Positions 1 through 64,000 of a stretch of 64,000 bases of DNA are shown piece after piece. The DNA lies in the NCBI GenBank assembly GCA_037043015.1, contig CM073321.1, forward strand, positions 26,797,510-26,861,509, in the 5' to 3' direction. A program made the translations under genes and the position numbers. The notes under the pieces were generated by a model. The model did no database searches, had not been told where the DNA came from, and saw only the letters and a list, made by a program, of their open reading frames with translations. Numbering within the stretch: the first letter of the stretch is position 1; each line of letters opens with the position of its first letter. The stretch is from Bryum argenteum (Eukaryota > Streptophyta > Bryopsida > Bryales > Bryaceae).

Positions 1-204
1 ACCCCAAAGATCCTGATTCCGGCAACTTCAATAATTTCTGAAAAATTAAAAAATCTCCCCTTACCAATTTCAATAGTAAATCTAGATCGCCTAACCACTT
101 ACGAACCATTCTAAACAAAATATCTCAAAAACAAACACCTAATAATATTCCTAGATAGTTTCTATTTTCTAAATGCAGGAGGCCAACCTGTGATAGTCCA
201 AAAC

Positions 205-345
205 ACATTTGGGAGTTCGACTTTAAGGATCGGTCGCGGCCGACCAATCGGCGCCGGCCGTCGAGCGGTTGGGCCGGTCGGCCAGGCGACCGTCAGATCT
301 AGGTCGGCCGGTCGGCCAGGCGACCGCGGCCTACGTAAGGCCAAC
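205..345. repeat. GC-rich CGGTCGGCC-type repeat upstream of pseudokinase copy 1
   Basis: A GC-rich patch in an AT-rich surround. It is built from diverged copies of GGTCGGCCAGGCGACCG and related GGCCGATC words, with two nearly identical copies around 276-294 and 309-326. The same kind of sequence precedes the second pseudokinase copy (1680-2040), so it probably travelled with the gene as a promoter or 5' leader. The CT-rich stretch that follows (345-385) fits a plant 5' UTR. Function is inferred from position only. Confidence 0.55.
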
Positions 346-506
346 CAATCCTCCTCCTTCTTACTTCTTTCTTTCCTTTTCAAGGTGCGGAGTGGCTATA
401 GGGTGGAAATTCTTTGAATTTTCCATCCACTGGCTTTTTATCCAGGGGAGGAAAGAAATCTTTCTGTTTATAAGGGGGCTTATTTTGCTTTTTTTCTTTC
501 AAAAAG

Positions 507-1510
507 ATGCCAAAGCATGAGGCTGGAGGCACTGGAGGGAGTCGGGGCCGGAGGCCTGCGTTGTTTTTCCAACTGTCGCGTCGTGAGCACCCATCAAATA
601 AGTGCAAAAACTTTCTTCTGGAGAATATAACTGTAAAATCTTATGAGGCCAACAGTCTTGCAGGTTTGTTCAGCAAATACTTGAGATACAAAGAGGAAGC
701 CCATGTCAAATTCAAAGAGGACATGATGGACCTCGTAATGGAAGGGCTCCAAGATCCGATGTCGAGAACGGAGACTGATAAGCGTGGATTTACGGAGTAG
801 TTGGACCTTAGAGTAAATGATGCTTTGTGGAATGCGGTCGATATATTGAAGAAGTATCAGAATACAGATCGAGCGGATGATGGGAAGTTTATGGATGTGG
901 TATTGAGGGCGTAGTGTTTTCAACAGGCGATGAGGCCATATTCCAATAATCAAAACTAGTGCGGCTCCATTAGATGGTAAAACACAGAGGAGGGAAAGTT
1001 ACTGGTGAACGGTCGCATGAATAATTTGATAGTAATTCTTGACACGGCCCGTATCATCGAAATTGAGAAGAAGAGACTAAGAGGTGGTTACTGCACAAAT
1101 TCCAAACTTTACAGAAGAGGGGTTCCGGCCATTGAAGAGTACTGGAAATTTGCAGCAAAGACTCCCAACCATGCAATGACACGACCAAACTTGGCCAAAT
1201 TGGAGCATCAGAATGAGTTGGTCGCCGTGAGGATATAGCATCCAGGTGTTATTAGTTTTATCGCCATTCATTCAAATAAAACCAAGGCTATACGTATTGG
1301 AGAATGGCGGGACGAGTTGAGAGATATTGGCCCTTGATGCACGGTATAGATATGATATTTATGAACATACCGCACTCACACATCACTCCGATAATGTGCT
1401 TACCCGAGTTTGGCAGTTGGTTCGGTTTCGCAATATACGAATAAGCTTGCTTGGGCTCTAGTGCATATCATGACTGAAGTCCACCTGATGAATTACCTCC
1501 ACAGCAGGGA
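507..1510 (+). pseudogene. Decayed copy 1 of pseudokinase-like gene
   Basis: It starts MPKHEAGG, parallel to MPKHGVGG of the copy at 2215, and the two stay alignable to about 1510, where copy 1 stops just before the kinase catalytic-loop region. In-frame stops include TAG at 798-800, and further TAGs near 913 and 957 where copy 2 has GAG and CAG. One CAG/TAG pair and one CAA/TAG pair (near 1237) are C-to-T changes. Copy 1 retains about 100 bp (roughly 970-1090) that copy 2 lacks. The encoded N-terminal half has no domain I recognise. It is a 5' fragment of a tandem or dispersed duplicate and not functional as it stands. Confidence 0.75.
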
Positions 1511-1679
1511 TGTCAATATGAACGTCTTTTGATTTATTTTTGGATGGACGTCCAGACGTCCGTCCGGAGGCGTAAATCGGAATTACTATGACAATATTAA
1601 ATTTATTAACCGTTAGATCGTATTGGAGGTCGCATCTTAGCCGTTGAAATTGTGTTGTGAGTTTAAATGGTTACCATTC

Positions 1680-2046
1680 GATTGTATTGGACGGCCCAGG
1701 ACCGTCCGATTGGCCACAGCCGACCGACCGGTCGACGGCGTCGGATCGGTCGCAGCCAACGGATCAGCTGTGTGATTGGCCCCAAGCCGTCCGATTGGTC
1801 GCCGTTTGAGTTGGCCGTCGAATGGGCCGCGGTCGGCGTCGGCCGTCCTATCGGTCACGGTCTGCGTCGGCGGACCGATCGGCCGCGGTCTTCGCCAGCC
1901 GTCGGATCGGTCGGGCCGGTCGGCTAGCAACCGTCGGATCTAGGTCGGGCCGGTCGGCTAGCAACCGTCGGATCTAGGTCGGGCCGGTCGGCTAGCGACC
2001 GTCGGATCTAGGTTGGCCGGTCGGCCATGCGACCGCGGCCTACACA
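1680..2046. repeat. GC-rich repeat with 34-bp tandem units upstream of copy 2
   Basis: CGATCGG/GGCCG-rich sequence ending in about 3.6 tandem copies of a 34-bp unit starting TCGGGCCGGTCGGCTAGC (units at 1911, 1945, 1979 and a diverged one at 2013). It matches in style the patch at 205-345 and is followed by the same CT-rich leader and then the copy 2 start codon. It is probably a promoter/leader that expanded by unequal crossing-over or replication slippage. Confidence 0.7.
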
Positions 2047-2214
2047 AGGCCGACCACTCTTCCACCCTCCTCACTTCTTTCCTTCCTTTTCAGGGTGCGG
2101 AGTGGTTGTAGGTTGGAAATTTTTTTAATTTTCATCCACTAGCTCTTTATCGTGGGAGGAAAGAAGTCTTTCTGGTTGTAATGGGGGACATTTTGCTTTT
2201 ATTTTTTCAAAAAG

Positions 2215-3576
2215 ATGCCAAAACATGGGGTTGGGGGCAGTGAGGGGAATCCAGGCCGGAGACTGGGGGCGTTTTTTCATCATGAGCGTAGAGAGCACCC
2301 AATGAATAAGTGCAAGAACTTTATTCGAGAGAATGTAATTGTAAGATTTTATGAGGCCTACAGTCTTTCACGTTTGTTCAGCAAATACGTAAGATACAAA
2401 GAGGAAGCTCTTGCCAAATTCAAAGAGGACATGACGGACCTCATGATGGAAGCGCTCCAAGATCTGGTGTGAAGACCGGAGACCGATAAGCGTAGATTTA
2501 CGGATTGGATGGAGAATAGATTAATCAATGCTCTCTGGAACGCTGTCGACATATTGAAGAGGTACCAGAGAACAATTCGAGCCGATGATGTGGAGTTTAG
2601 GGATGTGATATTGAGGGCCGAGGCTTTTCAACAAGCAATGAGGCCGTATTTCAAGAATCAAAACCAGCACGGCACAATTTCCAAAGTTCACATAAGAGGG
2701 GTTGCGGCCATTGAAGAGTATTGGGAATTTGCTGCAAAGACTCCCAACCACGCTGTGACACGACTAGACTTGGCCAAGGTGGAGCATCAGAATGAGGCGT
2801 TTGCCGTGAGGATACAACATCCAAGTCTTATTTGTTTTATAGCAATTCATTCAAATAAGTTCCAAGGCTATACGTATTGGTGGAATGGCGGCACGATCCG
2901 ATCGATGTTGGCCCTTGATGCAAGGTATGGAGATGATGTTAATGGAGAGATTGGACTCACAGCTCATTCCGATGATGAGCGTAGTCGAGCTTGGCAGTTG
3001 GTTTAGTTTCGCAAAAAACGAATTGAGCTTGCTTGGGCTCTACTGCATATCATGTGTGAAGTCCACCGGATGAACTACCTCCACAACAATGTGTCACCGG
3101 ACAACATACTTCTTCACTTTCCTCAAGATGAATCACAAGTGTATGTTGGAGTATGCGATTGGGGGTTAACCACGAGCATGGATGATAAAATGAGGTTCTT
3201 GTACACGTTCACGAAACCCGAAGATAGAATCGATACTCTACAAGCACGATATTGGGTGGATCCTCGGGTGGCGTACTTGTACAAACGGAGTGATAACATT
3301 GACGTTATTCCCTTCTTTGATAGCGCTTTGGAGGAGTTTGCTACAACACGGATAGCACAACGAATCCTCAAGAAGAACATGTCGATGGCCTACGAGAATT
3401 TGCAACATACAATAGGGCCTGACCGGTGGTCAAATCAAGACTTGGCAAATGCTTTTGACCAATACTTGGAGATGGTGGCTGATGCAAAGTATACGCTGAC
3501 CCACGTTGTCAACCGCTTCATGGAATCATTCCATTGGCCGGTGCCAAATGATCGCTTTCGCACCAAGTACGATTAG
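2215..3576 (+). pseudogene. Pseudokinase-like protein, full-length frame with two nonsense codons
   Basis: One continuous frame of about 453 codons from MPKHGVGG, interrupted only by TGA at 2470-2472 and TAG at 3004-3006; copy 1 has CGG (Arg) at the second site. The C-terminal half resembles a protein-kinase C-lobe: MNYLHNNVSPDNILLHF aligns with the HRDLKPENIL catalytic loop but has HNN in place of HRD, and VGVCDWGL aligns with DFG. The catalytic Asp is missing, so if expressed it would be a pseudokinase. I recall similar DWG-type kinase-like families in mosses and liverworts, but could not check. The N-terminal half (to about residue 270) is unrecognised. The stops make this copy a likely pseudogene. 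Confidence 0.65.
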
Positions 3577-4528
3577 TAAATTAGTAATGCGCATCTGTTG
3601 TAGTTCTTGCGGAATTATTAGCTTTTTAGATTCTTTATTGAAGTCCTAATCTAGATGTAGGCAACTTTCTGGAGTCAAATGTATTACATGCCTTCTGTAT
3701 GTAGCTACTTCAAGTACATTCTTGTTTATATATACCTTGCAATGATTTCAATAAATGATTTCTTCTCCATTGTCTGTTATTTTGGTTTACAGATTAACAT
3801 ATGGTTTTATTAGTTTGAAGTATCTAGTTTTCACTCCTTAGTAACTTCTCGTCCGTAATTTCTGTAAAAAAAATTTAAAACACAAGCATGGTTTTCTATA
3901 GTATTGCATACAATCATTTCTAACAATTCTCACAAGTATGTTGTTAATTTGTCATTAGTGCTCGAGCTATAAAAGTCTATAACTTACATCTCACCATCTC
4001 AACATGTACCCAATTCCAAATATGTACTCAATTTAATACCTTCAATAGAAATATCTCCAAACCTTCATGATCAAGATTTGAAGATATATAATGAACTATG
4101 AAACTTCTTCATTATATCAACCTTGCGTAGTTGCGTTATTAATGCTTTGTCCAAAGTCAAGTCATGCATAATATGACTTTTCTTACATATGCCTTTTTCA
4201 TATAAATTGATGAACATATCATATGTTAGGTGAGAGTGTGAGACCGTGAAAAGAGGCTTAAAGCCAAACAAAAGAAATTATTACCACCAAGTGAACTCAT
4301 AGTAAAAATACAAGACATCGCAATAAAGTGCCTTGAAATTATCAAATTGCATAATATATTAATATTTGATATAGTCATATATTCGGATAATCCATTCATA
4401 AACAAAATATGGATTTCAGGATCCTCAAAATTGGCCCCTAGCAAGGCGATAATGGTGTAGATATTATCCGTTGCAAAAAACTACATAACCTTTACTATAA
4501 TGACACTATGTATGATGATTTGTCATTC
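3577..4528. other. AT-rich intergenic stretch, no gene seen
   Basis: Between the convergent 3' ends of the pseudokinase-like gene (plus) and the Q/Y-rich gene (minus). Only short ORFs without recognisable motifs are present. It probably contains both 3' UTRs and polyadenylation regions; an AATAAATGA-like signal lies near 3750. Confidence 0.5.
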
Positions 4529-5746
4529 TTAATCTGAGTCTTCATCATCATGTTTACGACTTGGCGCAGCGCCGTAAGTAGGAGGTCCTCGAAAAGATTC
4601 TCCAAACAAGTACGTTTGCCTAAAGTTTCTTTCAGCTTCAAGCTGTTCAATGTATTCTTGCTAACTTAAAAGTGTGGCTTGTTGCAGATCTTGTTGGTAC
4701 CTCGCCTCTTCGTCCTCAAGAGATAGCAAAGGTGTTGAAAGTATGTCGTTACTTCCGTATGCATTCTGATCATATCTATAATCCGTGTAGCCAACAATAT
4801 CTGATCTTCTATCATATTGACCTCCATACTCGTATGTTTCCTTCGGGTATGATGGCCTACGGTACTCGGGACTTCCGTATGTTGTACCATATTGGTTCCC
4901 ACGATTGTATGGGTTTATAAGATGAGTTGAGCTTGAGTTGCCTTGAACATTGGATCCGCTACCGTGCTCACCTTCTAAACCATGTGTACCTCTTGTATAC
5001 ATTGGAGATGGGTAGTTCGAACGAGATCCACCTCTACCGTATTTGCGTTTGACTTCGTACGTGTTTTGCTGATGGGGTGACATATAACTCACAAGAGTAC
5101 TGAATTGGTGGTTACCATGGTAATACCCCTCACTTCCTATGCCAAAGGATACTGGTGCTTGACAATCGTCATGGTTTGAATCATGGTTAGTGCCATTATA
5201 TGCCCTTGGAGTTCCATGTTGTTGAAGTTGGGCATCCATATCAGCTGAACGTTTTGAATAAGTAGTATAACAATCGCTTGGTCACATCCAATTCGTTGGA
5301 ATGAATCGGTTGCTGCGATCCAATAAGTGCACGTTCAAACCTATCACAGTGGTCCAGTCAATATCCTTGTGAAGGACTATTTCAGCCCAGACCATGGCCA
5401 TGGTAGAATACAACATCAGTTCTGGCCTTTTGTTCTTGATTCCAACCGCAATTGTGACTTCATGATATCTGTGCGCAAAATGGTCGCTCTTGCAACTCTT
5501 CACTGGACCTTCACGACGAGGACCATATTTCTCTGCCTCGTGACGCGGCCATAACTTCATTATGTGATACATCTTTACGTACTTTCTGCACATGGTGCAA
5601 TTCCAAATGTCTGCCCTCTCCTCTCGCCAACCCGGCTCTGCAACGCAGTTTGGGTCACTCCATGCTTCCCAATCCATTTTTGGAGGGTCGCCCTTTGATT
5701 GTGGAGACTTGGCCTCGCCCCTCGAACATGAAAACTTCGACGCCAT
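4529..5746 (-). pseudogene. Unrecognised Q/Y-rich protein with a Cys/His cluster, two nonsense codons
   Basis: Read from MASKFSC at 5746, a single frame of about 405 codons runs to TAA at 4531-4529, broken only by TGA at 5284-5282 and TAG at 4663-4661. Both are consistent with CGA-to-TGA and CAG-to-TAG decay, the latter followed by QEYIEQLEAER. The N-terminal part has CTMC-x7-H-x7-H, zinc-finger-like spacing in WNCTMCRKYVKMYHIMKLWPRH. The C-terminal half is low-complexity and rich in Tyr, Gly, Ser and Gln. I do not recognise the family. The upstream methionine at 5845 is less likely because of its hydrophobic, unconserved leader. A GC-rich CGATCGG promoter patch lies upstream (5960-6190). Confidence 0.55.
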
Positions 5747-5924
5747 TCTCAGCAGCAGCAAGTAGGCACAGCGTGGGCGTGGGTGACCCACGAGGACCCT
5801 GAGCAACACAGTCGATGCAGCTTCAAAAAAAGCCACAACGTACAACGTGTTTACTAGAGTGAGAGAGAATGAGCCCTTCCCCTCTTATTTATGCCTACCT
5901 GGGATCGGACGCCATCGGCGAGCT

Positions 5925-6195
5925 GGCACGAGCCGTCTGATCCTGGACGCCAGTGGTCACATCACCTATCGAGCGGCCTTGATCGATCTGTACGACCGAT
6001 CGGGGCCAAACGATCGATCGGCCAATCTCGGCCGCTTGATGGCGCGGTCGATCGATCAATCTGGGCCGCTGATGCAGGCCGACCGATCCGGCGCTCGGCG
6101 ACCGGCTAGGCGACCGACGACCGGCCTGGCGATCGGCGACCAGCCTCGCGACCGACCAGGTCCCTCGGGCGATCGGTCGGTTGGGCGTCCCGCGT
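5925..6195. promoter_or_regulatory. GC-rich CGATCGG-type promoter patch of the Q/Y-rich gene
   Basis: It has the same word composition (GATCGATCGG, GGCGACCGAC) as the patches at 205-345 and 1680-2046. It lies just upstream of the minus-strand gene starting at 5746. Assignment as a promoter is inferred from this recurring position. Confidence 0.45.
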
Positions 6196-6249
6196 CCCTT
6201 GTTCCCCCTCCTCTTCTTGCCTCTCCCCAAAACTCCCCGTTTGCACAAC

Positions 6250-6530
6250 TTTGATCACTTCTTTACATTACATATTTGCAATTTCAAAAGTACTATATTT
6301 AGCCTCTATGGTCCACATGGCATCTAAATATGGACATGGAATGTTCTGACAAGGGAATGTCGGGAATATCTCTTTGTCAGAAACGAGGATGTTTTATGAC
6401 AAAGATACTCTCGGCTTTAAATAAATCTATTATAAGGGACTCTTTACAAGGGGAGTGAAGGTCAACGAATCTCCAAGCCAATTCACTCACGTTTTGAGTT
6501 GTTATGCCCAATTGGCTTGAATTGGACGAG
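6250..6530. other. Left flank of element A, nothing recognised
   Basis: Non-coding sequence without repeats or motifs I can identify. It ends in the ACAT target-site copy at 6531-6534. Confidence 0.4.
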
Positions 6531-6534
6531 ACAT

Positions 6535-6564
6535 AACGGATATTTACCTAATTATGGACAAATT
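6535..6564 (+). repeat. Element A left TIR
   Basis: 30 bp starting AACGGATATTTACC, inverted with respect to 38816-38845 with three mismatches. Preceded by ACAT (6531-6534). Confidence 0.88.
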
Positions 6565-6638
6565 CCGAACTTATGGATATTTTCACTAAAAAAATAAGTA
6601 TAAAAATGTATGGCAAATTACTAAATAATAGAAAACCA

Positions 6639-6701
6639 AGCAAGATATATTGAAAATCAAGCAAGATATATTGAAAATCAAGCAAGATATATTGAAAAGT
6701 G
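6639..6701. repeat. 21-bp tandem repeat, three copies, in the element A left subterminal region
   Basis: Three near-perfect units CAAGCAAGATATATTGAAAAT at 6639, 6660 and 6681. Close to the TIR, so a candidate transposase-binding or simple slippage repeat. Confidence 0.85.
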
Positions 6702-6778
6702 CATGTAGACTAATAAAACTATCTAAATTACTAAAAATAAAACTATTGAAATTATATCGGCCGAAGGCGAATACAAGG

Positions 6779-6843
6779 AAAACCGCTAAACCCTAAACCC
6801 TAGACCCTCAACCCTATATCCTAGACCCTAAACCCTAAACTTT
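6779..6843. repeat. Degenerate interstitial telomere repeat (CCCTAAA)n
   Basis: Runs of CTAAACCCTAAACCCTAG and variants (CCCTCAACCCTATATCC) within the left end of element A. The sequence matches the plant telomere repeat TTTAGGG read on the opposite strand, which supports a plant host. Confidence 0.85.
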
Positions 6844-7059
6844 AGACTGTAGACCGTAGATCCCGTTCCCAACCCACATTAGCTAAAATGCTGTATCGGA
6901 CGGCCGCCGATAGAAGCCCCAGGAATGTGACGAAGTAGTAGTAACAAATCATCAGATCTCAGCTCAGAAACGGAATCCTAAAGGTTGCACACTCATTCAT
7001 ACACAGATCAATTCAATATGATTGAGAGGGATACATGAATATAATGTCATGAATAGAAA

Positions 7060-7680
7060 AGTCCAATATCGGCGGCCAGCCGAGAAATGCGAGAATAATG
7101 AAAGAAGAGGAGTACATTGTAAGTGTACATTACAATGATCGCTACAATAAAGACAAAGTAGGATATACTGTATCGGAAAGCCATAGGAAGCTCAGACACA
7201 TATCAGCCGTTAGCTGAGAAACAGTAAACTAGAGAAATGGAGGGAGCACAACGAAGCAACCAATGAACGCTACATTCTCAAAAACGATGAATATACTGCA
7301 ATCAACTGTCATGGATAGCTAAGTCCGGTAGCGGCCGCCAGCCGAGAAAATGTAAACAAGAGTAATGGGATGAGTAAAGCAAATGTGAAAAAAGAGCTCT
7401 AGCATATCGATAATGAAGAGTATGCCGTAGCGAGATTACAACAGGTACGTAGAGACTTTAGACATGGAACGCAGTAGTGAGGTGAGTCGGATATGAACCA
7501 GCAGGTAGAGCGTCGTGTCGGCTGGCAGCCGATAGGAGGTCGGAGTTGCTGGTGCGAAAGCATATGAGTGAAGATCAGTATCGGCCGGCAGCGGACAAGT
7601 GCAGAGCAGGTCCGTCATAGATTAGGAGGATGCGAGAGAGGCTCACATGAAGTGTGTCGGCCAGAAGCCGATACAAATGT
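7060..7680. repeat. A-type palindromes 3' of the DUF7869 gene
   Basis: Diverged copies of the element A palindrome at about 7069, 7325, 7512 (TGTCGGCTGGCAGCCGATA), 7580 and 7655, spaced 70-250 bp. They lie beyond the C-terminal coding end of the DUF7869 gene, in its 3' UTR or downstream spacer. Confidence 0.8.
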
Positions 7681-7692
7681 ATGCAGAACACC

Positions 7693-10600
7693 TTAGAGAA
7701 CAGCTCCAGCGGCCTCAAGGTTAGACATTGCAGCTGCAGCGGCCTGCTCGGGAATGATATGTGTAGCTGGTGGACCTTTCCCTGCATGTGATGGCATCCT
7801 ATGAGAGAATAGAACAATGTTCACATTCACAATCTGAGGAAGACAAGGCTCCTTATGCCAGCGGCGAGTCCAGCACTCCCTAGCGATGATCGATTTTCCT
7901 TCCTTCTTAGCTCGCATAGGAGTCCACCATTCAATCTTGAAATTGCCATAGGTAGGACCAGGCGTCAGATCAACACACTCAGAGACACGCCCGAGCCAGA
8001 CAGGAAGGAAATGGTCGTCGTTGGGGCGGCATAAGACGAAGTCTCCAAGAAGAACATCACGGAATGGATTAAAGTTGAGCCTCGGTCGGTCTTTAGCAGG
8101 ACCACAGGAAGGATAAGCATCTGCATCATCCTCAGGCATAATGTCCTATGAGTGACAGGAGCTAGATCCAGAATCGAGCGAGGCACGAGAATGATCACAA
8201 GTCCAGTCTGAAATAGGCCAAAATCCTTCGACAAGAACGTTAGGGGTAGATGGTAATGGTGAATTGATCTCCCGGTTGATACGCTCCCAGTAGCCAACGG
8301 GTCCAGCCATCTCCTCGTAGTAACGTCTATTACGCGCCATACCGGTCTTCCAGAACTCTATGAATTTAGAAATACCGTGCTTGATGGAACCCTGTTTGTC
8401 ATTGCACTCCGAGGCACGAGCTTGCTCCTTCACAGAGTTCAGCTTGTTGGGGTTAACCTCCGTGACGCCCCATAATGGCTTAAATAGAACAGGACGTGGG
8501 TCGCCATGTGGAATTCTAGGTCTCCCTTGCTCATCAAAAGTCCACATCTTGACGGGGGGACCGGGTGGGAGCCATGAAGAATCAGTCGATTTCCTCTTAT
8601 ACCTCATGACAGGCCAGCCACGATCGTCACCGTCCTCTTCGACCCAGAACTTGAAAAGATGCATATCACCAAGTCCAACAATTTTGTTGACACCGTCGTG
8701 ATGAAAGTCTTTGACGTAGGATTTGAAATCCGCAACCTCTTGAACGAATTCAGGAATGAAGGCGACTGTCTTCTGCCAGTCTATAAAAGCCTTCATGAGA
8801 TCGCCTAGAACGTACGTATTCTTCCGCTTGATGAGCTTGGAAAGGTAACTGAAATGGGCATCAATATCCTCGTGAGTGTGGCCAACAATCAGGAACCCAA
8901 CAGTGACCTCCTTGAATATGCGCCGAGCGGTCAGCAAAGAGCAGAAGGCTATCACAAATCTGTTCTTGTTGTCCTTTGCGGAATTATCAAGTTGCAAGAA
9001 TAGCTTACGCGGAAGCGGTAGAAGCGGACGTCCAGGTTGTGAAGGACCGAACTGAGTCCCGGTGGCGGGTGGGATAGATGTGAAACACCTAGACTTTCCA
9101 TGTAGGAAAGCTTGGAAGAAGCTGTTTTGTGGAGGTGTGGGAAAGAGCTCCTGAGATTCACGTACCGGTGGCTTCTCAAGCGCTCGTAGTACACGACACA
9201 AGGAAGAGATTGTAAAGTTGGAATCCCCCGGCCAGAGAGCCGTGGAGTAGTGGGCGTACGCACCATCACCGTGGCCGTGAGTCAACATGCTGGTAACAGA
9301 AACCGGAATCTGTCCAAGGCCAGCAGTGGCTTTTGTAATCCTCTGCATTCTGGGAATGGCCGTCTTCGTGGTATCCACCTTGTCATCGATTGTACATAGA
9401 AACTCCGACGGGTTCTCGTAGGACTCGGAACTCCAGCCACCATAAATATGGCGGCAAGCACGCTGATAATTGAGATGGCGATTGCGGTCGTCGACTAATG
9501 CCTGCCACTCATCACAGCCCCTTGGATACTTGGATATGCACTCCACAAGGAAGTCACACTCAGTAAACTTAGAGAAGCTGCTCCCAGCAGCTTTAACCTC
9601 GACGTTCTTGAAGTGGCTCTTTCGAAGCTGACTGATGTGGCATTTGATATTCACCTGGAAGGCGGATATAAGGAAGGATGTTAACATCTTGGTCGACGCC
9701 TCCTATCGGCCGGCAGCCGACAGGACTGCAATGACATAAGCACGAACTAATCGCTATCGGAGTATCGGCTGCCAGCCGACAAGTAGCTCAACGACGACTA
9801 GATAAGCCACGACGTAAATGACAGTAGAAGGAAAAGAAGAATCCTCTAATTAGAAACATCCGAAACATAGCAACCAAGTGTATTGGCCGGTAGCCGACAT
9901 CGAGGACGAAGAGGAAATAAGAATGATTGGGACTTACTTGATTCACTTGCTCGCGCATGGTGTCCCAGTTGAGAGCAGATGGAACAACCTTCAGATCGTC
10001 AACTCGCTTATTTCCAACAAGCCTGAACTCGTTAGGCATCTGGTCCGCATTCTCGTCAATAATCTTCTGCAGGGTTGCTCTGGCCTGAATCGTATGCGGG
10101 CGTGGACGGACAGCTCCAGAATTGCCATGCGATCCGCTCACTGATCCACCCATTGCTGCAGCCTTGTAGACGTGGTAAGCTGATCTGGAGACACCGTGAA
10201 TGATATACCAAGCGTTCTCGCAGACCTCAACATTCTCAAGCGTGATGAATTTCCTCCCTCCCGATTAATGTACATGAAGTTGACTTTGAACGGCATACGC
10301 TGTCTCTCTTCTAATTTCAAAAGAGCAAGCATAGTACTTACGACGAAGGATTCGAGTAGACTCCCATGGAAATGTCTGACAGCACCTACTCTTGCAGCAC
10401 AGATGAGAGCTAACCTTGCGAATCTCATCATCCAACGTCTTCGATTTAAGCCTAGACCCAGCGGGCAGCTCCTTTGACAAGAGTCTACAACGAACGGACC
10501 TGTAGGGATTTCGAGGGACGCCCTGAAGTCCATGATGTTTGAAGGTAGTATTCTGAGCGGCCCCAGAGCAGAGCATGACAATGTCTGACAGGAGTTGACC

Positions 10601-11881
10601 GCCTTCAAGTCGATTCCGCGAAAGAAGCCACCTCATCGTCGTGAGCTGTAGGGTATCGTGCTCTGATATGAACATTACACCAACATCTGTATCGCCAAGT
10701 AGGTCCTCATCGCAGGCTTCATCCGAAAGACAGACTTGAATGATTGCCTGCCCAAACAAGGTAAGATCCTCGTTCAGTAGGTCACAGCACTTATTCCTTC
10801 AGTCGGGCCGATCCAGGACAGTGTGAGGTTCCGGTCGCAAATCTTCAGTTTCGCGTGAGATAGAAGGGCGGAAGTCGATAGCGCTATCACCGCGAGAAAT
10901 ATCCGAAGAGGGCTGCGAGAAGATACCGTTGTCAAACGGAGAAGCATGAAGATCATCAGCAGATTCATTTCCTTGAGAAGAGATGACATCGACGCGGGTT
11001 GACGGATTCGTCCCGGACCCACACTCGTCGCTGCCATCAAAATGAGAAAGCCCGGTTGAAGGATGCGGGTTACCTGAACTACCGCCGCAGTCAGTAGAGG
11101 GTGAGTCCTTGGCACCGTCATCGCTGTCGGGTTCAACCTTGACACTCCTCAGCGTGGGGTGTATCAGCTGCCGGCTGATAGAGATGCCATTCAGCGGCGT
11201 AGCGTGGAAGGGACGAATTTTGTAACCGCTCCAAAGGATTTCATACCCAAGGCACTCACCAAGCAGAGTGAGAGTAGGATTCTCATAGTACGCTACCAGA
11301 CCAACAAAGTCCTTATACACCGTAAAGAGCTTGACAACTGCAAAGAAGCTATGGGGGACGCGAAAACCCTCCCAGGTGCTCTTAGGCAAGCACTCAACGA
11401 TGACACCCACTCCGACACAGTGGTGATCTGTCCCATCAACATGCAGTAGAGCAACCTCCATGTTAACAGAGAGAGTGAGAAACTGATTTATGGGCTTCTC
11501 ATCTAATGGCACCGGTGTCGGCTGGCAGCCGATAGGCTCAGATGATTCATCAAGGTTATCAATGAAGGGTCTCACGTCTTTCACCTCACATGACTAAGAA
11601 ACTTTATGCTAGGAGTGGGAAACGGAATGATCATCTCAATATTTGGAGCGACGTCAAGAACGTGGACGTCTAAAAGAAATGGCTTTCGCGAGATAATTCG
11701 CTTGATAGAAGCAGTACCAGCATAGTAAAATTTTGCAAATGACAGCGACAACTGCGCCCTGTTCCATACGCCAACGCCCGGAACGGCCGTTCTTGAGAAA
11801 GCTGTCAATCAGTTTGGTGTCCAGCATCATGGAGCATGATCTCTTCATTGATCTATCGGCTGCCGGCCGACACAACTGCAA
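7693..11881 (-). pseudogene. Element A DUF7869-type probable transposase gene (multi-exon, one clear nonsense codon)
   Basis: Probably RNase-H-like and acting on the TIRs. The main exon 9654-7693 has the family motifs: DDKVDTTKTAIP (Asp at about 9387), LQLDNSAKDNKNR (Asp at about 8988) and VGHTHEDID (Glu at about 8871), a plausible D-D-E/D triad. The preceding exon ends at 9938 (donor GTAAGT) and the intron 9937-9655 holds three A-type palindromes; both joins are phase 0. Further upstream, CC-x3-CC-Q-x-FP near 10400 matches the Cys-rich segment of the element C protein, and exon material continues to 11881. TAG at 8148-8146 interrupts an otherwise continuous frame, and frame changes around 10240-10350 are frameshifts or tiny introns. 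The homologues in B and C confirm the order. The true start was not resolved. Confidence 0.75.
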
Positions 11882-12165
11882 ATCTAAAAGGTTGATGAGA
11901 TGAAAGAAATACTATGGACCTGAAACAGGTGTAATAGATACAACCTCCTCAGGTATCGGCTGCCGGCGGATACCTTGTACTGCAAAACCCGAGAGACAGG
12001 ACAGACAATGAGGGACACGTAATAGTTCTGTATCGGCTGGCGGCCGATATAAAGAGATCCAATCAACAATTTTGGCTGGCAGCCGATATAAAGAGATCCA
12101 ACTAATTCCTAAGGAATTGTATCGGCTGGTGTCATGCACTATGTCGGCTGGCGTCTAATACCAGG
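11850..12165. repeat. A-type palindrome array in the 5' part of the minus gene
   Basis: Copies at about 11852, 11952, 12029 and 12069 (TTGGCTGGCAGCCGATATAAAG), plus two half copies at 12118 and 12142. Spacing is about 40-100 bp. This is the mirror position of the array in intron 1 of the divergent plus gene. Confidence 0.8.
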
Positions 12166-12419
12166 GTATTGAGCCTCTAGCTATTAAATCGTTCTAATCA
12201 AAGTAATAAAAGGCTGCTATCTACCGCTCTTTATATAGAAAGAAGCGCTCTAACACGGGCAACACAATGACACAATTCTTGACTACTTCTGGCCAGGGAA
12301 AACAACAAAAACAGCAAAGCAAATCGCTCAGAGAGTCAGGAAACACTGGAGAAATGAAATGAAATGTCAGAAACACTTGGGAAAGGGTAGCCATCTGAAA
12401 CACCATAGCGTGGATGGCG

Positions 12420-13121
12420 CTCAAATCAAGAAGATTTCAAACTCAAATTTCAAATAATTTTGAATTTTTGGAGGACTAATTACTAGGCAGGATGAAAAGC
12501 AATGATGAAATGGATGAAAAAATTTGAAATGACGTTTTGGCGGCGCAAGCTTCAGAAAAATTTGGCGGGCCGGCAAGCGGATGCAAGAGCGGGCAAGCCG
12601 ATTGAAAAGCGGGCAAGGCGCAAATCGGCGGGCAGCCGATAGCCATGATTGCAAAAATTCAGGAGGGGGTAAACCTTTCACCCTCCCTCATTTGCTCTCA
12701 TTTGTAATTTGCTCTCCTCTCGTCTCTCAGTTTTGCTCTCTCCTCTCACTTTTGCTCTCTCCTCTCCTCTCTCATTTTCATTTCTCTCTTCCTCTCATTT
12801 GCTACTTGCTCTCTCCTCTCATCTCTCCTTTCTTGCTGTCTTCTCTCTTCTCTCCTTTCTTGCTCTCTCCTCTCTGCTTTCTAGCCTTAGCCGTTACTCT
12901 GCTGGCAACTGATAGTGTTTAGTTTTAGGGTTTAGGGTTTCTAGCAGCAGCTGACAGAAGTTACGTAGCAGCCGACATTCCTTACGCACCAGCCGACAAC
13001 TTTGCGTGAGAGCGGAGGCAGCAGCCGACATTCCTTACACAGCAGCCCACAGCTTTGCGCGGGAGCAGAGGCGATTTACGCACCAGCCAACATCGAGCAC
13101 TCGCCAGCCGATACAGCTCCG
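12420..13121. promoter_or_regulatory. Element A central divergent promoter: CT-rich leader and telo-box
   Basis: It separates the minus-strand DUF7869 gene from the plus-strand ParB-like gene. It contains a polypyrimidine tract (about 12680-12895, CTCTCCTCTC-like) typical of plant core promoters and 5' UTRs. A telomere-like motif TTTTAGGGTTTAGGGTTT lies at 12923-12942, a telo-box-like element known from plant promoters. Palindromes at about 12612 and partial CAGCCGACA words up to 13120 continue into the leader. Confidence 0.7.
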
Positions 13122-13138
13122 ATGGCGTCATCGAAGAG

Positions 13139-13746
13139 GTAAGTCGATTTAGCTCTTGGTGACGTTTCAATTTGTGCCGTTTTGATTGCCGTCGTTTCAT
13201 TTTGAGCTCGTTGTGATCTTCTTGAGCCTCGTGTGTCGGCTGGCAGCCGGTAGCTCCTATGCTGTAGCTCCTTACTTTAGAATGCTTGGTGTATCGGCTG
13301 GCAGCCGATAGCTCCTATGCTGTAGCTTGTTCTCATGGAATGCTTAGTGTATACGCTGGTCGTCGATAGCTCCTATGTTGTAGCTCGTTACCTTAGAATA
13401 CTTAGTGTATCGGCTGGCAGCCGATAGCTTCTATGCTGTCGGCTGGCAGCCGAGAGCTTGCTTATAGCTCGTTTCCTTATTGTGCTTCGTGTATCGGCTG
13501 GCATCCGATAGCTTTCACGTTGTCGGCTAGCAACCAATAGCATGCTATTTGAAATAGGGCATTAGATTATCGCCGTAAATAATGCATGCCAGCAGAGATG
13601 AACCATGCATTCGGACGCCAGCCTTGACCATGGTCGCTATCGGCTGGCAGCCGATACCATAGTTGCTATCGGCTGGGAGCCGATAAGATATGCTTAGTGT
13701 ATCAGCTGGCGTTTACTCATATTCCTCACATGACTTTTTTCTGCAG
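13139..13746 (+). repeat. Intron 1 of the ParB-like gene: A-type palindrome array
   Basis: An intron from GTAAGT (13139) to CTGCAG (13746) containing about ten copies of TATCGGCTGGCAGCCGATA or variants (near 13225, 13292, 13345, 13408, 13438, 13493, 13520, 13637, 13663 and 13700). Several are preceded by the same TGCTTAGTG and followed by AGCTCCTATGCTGTAGCT, so the array arose by tandem duplication of a 60-70-bp unit. The palindromes are better conserved than the spacers. Confidence 0.9.
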
Positions 13747-16742
13747 AAAACCACCAGTTCTAGCTAGACTGCGAGGTGTCGAGCTTGCTCATACGGAAGT
13801 CAAGCATGGAGACATCGTCCCGCGTGCAGTAGGGGCGGCTAATCCAGCGATCGAGCAATGGGGATTATGCTAGAGGGTCCTCCCCAGCCAACGAATTGAG
13901 ATTGCTTGTTCATTCATGCTCAAGGGTAATATGATCCCTGGGTTTGGTAATGTGCTCGAAATTGCGGAGAATGTGGAGCATGTCGACGTTTTGATAAGCC
14001 TTCCACCCCTGAGGGATCCCTCCGCCCCGACCGACTACATTGCCGTATCACTGCCGCGGGAAAAGTGCACTGAGGCGGTTTGCAGAGAGCCGGCGATTCA
14101 GCACGGCATGACCTTCAACGGAACTGCGCCTGCGACCTTGGAGGAGTTCGTGGACGCGTTGTCCGCTATAGATTACGCTTGGTTGGCCGTAAACAATGCA
14201 CTCGATGCAGCGGCGGGTGCAAACCCATCGTCGTCAAAGAGGAAGCCAACTCCTTCGAAGAAGAAGCGACCTGCAGCAGAGATGATTGATCTTGGTGATG
14301 ACGACGATGACTACGTCCAGGGATCACAAAATCCCAGCAAGCCCAAGAGACGGGCAAAGTCGTCTAAGGATGTCATCAAGTATTCACTAGACGAGGCCCT
14401 GAGTAAGGGCAACCAAATGACATCGAAGATGAAGGACGTCAAGATCGACGCCCATTTACAAGGCATTGGAGACTGGTCTTGGTTACCTGTTCCCCTACAA
14501 GAAGCGGAGGCTGCCGGGGGTTATTCCTAGCGAAAAGCTGCACATCGCTCCGGACGAGCTCTAGTACAGACGCATCGCGAAAGAACGTCTGGGCCAGGTA
14601 TTATATTTTTCTCACCTTCTCTTATGAGGTACTGCTTTATGTATCGGCTGGCAGCCGATACATCTGCTGTTCATCTATTGTTCATGATTGTTCATGTATT
14701 CTGTGTTCTTCGCACGTGAAGGCCATTTACAAGAGCTACGGGGCGATTCGGAAGAAGCCTGAGATCCATGGAATTCCGCTGAAACGGGAGCCACTTGCCA
14801 CCGATAGCGGGATGATGGCTGTCATAGATTCGATGCTAGGGGAGTTGGATATGTGGAAGGTTAACGACACAGACCCCGACACCGCCCTGAAAATTCCGTG
14901 GTGGCAGCATCCTACTGTCCACTGGTGTATCATCGGTGGTCAGCATACAGTGACAGCCTGCCGCGAGTTGGCGGATGAGTACCCCGAAGGATCGGAAGCC
15001 AAGAAGGAGCTTCTCGAATTCAAGATTATCCCAGTGTTTTCGAGGGACCCCACCAATCTTGTGAGGGTATCAAACGACCTGAACCTGAATATCGCAGAGA
15101 AGGTTGCCAAGGAGTCCTTTCGATCATGCGCGGAGCTCGACAGGGCAGCATGGAAGCGACTCGGGTGCCCTGAGCCACATAAGGGAGGCGGGAAGCCGTC
15201 ACCGGCCTTCGAGGTAATGTTGCCCTCTGCCATTCTTATCAGCCGGCAGCTGACACATTGCATCTATCTCCACCTATCGACTGCCAGCCGACAGTCCTTC
15301 TGCTTGCCTTCATTCATTTAAATATGTTTTATTGTTCTTCAGGCTGCAAAGGCGCAAGTCATGGCGCACTTTGTGAACGAGAAGGTGTCTTCCAAGCTCC
15401 CCTTGGTATTCGTCGGTGACAAGGCCTGGAATACGTGGATCAAAGTCTTCAATGCCTGGAAAGTAGGTGAGCTCATTGGGGACGACGGCAAGGAGCCAGG
15501 ACTGATCAAGCGGTCTCCAATCTCCAACATCACGAAGACTGACCTTGTCCCCACAGTGGGTCTCCGTGACTACAACCTTGAAGAGCTTGCAGCGGAGGTC
15601 ATTGCGAATTGCGTCTGCATCAAGTCTAACAGCAAGACGAAGGACAGACTTACACTGCCGGACTGGTGCCGCGACAAGAAGCTCGACCGGGTCATAATGA
15701 ACGAACTTATGTATCAGCTCAAGAGGTATCCGCTTCCTTGCAAGGATGCGAACTGGTCGCCATACCAAGATGTTGAGTGGGACAAGTTGGCGAAGGAGCA
15801 CTATTTCACCGCGAGTGTCGTGCGCAACATCTCGACCGACCTGAAGAAATACACGGACGGGAATAAGTGGCTAAATGGTCGCGCGAGCGCAATGAATCCA
15901 ACGACGGACAAGTCGAAGAACGGGGTTGCGCCGCCCATATTCAGCACTATCCTGCAGACATATTCTCCGGTCCAGGTCACGACGGAGGAGGTTGATGTCG
16001 AGAAGGCGTATTTCGAGTGTAAATTTGCGGACACAGTTGCTGATGTCGTGCAGGAGATCGACGCAGCTGTTGGCCATGCCGGCATTGAGAAGGACCCACT
16101 CCTTGTTGTCTACTTCGGGTACAGTGTTGGCGGAGTCTCGGTCCCAACGAGTAGAGCGGATCTTCGTGCGCTCGCGGATCGTTCAAAGGTTCCACTTACG
16201 GATGAAGACCTCGCCTTGGACGATGACAACGTGACTCCAACTTGGCTGCTTTACCCAATCCCGATGTTGTTTATAACGAGCGCGAAGCAACGGGATCTTC
16301 TTTCCGCTGTCTGGACAACCGAAGATACTGAATGGTATGTTCAGACGGTGTATTACAAGCGGTGTCTTCGGGGGGGTTTCAAGAAGACGGTGAGGGAATC
16401 TTCGCCGCTTGTTACGCTCAACATGACGTACCCAAAGGTACGCGGGGATGATGATCGGTGGACGACATTCAGGAAGTACACTTGGATCGTTAAGCCAGTC
16501 GAGTGGTTCCAGGCTTCTCCTGAAGGTGCTGTCGATTGGAATGGGGGATTCTGCGGTGTCGACCATGAGACGCTCGAGAAGTTCCTCAAGCCTACTCTCA
16601 CAGCGAAGAAGGTCACCGTCATCAACGTTTGGGGTGGCGGAAACGTCACCGAGCTTGGATTGGTAAGGCATCCTCTCCTTTACTTTGTATCGGCTGCCAG
16701 CCGACACCTTGTTATATTGGTTTAGTCTCCCTTATTCGTTAT

Positions 16743-16767
16743 AACCCCATATTCTTTATATTGGGAA
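16743..16767 (+). repeat. Element B left TIR
   Basis: 25 bp starting AACCCCATATTC, inverted against 34810-34834 with four mismatches. Preceded by TTAT. Confidence 0.85.
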
Positions 16768-17108
16768 ATATGTATGACTTTGGGAGATTTAAAAGTAGAA
16801 AATCATCTAAAATATCGATCAATGTTAAGCGTAAAGTACTAGATCTTGCATCAAACATGATATGATTATATGCAAATAAAGACATTGCTCTGACGAAAGG
16901 ATGGGAATAAAAGAATATTCCATTTATTTGCTTGTAAATATCAATCATAATTCACAAAATATGTCATACAAGAGTGATGACTATCAAATCTGTACATAAT
17001 TACTTCTGTAGCTACTAGATGTAACTACTACGGAGTTCCACCATAAGCGACAATACGAGATTGGATGAATGCTCGTTGACGTCGACGTGTCCAGCTAGAA
17101 TCATTGTC

Positions 17109-17815
17109 TTACATCAATGGACTATCAAGAAGGCGTTGCAGTCTTTCGCGACGCCGGTCCTCAATGCTTGACTTAGGTAGCGAGTGGCGGTGGTTTTCTG
17201 ACAAAGGCTTCATTGCTCCTTGTTTAGTTGACTTTGAAGGACATGCTTTTGGAGTCCCCAAAACACGATCCTGAACAAAATAAAACAACAACATTTCTTA
17301 AAAGTGAACAAGCGAATGGATACATACGCGCAATAGGTAGCACATGAGTCCAATGTCTAAGAATTGTTTAATGAATTAGAGTGTACAGCAGAAGATCTAC
17401 AAATAGTTATTCGTTCATGCAAACACTTAACTCAATGCCTAAAATGGACGCTCTCGAGTAACTTCTCAAGGGATGAAGAAACAAACCTTCACAAAAACCT
17501 CTTCAGAAATATCCACGTCAATGTCGTATAACATACGCTTCGTAGGCGTACATGTAATTTGATGAGGAGAACCAATATGATTTAGCGTTGGAGGCGACAC
17601 GGGGGAAGCGGATTGCACATTCGGAGGTGATGCCTTAGTGACAGGGCTGTTAACTACTCCATCTTCTACCGCCATTGTTGAAAAATCCATGGTAGATTGA
17701 GCCGTTTCGGCAAGCTGCAATAATCGTCCTCTACTCCGAAGTGAAGGCCCGAAATCCGCAGCATTCATCAAAGAATCTACAGAAGCACGACAATCACCCT
17801 GCGTAATCTATTTCA
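17109..17815 (-). CDS. Element B unrecognised gene or 3' exons (two exons)
   Basis: Exon 17812-about 17484 opens after an acceptor (ATTACGCAG) and encodes GDCRASVDSLMNAADFGPS... through DIDVDISEEVFVK, then donor GTTTGT. The next exon, from about 17278 after TTTTGTTCAG, encodes DRVLGTPKACPSKS and ends RLQRLLDSPLM at TAA-like stop 17111-17109. The sequence is Ser/Pro/Thr-rich with a basic RRRERLQR end and no domain I know. It could be 3' exons of the HAD-like gene upstream (minus strand), although a stop at 18044-18042 separates them, or a separate small gene. The first bases after the acceptor (GGTGAYTGT) resemble the start of the second HAD-like gene of element A. Confidence 0.45.
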
Positions 17816-18041
17816 ACAATATGCCAAACAAATCATCACTTATCCAGAGTACATAAAGTTCATGCAAGACATTACTTTAAGCAAAACTAAAGATCACATT
17901 CTCTTCATATTCACAAAATGAAAATTTACTAACATATGAAAAGTCCTACAAATCTACTACAAGAGCTTCACAATCTAAGTTACGATTAAAATTAAACCAA
18001 AGGGACCAGAACTACCCGAGAATAGAAAACAAAATAATTTT

Positions 18042-19171
18042 TCATTCTATTAAGGCATTTTGTATTTCATTATACAGATCTAATGATGCACGATCATCAT
18101 ATAACATGGCACGTCCAAATTGAAACGATGCCCGAAACTTGCTAAGGGGACCGTCAAACTCATGGAGCTCTAACAAATACGGCAAAACCTCATCTAATAG
18201 AATCCTCTTGTACCCTATTGTCTTTGTGAGACCAAGATGGTAGTAAAAGAACATTTTCCCGCTGATTAAGCACGTGCTTAACCGGACTATCATCTATGAT
18301 GAGCGTATTAGCCTCTGTATAAAAACCATTAAAGCTGTTGAAGAGATGAGCTGACAAGGTCTTAAGGAAGATAGACTTTTGAGTTCCCGGTTCCTTCATG
18401 AACAATGGTCGGCTCCCACCAGATTTCAAGGGAATCATGCCATAGTCTTCTTGACCAAGAATTCGTAGTGGCCTTATAGGGTTTATAGGACCAAAGAGAA
18501 AATCACAAATGGTTTCTGTGGTCGTTCTCATAATCGAACTCCAAATCGTGATGGTAGCAAACGATGCCATTCGAGAGAGGAAGTCCTTACAGTTGGGCCT
18601 CACCCATACAAGCTTCTTCCCCACCTCGGTTGGCAACGTGGCCGAGTGAACACGGAAGTCACGGTTTCTGTATCCTTTAGCTTCCCAAAATGGGGTACAA
18701 TTGCAGAGGATACCATTGAGGTCGAGAACAATATTTAACCAAGTACCGGAGGATTTCCTTGGAACCCGACCTCTGCCTTTTATAGAAATTAAATCATTGA
18801 CCGATGCTTCGTTGACCTGAAATGAAAACTGCGCACCACGACAAAATTACTGGAGAGCTTTTGTCACTGGTGCGATGAATTCAAGGTCAGAATTATGTAA
18901 TACATAGCAACAACGGCAAGGGTGAGAGCAGAGAGTGTGGAACTGAAAATACCTGATTATCATAATTGCTCTCGTCTAAGTCAACTTGGATACCCATTGA
19001 CCCGAGTGACTGCTCAGTGCAATCTATCTCATCACGGACAGCAACAACATTCTGTGTATGTGAGACATCATGCATTTTAAGTGTGCCCTCTACCGATGGA
19101 ACCCGCTCATGGCAATAACATTCAAGCGTGACATCATCCATGACTGGAACATCGATTGCTTCGTCATCCAA
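18042..19171 (-). pseudogene. Element B HAD-fold FCP1/NIF-like gene
   Basis: An exon at 19171-about 18952 (MDDEAIDVPVMDD..., acidic) ends at GTATTT. The next exon starts after TTCATTTCAG near 18818 and carries a NLI-interacting-factor/FCP1-type HAD domain: motif I is VLDLNGILC, where the family has DxDGTL, followed by VWVRPNCKDFL, ITIWSS and LIIDDSPVKHVLN. The second Asp of motif I, the acid/base in true phosphatases, is Asn. A frame change near 18232 separates this from the C-terminal YKRILLDEVLPYLLEL segment, which corresponds to YFQRILQPLLYKLY in the A copy. So the copy is probably broken, and the family may be catalytically altered. Confidence 0.65.
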
Positions 19172-19281
19172 ATTAACATATAGCAGCGCAATACAAATTC
19201 ATGGTATCAGGTAACAATAAGATAGAGGAAATAGAATATGGGAGCCAACAAGAAGCAGATATGAATAAGGGCAACACTTTA

Positions 19282-21930
19282 GCTCAAGTCGAGCTAAACT
19301 GCAAAATAGTAAAGGCCTATATTAATGACAAAAAAATGTCTCAGAGTTTCATACAAAATTTCACATGTACATGTGTTTTCCGGCATTTACAGCTTAAATA
19401 CTATACATTGGATCCAAAATCTAAGTTTAAGGAGGACCTGTAGATTCTTCTTCCGTGTCTCCCTCAGGATGTAATTCAGGCGTAGGAGAGGAAGGCGTAG
19501 GCACGGAAGGCTCGGTAGTTGGAGGCGGCAAGGACGTGAGTGGTTGCAGAGAAGTAGGATCAGCATGTATAGCAGTAGTGATTGCCATTGTCTGCACCAA
19601 AGTTAATGCGTTGCCGGCAGTAAAACTCTGCATCATCTCCATCATCCTGTCATGGCGTTCCTGGTCCCTCTTATCGCATTCCTCCTGCGCAATTTGCTGC
19701 TGCGCAAGGAACTCTTCCAACTTCCTCCGGTGTGTCGTCTCCTCCTCAAACTTCCGCTCTAGTGCTGCCAATACGTTACTCTCCTCAGCCTTTTGAACCT
19801 ACTTGAGGGTGAGTCCTTCGACAGGAGATTACGTTTCCGCTTTGCAATCCCTCTGCCTCCTCCTTGCCCAGGAGCGGTACGCGACTCCTGCGGTGTCTGC
19901 GGAGTCGTGTCAATTTCCATGTCTTACTCTTCGTCATCTCCACCGGAACCAAGGCTGTAAGTGCTGCCTTCACCGTGAAGTTGCCTTCCGCTTGACCCAG
20001 AGTCCTCCCGGTCGGGGACGTCCGCCTCATCGTCGAGGGCCTCGTCATCCAAAGACGCAACAGCTTTGCGCTTGCCTTTCAAGAGCATGGCCCCAACCTC
20101 CGGGAAATCGACTTTGTCGACGAAATAGCCGTTCACGGAGAAGTTAGTGGGATCTAGAGTAAGCCCTTCGTAGTACGCTTGGTCGATGTCCTCTCTATTT
20201 TCGGCATCGAATATGGCGTAGGCATCGAGAGACAACATCTACAAGAAAAACAGTGCAGCTTAGAAAACGGAAATCATCTGTAATTAAAGCGGACATGATT
20301 TGAAAACAAGTTTGACAATTTAGCTCGAGTCGAGCTAAACTGTAGGGATTCCTATGCGAGCACATAGAGTCAAGCTAAACTGTAGCGAAGCTTACCACGC
20401 TTGCGCAGACTGCTTTCCCGCCGGCGTAGACAAGAAAAATGTTCTCCTGCTCCTGACAGAAAAGCTGGATGACCTGCAAATAAAAATTCATCCTTAACTC
20501 GATCGGGTACATGTGATACCGAGACACGTTGTACTTCCACGGCTTCTCGTAAAGCGCGTGCTTTGGAGCGCGATACTTGGCCTGTGGCATACGCGCGAGG
20601 TTCACGTTTCCCCTGATCATGAAGAGAAGACGCACAGGCTCTGAGGCTTGCTTTGCTTTCGCGTTTTATCCAGCGAGCCGTTCGTGCGGGGATGGATAGT
20701 ACATCGACGAAATCAGCTTATAATTCAACCCTGGGAAGAATGCAGGATTTGTCGCGAACGCCTCAACTTGCGCGTATTCACTGTCACCCCCGCAAATAAA
20801 TAACCAGCAGGGTACATCTGTCAGAGCTGGCTTGTTCTGGGACGATAAGATCGCCATGAACATTTCAAAGAATGGGTGGTCAGGCGAGGAATCAGCGGAG
20901 GAACTACAACTACCCGGAACCAATCTGAAGTCGATGATTCCGACGTTCATCTCAGGTGCAAGTTCCGGCCATTTGTTTTCGAGCCAATCTTTCAGCCTTT
21001 GTGGTGTTTTGCGCTCAAAGGAACGGAATATAAGACTACCAAGAGGGCCAGTAAACGTTTCGCGCTTTTCCAGAAACACCTCGAAGAACCTCTTTGCGTA
21101 GGGAGAGAGATCTTCGCAGCTGGTATTCCTGTGCAAGGTTTACCTCTGATCTGCGTAGTACTTATCAGGAATTCCCCATTCCAAAAGTGCGCGCTTCGAG
21201 GCCTTCGTGACGTGGTAGTCTTTCTTGAACTTCTTCCACGCATCCACGTCAAACTCGTTGTTCTTGAAGATTCCGAGTTGGGGTCTAATCTTGTGGATCT
21301 GAAGCTGGGCGATCGCCTTACGCTTCAACCATTCAACGTACTCCTTTACGGAGTAGCAATCTTCAAGAAGGGTTACTCGTTGTTTGAGAGTAACCTTCGG
21401 GTATTCCAGTTTCCGTGACAAACCTGACCTATTCAACATATGTGAACAGAGTTTCCTATGGTCCGACTCAGAAAAGTTACCGAGGTTCTTAAAAAATTCC
21501 CTCGACAGGATTTGATCGTTATCTGGTTTGAACCCTGGCTTGTCACACAGCTGCCTCAAGGAGTAGGGGTCAATAAGGGTCCCCTGGGCCACACTTCCAA
21601 TCAACTCTGCCCACAGGTTCAAGAGATCTTCAGGGAAGGTGATGATCTTAAGCCATTCGTTAGAGACAAGACCTTGTTCTTCACCTCTACTTGGGCCTTG
21701 GCAACATCAATCATGGCGAACCTATGTCGAATGATGTCCACAAATTTCTGCAATGCCACAACTAATGTAAGATGTCAGAGTGTAAGAGAGTGGTAACTTT
21801 AGCTCGAGTCCAGCTAAAGTGTGCATCCAAAATTCAGCAGTTGTAAAGATGTTGGGTTTATTAAGCAACAGCGACAGTTTAGCTCGAGTTGAGCTAAACC
21901 TCAATGGCAGTTTAGCTTGACTCGAGCTAA
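19282..21930. repeat. Dispersed B-type palindromes in introns of the ParB-like gene
   Basis: Copies near 19282, 20318, 20363 (half), 21798, 21874 and 21906, all in segments between predicted exons. Core TTAGCTCGAGTCGAGCTAA with CAG/CTG at the ends. Confidence 0.85.
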
Positions 21931-24565
21931 ACTGCTACGGGGAACTATTTGCTATGATAGAAGGTAGAGATGTGATGCGACATGAGGTAATACTTACGTC
22001 AAAATTTGCGAATTGTGACACAACTCGCTTTGTTTGCACACGTCTGTCCGCCACCCCAGCTGCTGTATGTCTGTCTGGGGGGCGCCCGTAGTTCTCCCAC
22101 ACAGTGCGGGCGGCAAGGATGTTCGATGCCCATGTCGGCTTAAATGGAGTGAAGTGGTTCACTCTGTTATAAAACGCCGATATCTTGCGGAGCTTGGCTT
22201 CATCCTTTGTCCAAACTACGAAAGCTGACCATACCCGGAAGTCTTTGCGAATTATTTCTTGGACTTTGGACTCAAGCATCTGCTTTGAGGCGGCAACACT
22301 GTGTTGGCCGTTGATGATCCAAAACTCGCAGTCCTGCATATCTTCCAGGCCGTTTGGCTTCACATCCAATTTTGGCATGACGCAGAGCGTTTGCTTCTGG
22401 GACCCGTCGCGCATATTCATGAGTAAATTCATCAAGTCGGTCTTGCCCTTCTTCTCGAATGCCCGAATGGTCCATTGGGAGGGGACTCGATCATCCTCAT
22501 TGTGTCGACCTCTATCTTCGTGTCAGGTTTAGGAAAGACGAAACAGTCCTGACAGTCCGTGAAGAACTTCTGATAGATTAGGTTGACGTTCTCGAAGTCG
22601 ATTTCCTCCACGGTATTAACGTTCTCTGGAATGCATTGAATAGCATCGTTTAAAGCGGTTAAAGCATCCTCTTCGGGGATGAGCATGCTCTTTTTCTTCT
22701 TCGCCTCGGCTGACTTCTTTACAAGAGCTTCTCTCCTCATTACAGGCGAGTCAGTAGTCGTGGTGGTTGTTGGGGTAGGCCTTGTAGCACGTTGCGGGCG
22801 TTTTGGGGTCCTGCTCTATACGCCGCTCCCCGTTGCAGTCAGCCCAGAACCCTCCAGTGGAGCTTTTCCTTTGAGGTGTATAGTCTTCGCCATAATGTCA
22901 GCGTGCGTCAGAGTAGAGACTACAAATCGCAGTTTGATCGCGAGTTGCTTGGCCTTGAGATCTCCCCCTTGTTTGGTTTGCCATGCTTTAGTAAGCATAT
23001 CCTGTTTCAATGTGGTTTTTATTTCATCAAAACTGGACGGCTCCAAACTCTCCACCAACGGGCCCAAGTCAAAACAAGTCTGCTTGATATCGATCAGTAT
23101 GGTGTAGTTGTAAGCTTGCTCCTTGTCCTTCTCCTTGAAGGTTGTTAATGTATCTATGATTTCCTTCTCCGTTTTGTGGTCGAAGTCAGTGAGCTTGGAG
23201 TCAAAGTCAATGCACATGGGATCTTCTACATTTCCTTCGTAGGTCACGACGAGGGTGAGGAATGATGTCCAGGGAATCCATCTCGCAGACCAGGATACAA
23301 CTTTGGATGGGTCCTTGAATTCCCAGCAGTCCAACTGCTTTGTGTCGTCGCCATCGTCCTCTTCAATATCCGATGGCCTAAGCTTGAAGAAGTGTTGGAG
23401 CGCCTCCTGAACTCTTGCCTTCTCCTGACTGTGATGCGAGAGTGTGTTGACTGATGCTAACGGTTTGGATATACATGAAGCTTATTTTATCCTTCCTAGT
23501 ACTACTTGCAGTTTAGCTCGAGTCGAGCTAAACTGCAGCCTAGCGGTTTCTTAGCAGACTAAATCGACCGAGCTAAATTTGACGATTCAAGCTACCACGG
23601 TATCTATACGTCATATAGTAAGTCAGTTTATTATAGCCTTAACCTTCAATCTTTAACTGCGTCGTAACTAAGTATTTGTTGTTAACTTGTTCGTTACACC
23701 TAACGTAACATCTACAGTTTAGCTCGAGTCGAGCTAAACTGTTGAGACATGTGTCAACTACAGTTTAGGTCGAGTCGAGCTAAACTGTAGACTGATCTAT
23801 GTTGTCTTCGTTGTTTTCTTAGTCAAGTTTCTTGTTAGTGTAACGTTATTTCGGTAAGCTAAAGACCTACACCCTTAACCTTGAACTACGTCGTAAAGAT
23901 GGTTTCATTTTGACATGGGCAGCAGTTTAGCTCGACTCGAGCCAAACTGTAAAGGCTCATGCCGGCTACAGTTTAGCTCGAGTCGAGCTAAACTGAAGAG
24001 TTACGTGCTGACTACAGTTTAGCTCGACTCGAGCTAAACTGAAGAGTTACGTGCTGACTACAGTTTAGCTCAACTCGAGCTAAACTGTAGAGACTTTCCT
24101 CAACTACAGTTTAGCTCGATTTGAGCTAAACTGTAGAGGCATTTGTCCACTACAGTTTAGCTCGACTCGAGCTAAATTGTAGATACATCTGTTAACTATA
24201 ATTTAGCTTGAGTTGAGCTAAATTGTAGACCGGTCTATGTAGGCCTTCTTGTTTTGTTAGTGAAGTTTTTACTAAATTAGAGTAATACTACATCTCGTAG
24301 GCCATACCTTACACCCTAAACCATTAACTGCGTCGTAAGTTAGACTTCGTTTTGACAATTGCAGCAGTTTAGCTCGACTCGAGCTAAACTGTAGCCGCTT
24401 CTATTTAGGGGCATATTATTCTAAGGGCTGTTAACTGCAGAGAGGACCCAACTATCTGCATGCGATTTAGTGGGTTTTTGTTGATGAGGATTATCACCTG
24501 TATGCCATTGTTTTTCTATACTCGGGGATGGACTTCTGTGATGCACTGTGCTTGGGCTTGACCTG
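19427..24565 (-). pseudogene. Element B ParB/Srx-like gene
   Basis: Exons read right to left: a candidate near 24565-24507; 23447 (after TTAGCATCAG) to about 22435, through KKSAEAKKKKS; then, after a frame change near 22480, WIINGQHSVAASKQM (around 22290-22319) and WASNILAARTVWENYGRPP, to donor GTAAGT near 21998; 21750-20666 (KFVDIIRHRFAM ... SPHERLAG, broken by frame changes near 21640 and stops at 21140 and 20666); 20635-20390, ending NIFLVYAGGKAV at a donor, matching VINVWGGGNVTEL before the donor in A; 20238-19785; and a coiled-coil C-terminus ALERKFEEETTHRRKLEEF to 19427. Introns hold B-type palindromes. It aligns with the A gene in order and splice positions. Several frameshifts indicate a pseudogene. 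Confidence 0.65.
23505..24400. repeat. B-type palindrome array, 5' intron of the ParB-like gene
   Basis: About eleven copies (23510, 23713, 23761, 23931, 23969, 24015, 24060, 24104, 24151, 24196, 24365), many 45 bp apart. Each is a near-perfect palindrome of 21-27 bp with TTTAG and CTAAA arms, and the centre alternates between TCGAGTCGA and TCGACTCGA. It occupies the same relative position as the intron 1 array in element A. Confidence 0.92.
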
Positions 24566-25639
24566 CAAAAGAATGCAATTGGTCATGGATTGGGGAGGTC
24601 TGTGAGGAAGTACGTTTGCTTGTAAGCATATGTGGTGTATTATTCAGAGTTTAGTGAATACATATATAATTGGAATCAGATGTTAATGATACTTTCTTCG
24701 AAGCGAAAGCGTGGGCTTTCTTTTAACAAAGCTAAGCAATCCAGCTTAACATGCTGCACCTTACGTGAAATTCAAACATGTACGAGCTTCAAACCTAAGC
24801 ATCAGCATTAAATCTTGAAAGGAAGTGCTATGAACAATGCACAACAATGAAAGCGAGAATACAAAAATACAAAAAATCATAACACAAACGTTTGTCTTAC
24901 CTTACCTCGATATTCTTCTTCAAATACGACTATCTCGAAGTTCCCAGCAATTGAATCTCGAAACCGATCTTCAGCAAGTCTATCTCCCGCAAGATTCACT
25001 ACAAGCAATTCAAATACAAGTTACTGCAAATTGCTACGCCACGACTCAACACACCGAGCAGCTTGCAAATTCTAAGTACAAGTGCGCAATTTTTACTCCC
25101 GGCCCAACTCTCAGAAGTAACAATTCACAAATTTCGTCATAGAAGAAATTTCGAATCTCTCCACAATTTCCTTGCAAATCTGCGACTCCGCTGTCCCCAT
25201 GCCAATACTTCTACTCACAAATCCTTCACTGCACGCTTGCTCACGATTATCAAAACATCCAGACCTTCTTCTACGCTTCTAACTCTATCAAAAGTATGAT
25301 ATCATCCACTTAAAAACAATGTTTTGTTCCAGATCGACAAACACATTGTTGAGCTCTAAAACCGCGAGTACTGAACTCTAATATTGCAGATTTAAACTCT
25401 AAAAGAGCAGAATTGTTCATAGAAGCCAGACGCTCTACTAGCTACTTTCCGATTTTGAATGTACGTGACGGAGTGGTCACATCAAGCATAAGTAGAGCCA
25501 GTCTGAACCGGTACTTTGTGAATGCGATGTTTTTTTCAGTAACAATGGGAACGACAACTTCATTGCACAGCCTCATCCGCGAGCAAATTTACCGCAGCCA
25601 AATTACGAGCTCTGAAATTGCGATGACGGGCCTGAAAGC

Positions 25640-26350
25640 CCCAAACTATGCTAAACCCTAAACTACGCTCCGGCAGAGAATGACGAACCTTAATTCGCAG
25701 CCGCACAGGCGATGCAGCAGCACCGGGATGGCACCAGCAGCACCGGCGAGCGCGACTATAGCAGCAGCACCGCCGCTCTTTGCAGCTCCAGCACCGCCGC
25801 CAATCAGAAAAGCACCGCCACGAGCAAAAGACCTCATCCGCGCTCTCGCAGAACTCCTCCGCGCTCTCCCAGAACTCCTCCGCCGCTCTCCGCGAACTCG
25901 TAGCAGCACCGAGCAGCAGTCACAGCTGCTCCACGCAGCACGGAGCAGTCAACGCCGACGTACTCTCAGCAGCACTGAGCAGCAACTCGCAGTGCCCAGC
26001 GTGAAATGGCGCTAAATCAAACTTTGAACCTCCTCCCCGACGCAAACAACGAAAACGACAAAACCCTTATCCCGGAATGCCCGCGCAAGGAGGAAATAGG
26101 TCAAGAAACAGTGCATACTCCGAGGCAGCGCCTGACAAACGCAGCAAACGAAAAGCGCCTGGCAAATGGAGGAAAAACGCAGCAAACGGAAAAACAGCAA
26201 ATGCAGCAATGGCAGAAATACGCAGGAAACGCAGCAATGGCAGAAAAACGCAGGAAATGCAGCAATGGCAGAAAAACGCAGGAAATGCAGCAATGGCAGA
26301 AAAATGCAGGAAACGCAGCAAACAGGAAAAAGCGCCTTGCAATGGCAGGT
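25640..26350. promoter_or_regulatory. GC-rich promoter/leader region of the element B minus gene, with telo-box
   Basis: An abrupt rise in GC with CAGCAGCACCG-type repeats (25700-26000). A CTAAACCCTAAAC telo-box at 25651-25663 is read as TTTAGGG on the minus strand, the strand of the gene. No convincing ORF; the plus-strand reading frames through CAGCAG/GAACTC repeats are compositional. Confidence 0.5.
26208..26319. repeat. 28-bp tandem repeat, four copies
   Basis: Units start AATGGCAGAAAAACGCAGG at 26208, 26236, 26264 and 26292, and differ at a few positions. 28 is not a multiple of three, so the open plus-strand reading frames through it are not evidence of coding. Confidence 0.85.
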
Positions 26351-26423
26351 AAGTGGGGGTATGGGACCTGCGTGGAGAGGCGGCGGTGGTGGGACGTCGG
26401 ATCCCATCACGAAAAACTTTTTC

Positions 26424-26519
26424 ATGCCCATGATGATGTGCATGGGCATGGCCATGCACATGGTCATACATACATACATACATACATGACCATGCCCATG
26501 CACATGATCATGGGCATGG
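26424..26519. repeat. Long inverted repeat with (ACAT)n loop
   Basis: Arms of about 29 bp, CATGCCCATGATGATGTGC... and its near-perfect complement GCACATGATCATGGGCATG, separated by a loop with CATACATACATACATACATAC. It would form a stable hairpin or cruciform. It lies at the junction between the GC-rich promoter and the AT-rich core of element B. Confidence 0.85.
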
Positions 26520-29500
26520 CAAATTTTTTTACTTTACTAATTATTAGTAGAAAGTTTGTTACGTTTTAAGTATGTTTACAATTTTTTTAACTAATTCTTG
26601 GCTAAGTTTTGACTACGATTTGTACTATATTTAGTACTCTAAAGTACTCTAAATTCTTAGTTTTAAACACGTAATTTACAGAGTACATTGATCCCTATTT
26701 TCTGTAATAAAAGGTCTGCCATGTTTAGTTTTTATACGCTATAGTGTACATGCATGAAAAACCATTTAATAGTAAAAATAATTCTATATGAGGTTCTTTA
26801 ATTTGAAGTGTTATTTTTTGATCATCAGAGTAAAAAAAATATACTATATTTGTACCACGCATTATCTTATACATATTAATCCGTTCTACTTCTAAAGTAT
26901 GTACTACTTTAAGATGATGGGTATTTAGAAGTACAACTAATAGTTTGTAAGTATAAATAAATATAACCATAAGTATATACGCTAAGGTATTAAAAACTTG
27001 AATATTCCTCTTGTACTCTAATCACATTGGGGTAAAGCATGAAAAGATCTATGCGATTTGTATCGTAAGGCAAGAGTTGCTAATTAAAATTTGATGTGAT
27101 TTTTTAAAAAATTAGAAATCAAAATGATCACTATCTATCATAATACCTCTTTTATATGTCAAAAAAATAAAAATAATATATAAATAAATAAATAAACAAA
27201 AAAAAATCTATGTTTTTGGTAAATAAGTTGTTTTGGTATTAGTCGTTAGTAAACAATATCTTTAATGAATATTTTTTTGGATAATATAAGTATTAATGAA
27301 AAGATTATTTAATACACATTTAATTTGTGAATCTATGGATATTTTATAGACTTTCATAAATATGTTAATGTAAATAATTAAATTAATATACATATAATAA
27401 GTTGATCAGCACAAGATACAATATCTTATAAACATAGTATTTTAAAAGATAACTGTTAATAAACAAATTATTGAATACACATATAAATATATTTATTGAA
27501 AAGGCTATTTACTTAATATATTAATATAACTAAATATATATATTTAATTCGGTGAACTAATACGCCTAAAAATACATGATTTTATGAATATAGTATTTGG
27601 AATTAGTAGGTCAATAAATAGATTATTTGAAAAATTCAATTAATATTTTTATTGACATTAAAAGACTAATAAATAGGGAATCCAATAAATATAGATTTTT
27701 TATGGATATTTTATTCAGGTATAAAAATTATAAATACACTATTTCATGATAGATTATTTGAGAGAAGGTTAGAAATAGATTATTAATACATATGGAATAC
27801 ATTTGTTATTTGGGAATAAGCTGATTGAAGTAGTGAAATGGGATTGTTAATTTAGTTTCTAACATTGAAGTTTGTTGTCGGTGATTTATGCTCACTATTG
27901 GTGTGTTCCAAGTCGAATTGATACACTATTGATTCAATGTTGGCTTGTGTTAGCTCCTTGTCTTTACCCTCGAGGTAGAAATTGGGTAAAAAATGCTCAA
28001 GATACTTGTTCAAGCTCCTGATAAGTTAATCATCATGAAGTTCGCAGGTAGAGGAGTCTGTTTGATTACTACAGAGTCTGGGGAGCTCCCCAGACTCACT
28101 TACCAATCAGGCTTTTTCTTACCAATCACGTAAACCAGCACTTATGAACTCTTAAGCCTAGTAACTGATACGCAATCATCTAGTGATCTCTGCCTGGTTG
28201 TTCTTAGTGATCCCATCAATCAATCTCTGGTCATTCTCTGAATGGATGTTTTGGTGTGACCAAAACGTCAAGCTCAAACCCAATGTATCATTTCCCTTTT
28301 GATCGTCATCTAAACTCCTTCTCTTAAGTGCTTTTTCCGAGAAATATGATATTTTTTAAAATTTTGATACTTCTATAAATAGAGTATTTGACAACAAAAG
28401 TTAATAACTAAATTATTAATTCGAACATTATTTTAAAATTCAAAATTTGAGGATAAAAGATTCATAAATATAATTAAGGAGAACAGTGAAAGTTCGCACA
28501 AATGAAAATTTGGATTTATTTGATGTCAAATATAGGTTAATGATATTAAGTGTTGTAAAACTATTATTAAAAAACATGCTATTGCATAGAGGGTTTCAAT
28601 AAAAATCTTGAACTATAAGCTATAAATATTGCCTATTGTGTAGAATTTTACAAGCTACATACATTAAAAAAGACATATCTTAGATAATATAATGATTATG
28701 ATTACATTCTAAAAATATGAAAGCATGTATTAGTTTACATTGTTGCTCACATTGTTATTTACATTGTACAACGATCATTTCTGTACATTTATTCTTATTG
28801 CATGTTCTTTTAAAACCATAATTGTTCTTTAGTATGCGTTTAAATATATTTAATAAATTATTAAGGTACAATCACGTTTAAAACATAAATACTTCATTGA
28901 AGTTCATCACTCTCAAAGATTGTTCAAAAGTAATAATAATTTTAATACTTATATTTGTGAATCTCGATAATGTGAATCACGTAAAATATGAGCTAAAAGG
29001 AAGAATTTGTAAATGGCTCAACAAATATTGTTGTTGTTTGTTTTCTAACAGTCACAGTGCTCATATTTTTGAATAAACGCAAAATTAATGTACATTAAAA
29101 GTACATAATCAATACCAACACTTGACTTTACTTTGCTAGCAATGTTTATAATCACCTATACAGATCTACATGACGGTGTATAGAGACAACATCTATAATA
29201 AAAAATTTCATTTCAAACACAACATCTGTTCATTTGATAAAAAAACATTCACTCAGATCTTCTGCATACTCTACAATCACTTGTTTTGTTTGACATCGTA
29301 CAAAATGCTTTGTACTAAACTTTAATACAAACCACTAGATACCAATCGCGTTGGGAGAATCAAAGCTTATAATAATTCTTACACTATACCCTATGCTTAA
29401 AGACATTGAAATGCGTTGAGAGTCGATAGGTAATAGGTAATTTAAAGCTTACTAAAATTTGCAAAATAGAATTTCAATATTAAAGACTAATGAATGTATT

Positions 29501-30300
29501 GTTTGTATTTGTTACATGCATATTTGAAACAAAAAAATGTCCATATTTGCAATTGATTTTGAACATTTCAATAAGAAATCTAATTGTAAGGTTAAACATC
29601 TACAAATCAAATTAAAATAGTCAAAAGTAATCTTATCTTTTGGTAAGCTCTATGTTATAAAAAAACAATAATTTATATATACCATTGAGCATGTATACAT
29701 TGACATTAAATTTAAATATAAAATTTTATGTACATCCAAATTACTTTTAATAAATATTCCAAAGTGTAATTAAGAGGGTTTACAAATTTACTTAACAAAT
29801 GCTATAAATTTTTAATCGTACATTACTTTGAAGATATCTCTTAACATTTAAAGTTAAAATATTTGATCTCATCACTACTTTTTATAGCTCAAGCAATTTG
29901 ATACTCTAAATAATATACTAAGATTATATTTACATTGTATGAACTTACAATTTTAAAGATATATTTTTCATTTATAGATAAATAGTACATAATATAATAT
30001 GTAATAAATATCATATATTATATTAAATTATATTAAATTATATTAAATTTTATATAATTATCATATATATTACGTATATACAAATAAGCAAACACAATTT
30101 AATAAAAAATATGTTTAATCATCAATTTTTAACGAGAAATAGCAAATGATAGAAATAATTTGAAGTGTATAATAATCAACATTCAATGACGAATTGTGAG
30201 CAAGTGCATACACACAAAAAATGTAGTATCATTAAACTTATAGATAAGATAATAGCTTAATACTTAATAAGACTTCACCTTAAGGTATATATTGCATCGA
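26520..30300. other. AT-rich core of element B, no gene seen
   Basis: About 3.8 kb of very AT-rich DNA between the divergent genes. The only structured feature I see is a perfect 24-bp palindrome at 28074-28097 (centre GGGGAGCTCCCC) within a slightly GC-richer island (27,850-28,330). No ORF carries a recognisable motif. Element A has no such spacer; element C has a larger one. Confidence 0.6.
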
Positions 30301-30339
30301 ATATATTATATAGAAACTTTATTTAGAAAGAAAGGTTTG

Positions 30340-30760
30340 AGGTTAGAGATACTCGACGTATTTGAGTTCTCCGGGCTCCCTTCAGCTCAACCTCTACATT
30401 TGCGTGCGTTTTTCTCGATTGCATTTCTGCATGATTGTGAGTCGTTCAATTTGTTTTCTTCAGCTTCTCGCATTGTTTGTTTCATTATTCTTCATAGGTT
30501 TCTCCTTTTTTTCAGTAGTAGTAGTTGATAATTTCTCTTCAGTGGTTGTATTTTAATCATTTGTACTTGATATTTGTGCATTCGGAGTCATTATTGTTGA
30601 CATATTCTTTTGATTTGACGATTACGTTGGTATAGGAGTATATATTGATTCATGCGTGTGACGATGGAATGGGAGAGCGCTGTTAGTAACAGAATTTTGA
30701 ATTCTAATTGAATCCCTTAGAGTCTGCCTGAATTCCGGGGACTAGTCTTGTAATTTGTCA
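30340..30760 (+). promoter_or_regulatory. Probable promoter and 5' leader of the element B DUF7869 gene
   Basis: T/C-rich sequence (TTCTCGATTGCATTTCTGC..., TTTTTTTCAG) after the AT-rich core and before the palindrome array. By analogy with A and C this is where the first, probably non-coding, exon should lie. No TATA or start site can be assigned with confidence. Confidence 0.35.
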
Positions 30761-30761
30761 T

Positions 30762-31395
30762 CCAGTTTAGCTCGACTCGAGCTAAACTGTATGGATGCAG
30801 ACTCATGTAGTTTAGCTCGAGTCGAGCTAAACTGTATGTCATGCATGTGTGCAGTTTAGCTCGACTTGAGCTAAATTGTATGCCATGCATGTGTGCAGTT
30901 TAGCTCGACTCGAGCTAAATCGTATGCCATGCATGTGTGCAGTTTAGCTCGACTCGAGCTAAACTGCAGAAGTATGCGTCCATACAGTTTAGCTCGACTG
31001 GAGCTAAACTGTATGCCACACATGTTTCTGCAGTTTAGCTCAACTCGAACTAAACTGTATGGCATCAACTTTTGATCAGTTTAGCTCGAGTCGAGCTAAA
31101 CTGCGAAACATGTGCGGCATATAGTTTAGCTCGACTCGAGCTAAACTGCTGTATGTGTTCGTTCGGACAGATCAGCCCGAGTCGAGCTAAACTGTGGTAT
31201 GTATCTGTAGAATCAGTTCAGCAGGTGTTAAGCTAATCCAAAGAGCGGTTTAGTACTACCGCTTCTGCAAGGCGCTGTCCGTGAGACAGTTTAGCTCGAG
31301 TCGAAAATTTAATACAGCTTAGCTTGACTTGAGCTAAATTGTAGAATGTATTCTCTTAGTCAGTTTAGCTCGACTCGAGCTAAACTGCATGTATT
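30762..31395. repeat. B-type palindrome array upstream of the DUF7869 start codon
   Basis: About thirteen copies (30762, 30810, 30850, 30895, 30940, 30985, 31030, 31076, 31122, 31168 diverged, 31287 half, 31315, 31362), most about 45 bp apart. Spacers share TGTATGCCATGCATGTG, so the array grew by local duplication. It ends about 80 bp before ATG 31473 and likely sits in a 5' UTR intron. Confidence 0.92.
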
Positions 31396-31472
31396 CATTT
31401 CTCATACTGTCCTGCAGTCGCGTCCATGTTTTTGTTCGAATAGGTTTTAACCTTGTCAAAATATATTACACG

Positions 31473-34395
31473 ATGGATTTCTCTTCAGACGATGACACTT
31501 TTGTCGATGCACCTATGAATCCTGGTGTACTTTCTGCTTAAGTTGTTCCTCCACGGCTCTTGACAGGGAGGACTGTAGCAATGCTTGATTGTGAAGGACT
31601 CAAAATTGCAGAGGGTTTACTTCAAAATCTACGATCTGGCGCTGTACCTGATTGTAATGGCCTACTCGGTGATTCGCGAGTTGTGGTGCAAGTTTCAACT
31701 TTGTTTGTTGCGGTCGAGGATCCAGACGACTAGATATACTCCTTCAAGTCTTGGCCTATCTAGCAAGTTGTCCTAGACGGTGTTAGTCTTTTTGACCATA
31801 GTCAGCAAGATGTTTACAACAGATGGGTCCGGGAACGTAGTCGGCGGCAGGGGTCATCTCAAACTCGATCGTATGATAATTCTTCAAGGAATGAGTCTCC
31901 TCCAGTTTTGCGCAAAACACAGTTGCTGATGACAGTGGAGTCAATCAATGCGGTCGCATGTAATACCTGCTGTAGGCACAATTGTGTTCAACTATACCCA
32001 AGGGAGAAGATTAAGGTTCTCAGGTGTCGCATGTACGACAAGACAACTGTGCAGTTCAAGAATCACGTCAAACTCGATGTCCATAGGCAGTTCCATAGAA
32101 ATGCTGAAGGGCGAAATGTAGTCACTCTAGAGGGTATTGATGTTTGTCCAATTGTGTGGATGAAAATCATGGGCGTGAGCAACGATACATTTTATCGCAA
32201 GCCCAGAATACAAGCCCAGTCATGAGGCCCAGTTATCGAAACGCCCAGAATGTAGCTGATGGTCATGAGGCCCGGTTACACGGGCACACGGGCATGCAAA
32301 AGCCTAGGAGGCATACGATTGTTGCTTCTGCCGTTTTAGGGGCAATACTTGATAGACATGCCGATCACATGCCTCACAAGTCCCGGAGCCTTCCATCAGG
32401 GGAGAAGGTCGTTGCCAAGGTACTTCCTTCAAGTTTTAAGTGGAAGAACCAATTTCCTCTTCTTGATCATCACCTTGAAGAGTGTGGTCTCCCACCGGTG
32501 TCAACTTCAAACTTTAGTAAGATTCGCCGCCTCAGCTATCCTGAATACTATGCCAAAAGATCGGGGGACAATCTCGCGCGTTGCTCTAAGAGTGATGAGT
32601 TACAATCACTAATGAAGCTCACTCTTCCTGGAACACAATCATCTCTTATATGGTCGACGAAGTTGAATGTGCACTTAGATTCCGCATATGCGCACAAGGA
32701 CTTATACTACCTCAACCGCTTTAGATCTAAGCGGTCGCCTCAAGATGTTTTGACCATTATGAATGACAAGATAGACCACTCAAAGACAGCATCACCTGCC
32801 TTGTCTCATAAGGTGAAAAACTTAGACGCACTCTGAAGTTACCTCTTGCAGTTATGGGAATTCTTGCTCATGGTCATGTAGACCAGCGATACACTCATTA
32901 TGGACTAGATGTTTACTCTCATGATGCCAATTATACGGTCGGTTCGTTTGCAAAACTTTTGCGGGATCTGGAAGCTGCACCTAAGTCCTCATCTAGACAA
33001 CTCTTTACAGAGCCCCCATCGCATCCATTGTATTATGCTCTTTTACGAGGTTCAGAGGTGTGTATGGATCCATTAGGCCCGATTCCGGACATTCTAGTTC
33101 CAGCAAACCCTTGGCCTCCGATTTTGAATGTCCAAATGGATAATGCTGTGAGTGATAACAAGAACAGATTCGTATTCAGTTTCCGGTCTCTTTTGGTAGC
33201 AAAACGAGTATTCCGAGAGATATATGTAAATTTTATGCTCGTCGGACACACTCATGATGACATAGCTGCGTTATTTGGGCGTTGGAGCATGGCGTTGCGA
33301 AAGGAGGATTATCCTACCATCCCTCTTCTCATGAAATCTTTTATGAGGATTGAGAAACTTGCAGTTATTCCACACCTCGTTCAAGAGGTTCCGGACTTCA
33401 AGAAATTCATTGAAGAGTGGATGTTAGACGGCGATGAAGCATTGGTGGGGCATACGAAGGCGCATCAATTCAAGTTTTACATGGATCCAAGTGGATGCCC
33501 CGTCATGAAGGACAAGATTTTTTGTCACGAGGAGGAATGGCTTCCTAGAGGTGATAATGCTGGTATTAAATTGTGGAAGGAGGATTCTGAAGGCAGATCA
33601 TTATGTCCACGTGGTGAACCGGATGCTATGCGTCCAAACGAGATGCGCCATTCGCCTAAGGTTGTGAAAGGGATTTCAGGCTTTGTTGATCATTGGGAAC
33701 GATTGTCACGAGAGTCAATTGAATCGCGGAGATTGTACAAGCCTCTCTTATATTATTGGAGCGGCGTTAAAGATGCTCTTTGTATACCCATGGATGTACT
33801 TGCATCGTCGCAACATGGAATCCCGTCAAGGTTGGAGGAACCATTACCGTTACAACATGGTTTTTGGCTGTCAACTCGACTTGCACATGCTATGGAAGAT
33901 GAGTTTACTTTAGAAGGGAATGTGCGCGAAGAGTACAACGACGATGAGCATTTTGTTGGCCAGCGACGTGATCGTCCTGCTCCTTCATTTCGAGTTGGGC
34001 GTGACTTTTATAAGGGTTATTTTGTTGCACTACGTCCATGCGGCACCGATGGCCGGCCTTTCTGGCTGGGGCGAGCAATGTCTAATCCAAATTCAAACCC
34101 AGACCTACCCAATACGGTCGACATCTAGTTCTTCTGTCCAATGTCACGCTCCAAAGAAATTCAGAAGTATTACACAGATTGGGATACAAATAGAAAGCTT
34201 CGTTGGACTGTTGAGAAAGGTTTAGATGTATCTTCGCAACCTACAGATGCTATTTTCACTGCTTGGAAATCAAGAATTACGCATTCTGACTAGGAAAGCA
34301 GTGAAGGTATAGACGCTATTATTACAATACTCAAGAAGCAGGTCGAAATCATCAAGGCTTCTTTGCGGGAGCTTGCTTCATCTTCTCTAGAGTAG
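31473..34395 (+). pseudogene. Element B DUF7869-type probable transposase gene
   Basis: Starts MDFSSDDDTFVDAP, parallel to MAISASDDDWDN in C. In order: Cys-rich segment CNTCCRHNCVQLYPREK (about 31955), GVSNDTFYRK, MPHKSRSLPSGEKV, MNDKIDHSKTASPA (about 32760), LNVQMDNAVSDNKNRF (about 33125), VGHTHDDIAALF (about 33240, with Asp where A and C have Glu, and I-A for I-D), and a C-terminal FYMDPSGCPVM...PFWLGRA region, then TAWKSR and a helical end RELASSSLE. Damage: TAA 31539, TAG 31731 and 31761, a frame change near 32210, a 1-bp deletion near 32835 (CTCTGAAG against CTTATGAA in C) and a break near 34125. Not functional as it stands. Confidence 0.75.
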
Positions 34396-34809
34396 TCTTC
34401 TAGTATATAGTTATTATTATGGAAGTAGGTGTTTTAGTACTTAAACTTGGTATTGACATATATATTACTTTGACATTTAGTATATAGAGGATTATATTTT
34501 TGTACGATTTAATATCTATATTCAATATATTTATTTTGTATAAGAAGTTTGTTTAAGTTGACTCCATCATTATTATCAATTGAATGAAAATTATCCTTTG
34601 TTGGTATGTTTATCTTCACTTGTATCGTATCAAATATATGTATGGTTTTTTTAAGATAAACATACTTTCTAAGATTCAAGAGGTCTCATATTACCTCCAA
34701 AAATAATGGAAATTAGTAAATTCAAAGTACATATGCCTACCGTGAGACCCCTCTAAATGTTGATTCTGGCTTCATCCGTTGTCTTGTTTTAATTTGGGAG
34801 ATGAAAATG

Positions 34810-34834
34810 TTCCAAATATAACGAATACGAGGTT
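34810..34834 (-). repeat. Element B right TIR
   Basis: Reads TTCCAAATATAACGAATACG and onward to GAGGTT, inverted relative to 16743-16767. Followed by TTAT (34835-34838). Confidence 0.85.
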
Positions 34835-34864
34835 TTATCCAGTACTTGTTTGGTTTCCCATGTG

Positions 34865-35945
34865 TCTCGGCTCCCAGCCGACATTGTCTTACCCCTGTTC
34901 ATGGTCATGCAGAAACACGGGAGGTCCGTAATCGAGTTTGTCAGGAGTATGTCAAGTTGGTTGTCCAACGTGCGAAGGGTCTCAACCTCGATAGGGTCGA
35001 GCTTCCACCGTGGTCTTCCGAGGATATGGAGACCGACGGTGGTCCCTGAGTTTCGTCCCGGGAGCCTGTAAACCCTGGACGACGTCCCGCCTCTGGTGTT
35101 AGAATTCAGGAAGTGGTGGAGGAGATAGATCTTACTCCAATGTCACTCACACTTGCTACCACGCCCACGGCTCCGCCTGTATCGGCTGCCACGATCATCG
35201 CTCCGCCTATATCGCTGCCGGCCGACACAATGTTCGCGTGTCAGCACCGGCTCCTGATACTAGAGCAGATCTGCCTTTTTCTACAGGGACTACGATGCAG
35301 CTTGATTTGCAACATCCCCCGGAGGACGAGGTGATCGTTGTTGAGCAGGTGCCACCGTCTTGTCGCCCTCAGAGGCCTTCCCAGTCCATTCCTGCCCCTA
35401 TCAGCCGGCAGCCGACAACTCTGGCTTCTCCCTATAGGGAAGTTCAGAGGGCTCAATCGTCAGTGGAGGCGTTTTATACTCAAAGGGAGGACGCAGTTGA
35501 TTCGGCGGCCCTTCTGGAGGACGACGCATACGACATTAGCGCTCCGAACGAGGAGGCTCTCCAGGAGGACGACGTAGACGACATCAGCGCCCCGAACGAG
35601 GCGGCCCTCGTCGACGTCAATATATACGCCATCAACGCCCCGTACGAGGCTCTGTCTCCAGCTGCGTCGGATCACGGTTCCCCGAAGCAACAACAATTAC
35701 CTGAAGGTTTGTCCTAGACGACGGCGTTTCTTGTATATAGTCTTTTCTCACCATTGCATCAGCATTTTAGGTCCTAGAATGGTTCTGCTATAAGAGTTTC
35801 CTAGTTGCAACGTGCTCAGCGAGTTCGTTCCTCTGTAAGACTGTATCGACTCTCTATTATCGTTTCACGTTTTCGCCTTTATCCCTTCTCTCCTCTGTCG
35901 ATTTCTCTCAACAGTGTTTTCTCGGCTTATCGGCTCCCAGCCGAC
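34865..35945. repeat. A-type palindromes on the right side of element B
   Basis: Copies at 34865, 35205, 35400 and 35926. The family resumes immediately beyond the right end of B, so this DNA belongs to element A. The copy at 35400 lies in a reading frame (PISRQPTTL), so it is either exonic or the exon model is wrong there. Confidence 0.85.
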
Positions 35946-36228
35946 AAGTCCTTATGTCATTTTTTTGCACTATTCCTCTCCTTTTCATCATGAAGTTGAA
36001 TCTTATGTGTTTTTACTGCCACCATTCTCACTTTCTGTGATTCGTCTCTTTCACATTGTGTGATTTGTTGAGTTGGCCATCTGTCGGCTGCCAGCTGATA
36101 CACTCTCAGCCCAGTAGTCTTTAGCCACACTCCTCTGCCTCGCTCTTACCTCACTCTATTGCATACTTCTTGCTGCTCTTTCGCTCATTGTACAAATCCT
36201 CTAATCTCTTGCAAAGATAGGTGATTCT

Positions 36229-36990
36229 ATGAACAAGGAGTTCGTGGACTCCGCTTCTCATGGATCGCAGCAAGGCACCTCTATTGCGACTCATCTCTCA
36301 CCTCGAGGGCAGGTAGCCCCGCTTAAATATTTTATTCTCTTCGACGTGAATGGCACTCTCATTCACTTTGTTCCTCGTAGGATCGTTCCCGGTGGGGATC
36401 GTCCCCGGTGGTTGAAGCAGGAGGCAAGGGCAAGACCTGGCCTTGCGGAGTTGATAACCTTTTGCCTTGATGCAAGGTTTGAAATTTGTTTCTGGTCCTC
36501 GGTCTGTAAGAAGAACCTTACTCCGAGGATTGAATTTATTCGGACCATTTGTCCCAACCTCCATAAGGACTGCTTGGAGTTTGATCAGAGATATTGCTTC
36601 CGGAGTTGCTACCGGGAGCCTGGAAATCCTAACCGGCCCTTCTTTCTAAAGTCAATTGCTCATCTCCTGGATATGAGTCCTGAGCTGGTTGCTCGTGGTG
36701 CCAATCCCGATAACATGCTTCTCATTGACGACTCCCCCTACAAGAACGTTCTGAACAATCCGTTCAATGCGTTCCACCCCTCCACCTACACTATGACCTC
36801 GGAGCAGAATTTGAGTGGGAAGCCTTACTTTCAGAGGATTTTGCAGCCTCTATTGTACAAACTCTATTCCTCGGGGAAAACTATTCCTCAGTTTTTTGAG
36901 GAGCACGCAAGGTTAGGGCAACGCCGTATGCTCCCGACTCATCCGCTGTACGAGAAGTACAAGAAGTTTGATTTTGGTAGGAAGGAGTAA
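36229..36990 (+). CDS. Element A HAD-fold FCP1/NIF-like gene 1 (intact)
   Basis: An uninterrupted 253-codon ORF. A NLI-interacting-factor/FCP1-type HAD domain covers about residues 37-190: motif I ILFDVNGTL, RPGLAELITFC, motif II region FEICFWSS, and motif III LLIDDSPYKNVLNNPFNAF. In the family, motif I is DxDGTL; here, as in element B, the second Asp is Asn, which in studied phosphatases impairs catalysis, so it may bind phospho-substrates without turnover. The C-terminus is basic (KYKKFDFGRKE). Upstream and downstream are A-type palindromes (36080, 37075). It could be a host gene captured by the transposon, since the B copy lies at the same relative place. It is one of the few undamaged genes here. 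Confidence 0.8.
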   Translation: MNKEFVDSASHGSQQGTSIATHLSPRGQVAPLKYFILFDVNGTLIHFVPRRIVPGGDRPRWLKQEARARPGLAELITFCLDARFEICFWSSVCKKNLTPRIEFIRTICPNLHKDCLEFDQRYCFRSCYREPGNPNRPFFLKSIAHLLDMSPELVARGANPDNMLLIDDSPYKNVLNNPFNAFHPSTYTMTSEQNLSGKPYFQRILQPLLYKLYSSGKTIPQFFEEHARLGQRRMLPTHPLYEKYKKFDFGRKE

Positions 36991-37615
36991 TTATGGATTG
37001 ATTACTCCTCAACCTTTTTTTTTGCCTACGAGGTGTTCAAGATGTTGGAGTAAGTTCAAGAAGCTCCAGTTGTTGGCTGCCGGCCGATACACCTCTTGTT
37101 AGCCTACATAGAATACCATCTTAGTACATGTCATTAGCGTGAGTGTATAGATTTTGAAATCATCGTATTTGATGATCTAGGGAACTAGAATTTCTAGATC
37201 ACTTAGATTTTCTTCTAGTTCTGTAAATTTTCTAGGGTTCTACTCCAAACTTTTTCTTAATTGTATATTATGAGGATGTTTAATATGCGAAGAATCTCTT
37301 TATCTCAACATGTAGAGTTTTCTATCATATTCCCTTTCTTGGTATTGGTTCTTATATTTGGTGTTTGCTGATTTTTTCTTTTTAGCTTAAGGATCCATGG
37401 CTTCTTCTTGTCATTGTATCGTTGATGTTTCTACTCATGGACTGTCTAGTTTGTTTTCTTCTCCTGTCAGCTGCCAGCCGACACTTCAATGTTTGTATTG
37501 TTTTTGTCTTCTTGTCCGCTGCTAGCCGATATGCCTGCCCTCATCATTCTATTGTTGTGTATGGCTTTTCTATCCTTCGATCTGATTTATTTTAGGCTTG
37601 TATTGTTCAGGGTGA

Positions 37616-38265
37616 CTGTGGTTTGAATTATGACATTGGTGGTACTTCTTCCTCCAAAAAGTGTATCATTCTATGCGTATCTGGATTGCTATGCTACATC
37701 AACACCAATATTTCGACGGATCGTTGGAATGCTCACCGTTATGTTATCAAGCGGCTAGGTCTAACGAAGTTATTTGCCATGTTGTTGGAGCGCTTCCATG
37801 TTGGTCTCTGGTGTACGATGCCATCGTGACTTGACGGCTCTCCTATCTTACATTCTACCTTCTGGCGTCACGGACAGGCTATCATTTGTTTTTGGTAGAG
37901 AATATTGTGATCGTCCTATGACTTTTCCGTGGTGTTACAAGCTCTTGAAGACTCTCTATTGCAAGCGTCGTTCCCGTGAGGTGTGCAGGCCCGACCAGCT
38001 TCTCCTCGTTGATGTTACTCCAGTGGAGTTAAAGTTGGCGCCAGATGTTGCGTGCTACATGCCTTATCCGTTTCGAGGTGATTTGACGTCTTCAAGTACT
38101 ACTATTCCAAATGTAGCTACAGATATCCTTCCGTTCATCTACCCCTTATACCAGTTCGAATCTGTTAGTGAATTTATGAGTCTTTCTAATAGACCCGGTC
38201 AACTTCATTATGAAGTTGCTCATTCCCTCAAGTACGGTGTTCCTCTCAGATTGCAGTGTTCCTAG
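37616..38265 (+). pseudogene. Element A second HAD-like gene, motif-less and frameshifted
   Basis: After a probable acceptor (TTGTTCAG|GGTGACTG) the reading gives KCIILCVSGLLCYI, aligning with motif I but with Cys and Ser replacing both aspartates, and then LLERFHVGLWCTM. A frame change near 37825 leads to DLTALLSYILPSG, FVFGREYCDRP and LLLVDVTPVELKLAPDV, matching the motif III region (LLIDDSP in copy 1). So it is a divergent duplicate of the NIF-like domain that has lost the catalytic residues and the frame. It lies about 0.6 kb downstream of gene 1, with A-type palindromes around it (37466, 37515). Confidence 0.65.
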
Positions 38266-38279
38266 GTTTTACTTATTCT

Positions 38280-38800
38280 GCATGCCTATCGGCTGCGAGC
38301 CGACACTTCAAGCGATGAGCCGATGCAGCACAACCTGCGATGAGCCGGTCAGCACTCGCACTCGTCGTCTTATCGCAGTCAGTCTTCAAATCGAGATTTG
38401 CCAAGGAATTATATCCTGGATTGTTGAACATAAAGCGCTAGAAAGGAGGAAGCCGATGATGGAGTCGCGCTGCTGCTTATCGGCTGCGAGCCGACACCAT
38501 TGCAGTTCACCCATGTTCTATTTATGTTTTGCTTTAATACCTGGTGTTGCTGACTTTTGTATAGGGTGTTGTAATATTTATTGATGCGAAGTTAGTGCAG
38601 TCGGCTGCGCGCCGATACGACATGCTAGTGGGATGAGCTTCTTTTGGAATATTCGTTTATTCTTTTAATGAAACGGATTTGTTTCCTACTCTAACAGTGT
38701 ATTCATCTTTAATTTTTGCGAATTGCTAGTATATTCAATCATTCTGTTTTTTTGCCTTGCTTTGTTTGCGCCTTAGAGGTGTGTCGGACGGAAGCCGATT
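38280..38800. repeat. A-type palindromes near the right end of element A
   Basis: TATCGGCTGCGAGCCGACAC at 38286 and 38478, variants at 38598 and 38780. The last is only about 50 bp from the right TIR, so it is subterminal. Confidence 0.85.
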
Positions 38801-38815
38801 GATTTTTGGACTGTC

Positions 38816-38845
38816 AAATTGTCCATAATTAGTTAAATACCCGTT
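38816..38845 (-). repeat. Element A right TIR
   Basis: Inverted copy of 6535-6564, followed by ACAT (38846-38849). Confidence 0.88.
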
Positions 38846-38849
38846 ACAT

Positions 38850-39360
38850 TTAACAATCAATATAGTGGGGCCAATTTTCCCATTCGTGAAGCCCTTGGGA
38901 GTTGATGCCCATCTCTAGAAGGAGAGCCAAGGCCATGGGGCCATTTCTTATTATTAGCTAGAGTCCATGTTTTGATTTGATTTGAAAGTTCACCGCTTGT
39001 GCAACCCGATCAACGAATATACTTGAAGTGTAACGGACAGGAGGGGCAGGAGGCGGAGTACCGAGGACAATGCTACTACCAAACGTCGGGACTCTACTAC
39101 AGCCATGACATGATCTCTCAAAGCCGATAATTCATTGTCCGCATCAAATTCCTCCTCCTCAGGGATAACATTGACTTTCAAATGGTCCTACAATACTACG
39201 TAGAACACTCAACATAAGTATCAACAACAATTCATATACAATGAACACACTGAACAGATAATACTAAATATCATTGCCACAATATTTATCAAGATACACG
39301 CAAAAAATATCCATATTAAACATCCATATAAGCTATGAGAACTAAGCAAAGGTAACATCC
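38850..39360. other. Right flank of element A, nothing firm
   Basis: No convincing gene. A 63-codon minus-strand ORF (39181-38990, acidic then hydrophobic) has no recognisable features. Confidence 0.35.
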
Positions 39361-39365
39361 CACTA

Positions 39366-40110
39366 TGTTCCTGGCGTGCTCAGAACCAGGAGCTCGATGG
39401 CTTCGAAAACCCCAGATGCAGCTTATTCGAGGGCTCAGACCAGGACTTCAACAAATCCAAAGAAAAAAAAAATACCAAAAGCAGCTTGCTCGAGGGCTCA
39501 CAGAAGAACCTTGATCAGACCAGGCTTTGACTTGGCCTTAAGCTGTGGTACCGCAGCTTTGAGCGGACTTCAGCAAATTAAAAAACAAACAAAACACTCC
39601 CCCCAACATTTCCCAGAAATTCCACGAGGTTCCTCGAGTGCTCAGAACCAAGAGCTCAATGGCTTCGAAAACCCCAGAAGCAGCTTGCTCAAGGGTTCAG
39701 ACCAGGACTTCAAGAAATCCCAAAAAAAACTAAAATCCCAGATGCAGCTTGCTCGAGGGCTCTCAGCCGGACCTGGATCAGACCAGGCTTTGACTTGGCC
39801 TCAATCTGCGGTACCAAAAGTTAGAGCGGACTTCACCAAATTAAAAAAAAAAAAAACAGCTTGCTCGAGGGCTTACAGCAGGACCTGGATCAGACCAGGC
39901 TTCGACTTGGCCTGAAGCTGCGGTACCGCAGCTCTGAGCGGACTTCAGCAAATTAATAAAGAAACAAAACACTCTCCCCTGACATCTCCCTGAAATCCCA
40001 CTGGGTTCGTCGAGTGCTTTGAACAAGGAGCTCGATGGCTCCGAAAACCCCAGAAGCAGCTTGCTCGATGGCTCCGACTAGGACTTTAGCAAATCCAATG
40101 TAGCGGATTC
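39366..40110. repeat. Diverged low-copy repeats of a 250-380-bp segment
   Basis: Recurring words AGCTCGATGGCTTCGAAAACC (39391, 39650, 40029), GCAGCTTGCTCGAGGGCT (39481, 39739, 39858) and ACTTGGCCTNAAGCTGCGGTA. At least three unequal copies. Apparent plus-strand ORFs here reflect this repetition. Confidence 0.75.
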
Positions 40111-40136
40111 AGTATATATTGAAGCACGTGATTCTA

Positions 40137-40440
40137 ACCTTGAAGCCTCTCGAGACCCACGCCTCCTTTTCTGTATGAGTCTTCATTCTTTCTCCTGGAG
40201 CGTATCGGTAAGCGTATTCCCTGTAAAACTCAGCAAAGAGGCTTGACTCTGAATCGGAACTCACATTCTCTAAATTCATGTCGACGTTCTGTTCTCCATG
40301 GACCAGTGCCACCTCTTCTTCGACTAATTTTGCCATATCTTCTTCCTCGTCTGAAAACGCAGCTCCTTCCTACAGGTCGTAAGGAATACCGAGGATTTTT
40401 ACAAATTTCTCCTTCTAGACAATCCATAGCTTCTACGCAA
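40137..40440 (-). CDS. Unrecognised acidic exon(s), truncated gene
   Basis: The minus-strand frame AAFSDEEEDMAKLVEEEVALV ... FAEFYREYAYRYAPGERMK ... WVSRGFK ends at a GTTAGA donor-like site near 40137. Just upstream MDCLEGEICKNPRYS lies in another frame. A TTTAGGGTT telo-box-like word (40449-40457) precedes it. It looks like the first exon(s) of a gene whose remainder was replaced by the repeats at 39.4-40.1 kb. No domain recognised. Confidence 0.35.
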
Positions 40441-40614
40441 GAAAAAAATTTAGGGTTCTAATTCAGTGCACGCCTTCCGCGCTATCGGCATCGATTTGAC
40501 CTGGCCGATTTCATTATCGGCGGCCCTAACTTGCGGAATCATCGCCGGCCTCGACCCGACGGGATCATCGGCAGAACCTTGCGCTAGGACGCTGCTCGAT
40601 CATCGCCGGCGCCA

Positions 40615-40850
40615 GACCCTGCTGGACTTATGCCCGCCTATAACCGGATCCCCCTAGTTAATAACCGGTCCTTCTAGACCCTGCTGGACTTATGCCCGCC
40701 TATAACCGGAACCCCCCAGAAAATAACTGGTCCTTCCAGACCCTGTTGGACTTATGCCCGTCTATAATCAGACCCTGCTGGACTTATGCCCGCCTATAAC
40801 CGGAACCCTCCAGGTAATAACCGGTCCTTCCAAGTAGATTCCCGGTCCCT
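40615..40850. repeat. Tandem repeat, about 60-bp units
   Basis: Four copies of CCCTGCTGGACTTATGCCCG-CCTATAACCGGA at about 40617, 40678, 40740 and 40770, alternating with CCCCAGNNAATAACCGGTCC. One unit is shortened. Non-coding. Confidence 0.85.
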
Positions 40851-40869
40851 CAAATATACTTCACCCTAC

Positions 40870-41215
40870 CCCCCTTGACCTTACCCGCACCCTTATCTTC
40901 CAACACATATATAGGGGTTTATCTTCCCTACTGCCGTATCGGCCCCATTTGCGACCCCTTCCAAGTACTTAAATAAATAACGAACTGTTGTTTCCATTCC
41001 TACTTTGTCATGGACTACTTTTTATTGTTTTCTCCGCGATAATTTTACCAATACTGTGTACTGTAATTTTAATCACCGCGCTAAGTCACGGCGATCCATA
41101 TTAATATGATTTATACCACTCTCAAAATAATATTTGCACTATAAAATCAATATAAAATATATTATTCAGTCTTGGTGCCATACATATCATGAAATTATAT
41201 TATGTCAAAACTCAA
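40870..41215. other. Intergenic, no gene seen
   Basis: AT-rich spacer between the tandem repeat and the 3' end of the acidic-protein gene. Nothing recognised. Confidence 0.4.
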
Positions 41216-41217
41216 AA

Positions 41218-41939
41218 CTACATCGAACCAAAAAATGAATTCTCGTTGATTGTATACTTAATCAACCCTAGGTCCTCCCAGTACACTAGGAAGTAAGGTT
41301 TCTCATGTACCTCCTCCAATTCTTCGGCACTTGTCTCAAAGCCATCCACGACATCATTCTGTGTCCCCTGCTGAGAATGGGCTTCTGCTCTCTCGCCCAT
41401 ATCAGTGACTCTTTTCTCTTCAAAAGTTGTTGCTCCATCTCCTGATCCATCGTCTTCCTCTTCCAATCCTATGCGATCCTGAAGACAACACATGCTGTTA
41501 TTAATCCATATACATATTCCGAAATATGTTGACATTTACGAACAATTTGTAACAAGCGCTATATTATTACCTCATGCTTAGAATCCACACCTCCATCGTC
41601 ATCCTCATCCACGCAAACATCGCCCGACGTCCTGAACTTTCTTCTACTCCCTTCCTCCTCTTTTTCATCTTCGTCAGTTCCGACACTCTCCGGGACACTG
41701 TCGAGGTTGAGCGATCGCATTTTGATAGTCCGCCTGAATGGCGGTAGCACATCATCGTCAATTAAGATATCATACCCGTCTGGCTCCCAATCATCGCCAC
41801 TAGAGCTTCTCCCATCGCGCTTCCGCAAAGCACTACGCCTCTCTGCTTTAGAATTAGTGAACTTCATTCCACCCCTCCGCTTCTTCTTTCTTTGACCTAT
41901 CTCCTTTCCTCTCTCACTACCGCTAGCAGTTTCGTCCAT
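41218..41939 (-). CDS. Acidic two-exon protein divergent from the MULE-SWIM gene (intact)
   Basis: Exon 1 41939-41571 (MDETASGSERG ... DSKHE, donor GTAATA) and exon 2 41478-41218 (after TTGTCTTCAG; DRIGLEEEDDG ... NENSFFGSM, stop). The 92-bp intron is in phase 0, giving about 209 residues without stops. It has a basic patch near the start (GQRKKKRRGG), probably nuclear-localising, then long acidic stretches (DEDEKEEE, DEDDDGG), and a C-terminal block KPYFLVYWEDLGLIKY that looks structured. No family recognised. It is transcribed away from the MULE-like gene with about 0.5 kb between them, and a telo-box-like AAACCCTAA (42063-42071) lies upstream. It may be an accessory gene of the MULE element or a host gene. 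Confidence 0.6.
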
Positions 41940-42468
41940 GCTGCTTGCTATAAGATAATTTATCACACGTTCCACTTAACGAGTCCAAGTGTTCTCACTG
42001 CAAATGAAGAGGTTGAACTATGATTTTCAACTCCATTATATAAGTTCTCCCATGCGGCTAGGAAACCCTAATCAGCCAACGCGTATTCCCTAACATCCCG
42101 CTATCACCGTGTTTGACAATCCAAAATTAGCTAACTTTTGAACGCATCTATTATCCAGCTAAATCTCTGACAATTACTGCCACTGTCACTTTACCTTCTA
42201 CACCTACTTATTTTATCGACAGATCTCACATTTTTAATCGTGACTACTTTAGTAAATGCAATTATCTCAGTCTAGGTATTTTAAGTATTATAAGTAATGT
42301 GCTTTTAAATAATCCTGCTCACGATTAAGGATATTGTGTATACGTATGTTTTATTATAAGAGATTATGTTCAATAAGTATTCAATACGTATGAAAACACC
42401 CTACACCAATTGCTCGTATTTGAACATTCGAAACTCACCTCAGGCTCTCTTTCTCCGCGCACTTGTTG

Positions 42469-45400
42469 ATGTTGTCTTCCTCGCCTCCGTCTATCATGGC
42501 ATCCTCCGCTCCCCTGCCTTCCGCTGCAGACGTTATTGTCATTAGGTCTCAAGACTTAAGTCCCCCAATCTGCATTCCTCCGGGGGTGGATGGAGTGGCT
42601 AAAGTCACACTATCTTAGCTAGCCGTTCGTTTTGGGTTTAATGAGTCCTCTCTCTGGATAGAGAATCAAGTCTTGGATCCGAACACTAATCTTGTTGAGT
42701 ACTCTGTTTTTTTCGAACCTGCCGCCCCAGAGAATAACTGTAAAATTTATAAGCTACGGCCCGGACAGTATCGACTGTTTGGCTTGACAGAGTCCGTCAT
42801 GAACGCCTCCACCGTCCTCCTCACTTCTTGTAGTTCTTCTACCATCTCTACTGTTGTTCCAGTTCTTGCTCGTGTCAAGATCAAACCAAGAATCGAAGTC
42901 CAAATTGATATTTCTGATTCATCCGACGATGAAAGAAAAGCGTACATCCAGTCCCGTCGAGTATCATCGAATCTCCCTCCCCCCTCGTCTGGTTCTGAAC
43001 ACAGTCTCAGAACCACCCCCTCTTCTCTTTCCGCGTCCAAAGTCATAAAACCCAAAAACATTCTTTCCTCGCTCCGTAGACTGGGTAGTATGTCTCACAA
43101 CAAATCCATACTCAAGAAAATTGATTTCCATTCCATTTGTACTCACAGGGTCTCTTTCCTGCCTCCCACTTTCAATGGTGATGTCCTGTACATTCTCCCT
43201 CCCGTTCTACCAACTACTGTTGTCAAGGTAGCCAAATCTATGGAAGGGATGGACAAAAGATACAATGGTCATGTGTGGACCAGGACAATGACTACTAACA
43301 TTAGTAACAACCTTGGTTTGTCATTCCGCTACTCTAACTGTGTAGGCCATCTTCAATGCCACAATGGAAACTGCGGCTTCTTGCTACGACCTGACCGCAG
43401 AGCAGAGGTGAATGAAGTGGAGTTCAAGGGCTTTACCAAGGACTCCTTCTCGGTCGGCCACGCACCTCCTCCTTCTTCAACACTAGTATCTAAGATCTGC
43501 AAAGAACCTCCCGTTTGTGTTGCTCTATGCCCTTCTAAAATATTCTATGTATTCGGAGAGGAGAGTCAAGAGCGGGCGTGTGTGCATATCGGTACGCACG
43601 AACATCCTGTCAAGGTCGGAGACTACAGATGTGCAAGTAAAATAATTGATGAGTTAATAGATGAGCACGTAGAACGTAACCCACAAGCTACCACGTCCAA
43701 AATAGTCATGGAGGCAAGCAAGGACTTACTCGGAAACTTACTTCTCTGTGAAGAAGATGACCCTGTAACCTCCAAGCTCACCCTCCAGGAGCTAGAGCCT
43801 ATCTTTGATCAATGTAAAGAGCTGAACTCTCCGAGCATCAGGAATCGTATTACAAAATTTAAGCACTTGCGCAGATACGACGTTGTTGATGGGATCACCA
43901 AGCTTCGAGGCCTCAGCAACTGGGCTTGCATCCAACGTAACCAGTTCCCGGGCCAAGGAGATGAAAGTGACAAAGTTTTCATTTTCAAGATGTCCGAGGT
44001 CGGCCCCGGAAGCGGTGTAGATCTTGTTCGTCGTATGCAGCCCAGAGGTGACCCGTCCCACGCGTGGATGATGTTCGACCACGTTAAGCGTGTCAAGAAC
44101 TGGACCACCATGGCGTGCCACGTTTATGACCCAAAAATCTGCCGCATCCTAACTATTGCATGCTGTGATTTCCAGTCTGAAGACGGAGAAGCTCAAATCG
44201 TCTTCTGGAAGATCCTCAACCACGACATGGGCAAGAACGGAGTAGAAGCAGTGCAGTTCTAAGGGTTCATGGCCGACAGTGCGCAAGCCAACTCAAACGC
44301 TGTGAGGATCATTTACGGCTCCGGAGACCCTAAAGAGCCCATGGAAGACCGCGAGCGGACTTGCTACTTCCATTGGACGCAATCCCTTGAGAAACACACC
44401 AAACGATACATCGTGCACGAGGTGCAGGATCAACATTGACATCTTTGTAAGCAATACAAAGATGCACAAACCAATGCTGAGGCAGTTACAAGATACTGGG
44501 CGAGCCGAGCGTCGTCGGCGTTGGCGCAGGCCACCTCCGAAGTTGGATAAGGTTACCTCGAACACTGGCTTGCATTTCGGCATTTCCGATATAGGCAGTG
44601 GGGTGGCTTCATTGGTGAGTCCACAGTCACTGTAGCAATTATGTACACGAGCACTAGATATGTAAAATATATTTACTTTTTTATTAGAGAATATTCCCAT
44701 ACCTCTGAACTTTTACATTAAAAATTTTTTAAATTTTTTTTCTATTTTTAGATCAGACTTGCGGTGCCGCAAGTCTAACCCGCTCTAGATATTGTAATCA
44801 ACTTCTTTTGTTACTCAGTCAAATCTCTTTGCACCTTCCAGAAAAATAAATATTTTGTAGAGGAGCTGGCGGAGATGCCTTCATGCAACTTTGGAGAATC
44901 TATCCATAACAAATGGTTGCAAGCGTCCGGCAACAAGGGTGGGGACTTGTACATTGCAGCTCTTAATAATTATGTTTGTGCTTTCCTCCAAGTTGTGGAT
45001 TACAACGACTTCATCGGAGGTGGTAAGGGTGGTAATCGACCAACATCCGAAGATTGAACTATTATTTTGTATTGCCCATAAAGCTTAACGAAACGGAGAT
45101 CCATCAAGCCTCACAAAGGCAGTTTCTGAATATCCAAGAGCTGAAAAGATTTGTACCCGTGACGCCCACCTTGAGGGGGCCGAGGTGTTCGGATCCAAGA
45201 AACGTAAGGCTGATGTTCAAATTGGAGCTGATGATGAAACGCACAGACTTGACACCGTGAGCTACTCGCGTCCTTGAATTTGGAGAATGGTTACCCAAGC
45301 CTGTGCTGAAAATCTGAGTACTATCCATGAAGAGGATGAACTTGAGGAGCCACCGACATTACCATCCACTTTTGCTCGACCTAGTATTGAACGTGTGACC

Positions 45401-46282
45401 GCTGTTTGGGATACTAAAGTAGTCGAGAGGCAGTGGCACATTGCTCGCTTGAGGGAGAATTCTGCCAAGGCTTGTTGGGGTATCATGCGAAAGAGTAAAA
45501 ATAGATGTGACTCACGAATTATTCCGAAGGGGAAGGCGACCGTAGCTCCAACTTACACCAAAGTATGGCAGCGACCTCAAGATGGGCCGAGAAAAATTCA
45601 TCAGTTCTTTTTTGTGCAGATGATATTGACAGGTGTGTGAAGGGTAATTGTCGCAAGTGGATTGGGCCATTCATTAAGCCAGGAAAGACCCCCTATTCCT
45701 TCAATATGGCCTGTTAAGATAGGGACTAACCTTACACGTGATGAAATGGAGGCGTTAGAGGATGCGGGCTTTCGACTACCACAAAAAGAACAGCTTCCTA
45801 CAAACTGTACTTTCAATAATGTTGCCCCACCAAGAGACTTGTTGCCTATTCCAGTCTCAGAGAAGCCGGATGTGTTCTCTAGGTCAAGAAGATCAAAGAA
45901 CACGAAACGCATTTCGGCTATGACTTCAAAGCACATGAAGAATATTGAGTCTGCCACCTCAATGCAGGCCAGAATTCTAAAGGTGACCATGATCTCGCAG
46001 CCTGGTTTTGGGTGTATCGTAGACTTGGAGTCGGATTCCGATGCAGTTTATAGACTTTCAATCAGTACATTCCCGGATTGCTCATGCCCAGTGTTCAAGA
46101 AAACAATTTCTTCGTTAGGACGGAGAGATCCATATCGACCGTGCAAGCACCTATACTTCATCACGGTATTGGTTTGCAAATTTGATCCGGATGCTGACCT
46201 CTTCATCCACGCGGCCACTCTTAGTTTCAACGAGGTGAAGAAGATTCTGGAGGGAGGAATCCTAGACCATGCTACAGATTAG
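42469..46282 (+). pseudogene. MULE-like transposase with SWIM zinc finger
   Basis: Exon 1 42469-44614: a serine-rich N-terminus, a DNA-binding-like region (GHLQCHNGNCGFLLRP, Cys/His-rich), then the Mutator-like catalytic region with MSEVGPGSGVDL, GFMADSAQAN (the Asp of the DDE core) and DRERTCYFHWTQSLEKHT. Exon 2 probably starts at 44861 (TTTTGTAG|AG) and encodes MPSCNFGESIHNKWLQ. The C-terminal SWIM finger CSCPVFKK...YRPCKHLYF (about 46080-46155) ends the protein at 46282. In-frame stops: TAG 42616, TAA 44260 (replacing a likely Lys before GFMAD), TGA 44437, TAA 44548, plus frame changes around 45055-45290 and 45640. So the copy is decayed. No terminal repeats were found around it. Confidence 0.75.
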
Positions 46283-46329
46283 AATGCCTTATATCTCCTC
46301 ATCTACATACGCTATATGTTAGTCTTATG

Positions 46330-46690
46330 ATTGTGTGCTTCACACTGTATGTGATATTTTTTCACAACTTATTAAAAATAATTTTACCAATACCTACATG
46401 TACAGCAAACCTTGCCAATTTGTCTAACTTGGAGTTCTAATTACTTAGTAATATTACCTTAGAAACCTCTTGACATTTACGAATTGTGATGTACTCTCGA
46501 GTTTTGTAGCTCAAGTCTAACCAAATTCAAGGAATTTAAGCCTTATTTTCCACGGGTTTGGGTCACTAAATCCACGGTAATAAGTCAAAAATATTCAAAT
46601 ATTCCCAAAAATATTCAAAAATTATTCTCTAATTTTTAAATTTTTTTTTAGAAAGGTTTTTACTAAAAATACAAACTCCGCCCTAAAAAT
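46330..46690. other. AT-rich spacer, no gene seen
   Basis: Between the two MULE-SWIM copies. Homopolymer and AAATATTC-rich sequence only. Confidence 0.4.
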
Positions 46691-46699
46691 TCTAAATCT

Positions 46700-46802
46700 T
46701 ACCGCTCACCGCTCACTGCTCACCGCTCACCGCTCACTGCTCACCGCTCACTGCTCAGCGCTCACCGCTCACTGCTCAGCGCTCACCGCTCAACGCTCAC
46801 AC
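46700..46802. repeat. 7-bp minisatellite ACCGCTC
   Basis: About fourteen copies of ACCGCTC/ACTGCTC/AGCGCTC. Simple slippage repeat just upstream of the second MULE-SWIM fragment. Confidence 0.9.
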
Positions 46803-46934
46803 GGTAGCAACGACCGGTATACTCTTACTATTACATTCAGTTTCTGTAGCATTCCGACATGGCCAACATCGTCTTATCCAATATTGAGCTAACTGATCTA
46901 CTTCCAATGTTTCTGGAATCTAAGCGTAGACAAA

Positions 46935-47794
46935 CTCGCAGAGGTGCCATCATGCAACCTTGCAGAATCAAATCACAACAAGTGGAAGCAACAGTCTGGA
47001 AATCGGGGTAGCGACTTGTATGTAGCAGCCGTGGACAACTTTGTGCAAGCGTTCATGCAATATATTGCATACTCCCAGTTCTTGGAAACGGAGCCTCCTA
47101 GAAACGGTTCGTTAAAAGAGGATCTCGCGCTGAGACGCGTATAAAGATCTGTAGCCAAAACGGGAAAATCCAAATCACTTCACGAAGTGATTCTCAAGAT
47201 GTCCGGTGCTGATGAGTGGTGCACCACAGACCCGCATCTCGAAGGAGAAGAGGTATTTGTTTTTCTAAAACGCAAATCTAATAGTGCTTTTGGAAATGAG
47301 CGGAGTCTCACAGGCCAGATAAAATTACTATGTCAAGACCTCGTATCCAGACTAGATCTGCACGCAAAGAGAGCGAGAATCCTACAACTCTAGTGATAGC
47401 CGACTCTCCCACAACCAGCCAACAAGAGGAAGCTGACCTCTCCCGTCAGTAATCTCTGTCGCAAGTGGACTGCTACTACGTTACTGTTGTAGAGGAGACC
47501 ATCTGCAATCCTTCTCAAATGGCAAATCGCACGTCTCCCGAAGACATCCGCCAAAGCTTGCTTTGCTCAACAAGCTATTACAAATAACAAGTCTGTGGCA
47601 CATTTTGTGCTAGACGAGAAGAGCACCCCAGCTCCAACCTACACAGGCCTAATGAAGAACTACCGGAAGAATAGACAAGACACTATGGGATTCTTTTTCT
47701 GCAATGACGACATTGAGAGGTGCCTGAAGAGCACAAAACGGCAGTGGGTGATCACAGTGTCGCAGGTTCCAACGATATGGCCGGTTAAGCTAGG
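46935..47794 (+). pseudogene. Second MULE-SWIM 3' fragment, cut by element C
   Basis: VPSCNLAESNHNKWKQQSGNR (from 46942) parallels MPSCNFGESIHNKW of the first copy. Further matches are PHLEGEEVFVFLKRKS, APTYTGLMKNYRKN and PTIWPVKLGT, against APTYTKVWQRPQ and PSIWPVKIGT. The reading stops at WPVKLG where element C begins (47,795). The first copy continues with 190 more residues including the SWIM finger, so the missing part should reappear beyond C's right end outside the window. Several frame changes show the fragment was already a pseudogene or decayed later. Confidence 0.75.
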
Positions 47795-48299
47795 AACACG
47801 TAATTCATTATAATAGGAATATTCAAATTATCATCAAATAACATATTTCGTTAAAGTGAGAATATTTCTATTATCATCGACCTAAATTCTACAAAGAGGA
47901 CTTCAGCTCGACCTAAAGTGCAAAAAAAGAAACTCAAAACTCTCTAATATAAGCAAAACATCCCGCTAAAACAAGAAACTCAACTATATTGAGAACATAT
48001 ATTTGGAATGGTCAAAACACATTCCATATCTAATCTAAAAAGAATAGCACATCAGAACGGAAAACACATGAAAATGAGAAATCATCACAATGTCAAATAT
48101 TACATATAGTTCTAAAGATACGATTCTATTTAAAATATCAGTTACAATACAGTGCTACTACAAAAAAATTACACCAATCCACTTATCTGATTTTGCCTAG
48201 AAAGAGAAAACTCTAAACAACTTCAACGTTATTGAGCTTAAATCCAATTCGAGAAAAAATTATGGACGAGCTCTTGCCCACTTTGTCCTCCATAATAGC

Positions 48300-48490
48300 T
48301 AAAGCCGCGATTGACTATTTAGGTTGACGTGAGCTAAATACCAATGCCTTCAGTGATCGAAATGTTTATTCCTCCTCCGCCTCAAAACCTAGAATACTTT
48401 GTTGCTCTTATCCACTTTGTTCTTCAAAATAGCTAAAGCCGCGATTGACTATTTAGGTCGACGTGACCTAAATACCAATGTCTTCAGTGA
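48300..48490. repeat. Two C-type palindromes with duplicated flanks, 3' of the DUF7869 gene
   Basis: TATTTAGGTTGACGTGAGC-TAAATACCAATG (48320) and a second copy with GGTCGACGTGACC (48444), both embedded in a roughly 125-bp duplicated segment (AATAGCTAAAGCCGCGATTG ... TTATTCCTCC). Both match the TTTAG-N11-CTAAA frame. Confidence 0.85.
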
Positions 48491-48508
48491 TCAAAAATCT
48501 TATTCCTC

Positions 48509-51424
48509 CTAGCCCTCAAAACGCAGAATACTTTGTTTGATGATAGTAACCTGTTGCTCAGATATTGAGATTGTTGGACATTGAGAACCAGCTTTGGCAC
48601 TCGATTTCCATGATGTAAAAATAGCACGTGCATAAAGCCAGACCGGGTCATGGCTGTCATCAAAAACCCATTTAAAATTCTTTTGTGTGTCCCAGCTGAC
48701 ATAGGTATCTTGAACAAGAGCGCGCTTGCTAAAAGGTTTAAAAAATTGAATTTGAATACATCTCGGATTGTTGCGATCTACATTAAAATCAGTCAAAGCC
48801 CTCGCAATCCAAAAGGGTCGAGCATCTCCATCTGCAGGACGTAAAGCCAAAAAGTAGCCGGCAAATACATCTCGACCAATGCGAAATGACTCTCTTGGTT
48901 TATCACACAATCGGCCAATAAAATGGGGGTCTTGCCCATATTCCTTGCGTAATTCGCTAGTATTCAGATATTCTCGAATCAACGGTACTCGAGACAAAGG
49001 CCAACATCCATTCTTCAAAGTAGAAGAAACCTCCATGGGCGCCAACAATAAATCATTGACTGCATGCCAATATCGTAAAACGGAATCATGTCGTCGACAA
49101 AACTCTCCTGCCAAGTCTTGGGCACATGAAGTTTCCCACAACTTAATGAAATCTGATATACCTTTCACAATTTCATCGAGATTCTTCATAGGAATTGACG
49201 CTAGAGGCTTCATTTCTCCCGTAGGCAATAGAGGCATACCAGTAATAGAATTCTCTTTCCACAATTTTATTCCTTCACTAGTCGATGGAAGCCACTCATT
49301 GTCAGAACATAACATTTTGTATTTCATCATTGGCTACCCGTTGTCATGTTTGAAAAATTTAAATTGTTGCACTTCCGAATGACCAACAAGAACTTCCTTG
49401 ATATATCCTTGATATATCCTTTAAAATCGGGAATCTCCTCAATCAAATGCGGAATAACTGGGAGTGCCTCAGCGTCCATGAACGATTTCATCAGAAGAGG
49501 AATCGTCAAATAGTCATTCTCTTTAAAATCATACTCCAATGTCCAAACAGAGCGTCAATATCTTCATGAGTATGTCCAACTAAAAGAAAATTGACGTAAA
49601 TTTCACGGAAAATGCCCATATGTACCAGAAGGGACCAAAAGCAAAACATGAATCGATTTTTGTTATCGGAGGCGGCGTTGTCAACTTGCACATGTAAAAC
49701 TGGAGGAAGGGATTCCGTAGCTCCTGATGACTCACTCTCAGGCAAAAGAGAGTTCAAACAAGCATCTTTTTCGACAAGCAATGCCTCAAACAAAGGATGC
49801 GTTCCAGATCCAACAAACAATGACTTGGAATGTGATATCGGAACTCCTTCTAAATCTCGGAGAAGCTTCAAAAAAGATCCAACAGTGTGATTGCAATCAC
49901 TCGGATAAATGTCAAGTCCATAGTGAGCATAACGAACATCGCAATGCCCGTGAGCAATCATTCCCGTCACAGCAATAGGAAGTTTCATAAGCGCATCATT
50001 TGTTTTTGTTTTGTGAGAGAACAAAGGACAAGCCGTTTTCGCATGATCCATTTTGTCGTGGATAATGCAGAGAACATCTTTGGGCCTTTGAATAGATAAA
50101 GAGCGGTTTGTATAATAATACTCACGATGTGTTTGTTGATGGTCCAAGTGCAGTTTAAGCTTTTTGATCCACATGTTCTCATCACTTGAATCTGGCACCA
50201 TGGACTTGATCATGGTCTCAAGTTTATCACACGTTGCACATCGCGCAAAATTGTCTCCGGGTGCTTTCTTCCAATACTCGGAGAATATTGTTCGCCTAAT
50301 CTTGCTGAGAGTACTTTGCGCGATGAATTTCAGCCCCAACCTCTCGTTGATGAGATTGATATCTGGGATCGTATCTTTCCATTTGAAGGACGAAGGCAAT
50401 GACCGTGATACTACTTTGAGTCCATTACTCAGCATCTTTGCTTTGTGCGGCATATGATCAGTTGCGTTGTCGATTAACACTTTAAGCGTTGCAGCAGCTT
50501 GCTTCACATGAAGTCGTGGTTTCTTAGAGCCAACATTCTCGTGATGTTGAGCTCCTAAACCAGCAACCGCCTCTGCTTTCTTCCTGTAAAACGTTGCACG
50601 AGGAACTCCAGTAATATTCTGCCAAGCTCGAGCACAAATATCAATACCTTCCGTTGTAACCATCATACTTCTGTCAGCAGTTTTATGAAATCGATGATGT
50701 ACATCAATCTTAAAGTGCGCCTTGAACTTAAAATCTGAGGAATCGTACATCTGCTTTCTCAAGGTCAGAATCTTTTGGCGAGGGAATGGCTGACAACAAT
50801 TTTTACTGCAACACTTCATACTTGCAACCAAATTGACAGACTCTACGGTCAATAGTTGCTCTTCCCTCCTAGTTCTGTGGATCTTAGGATGTCTTTCTTC
50901 CAAAGTATACGGACGAACTCCTTTCCTCTTTGGTTGATCTCGAGCATAAACCGCAATATTGTATTGCTCCGGATGCAAATGATCAAGTAAAGACCAACCG
51001 TCATGAATGGCGTGGCTGAGATCCCATTTTAATGACTGAAATATTGTATCAGAAGGCACAAACTCTAAATCCAAGCACTTTACGATCTGAACAACTACTT
51101 GATCATCTCGCAAAGGCTCGTCATCGGAGCCCAGTATACAATCAGACCCCACACTTTGACAAATACCCTCTGCAACAATGGCCCCTCCAGGATTCAATAG
51201 TGTCACAAATTTGGTTATCCATTTGCATCTCGGGAGTCTAGGACAATCCTTCAATCGATCCGGCAGAACGAGCTCAACATCTTCCAAGTCCTAATAACCA
51301 AAAAACAATTATGTTAAACAAGGAACCACCATAGACGTCGATGGAAACAAAGCCTTGAAGATTATAATACCTCTGAAGAAAGACCTCGATTGTCCCAGTC
51401 GTCATCGGACGCACTAATCGCCAT
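48509..51424 (-). pseudogene. Element C DUF7869-type probable transposase gene
   Basis: The best preserved of the three. Exon 1 51424-51371 (MAISASDDDWDNRGLSSE, donor GTATTA), intron to 51291, exon 2 from 51290 (DLEDVELVLPDR). The protein has a Cys-rich segment MKCCSKNCCQPFPRQK, GVPRATFYRKK, IIHDKMDHAKTACP, LHVQVDNAASDNKNRF and VGHTHEDIDALFG, the last two giving the likely catalytic Asp and Glu. A frame change near 49525 follows, then IPLLMKSFMDAEALP, a second break beside a 12-bp duplication (GATATATCCTTGATATATCC near 49400), a TAG at 49336-49334, and the conserved C-terminal part KLWKENS...PFWIARALTDF...FTSWKSSAKAG ending at 48509. Without these breaks it would be about 900 residues. Confidence 0.8.
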
Positions 51425-51549
51425 GTAGAGCAGTCACATCCTGATTATAGCTCCGTGAATATGCTATACACCATTACAAAAGATTCAAATAACCTTTAGT
51501 GGAAATGAACACGCAAACATGAATCCTCAGAACATGCTGAGAAAAACCT

Positions 51550-52715
51550 ATGGAAGTAGTATTTAGCTCGACTGGACTTAATTTCCTACCTAATATACTA
51601 GTTTATAAATAATCATTTGACATCAAATAGGAACAATCTAAACCTTCAGACTGTGGACATAGCTCGAAACAATAACTTAAACAAATACCGTGCATTTAGG
51701 AGGCATCGACCTAAACAGATCGCGTTTACCAGGCAGTGATCTAAACACTCTGCATTTAGCAGACAGCGACCTAACCACTCCATCTATTTGGGATCGACCT
51801 AAACACTGCGTTTAGCAGACAGCGACCTAACCACTGCCTCTAGTTGGGATCGACCTGAAAATTGCCTGTTTAGCAGGCAGCGACCTAAACATTGTGCGTT
51901 TAGCAAACAGCGACCTAACACTGCGTTCAGTTCCGAGAGTTCTTACAACTGTGCATTTAGGAGGCAACGTCCTAAACACTTCGTTAAACATGCAGAGAAC
52001 TACACAATGCGCTTAGCAGACAGGGACCTAATCACTGATTGTATAGCAGGCAGTGACCTGAACACTGATCGTTAAAAGGGAGCGACCTGAACACTGCGTT
52101 CGGTTGGAGGTGACATGAATAGTGCGTTTAGGAGGCAGCGACCTAAACACTCTAAGTTAAACACTCTAAGTTTAACAGACATCGACCTACACACCGTGTG
52201 CTTACCAGGCAGCGACCTTAACACTCTAAGTTAAACAGGCATCGACATACACACCGTGTATTTACCAGGCACCGACCTAATATCTGTACGTTAAGCAGGT
52301 AGCGACCTAAACACACTGTGCGTTTAGCAGACATTGACCTATACAATGTGCGTTAAGCAGACAACGACCTAAACAATGTGCGTTTAGCAGACAGCGACCT
52401 AAACACACTGTGCGTTTAGCAGACATTGACCTATACAATGTGCGTTTAGCAGACATCGACCTAACACTGCGTTAAGATGGGAGAGTCCTAACCACTCTGC
52501 GTTTATCAAGTAGCGACCTAAACACTGCGTTAAACAGGCATCGACATATACACCGTGCGCTTAGCGGGTAGCAACCTTAAATCTGTGCGTTTAGCAGGCA
52601 GCTACCTAAAGCTGTGCGTTTAGCAGGCAGCTACCTAAAAGCTGTGCGTTTAGCTTGTGAAATAGGAAATACCTATTTTTGCGACCTAAATGCACAGGCA
52701 TCGACCTAAATGCAC
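51550..52715. repeat. C-type repeat array, 5' leader of the DUF7869 gene
   Basis: About thirty units of roughly 30-45 bp, consensus GTGCGTTTAGCAGGCAGCGA followed by CCTAAACACT. Each contains TTTAG-N11-CTAAA, usual centre CAGGCAGCGAC, so only the arms are palindromic. The array lies between the first coding exon (51424) and the GC-rich promoter (52.9 kb), probably in a 5' UTR intron. Confidence 0.9.
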
Positions 52716-52852
52716 ACTGTCATTCTTGTATTTGTAGTGATGTAAAATGAATCGCGCGGAGAGGTCGCAAAGAGCAAGATGAAATAACAATGCAATTGCG
52801 CATGGAATTGCAATTGCGTATGGTAATAGAGTACGTGATAGAGAGCAGAAAC

Positions 52853-53275
52853 AAACCCTAGCGCACTGACGAACACCCTTGAACACACACCAAATGCAAG
52901 CGCGACCAAGGGCAAATGCAAGCGCGAGCTATGCGAAGTGGTGGCAGCAGCGACGACAATCAGCAGCAGGAGAGGGCGCGCAACGACGAGGGCGGAGGAG
53001 GAGCGCAACGACGAGGGTGGTGGCAGCAGCAACGCTTGGCCTTGGCTGTGCGGTGCGTGCGGCGGAGGGTGGCGTGCTCGGAGTCAAGCGGAGCGCCGGG
53101 CCAGGGGGGCTTGCGGAGCGAGCGAGGCAGTGGCCCCCAGGTCGGCGGAAGCCCATTCAAAATTGGGCGGGATGCTCGCGCCAACGGGCGGCGGGCTGCC
53201 CTGCCCGGCCTGCCCTGTGCGACGTGGCGGCGTGGGGCCGCTGCCCGGGGGTGCCCGCTGCCTCAGCTAAATCGA
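52853..53275. promoter_or_regulatory. GC-rich promoter of the element C minus gene, with telo-box
   Basis: AAACCCTAG at 52854-52861 (telo-box-like on the coding strand) followed by a GC island with GCAACGACGAGGGCGG repeats. Its distal end, read on the minus strand, starts GCAGCGGGCACCCCCGGGCAG and matches the start of the island at 62,935 (plus strand), so the two promoters form an inverted pair. ORFs across the island are compositional. Confidence 0.6.
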
Positions 53276-53334
53276 ATGATAAAAAAAAATTAAGTCTCAA
53301 CTATATTATAATTAAAAAATTAAGACATAATTCT

Positions 53335-53500
53335 GTAATGCAACTAACTTATTGTTTCAAAATCATTGATTAAGATTTTATTATACATAGGCTAATAAAT
53401 AATTTAGTACTCTTTCTATCACACTTTCTAACGATGACCTAAATAATTTACTATAGATCAATCTTAGAATAAATTACCTTAGTAATAATTCAAATCAAAT
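53335..53500. repeat. Diverged direct repeat, copy 1 (partner at 54223)
   Basis: GTAATGCAACTAACTTATT ... ATTATACATAGGCTAATAAATAATTTA matches 54223-54390 over about 165 bp with substitutions and small indels. A local duplication within the AT-rich core. Confidence 0.8.
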
Positions 53501-55734
53501 CTTAGAATAACACATTCAAACTAATTGAATACTATAACTACAATAGTCTTTATATTTTACGAGATACTAGTCTTCAAAGATTTGACATCAAATAACTCAT
53601 GACATGTGTTAAACTTAGGTGAACACCCCTTTTGTGCTCTAATCTTGTCTTATTCAATGTTTTTGTGGTTGCATGTAAATTATAACATATAGCCGCGATA
53701 ATCGTATGTGTAATTTAAAAATACCATTGTTTTCATATGATTATTGTTTACTAAGACGCGTGTAACTCACTATTTACTTATGTATTTGCAATAACACCCG
53801 TACTTGTTGTCTTATCTATCTAAAAGATTCTAAATAAAATACTAAATAGTCTTAATTCTCATATTGATTTAAAAACACCTCAACACAAAAATTTGGTTCA
53901 TTGAGATAATGTAAGTAACTATGATTATTAATTTTTCTATTCTTTTATACTTTATTTGTTTATTATTTAAACTTATAATCACAGCGTGTAAAACATGATT
54001 CACGTATAAATGAAATTTTCATAGACTGACCTTTGTGTTTCAACAAACTTTATAAACTGATAATTACTTAGCGCATGAATTAAAATTAATTATATTATCC
54101 TTGCCTCTAGCTTTATTTCCACTATTTTCCAATATTATAATAAATTTGAAAACTTTAATTCCAATGATTAAAATAAATTACTTATGAAATCAAATTTAAA
54201 TAAAAAATTAAAAAACAAATAGGTAATGCAACTAACTTATTTATTTCAAAATCATGCATTAAGATTTGAATTATACATAGGCTGATAAGTAATTTACTAC
54301 TCTTTCTATTACATTTCTAATGATGTGCTAAATAATTCACTTTAGATCAATCTCAAAATAGATTAATTAAAATAATTCAAAATAACACAATCTACTAATT
54401 CGAATCTTACAATAATACATTCAAAATAACTAAATTATTCCATACCTAGAATAGTACATATACTTTACGAGTTACTAAACTTCGAATATTGATCATCAAA
54501 TAACTCAATTAAAATCTTAGAATATTTCGCTTAAAATATCAGAATTCGAATCTTACTAAACCAACTTTTAATGAAATTCTTGAATATTATACCTATCATA
54601 TCAAACTTCATTTACGTAATATTTATTTTAGTATACCACATCAAATCTAGTAAATTAATAAATTAACAAGACTCGACATATTTCGTACTTAAGTAATAAA
54701 CTTTGAATATTGCACTTACAACAATTTTAATCCTAGAATACCTTTGTTAGAAATTATTAGTACTAATATATGTAGGTTATTGAACGTAATTTTCCAAATA
54801 CTTAGATTAGAATAATTCGCTTAAAATAAATGTACACAAAAATTAGAATACTACTTTTAAAATGTTTGAATCCTAATTATTCTTATACTACTTCACCAAA
54901 TTAAATAAGAATTCTGTTATAAGTTCATACTTATTTACTAAATACTAACTTTAGTATACCTTACTCTAAATATAATGAAACTAATATCTATAATTGAAAA
55001 GCAAATAATTTAGTATTATTTTGATACCAAAAATAATGTAACAAATATTATATCTAAAGATATAACGATTATGAAGGCTTTAATTAAATTATAAAGGCTT
55101 AAAATATTTATTTTTATAACTTTTTGAAAACTAAATCATTCATATAACTTTTTAAAAAAAAAAAAAAAAACGGAAAATGAATTCATCTAATATTGTTAAT
55201 TTTAATATAGACTTTAGCTTATTACGTATCAATTGATATAAGTTTTTTATAGATGTATCATTTACATGTTATATTTATAAAAAACTTAATTATTCACAAG
55301 AGATAATAGTTATAATTCAATTTATATTTCAAATACATAAACCATTTATAAATCATCAAACTGAGCATAAATTTTTCTATAAAATCATTAAAATTAAACC
55401 AAAAAACAGCAGTGAAAAAAAAAAGTCAAGGTATTTTGGTTTGAATAAATTTAAGAACAAATTATAATATATTTCAACAAACTAAAATTATTCTTAAATT
55501 TTATATAAATTTATATTATTCATATACAAATGAAAAATTAAATTTCCATAGATAAATAATAAACAAAGTACGTAAACATAATTTAAAATAACCAATTTTC
55601 AAGATAAATATGTATTTTATATTAAACAAGATTATACATGTCATTCGTATTGTAAGGTCCACTTATTTTACGAGCTAATATTATGTTAATATATACTTAT
55701 CTAATTGCACGTCACCACCTCCCACATATCTTAC

Positions 55735-55875
55735 ACATTCAATCAAGGTTGTCACTGCAAAGCTGTAGTAAAGGTGCACGGGGTCTTACCGTCTAGCCGT
55801 TGGCACTCCGCATCATCACGAAGAGTTCAATTTCACTGAGTCCATGTTGGAGAAAGCAAAGCAGCCATTTTATTC
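55735..55875 (-). pseudogene. Nuclear insertion of a mitochondrial 26S (LSU) rRNA fragment
   Basis: Read on the plus strand, AAAGGTGCACGGGGTCTTAC, CGTCTAGCCGTTGGCACTCC, GCATC and GAGTTCAATTTCACTGAGTC are the antisense of the highly conserved bacterial-type large-subunit rRNA region around the start of domain V. The wording TCTTACCGTCTAGCCGTTGG is closer to plant mitochondrial rrn26 than to plastid 23S as I remember them. About 140 bp, with substitutions (GCATCATCACGA), flanked by unrelated AT-rich DNA. It is a NUMT fragment, not a functional rRNA. Confidence 0.8.
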
Positions 55876-56119
55876 TTATCATTGATATTACTTGTTTTTT
55901 GACGTTATATTAGATTTTAACTTTCATTCTTGAGGATTAAATAACTAAATAAACATTTGAATATTTAAGAAAGTCTTTGTGTGAGAAATTGAACCTATTC
56001 TATGCTTATGTCTTAAATTATTTGACCTTGTGAAATCATAAGAATAAGATTTATGAAAACCAATCAAAGAAATGAAATTTTTTAGTACTGAACCTTCTTA
56101 AGCTTAAACGTAAGCTTAA

Positions 56120-56476
56120 AACACGTAATTCGTTATAATGGGAATATTCAGATTATCTAATTGATGAAAATTGAGCTTGAGTTGAGCGAAATGTACTGTT
56201 TGGATACATTAAGTTTGACCCAAGCTAAACCCACATTTATGCATCATTTAACTAAATATGGACTTTTGGCTTATTTAGCACTTTAAAATATGGGGAGATC
56301 CCTCTATCCATGACCTTAAAATCTACATATTTGAAGAGAATCTTCATAGAACTTAGATTCTAGAAATATTTTACATCTATTGTTCTTAATTGTAGACTGT
56401 AGACTGTTCATATTTAGTCAAATATATAATATTTCTCAAATTCAGTGAATAATACCATTATAATGAATTACGTCTT
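56120..56476. mobile_element. 357-bp MITE of the element C family
   Basis: The left end AACACGTAATTCGTTATAATG is nearly identical to the left end of element C (one difference in the first 20). The right end reverse-complements to AAGACGTAATTCATTATAATG. TTAA flanks both sides (56116-56119 and 56477-56480), a 4-bp target-site duplication. It has no coding capacity and contains degraded palindrome words (TTGAGCTTGAGTTGAGC). It is a deletion derivative or MITE that inserted into its own relative. Confidence 0.88.
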
Positions 56477-57215
56477 TTAACCAAATCGAGTTTATTTCAT
56501 CATATATTGTTTACGTTGTAATAATTATAATGAATCATAAACATATAAAACTCTTTACTCCTTATTATGTTGTATTCTAAGCAATATAATATAATTCATA
56601 TTTATTTTAAGTATTGTGCTTAATCTTGGACATTTCATTTTTTAAAAGATGTTCATACTTCAAATTAACGATTGTTAAAATTATATACGTTTATTGAAAT
56701 TATACTTTTGAAATTATTTGTTGAAACTATACTTTTAAATAAATAAACTTCTCTATAAGACTATCTTACAGTACTCTACAATATATCATTATGCATTAAC
56801 AACGCGACACTGCAATGTACATTTATATTTATCTATACTTTATTAAAATATAATTTATTGAAAAGCAGCATTAAGTAAAATTTATTTATAATTTAACAAG
56901 CAAGCTAAAAAGGTATTACAAATAAAACTTGTAAAGCATTATGACTGAAATTATTCATCTTTATTGTCTAGAAATTACTCAAACATATTGCTTAGCATCA
57001 TGTGTATGTTAGGTTACTTATTTTTAAAATGTTTTGCTACTCTTGATCGAGATATCAATCATCTTTCGTAGCAATTGTATCACGTCAAGAGTTGTGTAGT
57101 TTTCAAATCTTGCATCACTTATAGCCATGCGTGGGCACCGAAAATCTCAGAACTGGATTATCAACACTTCTCACAGTGAGTAGCATTAATACAAGTTTTT
57201 GCTTTTTCGTTTACG

Positions 57216-57605
57216 ATGAACAACTCGAGCTGCAAAAGTCCGACAACAAAGAGTGCGAGCCGAGAGATTGAGTCTAATCACTCAGGTGCAGTGTACAGCT
57301 CACCTGAGCCGATGGACATTAACGATGTGAAAAGCATGCCGTTCAAAATTCATGGTGAAAAGCACCAAGTGCTTTTCACGTTGCAGAAGGGTCTGTACTT
57401 CAAGAAGACTTTCACACAAGCATGGACGACGAATTCAGCCTCAAGTACTGAACTGCTAAGCGATGCATATTATCTCCCCTCTCTGATAACTCATTATTGC
57501 CAATCTACCCATATACTCAACACTCTATTGGCAAATCCATCTTGTTTTGAATGCCGCTTGCAAAGTAAAAAAGACTCAGCCTCGTTGTGCGCCTTTTATC
57601 CTTAG
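57216..57605 (+). CDS. Unassigned ORF, 129 codons
   Basis: The longest open frame of the AT-rich core outside the Tc1 element. MNNSSCKSPTTKSAS..., with a small GC-richer context (57,115-57,700) that contrasts with its surroundings. No motif recognised, no clear splice sites; a fragment of a captured or older gene is possible. GAAAAGCACCAAGTGCTTTTC (57,357-57,377) forms a short perfect inverted repeat within it. Confidence 0.25.
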   Translation: MNNSSCKSPTTKSASREIESNHSGAVYSSPEPMDINDVKSMPFKIHGEKHQVLFTLQKGLYFKKTFTQAWTTNSASSTELLSDAYYLPSLITHYCQSTHILNTLLANPSCFECRLQSKKDSASLCAFYP

Positions 57606-58230
57606 CAATGCCTTCAGAACGTAGTGTCTTCAGCGTTTTAAGCGCGGGGCTCCCTACAGTGACGACTCGGCTTGATGTAGAGTGGGTGCTAACTCTCTTC
57701 GAATTGTATAGCAATGGTATCGAGTTTCTTGAGTTTTAAATCTAGGCAAGCAAAGTCCCACGCGGTATCCATTGTTAACATCGATTGCAAATACATCAAT
57801 TGATGGATTGATTATTAAAATCGAAACGAATGAAACAATTCGATCATAAATGATTTTCTTAATGTTGCATCTTTATGTATAATTTTATCTTCTGGCGTGC
57901 ACTTTAATACTTGCTTACATTTTTTAGAGCAAGTGAGAGACGACACTCGACTTGTGTTGAGTTTCAACTTGGTGCAAAAAGATTGCAATAAGTCTTATAT
58001 ATTTTGCATTCTTCTATGTTGAGGAGTGTTGAAACATTGCTACAGCTATGATAAGAGGCTGTAGAATCGGCAAATACAGAGTTTTTTTTCACCAAGATTT
58101 CCAATTGAGTTTCTGACACAACCAATACGCATAGGCGAATTGCAATTTTGAAACATAAGAAGATAAAGAATATCAATTTTCTTTCCTAGATTTTAAATTG
58201 TAAATTATCATTACTTAAACAATGTTTTTG

Positions 58231-58356
58231 TTTGATATACACTGTTGTTCATTTGATATACACTGTTGCTTATTTGATATGCACTGTTGCTTATTTGATA
58301 TACACTGTTGCTTATTTGATATATACTGTTCCTTGTTTGATATACATTGTCGCATA
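58231..58356. repeat. 21-bp tandem repeat, six copies
   Basis: Units TTTGATATACACTGTTGCTTA (58231, 58252, 58273, 58294, 58315, 58336) with a few substitutions in the outer copies. It lies about 100 bp left of the Tc1 element. Confidence 0.92.
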
Positions 58357-58463
58357 TAAAAACTAAAAAAAAATTAAGAAGTCATGTTCACGAAAAGAAG
58401 AAATGTAATTTACCAGTATTTTTTTAATTTAAAACTTATTAAAATTGTCAATGCTGGCCAATA

Positions 58464-60056
58464 CAGTGACCTTCAAAACTGTCCCAATGTTTGTACATGT
58501 TACATTCAAAAAATAATGTAGGTAAGAGAAACTCATGGAATGGAATGTAGTAAATTTATTGAAATAGTACATACAATGTACTAATTGATTACAAAAATTC
58601 CAACAAAATTGAAGCGCTCAATGTGAAAGGAAAAAAACCTAAAGCTACTCTGTACATTGGTACACTTTTGAACGTCCAACATGGAAATTCCTCACCACTT
58701 TGTCCATTTTCCTCTGGATTTTAATACAGCTGCTATTCGTCTGGGCATTGATTCTATAAGTCTCTTGCAATCATCAACAGTGATAGAAGGGAAGGTTTCT
58801 TCCACACGAGACCATAATTCAAGTATCCCTTTTGGTGGTGTGTCATATCGATTCAATCTCCTTTTCAAAATTGCCCATAGATTTTCTATAGGATTCAAAT
58901 CGAGACCGAAAGGCCAAGATAAGACACCAAAAGGTTGCCTAGAAAACCATTGTTTCATCTTTTATTCTTGGTATGTATAGGTGCATTATCTGTTGAAATA
59001 TGACTCGATGGATCTAAATTATATTTTTGAATTGTACCATGGAGATGCTCCTCCAAGATTTTTTGATAACCATTTGATTGAGGCGACCTTCAATTCTACA
59101 CATCATGCCAGGTCCATGTATACACATACATCCCCATATCATCACAGAACCACCACCATGCTTAACAGTCGGAATAACGGTCCGCTCTGAAAGTTCCTGT
59201 GGATCACGAACCCAACACCAAACTCTCCCATCTGAAGAAAATCTGTTAATTTTAGTCTCATCTCGAGAATATCACGTGACTCGGTCATCAATAGTATAGT
59301 CTTTGATACTTTTTCGGCAAATTCTAAGCGAGCCCTAATATTCTTTGCGTGACAAATGTGGTTTCTTTTCTTTCACATGCGATTGCAAACTGCTCTACAA
59401 AGTCCACGGCGTCTGAGAACTTCACCGACTTGTACTCCAAAAACTTCTTGCACATGTTTAGTAGCTTCTCTTGCAGTAGACACCTTCCCTCTTGTTATAC
59501 TAGTTACACAAGACCGCTCCATTGCACTTGTCAACTTGCGTGGTCTACCTCCAACTAAAAGCTTTGCATCTGGAAAATGCTTCTTACGGAGCCTCTGTAC
59601 ACTTGATTTACCAACATGCAAAGAATTTGCTATCTCTCTCACACTACAACCTTTTTGAAGCAAAGAGAGTATACCTTGTTGCTTCCCTGGGACAATGGTC
59701 TCACCATTTTCACTTGTGAAGCTAAACACGAAAGAAACAAATATATGACGCAAGAAGAACAAATACACACAACAGAACACAAACCAAGCAATTCACAATG
59801 CATGTACACTTCACTTGCTATGCATACAAGATTCACTCATATGTACTTTCAAAACTGTCCCAATGAAGAGAAAATATCTAGAGCTTCAATTCATGCACAT
59901 ACATGTAGAGACAAGTGGTAAGCCTTGCTCCTTGATTACCTTACTAATGATAGTATGTAACTAAATTGATGCCATGTCAGTCTAGCATGCAATCACTATG
60001 TGGTGACTCACCAAACTTTCAAATTATAAACATTGGGACACTTTTGAAGGTCACTG
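58464..60056. mobile_element. Tc1/mariner element, full length, 1593 bp
   Basis: The left end CAGTGACCTTCAAAACTGTC and the right end (reverse-complemented) CAGTGACCTTCAAAAGTGTC agree in 30 of 32 terminal bases. TA borders both ends (58462-58463 and 60057-60058). Related 23-25-bp internal repeats at 58655-58679 and 59843-59865 are in opposite orientation to the outer repeat of the same end, similar to but not the same as the IR/DR layout of some Tc1 elements. It encodes a decayed transposase on the minus strand. Confidence 0.92.
58692..59740 (-). pseudogene. Tc1-family (DD34E) transposase, decayed
   Basis: The N-terminal part has paired helix-turn-helix sequence (GILSLLQKGCSVREIANSLHV, then GRPRKLTSAMERS, the GRPR-like hinge). 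The middle in other frames gives FSDETKINRF (first catalytic Asp), HGGGSVMIWGC and DNAPIHTKNK (second Asp). The C-terminal frame has LDLNPIENLWAILKRRL (the Glu) and ends RGKWTKW. Frame changes near 59380 and 58960 and several stops show the copy is inactive. Start not determined. Confidence 0.85.
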
Positions 60057-61107
60057 TATATTCGATATAGACTGAATGTTGACCAATTTTGTAATTGAAT
60101 TTAACTAACTAGAATCTTAGAGAAATGTAAGATTGAAATATCCATACTTTTATGTAATAAATAAGTTATTTTACTCTTATTATCTAAGAATAATATAAAT
60201 TGATTTAAATTTCAATGAACAAAAATAGCAAATTAGACAATAAGAAAAATTATAAATTTCGATTTAACAAAAAATTAGCGTGCATAAATTATAAAATTTA
60301 AAATATAAAATCATATCACTATTAGATCTATACGGTTCTGATTCATACCGTACAAAATGAACAAATTATTTAAAAATAATGGAAAAATAGATTAATGAAA
60401 TGATGATAAAAATACCATTATTTGGCTAAGTAGATATCATCTTATGAATATTATATAAACAAATTTTTTTTTTGTAGAAATGCAAAAATTATTATTGACG
60501 GAATCGCATCTATTTGTAATGTTATGAATGCAATTTATATAACTAACAATAATAAATAAGTAAGGAATGAAAGAGTAGAATGTAAATGAAATAACGCTTT
60601 ATACATTCAAAATATATTAGAAAAATGTAATAAATGTGTTATTTTTTAATTTTTTTATTAAAATTCATTTATGTATTTTATTTTATACCAAAAATTTAAA
60701 ATATTAAAAAAACAACTACAGTAGAAGTGTAATTCCTAATATATTAGTAACAACTAAGAAAGTTGTGTTCCAGCTAATAATGACCATATAAAAATGATAT
60801 AATTTTGACAAAAACAAACAAATAACGCAACTATATGTAATTATTTATATGCAATGACGAGATTTTAAATGATTAAAACTTGAGAAGTTAGAAGAAAAAC
60901 TTAGATATTTTATACAATATGAACAACATAATTATCATAAAGTACTGTCTTAAAGACTATAATAATCGTACATTTTGAATTGTATGTATTCGAACAATGT
61001 TTCTAAATTAAGTATCATTTGTTTTATAATTAATTAAGATGTGTATAATTTTTTAAATTTATCTAAAATGTTATTATTCTAGTTAGTACTTGTAAATAGT
61101 TATTATT

Positions 61108-61285
61108 GGCTAAAATCAGTCATTATATGAATAAATCGAAATAAACTACAAGTAATTAATGAGAAACCCTAATATTTTCGTAAAATTGAACAAAATATTA
61201 CAATAATAAAACCTTGTTGTGTTTGTGATTGAAAAGTAATTCAAAACAATTTAGCAAATCAAATAAAGATCTGTATATTGATATT
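61108..61285. repeat. Diverged direct repeat (partner at 62177-62350)
   Basis: CTAAAATCAGTCATTATATG ... CCTTGTTGTGTTTGTGATTGAA matches CTAAAATCACATATTATATG ... CTTTGTCGTGTTTGTTATTGAA about 1,070 bp downstream. An old duplication in the AT-rich core. Confidence 0.75.
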
Positions 61286-62368
61286 TTGAAGTTAACTTTT
61301 GAACGGTTGAGGCTATTTTTAGCAAAATAGCACATTTTCATAAAAATGGTTAGAACCTATTAGAAGTTCAATCTTACAAACTTGTAATAGACTTATCGAA
61401 GATCGTGTGGACCAAAATTTGGGGCCTTATAAATTGTAAGATCATAACATATTAATATCAAAAATAAACTGCAAAATTTTATTATTTACACTTTGAGGTA
61501 TAATTGCTACTAATATACATATTGCAATAAAATAATCACCAACGAGAAAAACTTGATCCTGTTCATTTTTACGAGTCCTTTACTCAACAAAAATACATCC
61601 AAACAATTTCTTGGCTGAAATAAAAGCCATGCAATGGTAAAAACTACCGAACATTTAAAAAAAAATATAGCTCAAAATTAGACTCATATCAATCAATTTA
61701 ATGCATTATGTTCAAAACATTTTCGATCTTGTTTAAGTTTCTACCACTTAGACTACACTCTAATTGAGGGTCATCACAAAAAATTAAGTTGAATTCCAAC
61801 GGTGGATGAGGGACATATAGCTTTTCAAGTATCATACATTCTTCATTTTTACTGTTGTCAAAACATCATTGCAAATCCAATAGCAAAATCATTTGAATCC
61901 AAAAACTTCTCATTTCAAAGTTATTAAGAATTTCCTAAGATTTAACCATGAAAAAAATAAATATTGAAATACTATTTTTAATTTCACATAATTGCTTGCA
62001 ATGGTAATACATGCCTTAGGCTTGGAAACCCAAAAACAAGAGTTCTCTTCCCTTAAATGCATACCATTAATTTATACTTTATTTTATGCAGTTCCAAATT
62101 TTACAACACGAACTAGACCTGATTAATAACCAAATCAGGTATAAATGTAATTTCTTAGTTAGTAATTAGAAACAGTTATCTTTGACTAAAATCACATATT
62201 ATATGATAAATTCGTAATAAAGTAGAAGTAAATAATGGGAACCTATAATATTTACGTCGAATATTGTTACAATGAGAAAACTTTGTCGTGTTTGTTATTG
62301 AAGGCTAATTCGGAACAATCTATCAAATCAATTAGAGTTTACTGAATTGAATGGCGTTTATAACTTAA

Positions 62369-62627
62369 CCCCTAAAGATCCAAGAAAGCCGAAATGGCTT
62401 TTTGGGGTTTCCGCAGGGAAAAAAGTCAGCCCACTTTGACCATTATAATCTCAAAACCGGAAAAAATTAACGGTTCAAATTTGACATATGAGTATAGGGT
62501 AAAGTTAACTTCAAGATCCTATGATTGGATCTTCTAATTAATGCTTAGATTGAGTTTTTTCAAGCCCGAAGTAGAAGAGGGTCCTTTGTGATAATTTAGA
62601 TAATTTTGTATTAAGGATCTTTAGGGG
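62369..62627. mobile_element. piggyBac-like MITE, 259 bp
   Basis: Terminal 13-bp inverted repeats CCCCTAAAGATCC / GGATCTTTAGGGG, each bordered by TTAA (62365-62368 and 62628-62631). TTAA target sites with CCC-starting ends are characteristic of piggyBac. No coding capacity. Confidence 0.82.
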
Positions 62628-62929
62628 TTAACAAACTTTGAATATGTTACAAAATAAATAAAAAAGTAACTTTTATAATTTGATGATTGCTCTTCAAAAT
62701 TGAGTTTCGATCATAATCTGCTTGATTAAAATCTTTGAGGTTAAATATATTACAAAAAGTGCAGTAATGTGGTCTAGAGAATATTCTAAGAATTAGAAAA
62801 TTAATAAGTCTGGACATTTTGTAAGTAATGAAAGTGCAAAACAAAAACATACAAAAATAGATATTGTGAATTAGAGTGTTTGAATTTAACAAATTGTAGC
62901 AATATAGTAAAAAAAACATTCACAATACT

Positions 62930-63620
62930 ACGACAGCGGGCACCCCGGGCAGCGCTACCCCATCACGCACGGACAGCGAGCACCCAAAGGCAGCCGGGGC
63001 AGCCAGTGCACCCCGAGCAGCGGACACCCAGGGGCAGCCGGGGCAGCCCGGGCAGCAGCCTAGCGCCGCCTAATGCCCGTGGGGCAGCCTGCGCTGCCGC
63101 CACGCGGCCATTTCCCTGAGCAGCCGGCGGTGTCGCCGACATCTTCCGCGCGAGCGCCCCGCCAATACTCCCCGCTCTCTCATTTTGCTGTTCGCCGTTT
63201 GCCGCAGCTCCTCCCACCTTCGCTTACCTTCGCGCCGATCGTCACCGTCTTTCTGCTGCTCTTCATCGTTGCTCTCCTCCCGCGTCGCTTTCCTCCCGCG
63301 TTGTGCGCGCTCCTCCTCGTCGCGGTCCTGCTGTTCCGCAGTTTCTCGTCGCGCTCTTGCTTGATCGACTCCCTCCTCCTCGTTCGCGCGCTCTTCCTGC
63401 GCACTTTGTGCTGCTGCTCTTGTGCTTTGTGCTGCTGCGCTTGAGCTGGGGTTTCGGCAAATACAGATTTGAGGCCTCATTTTCGAATTTCCGCTTGAGC
63501 TGGGGTTTTCCGCATTCAGCTTTTCGATTAGGTCATGCTTGTTTCGACCCTGATTTGCGGCTAGGGTCTCAGCGTTTCGTGACCGCGCGCTTGTTTTTGC
63601 TCTCTCCATTTAGCAGGTAC
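62930..63620 (+). promoter_or_regulatory. GC-rich promoter and leader of the element C plus gene
   Basis: An abrupt GC island starting GCAGCGGGCACCCCGGGCAG, inverted relative to the end of the island at 53,250. It then becomes CT-rich (63,200-63,450) as in the leader of the element A plus gene. A probable first exon ends at TTTAGCAG|GTACGC (about 63616). ORFs through it are rich in Leu, Cys and Arg from CT/GC composition and not believed. The gene it drives is expected beyond the window. Confidence 0.55.
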
Positions 63621-63729
63621 GCAATTTGCATACGCGATTCCAATATCTTACGCATTTGCATTTCAATTCCAACTTGATCTTGCATTTTTCGACCTCTGCG
63701 CGCTCTTCACTTTACATAACTAGAATAAC

Positions 63730-64000
63730 ATTGTGCATTTAGGTCGATGGGTGTGCATTTAGGTCAATGGGTGTGCACTTAGGTCGCAAAATTAGGTATT
63801 TCCTATTTCACGAGCTAAACGCACATCTTTTAGGTCGCAAAAACTGGTATCTCCAATTTCACGAGCTAAACGCACACTTTTTAGGTAGCTGCCTCCTAAA
63901 CGCACAGCTCTTACGTAGCTGCCTGCTTAACCCACTGCTTTTAGATAGCTGCTTTCTAAACGCACAGCTTGAAGGTAGCTGCTTGCTAAACGCACACCTT
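63730..64000. repeat. C-type repeat array in the opposite orientation
   Basis: Reverse complements of the 51.6-52.7 kb units: TTTAGGTCGATGGGTGTGC, then GCTGCCTNCTAAACGCACA repeats about 40 bp apart, continuing to the window edge. It occupies the first-intron position of the plus gene and mirrors the minus-gene array. The block TAGGTATTTCCTATTTCACGA (63,793-63,813) is shared, inverted, with 52,655-52,676. Confidence 0.9.

Follow-up and report, generated by a model that had tools for sequence, protein, structure and literature searches.

In a 64,000-nucleotide stretch of the Bryum argenteum genome, which we refer to as the window, we have found large elements that carry a DUF7869 gene together with a ParB-like and a HAD-like gene between terminal inverted repeats (TIRs). 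We consider it reasonably probable that these are multi-gene DNA transposons in which DUF7869 would be the transposase, and a GQH/methyltransferase-like protein would act on the palindromes of its own element in a VANC-like form of self-regulation or anti-silencing.

Borders of the elements and insertion of B into A

Element A, the outer one, spans positions 6535..38845 and is 32.3 kb long with element B and 14.2 kb without it. Alignment of its left (6535..6561, + strand) and right (38819..38845, - strand) TIRs shows that 22/24 terminal bases are identical, and the element is flanked by the target site duplication (TSD) ACAT at 6531-6534 and 38846-38849. Element B (18.1 kb, 16743..34834) has TIRs with 20/24 identical terminal bases at 16743 and 34834, and the TSD TTAT at 16739-16742 and 34835-34838. 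The first-pass annotation had bounded A and B by TIRs starting AAC with these two 4-bp TSDs, and the matches bear this out. In the 104 kb around the window, A and B are the top two AAC...GTT pairs with equal 4-bp flanks, and the third-ranked pair (18/24) is a telomere-like repeat. A chance origin of the TIRs of A and B was rejected.

B is inserted in an intron-like gap 3' of exon 2 of the ParB-like gene of A. Among the matches listed in a DNA search, at least 38 paralogous rows span this insertion point, and one fully aligned copy (L039) keeps a single TTAT across it. The nesting itself had been left implicit by the first-pass annotation. Units that are large and hold several genes might also be host gene clusters or repeated segments with only an apparent border of repeats. 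This reading is contradicted by the empty site with its single TTAT, and by matching TIRs with differing TSDs at several loci, and we regard it as extremely improbable.

A third element, C, probably starts at 47795 and runs out of the window. Its candidate left end (47795..47818, + strand), AACACGTAATTCATTATAATAGGA with TAGG in front, scores 17/24, which alone is not significant since sites of 17 and 18 also occur elsewhere. We accept it as probable because it lies 0.7 kb beyond the DUF7869 gene of C and 22/24 of its bases equal the end of a MITE at 56120. The MITE (56120..56476, from the end scan) lies inside C, has ends like the left end of C and the TSD TTAA; near-full-length copies, itself included, make up 30/40 scored rows, the best of a DNA search. 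Of the earlier description of C as an element with a DUF7869 gene and a matching end, the gene is confirmed (E 3.1e-32) and the end is probable only. The ParB-like gene of C, at 65607-67764, is outside the window; no right end was found by the end scan up to 84 kb, nor any HAD gene over the same range. The end scan had a high background, with means of 9.8-79.6 matches per shuffled sequence.

The gene set and its recurrence in the genome

In A, the DUF7869 core (8149..9702, - strand) belongs to a gene region at ~7.7-11.6 kb whose frame is interrupted. On the + strand are the ParB-like gene with the motif IIGGQH (13874..16722; methyltransferase-like second part at 15322-16722), delimited by ORFs and followed 3' by a putative GT-AG gap read by eye, and the HAD/NIF gene (36205..36987). 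In B, the DUF7869 gene consists of several ORFs (31764..34125, + strand). The other genes of B are on the - strand: a ParB-like gene of three interrupted, predicted exons, assigned from ORFs, namely exon 1 with IINGQH (21938..23481), the methyltransferase-like exon 2 (20669..21706) and the coiled-coil exon 3 (19427..20239; placed by nucleotide alignment to the further copies C3 and C8), and a HAD/NIF gene (18193..18846). The order noted earlier, with DUF7869 pointing one way and the ParB-like and then the HAD gene the other, is seen in both elements. The DUF7869 gene of C is interrupted (48512..51290, - strand).

The association recurs across the genome. A divergent DUF7869 gene lies upstream in 57/75 A-type ParB-like matches (1.05 in shuffled positions) and in 87/150 B-type matches (3.8 shuffled), and a ParB-like gene lies 3-4.2 kb upstream in 37 of the 150 HAD matches (0.5 shuffled). 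Divergent DUF7869 matches from the A list are found 3-30 kb upstream of 19/150 HAD matches, against a shuffled mean of 2.0 and maximum of 6; an initial test that paired Pfam rows of DUF7869 with HAD rows gave no excess over chance (9/150; shuffled mean 6.0, maximum 13). Shuffled positions were drawn uniformly along each contig, with contig sizes rounded. The A-type test used the best 123/146 DUF7869 matches and the best 75/96 ParB matches, omitting the low-scoring tail. In the plant genome, the best 144-150 of 167-1811 candidates were scored in protein and family searches (all 119 in one of them), and the best 40/67 and the best 40/875 in DNA searches; since only part of the candidates was scored, these genome-wide counts are lower bounds. 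The genes co-occur far above shuffled positions, and the proposed lineage of multi-gene TIR transposons with TSDs of 4 bp is supported.

Six 30-kb stretches were hand-picked from the 150 HAD matches to span ORF-length classes, two of them for a known nearby DUF7869 match, and the presence of the HAD gene in all six follows from this choice. In four (C1_38170, C8_15344, C3_10308 and C4_25237), the gene set is again enclosed by matching TIRs and TSDs; the end scan did not find either end of C2_18903 or the left end of C6_18021. Element sizes are 14.2-21.5 kb, and the 4-bp TSDs over A, B and the other copies are ACAT, TTAT, GTAG, CTTT, AATA and TGTT. The first-pass annotation had named beforehand what would speak against it, namely TIRs that bound only one gene, or ParB-like and HAD-like genes at orthologous host loci without TIRs; neither was found in this lineage, as four of the six copies show the full gene set between TIRs and TSDs.

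Between C3 and C8, two apparently intact copies, dN/dS is 0.06-0.11 for all five ORFs, with splice borders placed by eye and the reading frame taken that had the fewest stops. All five ORFs are under purifying selection in this one pair of copies, so that the extra genes look like helpers; of the earlier wording 'cargo or helper', helper is favoured and cargo is not. This bears on a simpler reading, in which the elements are ordinary Sola-like transposons that have picked up the ParB-like and HAD genes as passengers without a role. It would fit the 4-bp TSDs, the DDD-like pattern in DUF7869, the Sola elements reported in a moss (PMC10741241) and the best-scoring DUF7869 rows, which have no detected A-type ParB partner among the matches listed. 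It does not readily explain why the gene set is kept across families whose ParB-like proteins are just 19-38% identical to the C3 copy, and the low dN/dS values disfavour it; we hold it to be unlikely.

The DUF7869 family itself probably extends beyond this lineage, since none of the 85 best-scoring DUF7869 Pfam rows, among the matches listed, has an A-type ParB match within 30 kb (the partners being the best 75/96 A-type ParB matches, and the rows being split 85 / 65 by rank, not by tree).

Identity of the three proteins

The DUF7869 family (PF25273) was matched in A (E 5.6e-40), B (E 4.3e-39) and C (E 3.1e-32), with 112-137 bits against a curated cut-off of 26; the protein is 980-989 aa long. 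Asp residues at three sites (D447, D572, D612 and D614 in C3 numbering) are invariant among lineage members and five other-clade loci; in B, Ala replaces the last Asp of the HTH..D motif (HTHDDIAALF). The Asp pattern fits a Sola-type DDD transposase. From this motif and the association with the elements, not from homology to a studied transposase, we infer that DUF7869 would be the transposase. It would be a DDD enzyme of the RNase H type, acting on the 24-27 bp TIRs and generating 4-bp TSDs as in Sola. The elements would be cut-and-paste transposons or degenerate copies of such elements. The DUF7869 profile had no match in the PDB, and a literature search found no paper on this family.

The HAD gene belongs to NIF (PF03031; E 8.4e-13 in B and 6e-8 in A), and the genes of both elements score above the Pfam cut-off of 21.8 bits (48.7 and 33). 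DxDx is the catalytic motif of NIF/HAD phosphatases; unlike in these, DxN replaces DxD here, by direct reading as DLNG in B and DVNG in A. The HAD profile had no match in the PDB.

The Pfam search proposed earlier for all three genes thus recovered DUF7869 and NIF but not ParBc: the ParB-like ORFs of A and B matched no Pfam family, and across nine members no family, ParBc and its relatives included, matched in any at E up to 10. NCBIfam and PHROGs gave stray matches only, the best being PHROG 2289, a helicase loader, in one member (E 0.0071). The PDB gave no match, Pfam gave just unrelated weak matches to exon 2, and 159 pattern matches in viral contigs yielded none that the ParB-like alignment confirmed. 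In profile comparisons Spo0J-type ParB reached a probability of 0.1%, and DndB/DGQHR (PF14072) 20-28% in a weak alignment of 25-27 columns, with a DndB score of 35.7 that beats 120/120 column shuffles (≤15.3). Such tests are insensitive, DndB against Spo0J giving 0.2% and Spo0J against phage ParB domains 96.8%. The 'ParB-like' identity is weakly supported by these comparisons, and DndB/DGQHR is nearest: the F.I..GQH motif is shared, while the residue after GQH is S/T/Y/C and not R.

In its second exon, the ParB-like gene shows a faint resemblance to DNA methyltransferases. Methyltransferase profiles reach a probability of at most 4.1% and beat 120/120 column shuffles; the motif X-I-II region of N6/N4 methyltransferases was the unguided top alignment in two comparisons (E 0.01-0.28) and was not on top in a third with fewer sequences. 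A GQH-type domain followed by a motif X/I/II-like region recalls phage fusions of ParB with N6/N4 methyltransferases, from which the moss protein differs in that the alignment is weak and the DPPY-type catalytic motif is absent, D[FL][RQ] without PPY standing at the by-eye position. A motif-IV (DPPY) match was rejected, as the second hhalign match fell on another segment. This arm of the element may form one or two transcription units, which would encode a GQH (DGQHR/ParB-like) and methyltransferase-like protein ending in a coiled coil, and the HAD/NIF protein.

Palindrome arrays and their possible role

In A, an array of palindromes, TATCGGCTG..CAGCCGATA, lies between the divergent genes (13226..13683; repeat families D11/D12). 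In B, an array upstream of the ParB-like gene repeats CAGTTTAGCTCGASTCGAGCTAAACTG about every 46 bp (23709..24402; families D1-D5), and repeat analysis places a second palindrome array upstream of DUF7869 (30749..31398). The core between them (24403..30748) is AT-rich from ~26 kb (GC 27-30%). In C, CTAAACGCACA / CGACCTAAA units recur about every 30 bp (51687..52717; families D2, D6 and D7), with an inverted counterpart at the window edge (63719..64000; inverted repeats I1 and I2). The dyad repeats differ from one element family to another; they were counted against one mononucleotide shuffle per element, and the count for C4 includes AT repeats. Most half-sites in C3, C8 and C1_38 precede either the DUF7869 or the ParB-like gene or occupy gaps between ORFs, and 62/69, 85/88 and 35/46, respectively, are outside ORFs. 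Some half-site-bearing gaps have GT-AG borders, read by eye, and are predicted introns.

Arrays stand on both sides of the AT-rich core in B, C3, C8 and C1_38, an arrangement that recalls a plasmid-like partition or replication module, with a ParB-like protein, parS-like palindromes and an extrachromosomal phase. ParB proper is unmatched, as the Spo0J comparison shows, and core pieces of C3 and C are 81-85% identical while their genes have no nucleotide match of at least 250 bp, which suggests that the core is filled by other transposons. We give the partition module little credence; the same comparison ruled out the core as a conserved ancestral part.

In CACTA elements, motif arrays in subterminal position are bound by proteins of the transposon. 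By this analogy, the palindromes could be binding sites of DUF7869 for synapsis or auto-repression, with the ParB-like and HAD proteins serving licensing or repair. Half-sites directly before the DUF7869 gene agree with this; the arrays are, on the contrary, not subterminal but central and between exons, and in C3 and C8 they keep at least ~3.4 kb away from the end on the DUF7869 side. We think this explanation rather doubtful.

VANDALs are Mutator-like transposons. In the VANC study (PMC5735166), arrays of the VANC motif are located within introns and in upstream regions; this motif, YAGTATTAY, is short and has a single orientation. Our elements resemble the VANDAL/VANC system of Arabidopsis in being multi-gene transposons with an accessory gene and family-specific arrays upstream and in (here probable) introns, and differ in that the repeated unit is a long palindrome, of 27 bp in the B family. 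The likeness is one of element layout. In our preferred explanation, the GQH/methyltransferase-like protein most likely binds the palindrome of its own family, which is arrayed ahead of each of the divergent genes and within probable introns, and such recognition would let the element control, and probably shield, its own transcription from host silencing, as VANC does for VANDAL. A more specific form, for which we have only tentative confidence, is a sequence-specific epigenetic immunity of the element's own, in which the fusion of a DGQHR/ParB-like domain with a catalytically altered DNA-methyltransferase fold would read the palindromes of its family and, together with a HAD partner, would keep the element from being silenced, protein and palindrome co-evolving in each family.

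The proposed link to Sola is drawn from TSD, TIR and Asp pattern (the DDD fold being predicted from the motif). According to the review PMC10741241, Sola elements are mostly 2-9 kb and some exceed 15 kb, so the moss elements, at 14-21.5 kb, fit only the reported extreme, and they differ in their extra conserved ParB/methyltransferase-like and HAD genes and palindrome arrays. Literature searches found no paper on ParB with transposase, moss and DNA transposon, and no eukaryotic DNA transposon with ParB, methyltransferase and transposase.

The picture is of a plant lineage of DNA transposons in which helper genes are conserved and palindrome arrays are specific to each family, and for DUF7869 we offer the hypothesis of a DDD transposase. 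If anti-silencing is true, the lineage would be an independent counterpart of VANC in another transposon superfamily. The pile-up of elements on one chromosome bears on the evolution of sex chromosomes or low-recombination chromosomes.

Ends of the elements and the empty site of B

The genome holding the window (C1:26797510-26861509) comprises 258.8 Mb in 25 contigs. Over 104 kb, we scored every AAC...GTT pair whose 4-bp flanks agree. The top two pairs were element A (6535-38845, TSD ACAT, 22/24 terminal bases matching) and element B (16743-34834, TSD TTAT, 20/24), which is nested inside A; the next-best pair was a telomere-like repeat. The AAC TIRs and 4-bp duplications that the first-pass annotation gave to A and B thus pass a strict end test. 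Its third element, C, probably starts at 47795 and runs out of the window. The matching end claimed for C scored 17/24, which some background sites also reach, and we accept it because of its position and its likeness to the end of a MITE at 56120, not because of its score. That MITE (56120-56476, 357 bp, TSD TTAA), whose ends are like the left end of C, recurs at near full length in at least 30 places, counting itself, among 40 rows scored; C1, the contig of the window, has 27 of these. Two long ORFs at 42619-46279 possibly encode another transposon protein; a SWIM zinc finger is weakly matched by the second (E 0.27).

That B moved came from a search of the genome with the flanks of A joined around B (320 bases). 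The junction was crossed by 38 of the 40 scored rows at 80-94% identity, the remaining two being the window's own halves. Three loci were read base by base. At L039 nearly all 320 bases align, a single TTAT is read through at the junction, and the one gap, of 7 bases, lies far from it. The alignments of L038 and L040 are gap-free at the junction and stop shortly past it, with one base of the TTAT changed in L040. As the junction is uninterrupted and carries a single TTAT, B inserted here and duplicated TTAT in doing so.

Recurrence of the gene set

We sampled six 30-kb stretches, each around a HAD match elsewhere in the genome. In all six, a ParB-like ORF precedes the HAD gene in the same orientation, and four also have a divergent DUF7869 gene. 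AAC ends with equal TSDs bound three (GTAG, CTTT and AATA; 17.2, 20.3 and 18.4 kb); a fourth, C4_25237, has AAGGGGATATT ends, TSD TGTT and a length of 21.5 kb. The end scan detected the right end alone in C6_18021 and neither end in the 30-kb stretch of C2_18903.

The gene order proposed at first pass, DUF7869 one way and ParB-like then HAD the other, recurs far above shuffled positions. Among 150 HAD matches listed, 37 are preceded at 2.5-6.5 kb by a same-strand ParB-like match (the distances seen are 3.0-4.2 kb), against a shuffled mean of 0.5 and maximum of 3. A divergent DUF7869 gene lies 4-30 kb upstream of 87 of the 150 listed ParB-like matches related to B's copy (3.8 by shuffling, with a maximum of 9; 2 in the same-strand control), and 3-30 kb upstream of 57 of the best 75 of 96 matches related to A's copy (shuffled 1.05, maximum 5; same-strand 1). 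Pfam DUF7869 rows, a list dominated by members other than this lineage, show no excess of HAD rows within 30 kb (9 of 150 listed; shuffled mean 6.0, maximum 13), and seven of those nine pairs are divergent. An A-type ParB match was found within 30 kb of none of the 85 best-scoring Pfam rows and of 3 of the remaining 65 in the list of 150. Since no such neighbour was found for the top 85, DUF7869-only relatives probably exist; no TIR pair was seen in the 3.6-kb loci L001-L008 of such DUF7869 relatives.

Contig C1 makes up 44.1 of the 258.8 Mb. It holds at least 119 of 150 B-type ParB, at least 113 of 150 B-type DUF7869 and at least 88 of 150 HAD matches listed; of the 85 top-scoring Pfam DUF7869 rows it has 6, and of 90 light-harvesting protein matches none. 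Those 90 matches mark the genome as that of a photosynthetic eukaryote, presumably a bryophyte. C1 looks gene-poor and transposon-rich, and is perhaps a sex chromosome. Light-harvesting-like genes form tandem clusters on C2 (~25.06-25.09 Mb) and C5 (~8.2-8.4 and 14.73-14.76 Mb) with weak PF00504 scores; we presume that these are perhaps ELIPs, as in desiccation-tolerant plants. Another DUF7869 gene (C1:26794459-26796767, + strand) lies just outside the window on its left side; it is itself preceded on the left by a highly repeated AACTTGGGACC-type unit and is probably part of a fourth element.

Coding capacity and protein relationships

Two copies, C3_10308 and C8_15344, look intact by their ORFs. 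Their stop-to-stop ORFs measure, in that order, 989 and 980 aa for DUF7869 and 514+512 and 508+473 aa for the ParB-like exons; further ORFs encode a coiled coil (270 aa) and HAD (269 aa). The inter-ORF gaps are bordered by GT-AG by eye, and the coiled-coil ORF reads as a putative exon 3 of the ParB-like gene. Between the two copies, dN/dS is 0.06 for DUF7869, 0.11 for HAD and 0.07, 0.09 and 0.09 for ParB-like exons 1 to 3. Because dS differs about eightfold among genes of this one pair, from 0.12 (HAD) to 0.92 (ParB-like exon 1), the copies would seem to be mosaics that exchanged modules. The window's own copies are damaged, that of DUF7869 in B being split and altered to Ala in the final Asp motif.

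We aligned 11 DUF7869 rows, consisting of lineage members and five loci of another group, leaving out B's damaged copy. Asp is kept without exception at D447, D572, D612 and D614 (numbered as in C3), each site being covered by 10 rows, within the motifs [HDIV]D[KG], [QR].DN and GHTH[ED]DID, a set that fits a candidate DDD triad. As described in a review (PMC10741241), the Sola superfamily has a DDD transposase, a 4-bp TSD and TIRs of 11-1124 bp, and is present in a moss. The 4-bp TSD and the TIRs are common to both, and the candidate DDD triad would be a further likeness by description.

In the label 'ParB/Srx-like', the motif stands and the family is tentative. GQH occurs in all nine sequences, flanked by the invariant residues P, V, A, S, N, R, W and G. 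The family libraries gave no credible match, and the profile aligned to 80 Spo0J sequences with a probability of 0.1% (hhalign). Against DndB, in a comparison covering six loci (two yielded an ORF already represented by another locus, and one is without the motif), the probability was 20-28%, and the score of 35.7 exceeded all 120 column shuffles (maximum 15.3). The second exon scored 28.5 and 23.2 against N6/N4 methyltransferases, above all 120 shuffles (maximum 21.2 and 21.6), at a probability of at most 4.1%. It lacks DPPY, and its alignment falls on motif X-I-II in two comparisons and elsewhere with fewer sequences. A fusion of a GQH domain with a methyltransferase-like domain may be taken as a lead.

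Palindrome arrays and a possible mode of action

Dyad repeats differ from family to family: CAGTTTAGCTCGA-S-TCGAGCTAAACTG in B, C3 and C8, ATTCAACTCGA/TCGAGTTGAAT in C1_38 and C6, TATCGGCTG/CAGCCGATA in A, TTATCCCCGG/CCGGGGATAA in C4 and a looser CTAAACGCACA/CGACCTAAA in C. Half-sites (at most one mismatch) inside ORFs number 7 of 69 in C3, 3 of 88 in C8 and 11 of 46 in C1_38, and several of these, at ORF ends, are probably intronic. The others lie mainly ahead of each of the two divergent genes and in the gaps that separate exon ORFs. According to PMC5735166, the motifs of VANC, the anti-silencing protein of VANDAL elements, are likewise placed upstream of genes and between exons, matching the arrays here.

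Between the arrays, C (53000-63700), B, C3, C8 and C4 have an AT-rich core. The cores of C3 and C share pieces that are 81-85% identical, and C (59376-59792, a weak HTH match) and C8 have similar HTH ORFs, Tc1/mariner-like by eye. These cores are probably a landing zone of other transposons.

No description of this gene combination was found in published full text, a coverage without most subscription journals. We propose that DUF7869, from its association and motif, most likely moves the element. From anatomy, selection and analogy, the GQH/methyltransferase-like protein would read the palindromes and thereby control or protect transcription, and the HAD protein would be its partner. The lineage would be a Sola-like TIR transposon, Sola-like by description, that carries a conserved helper module.
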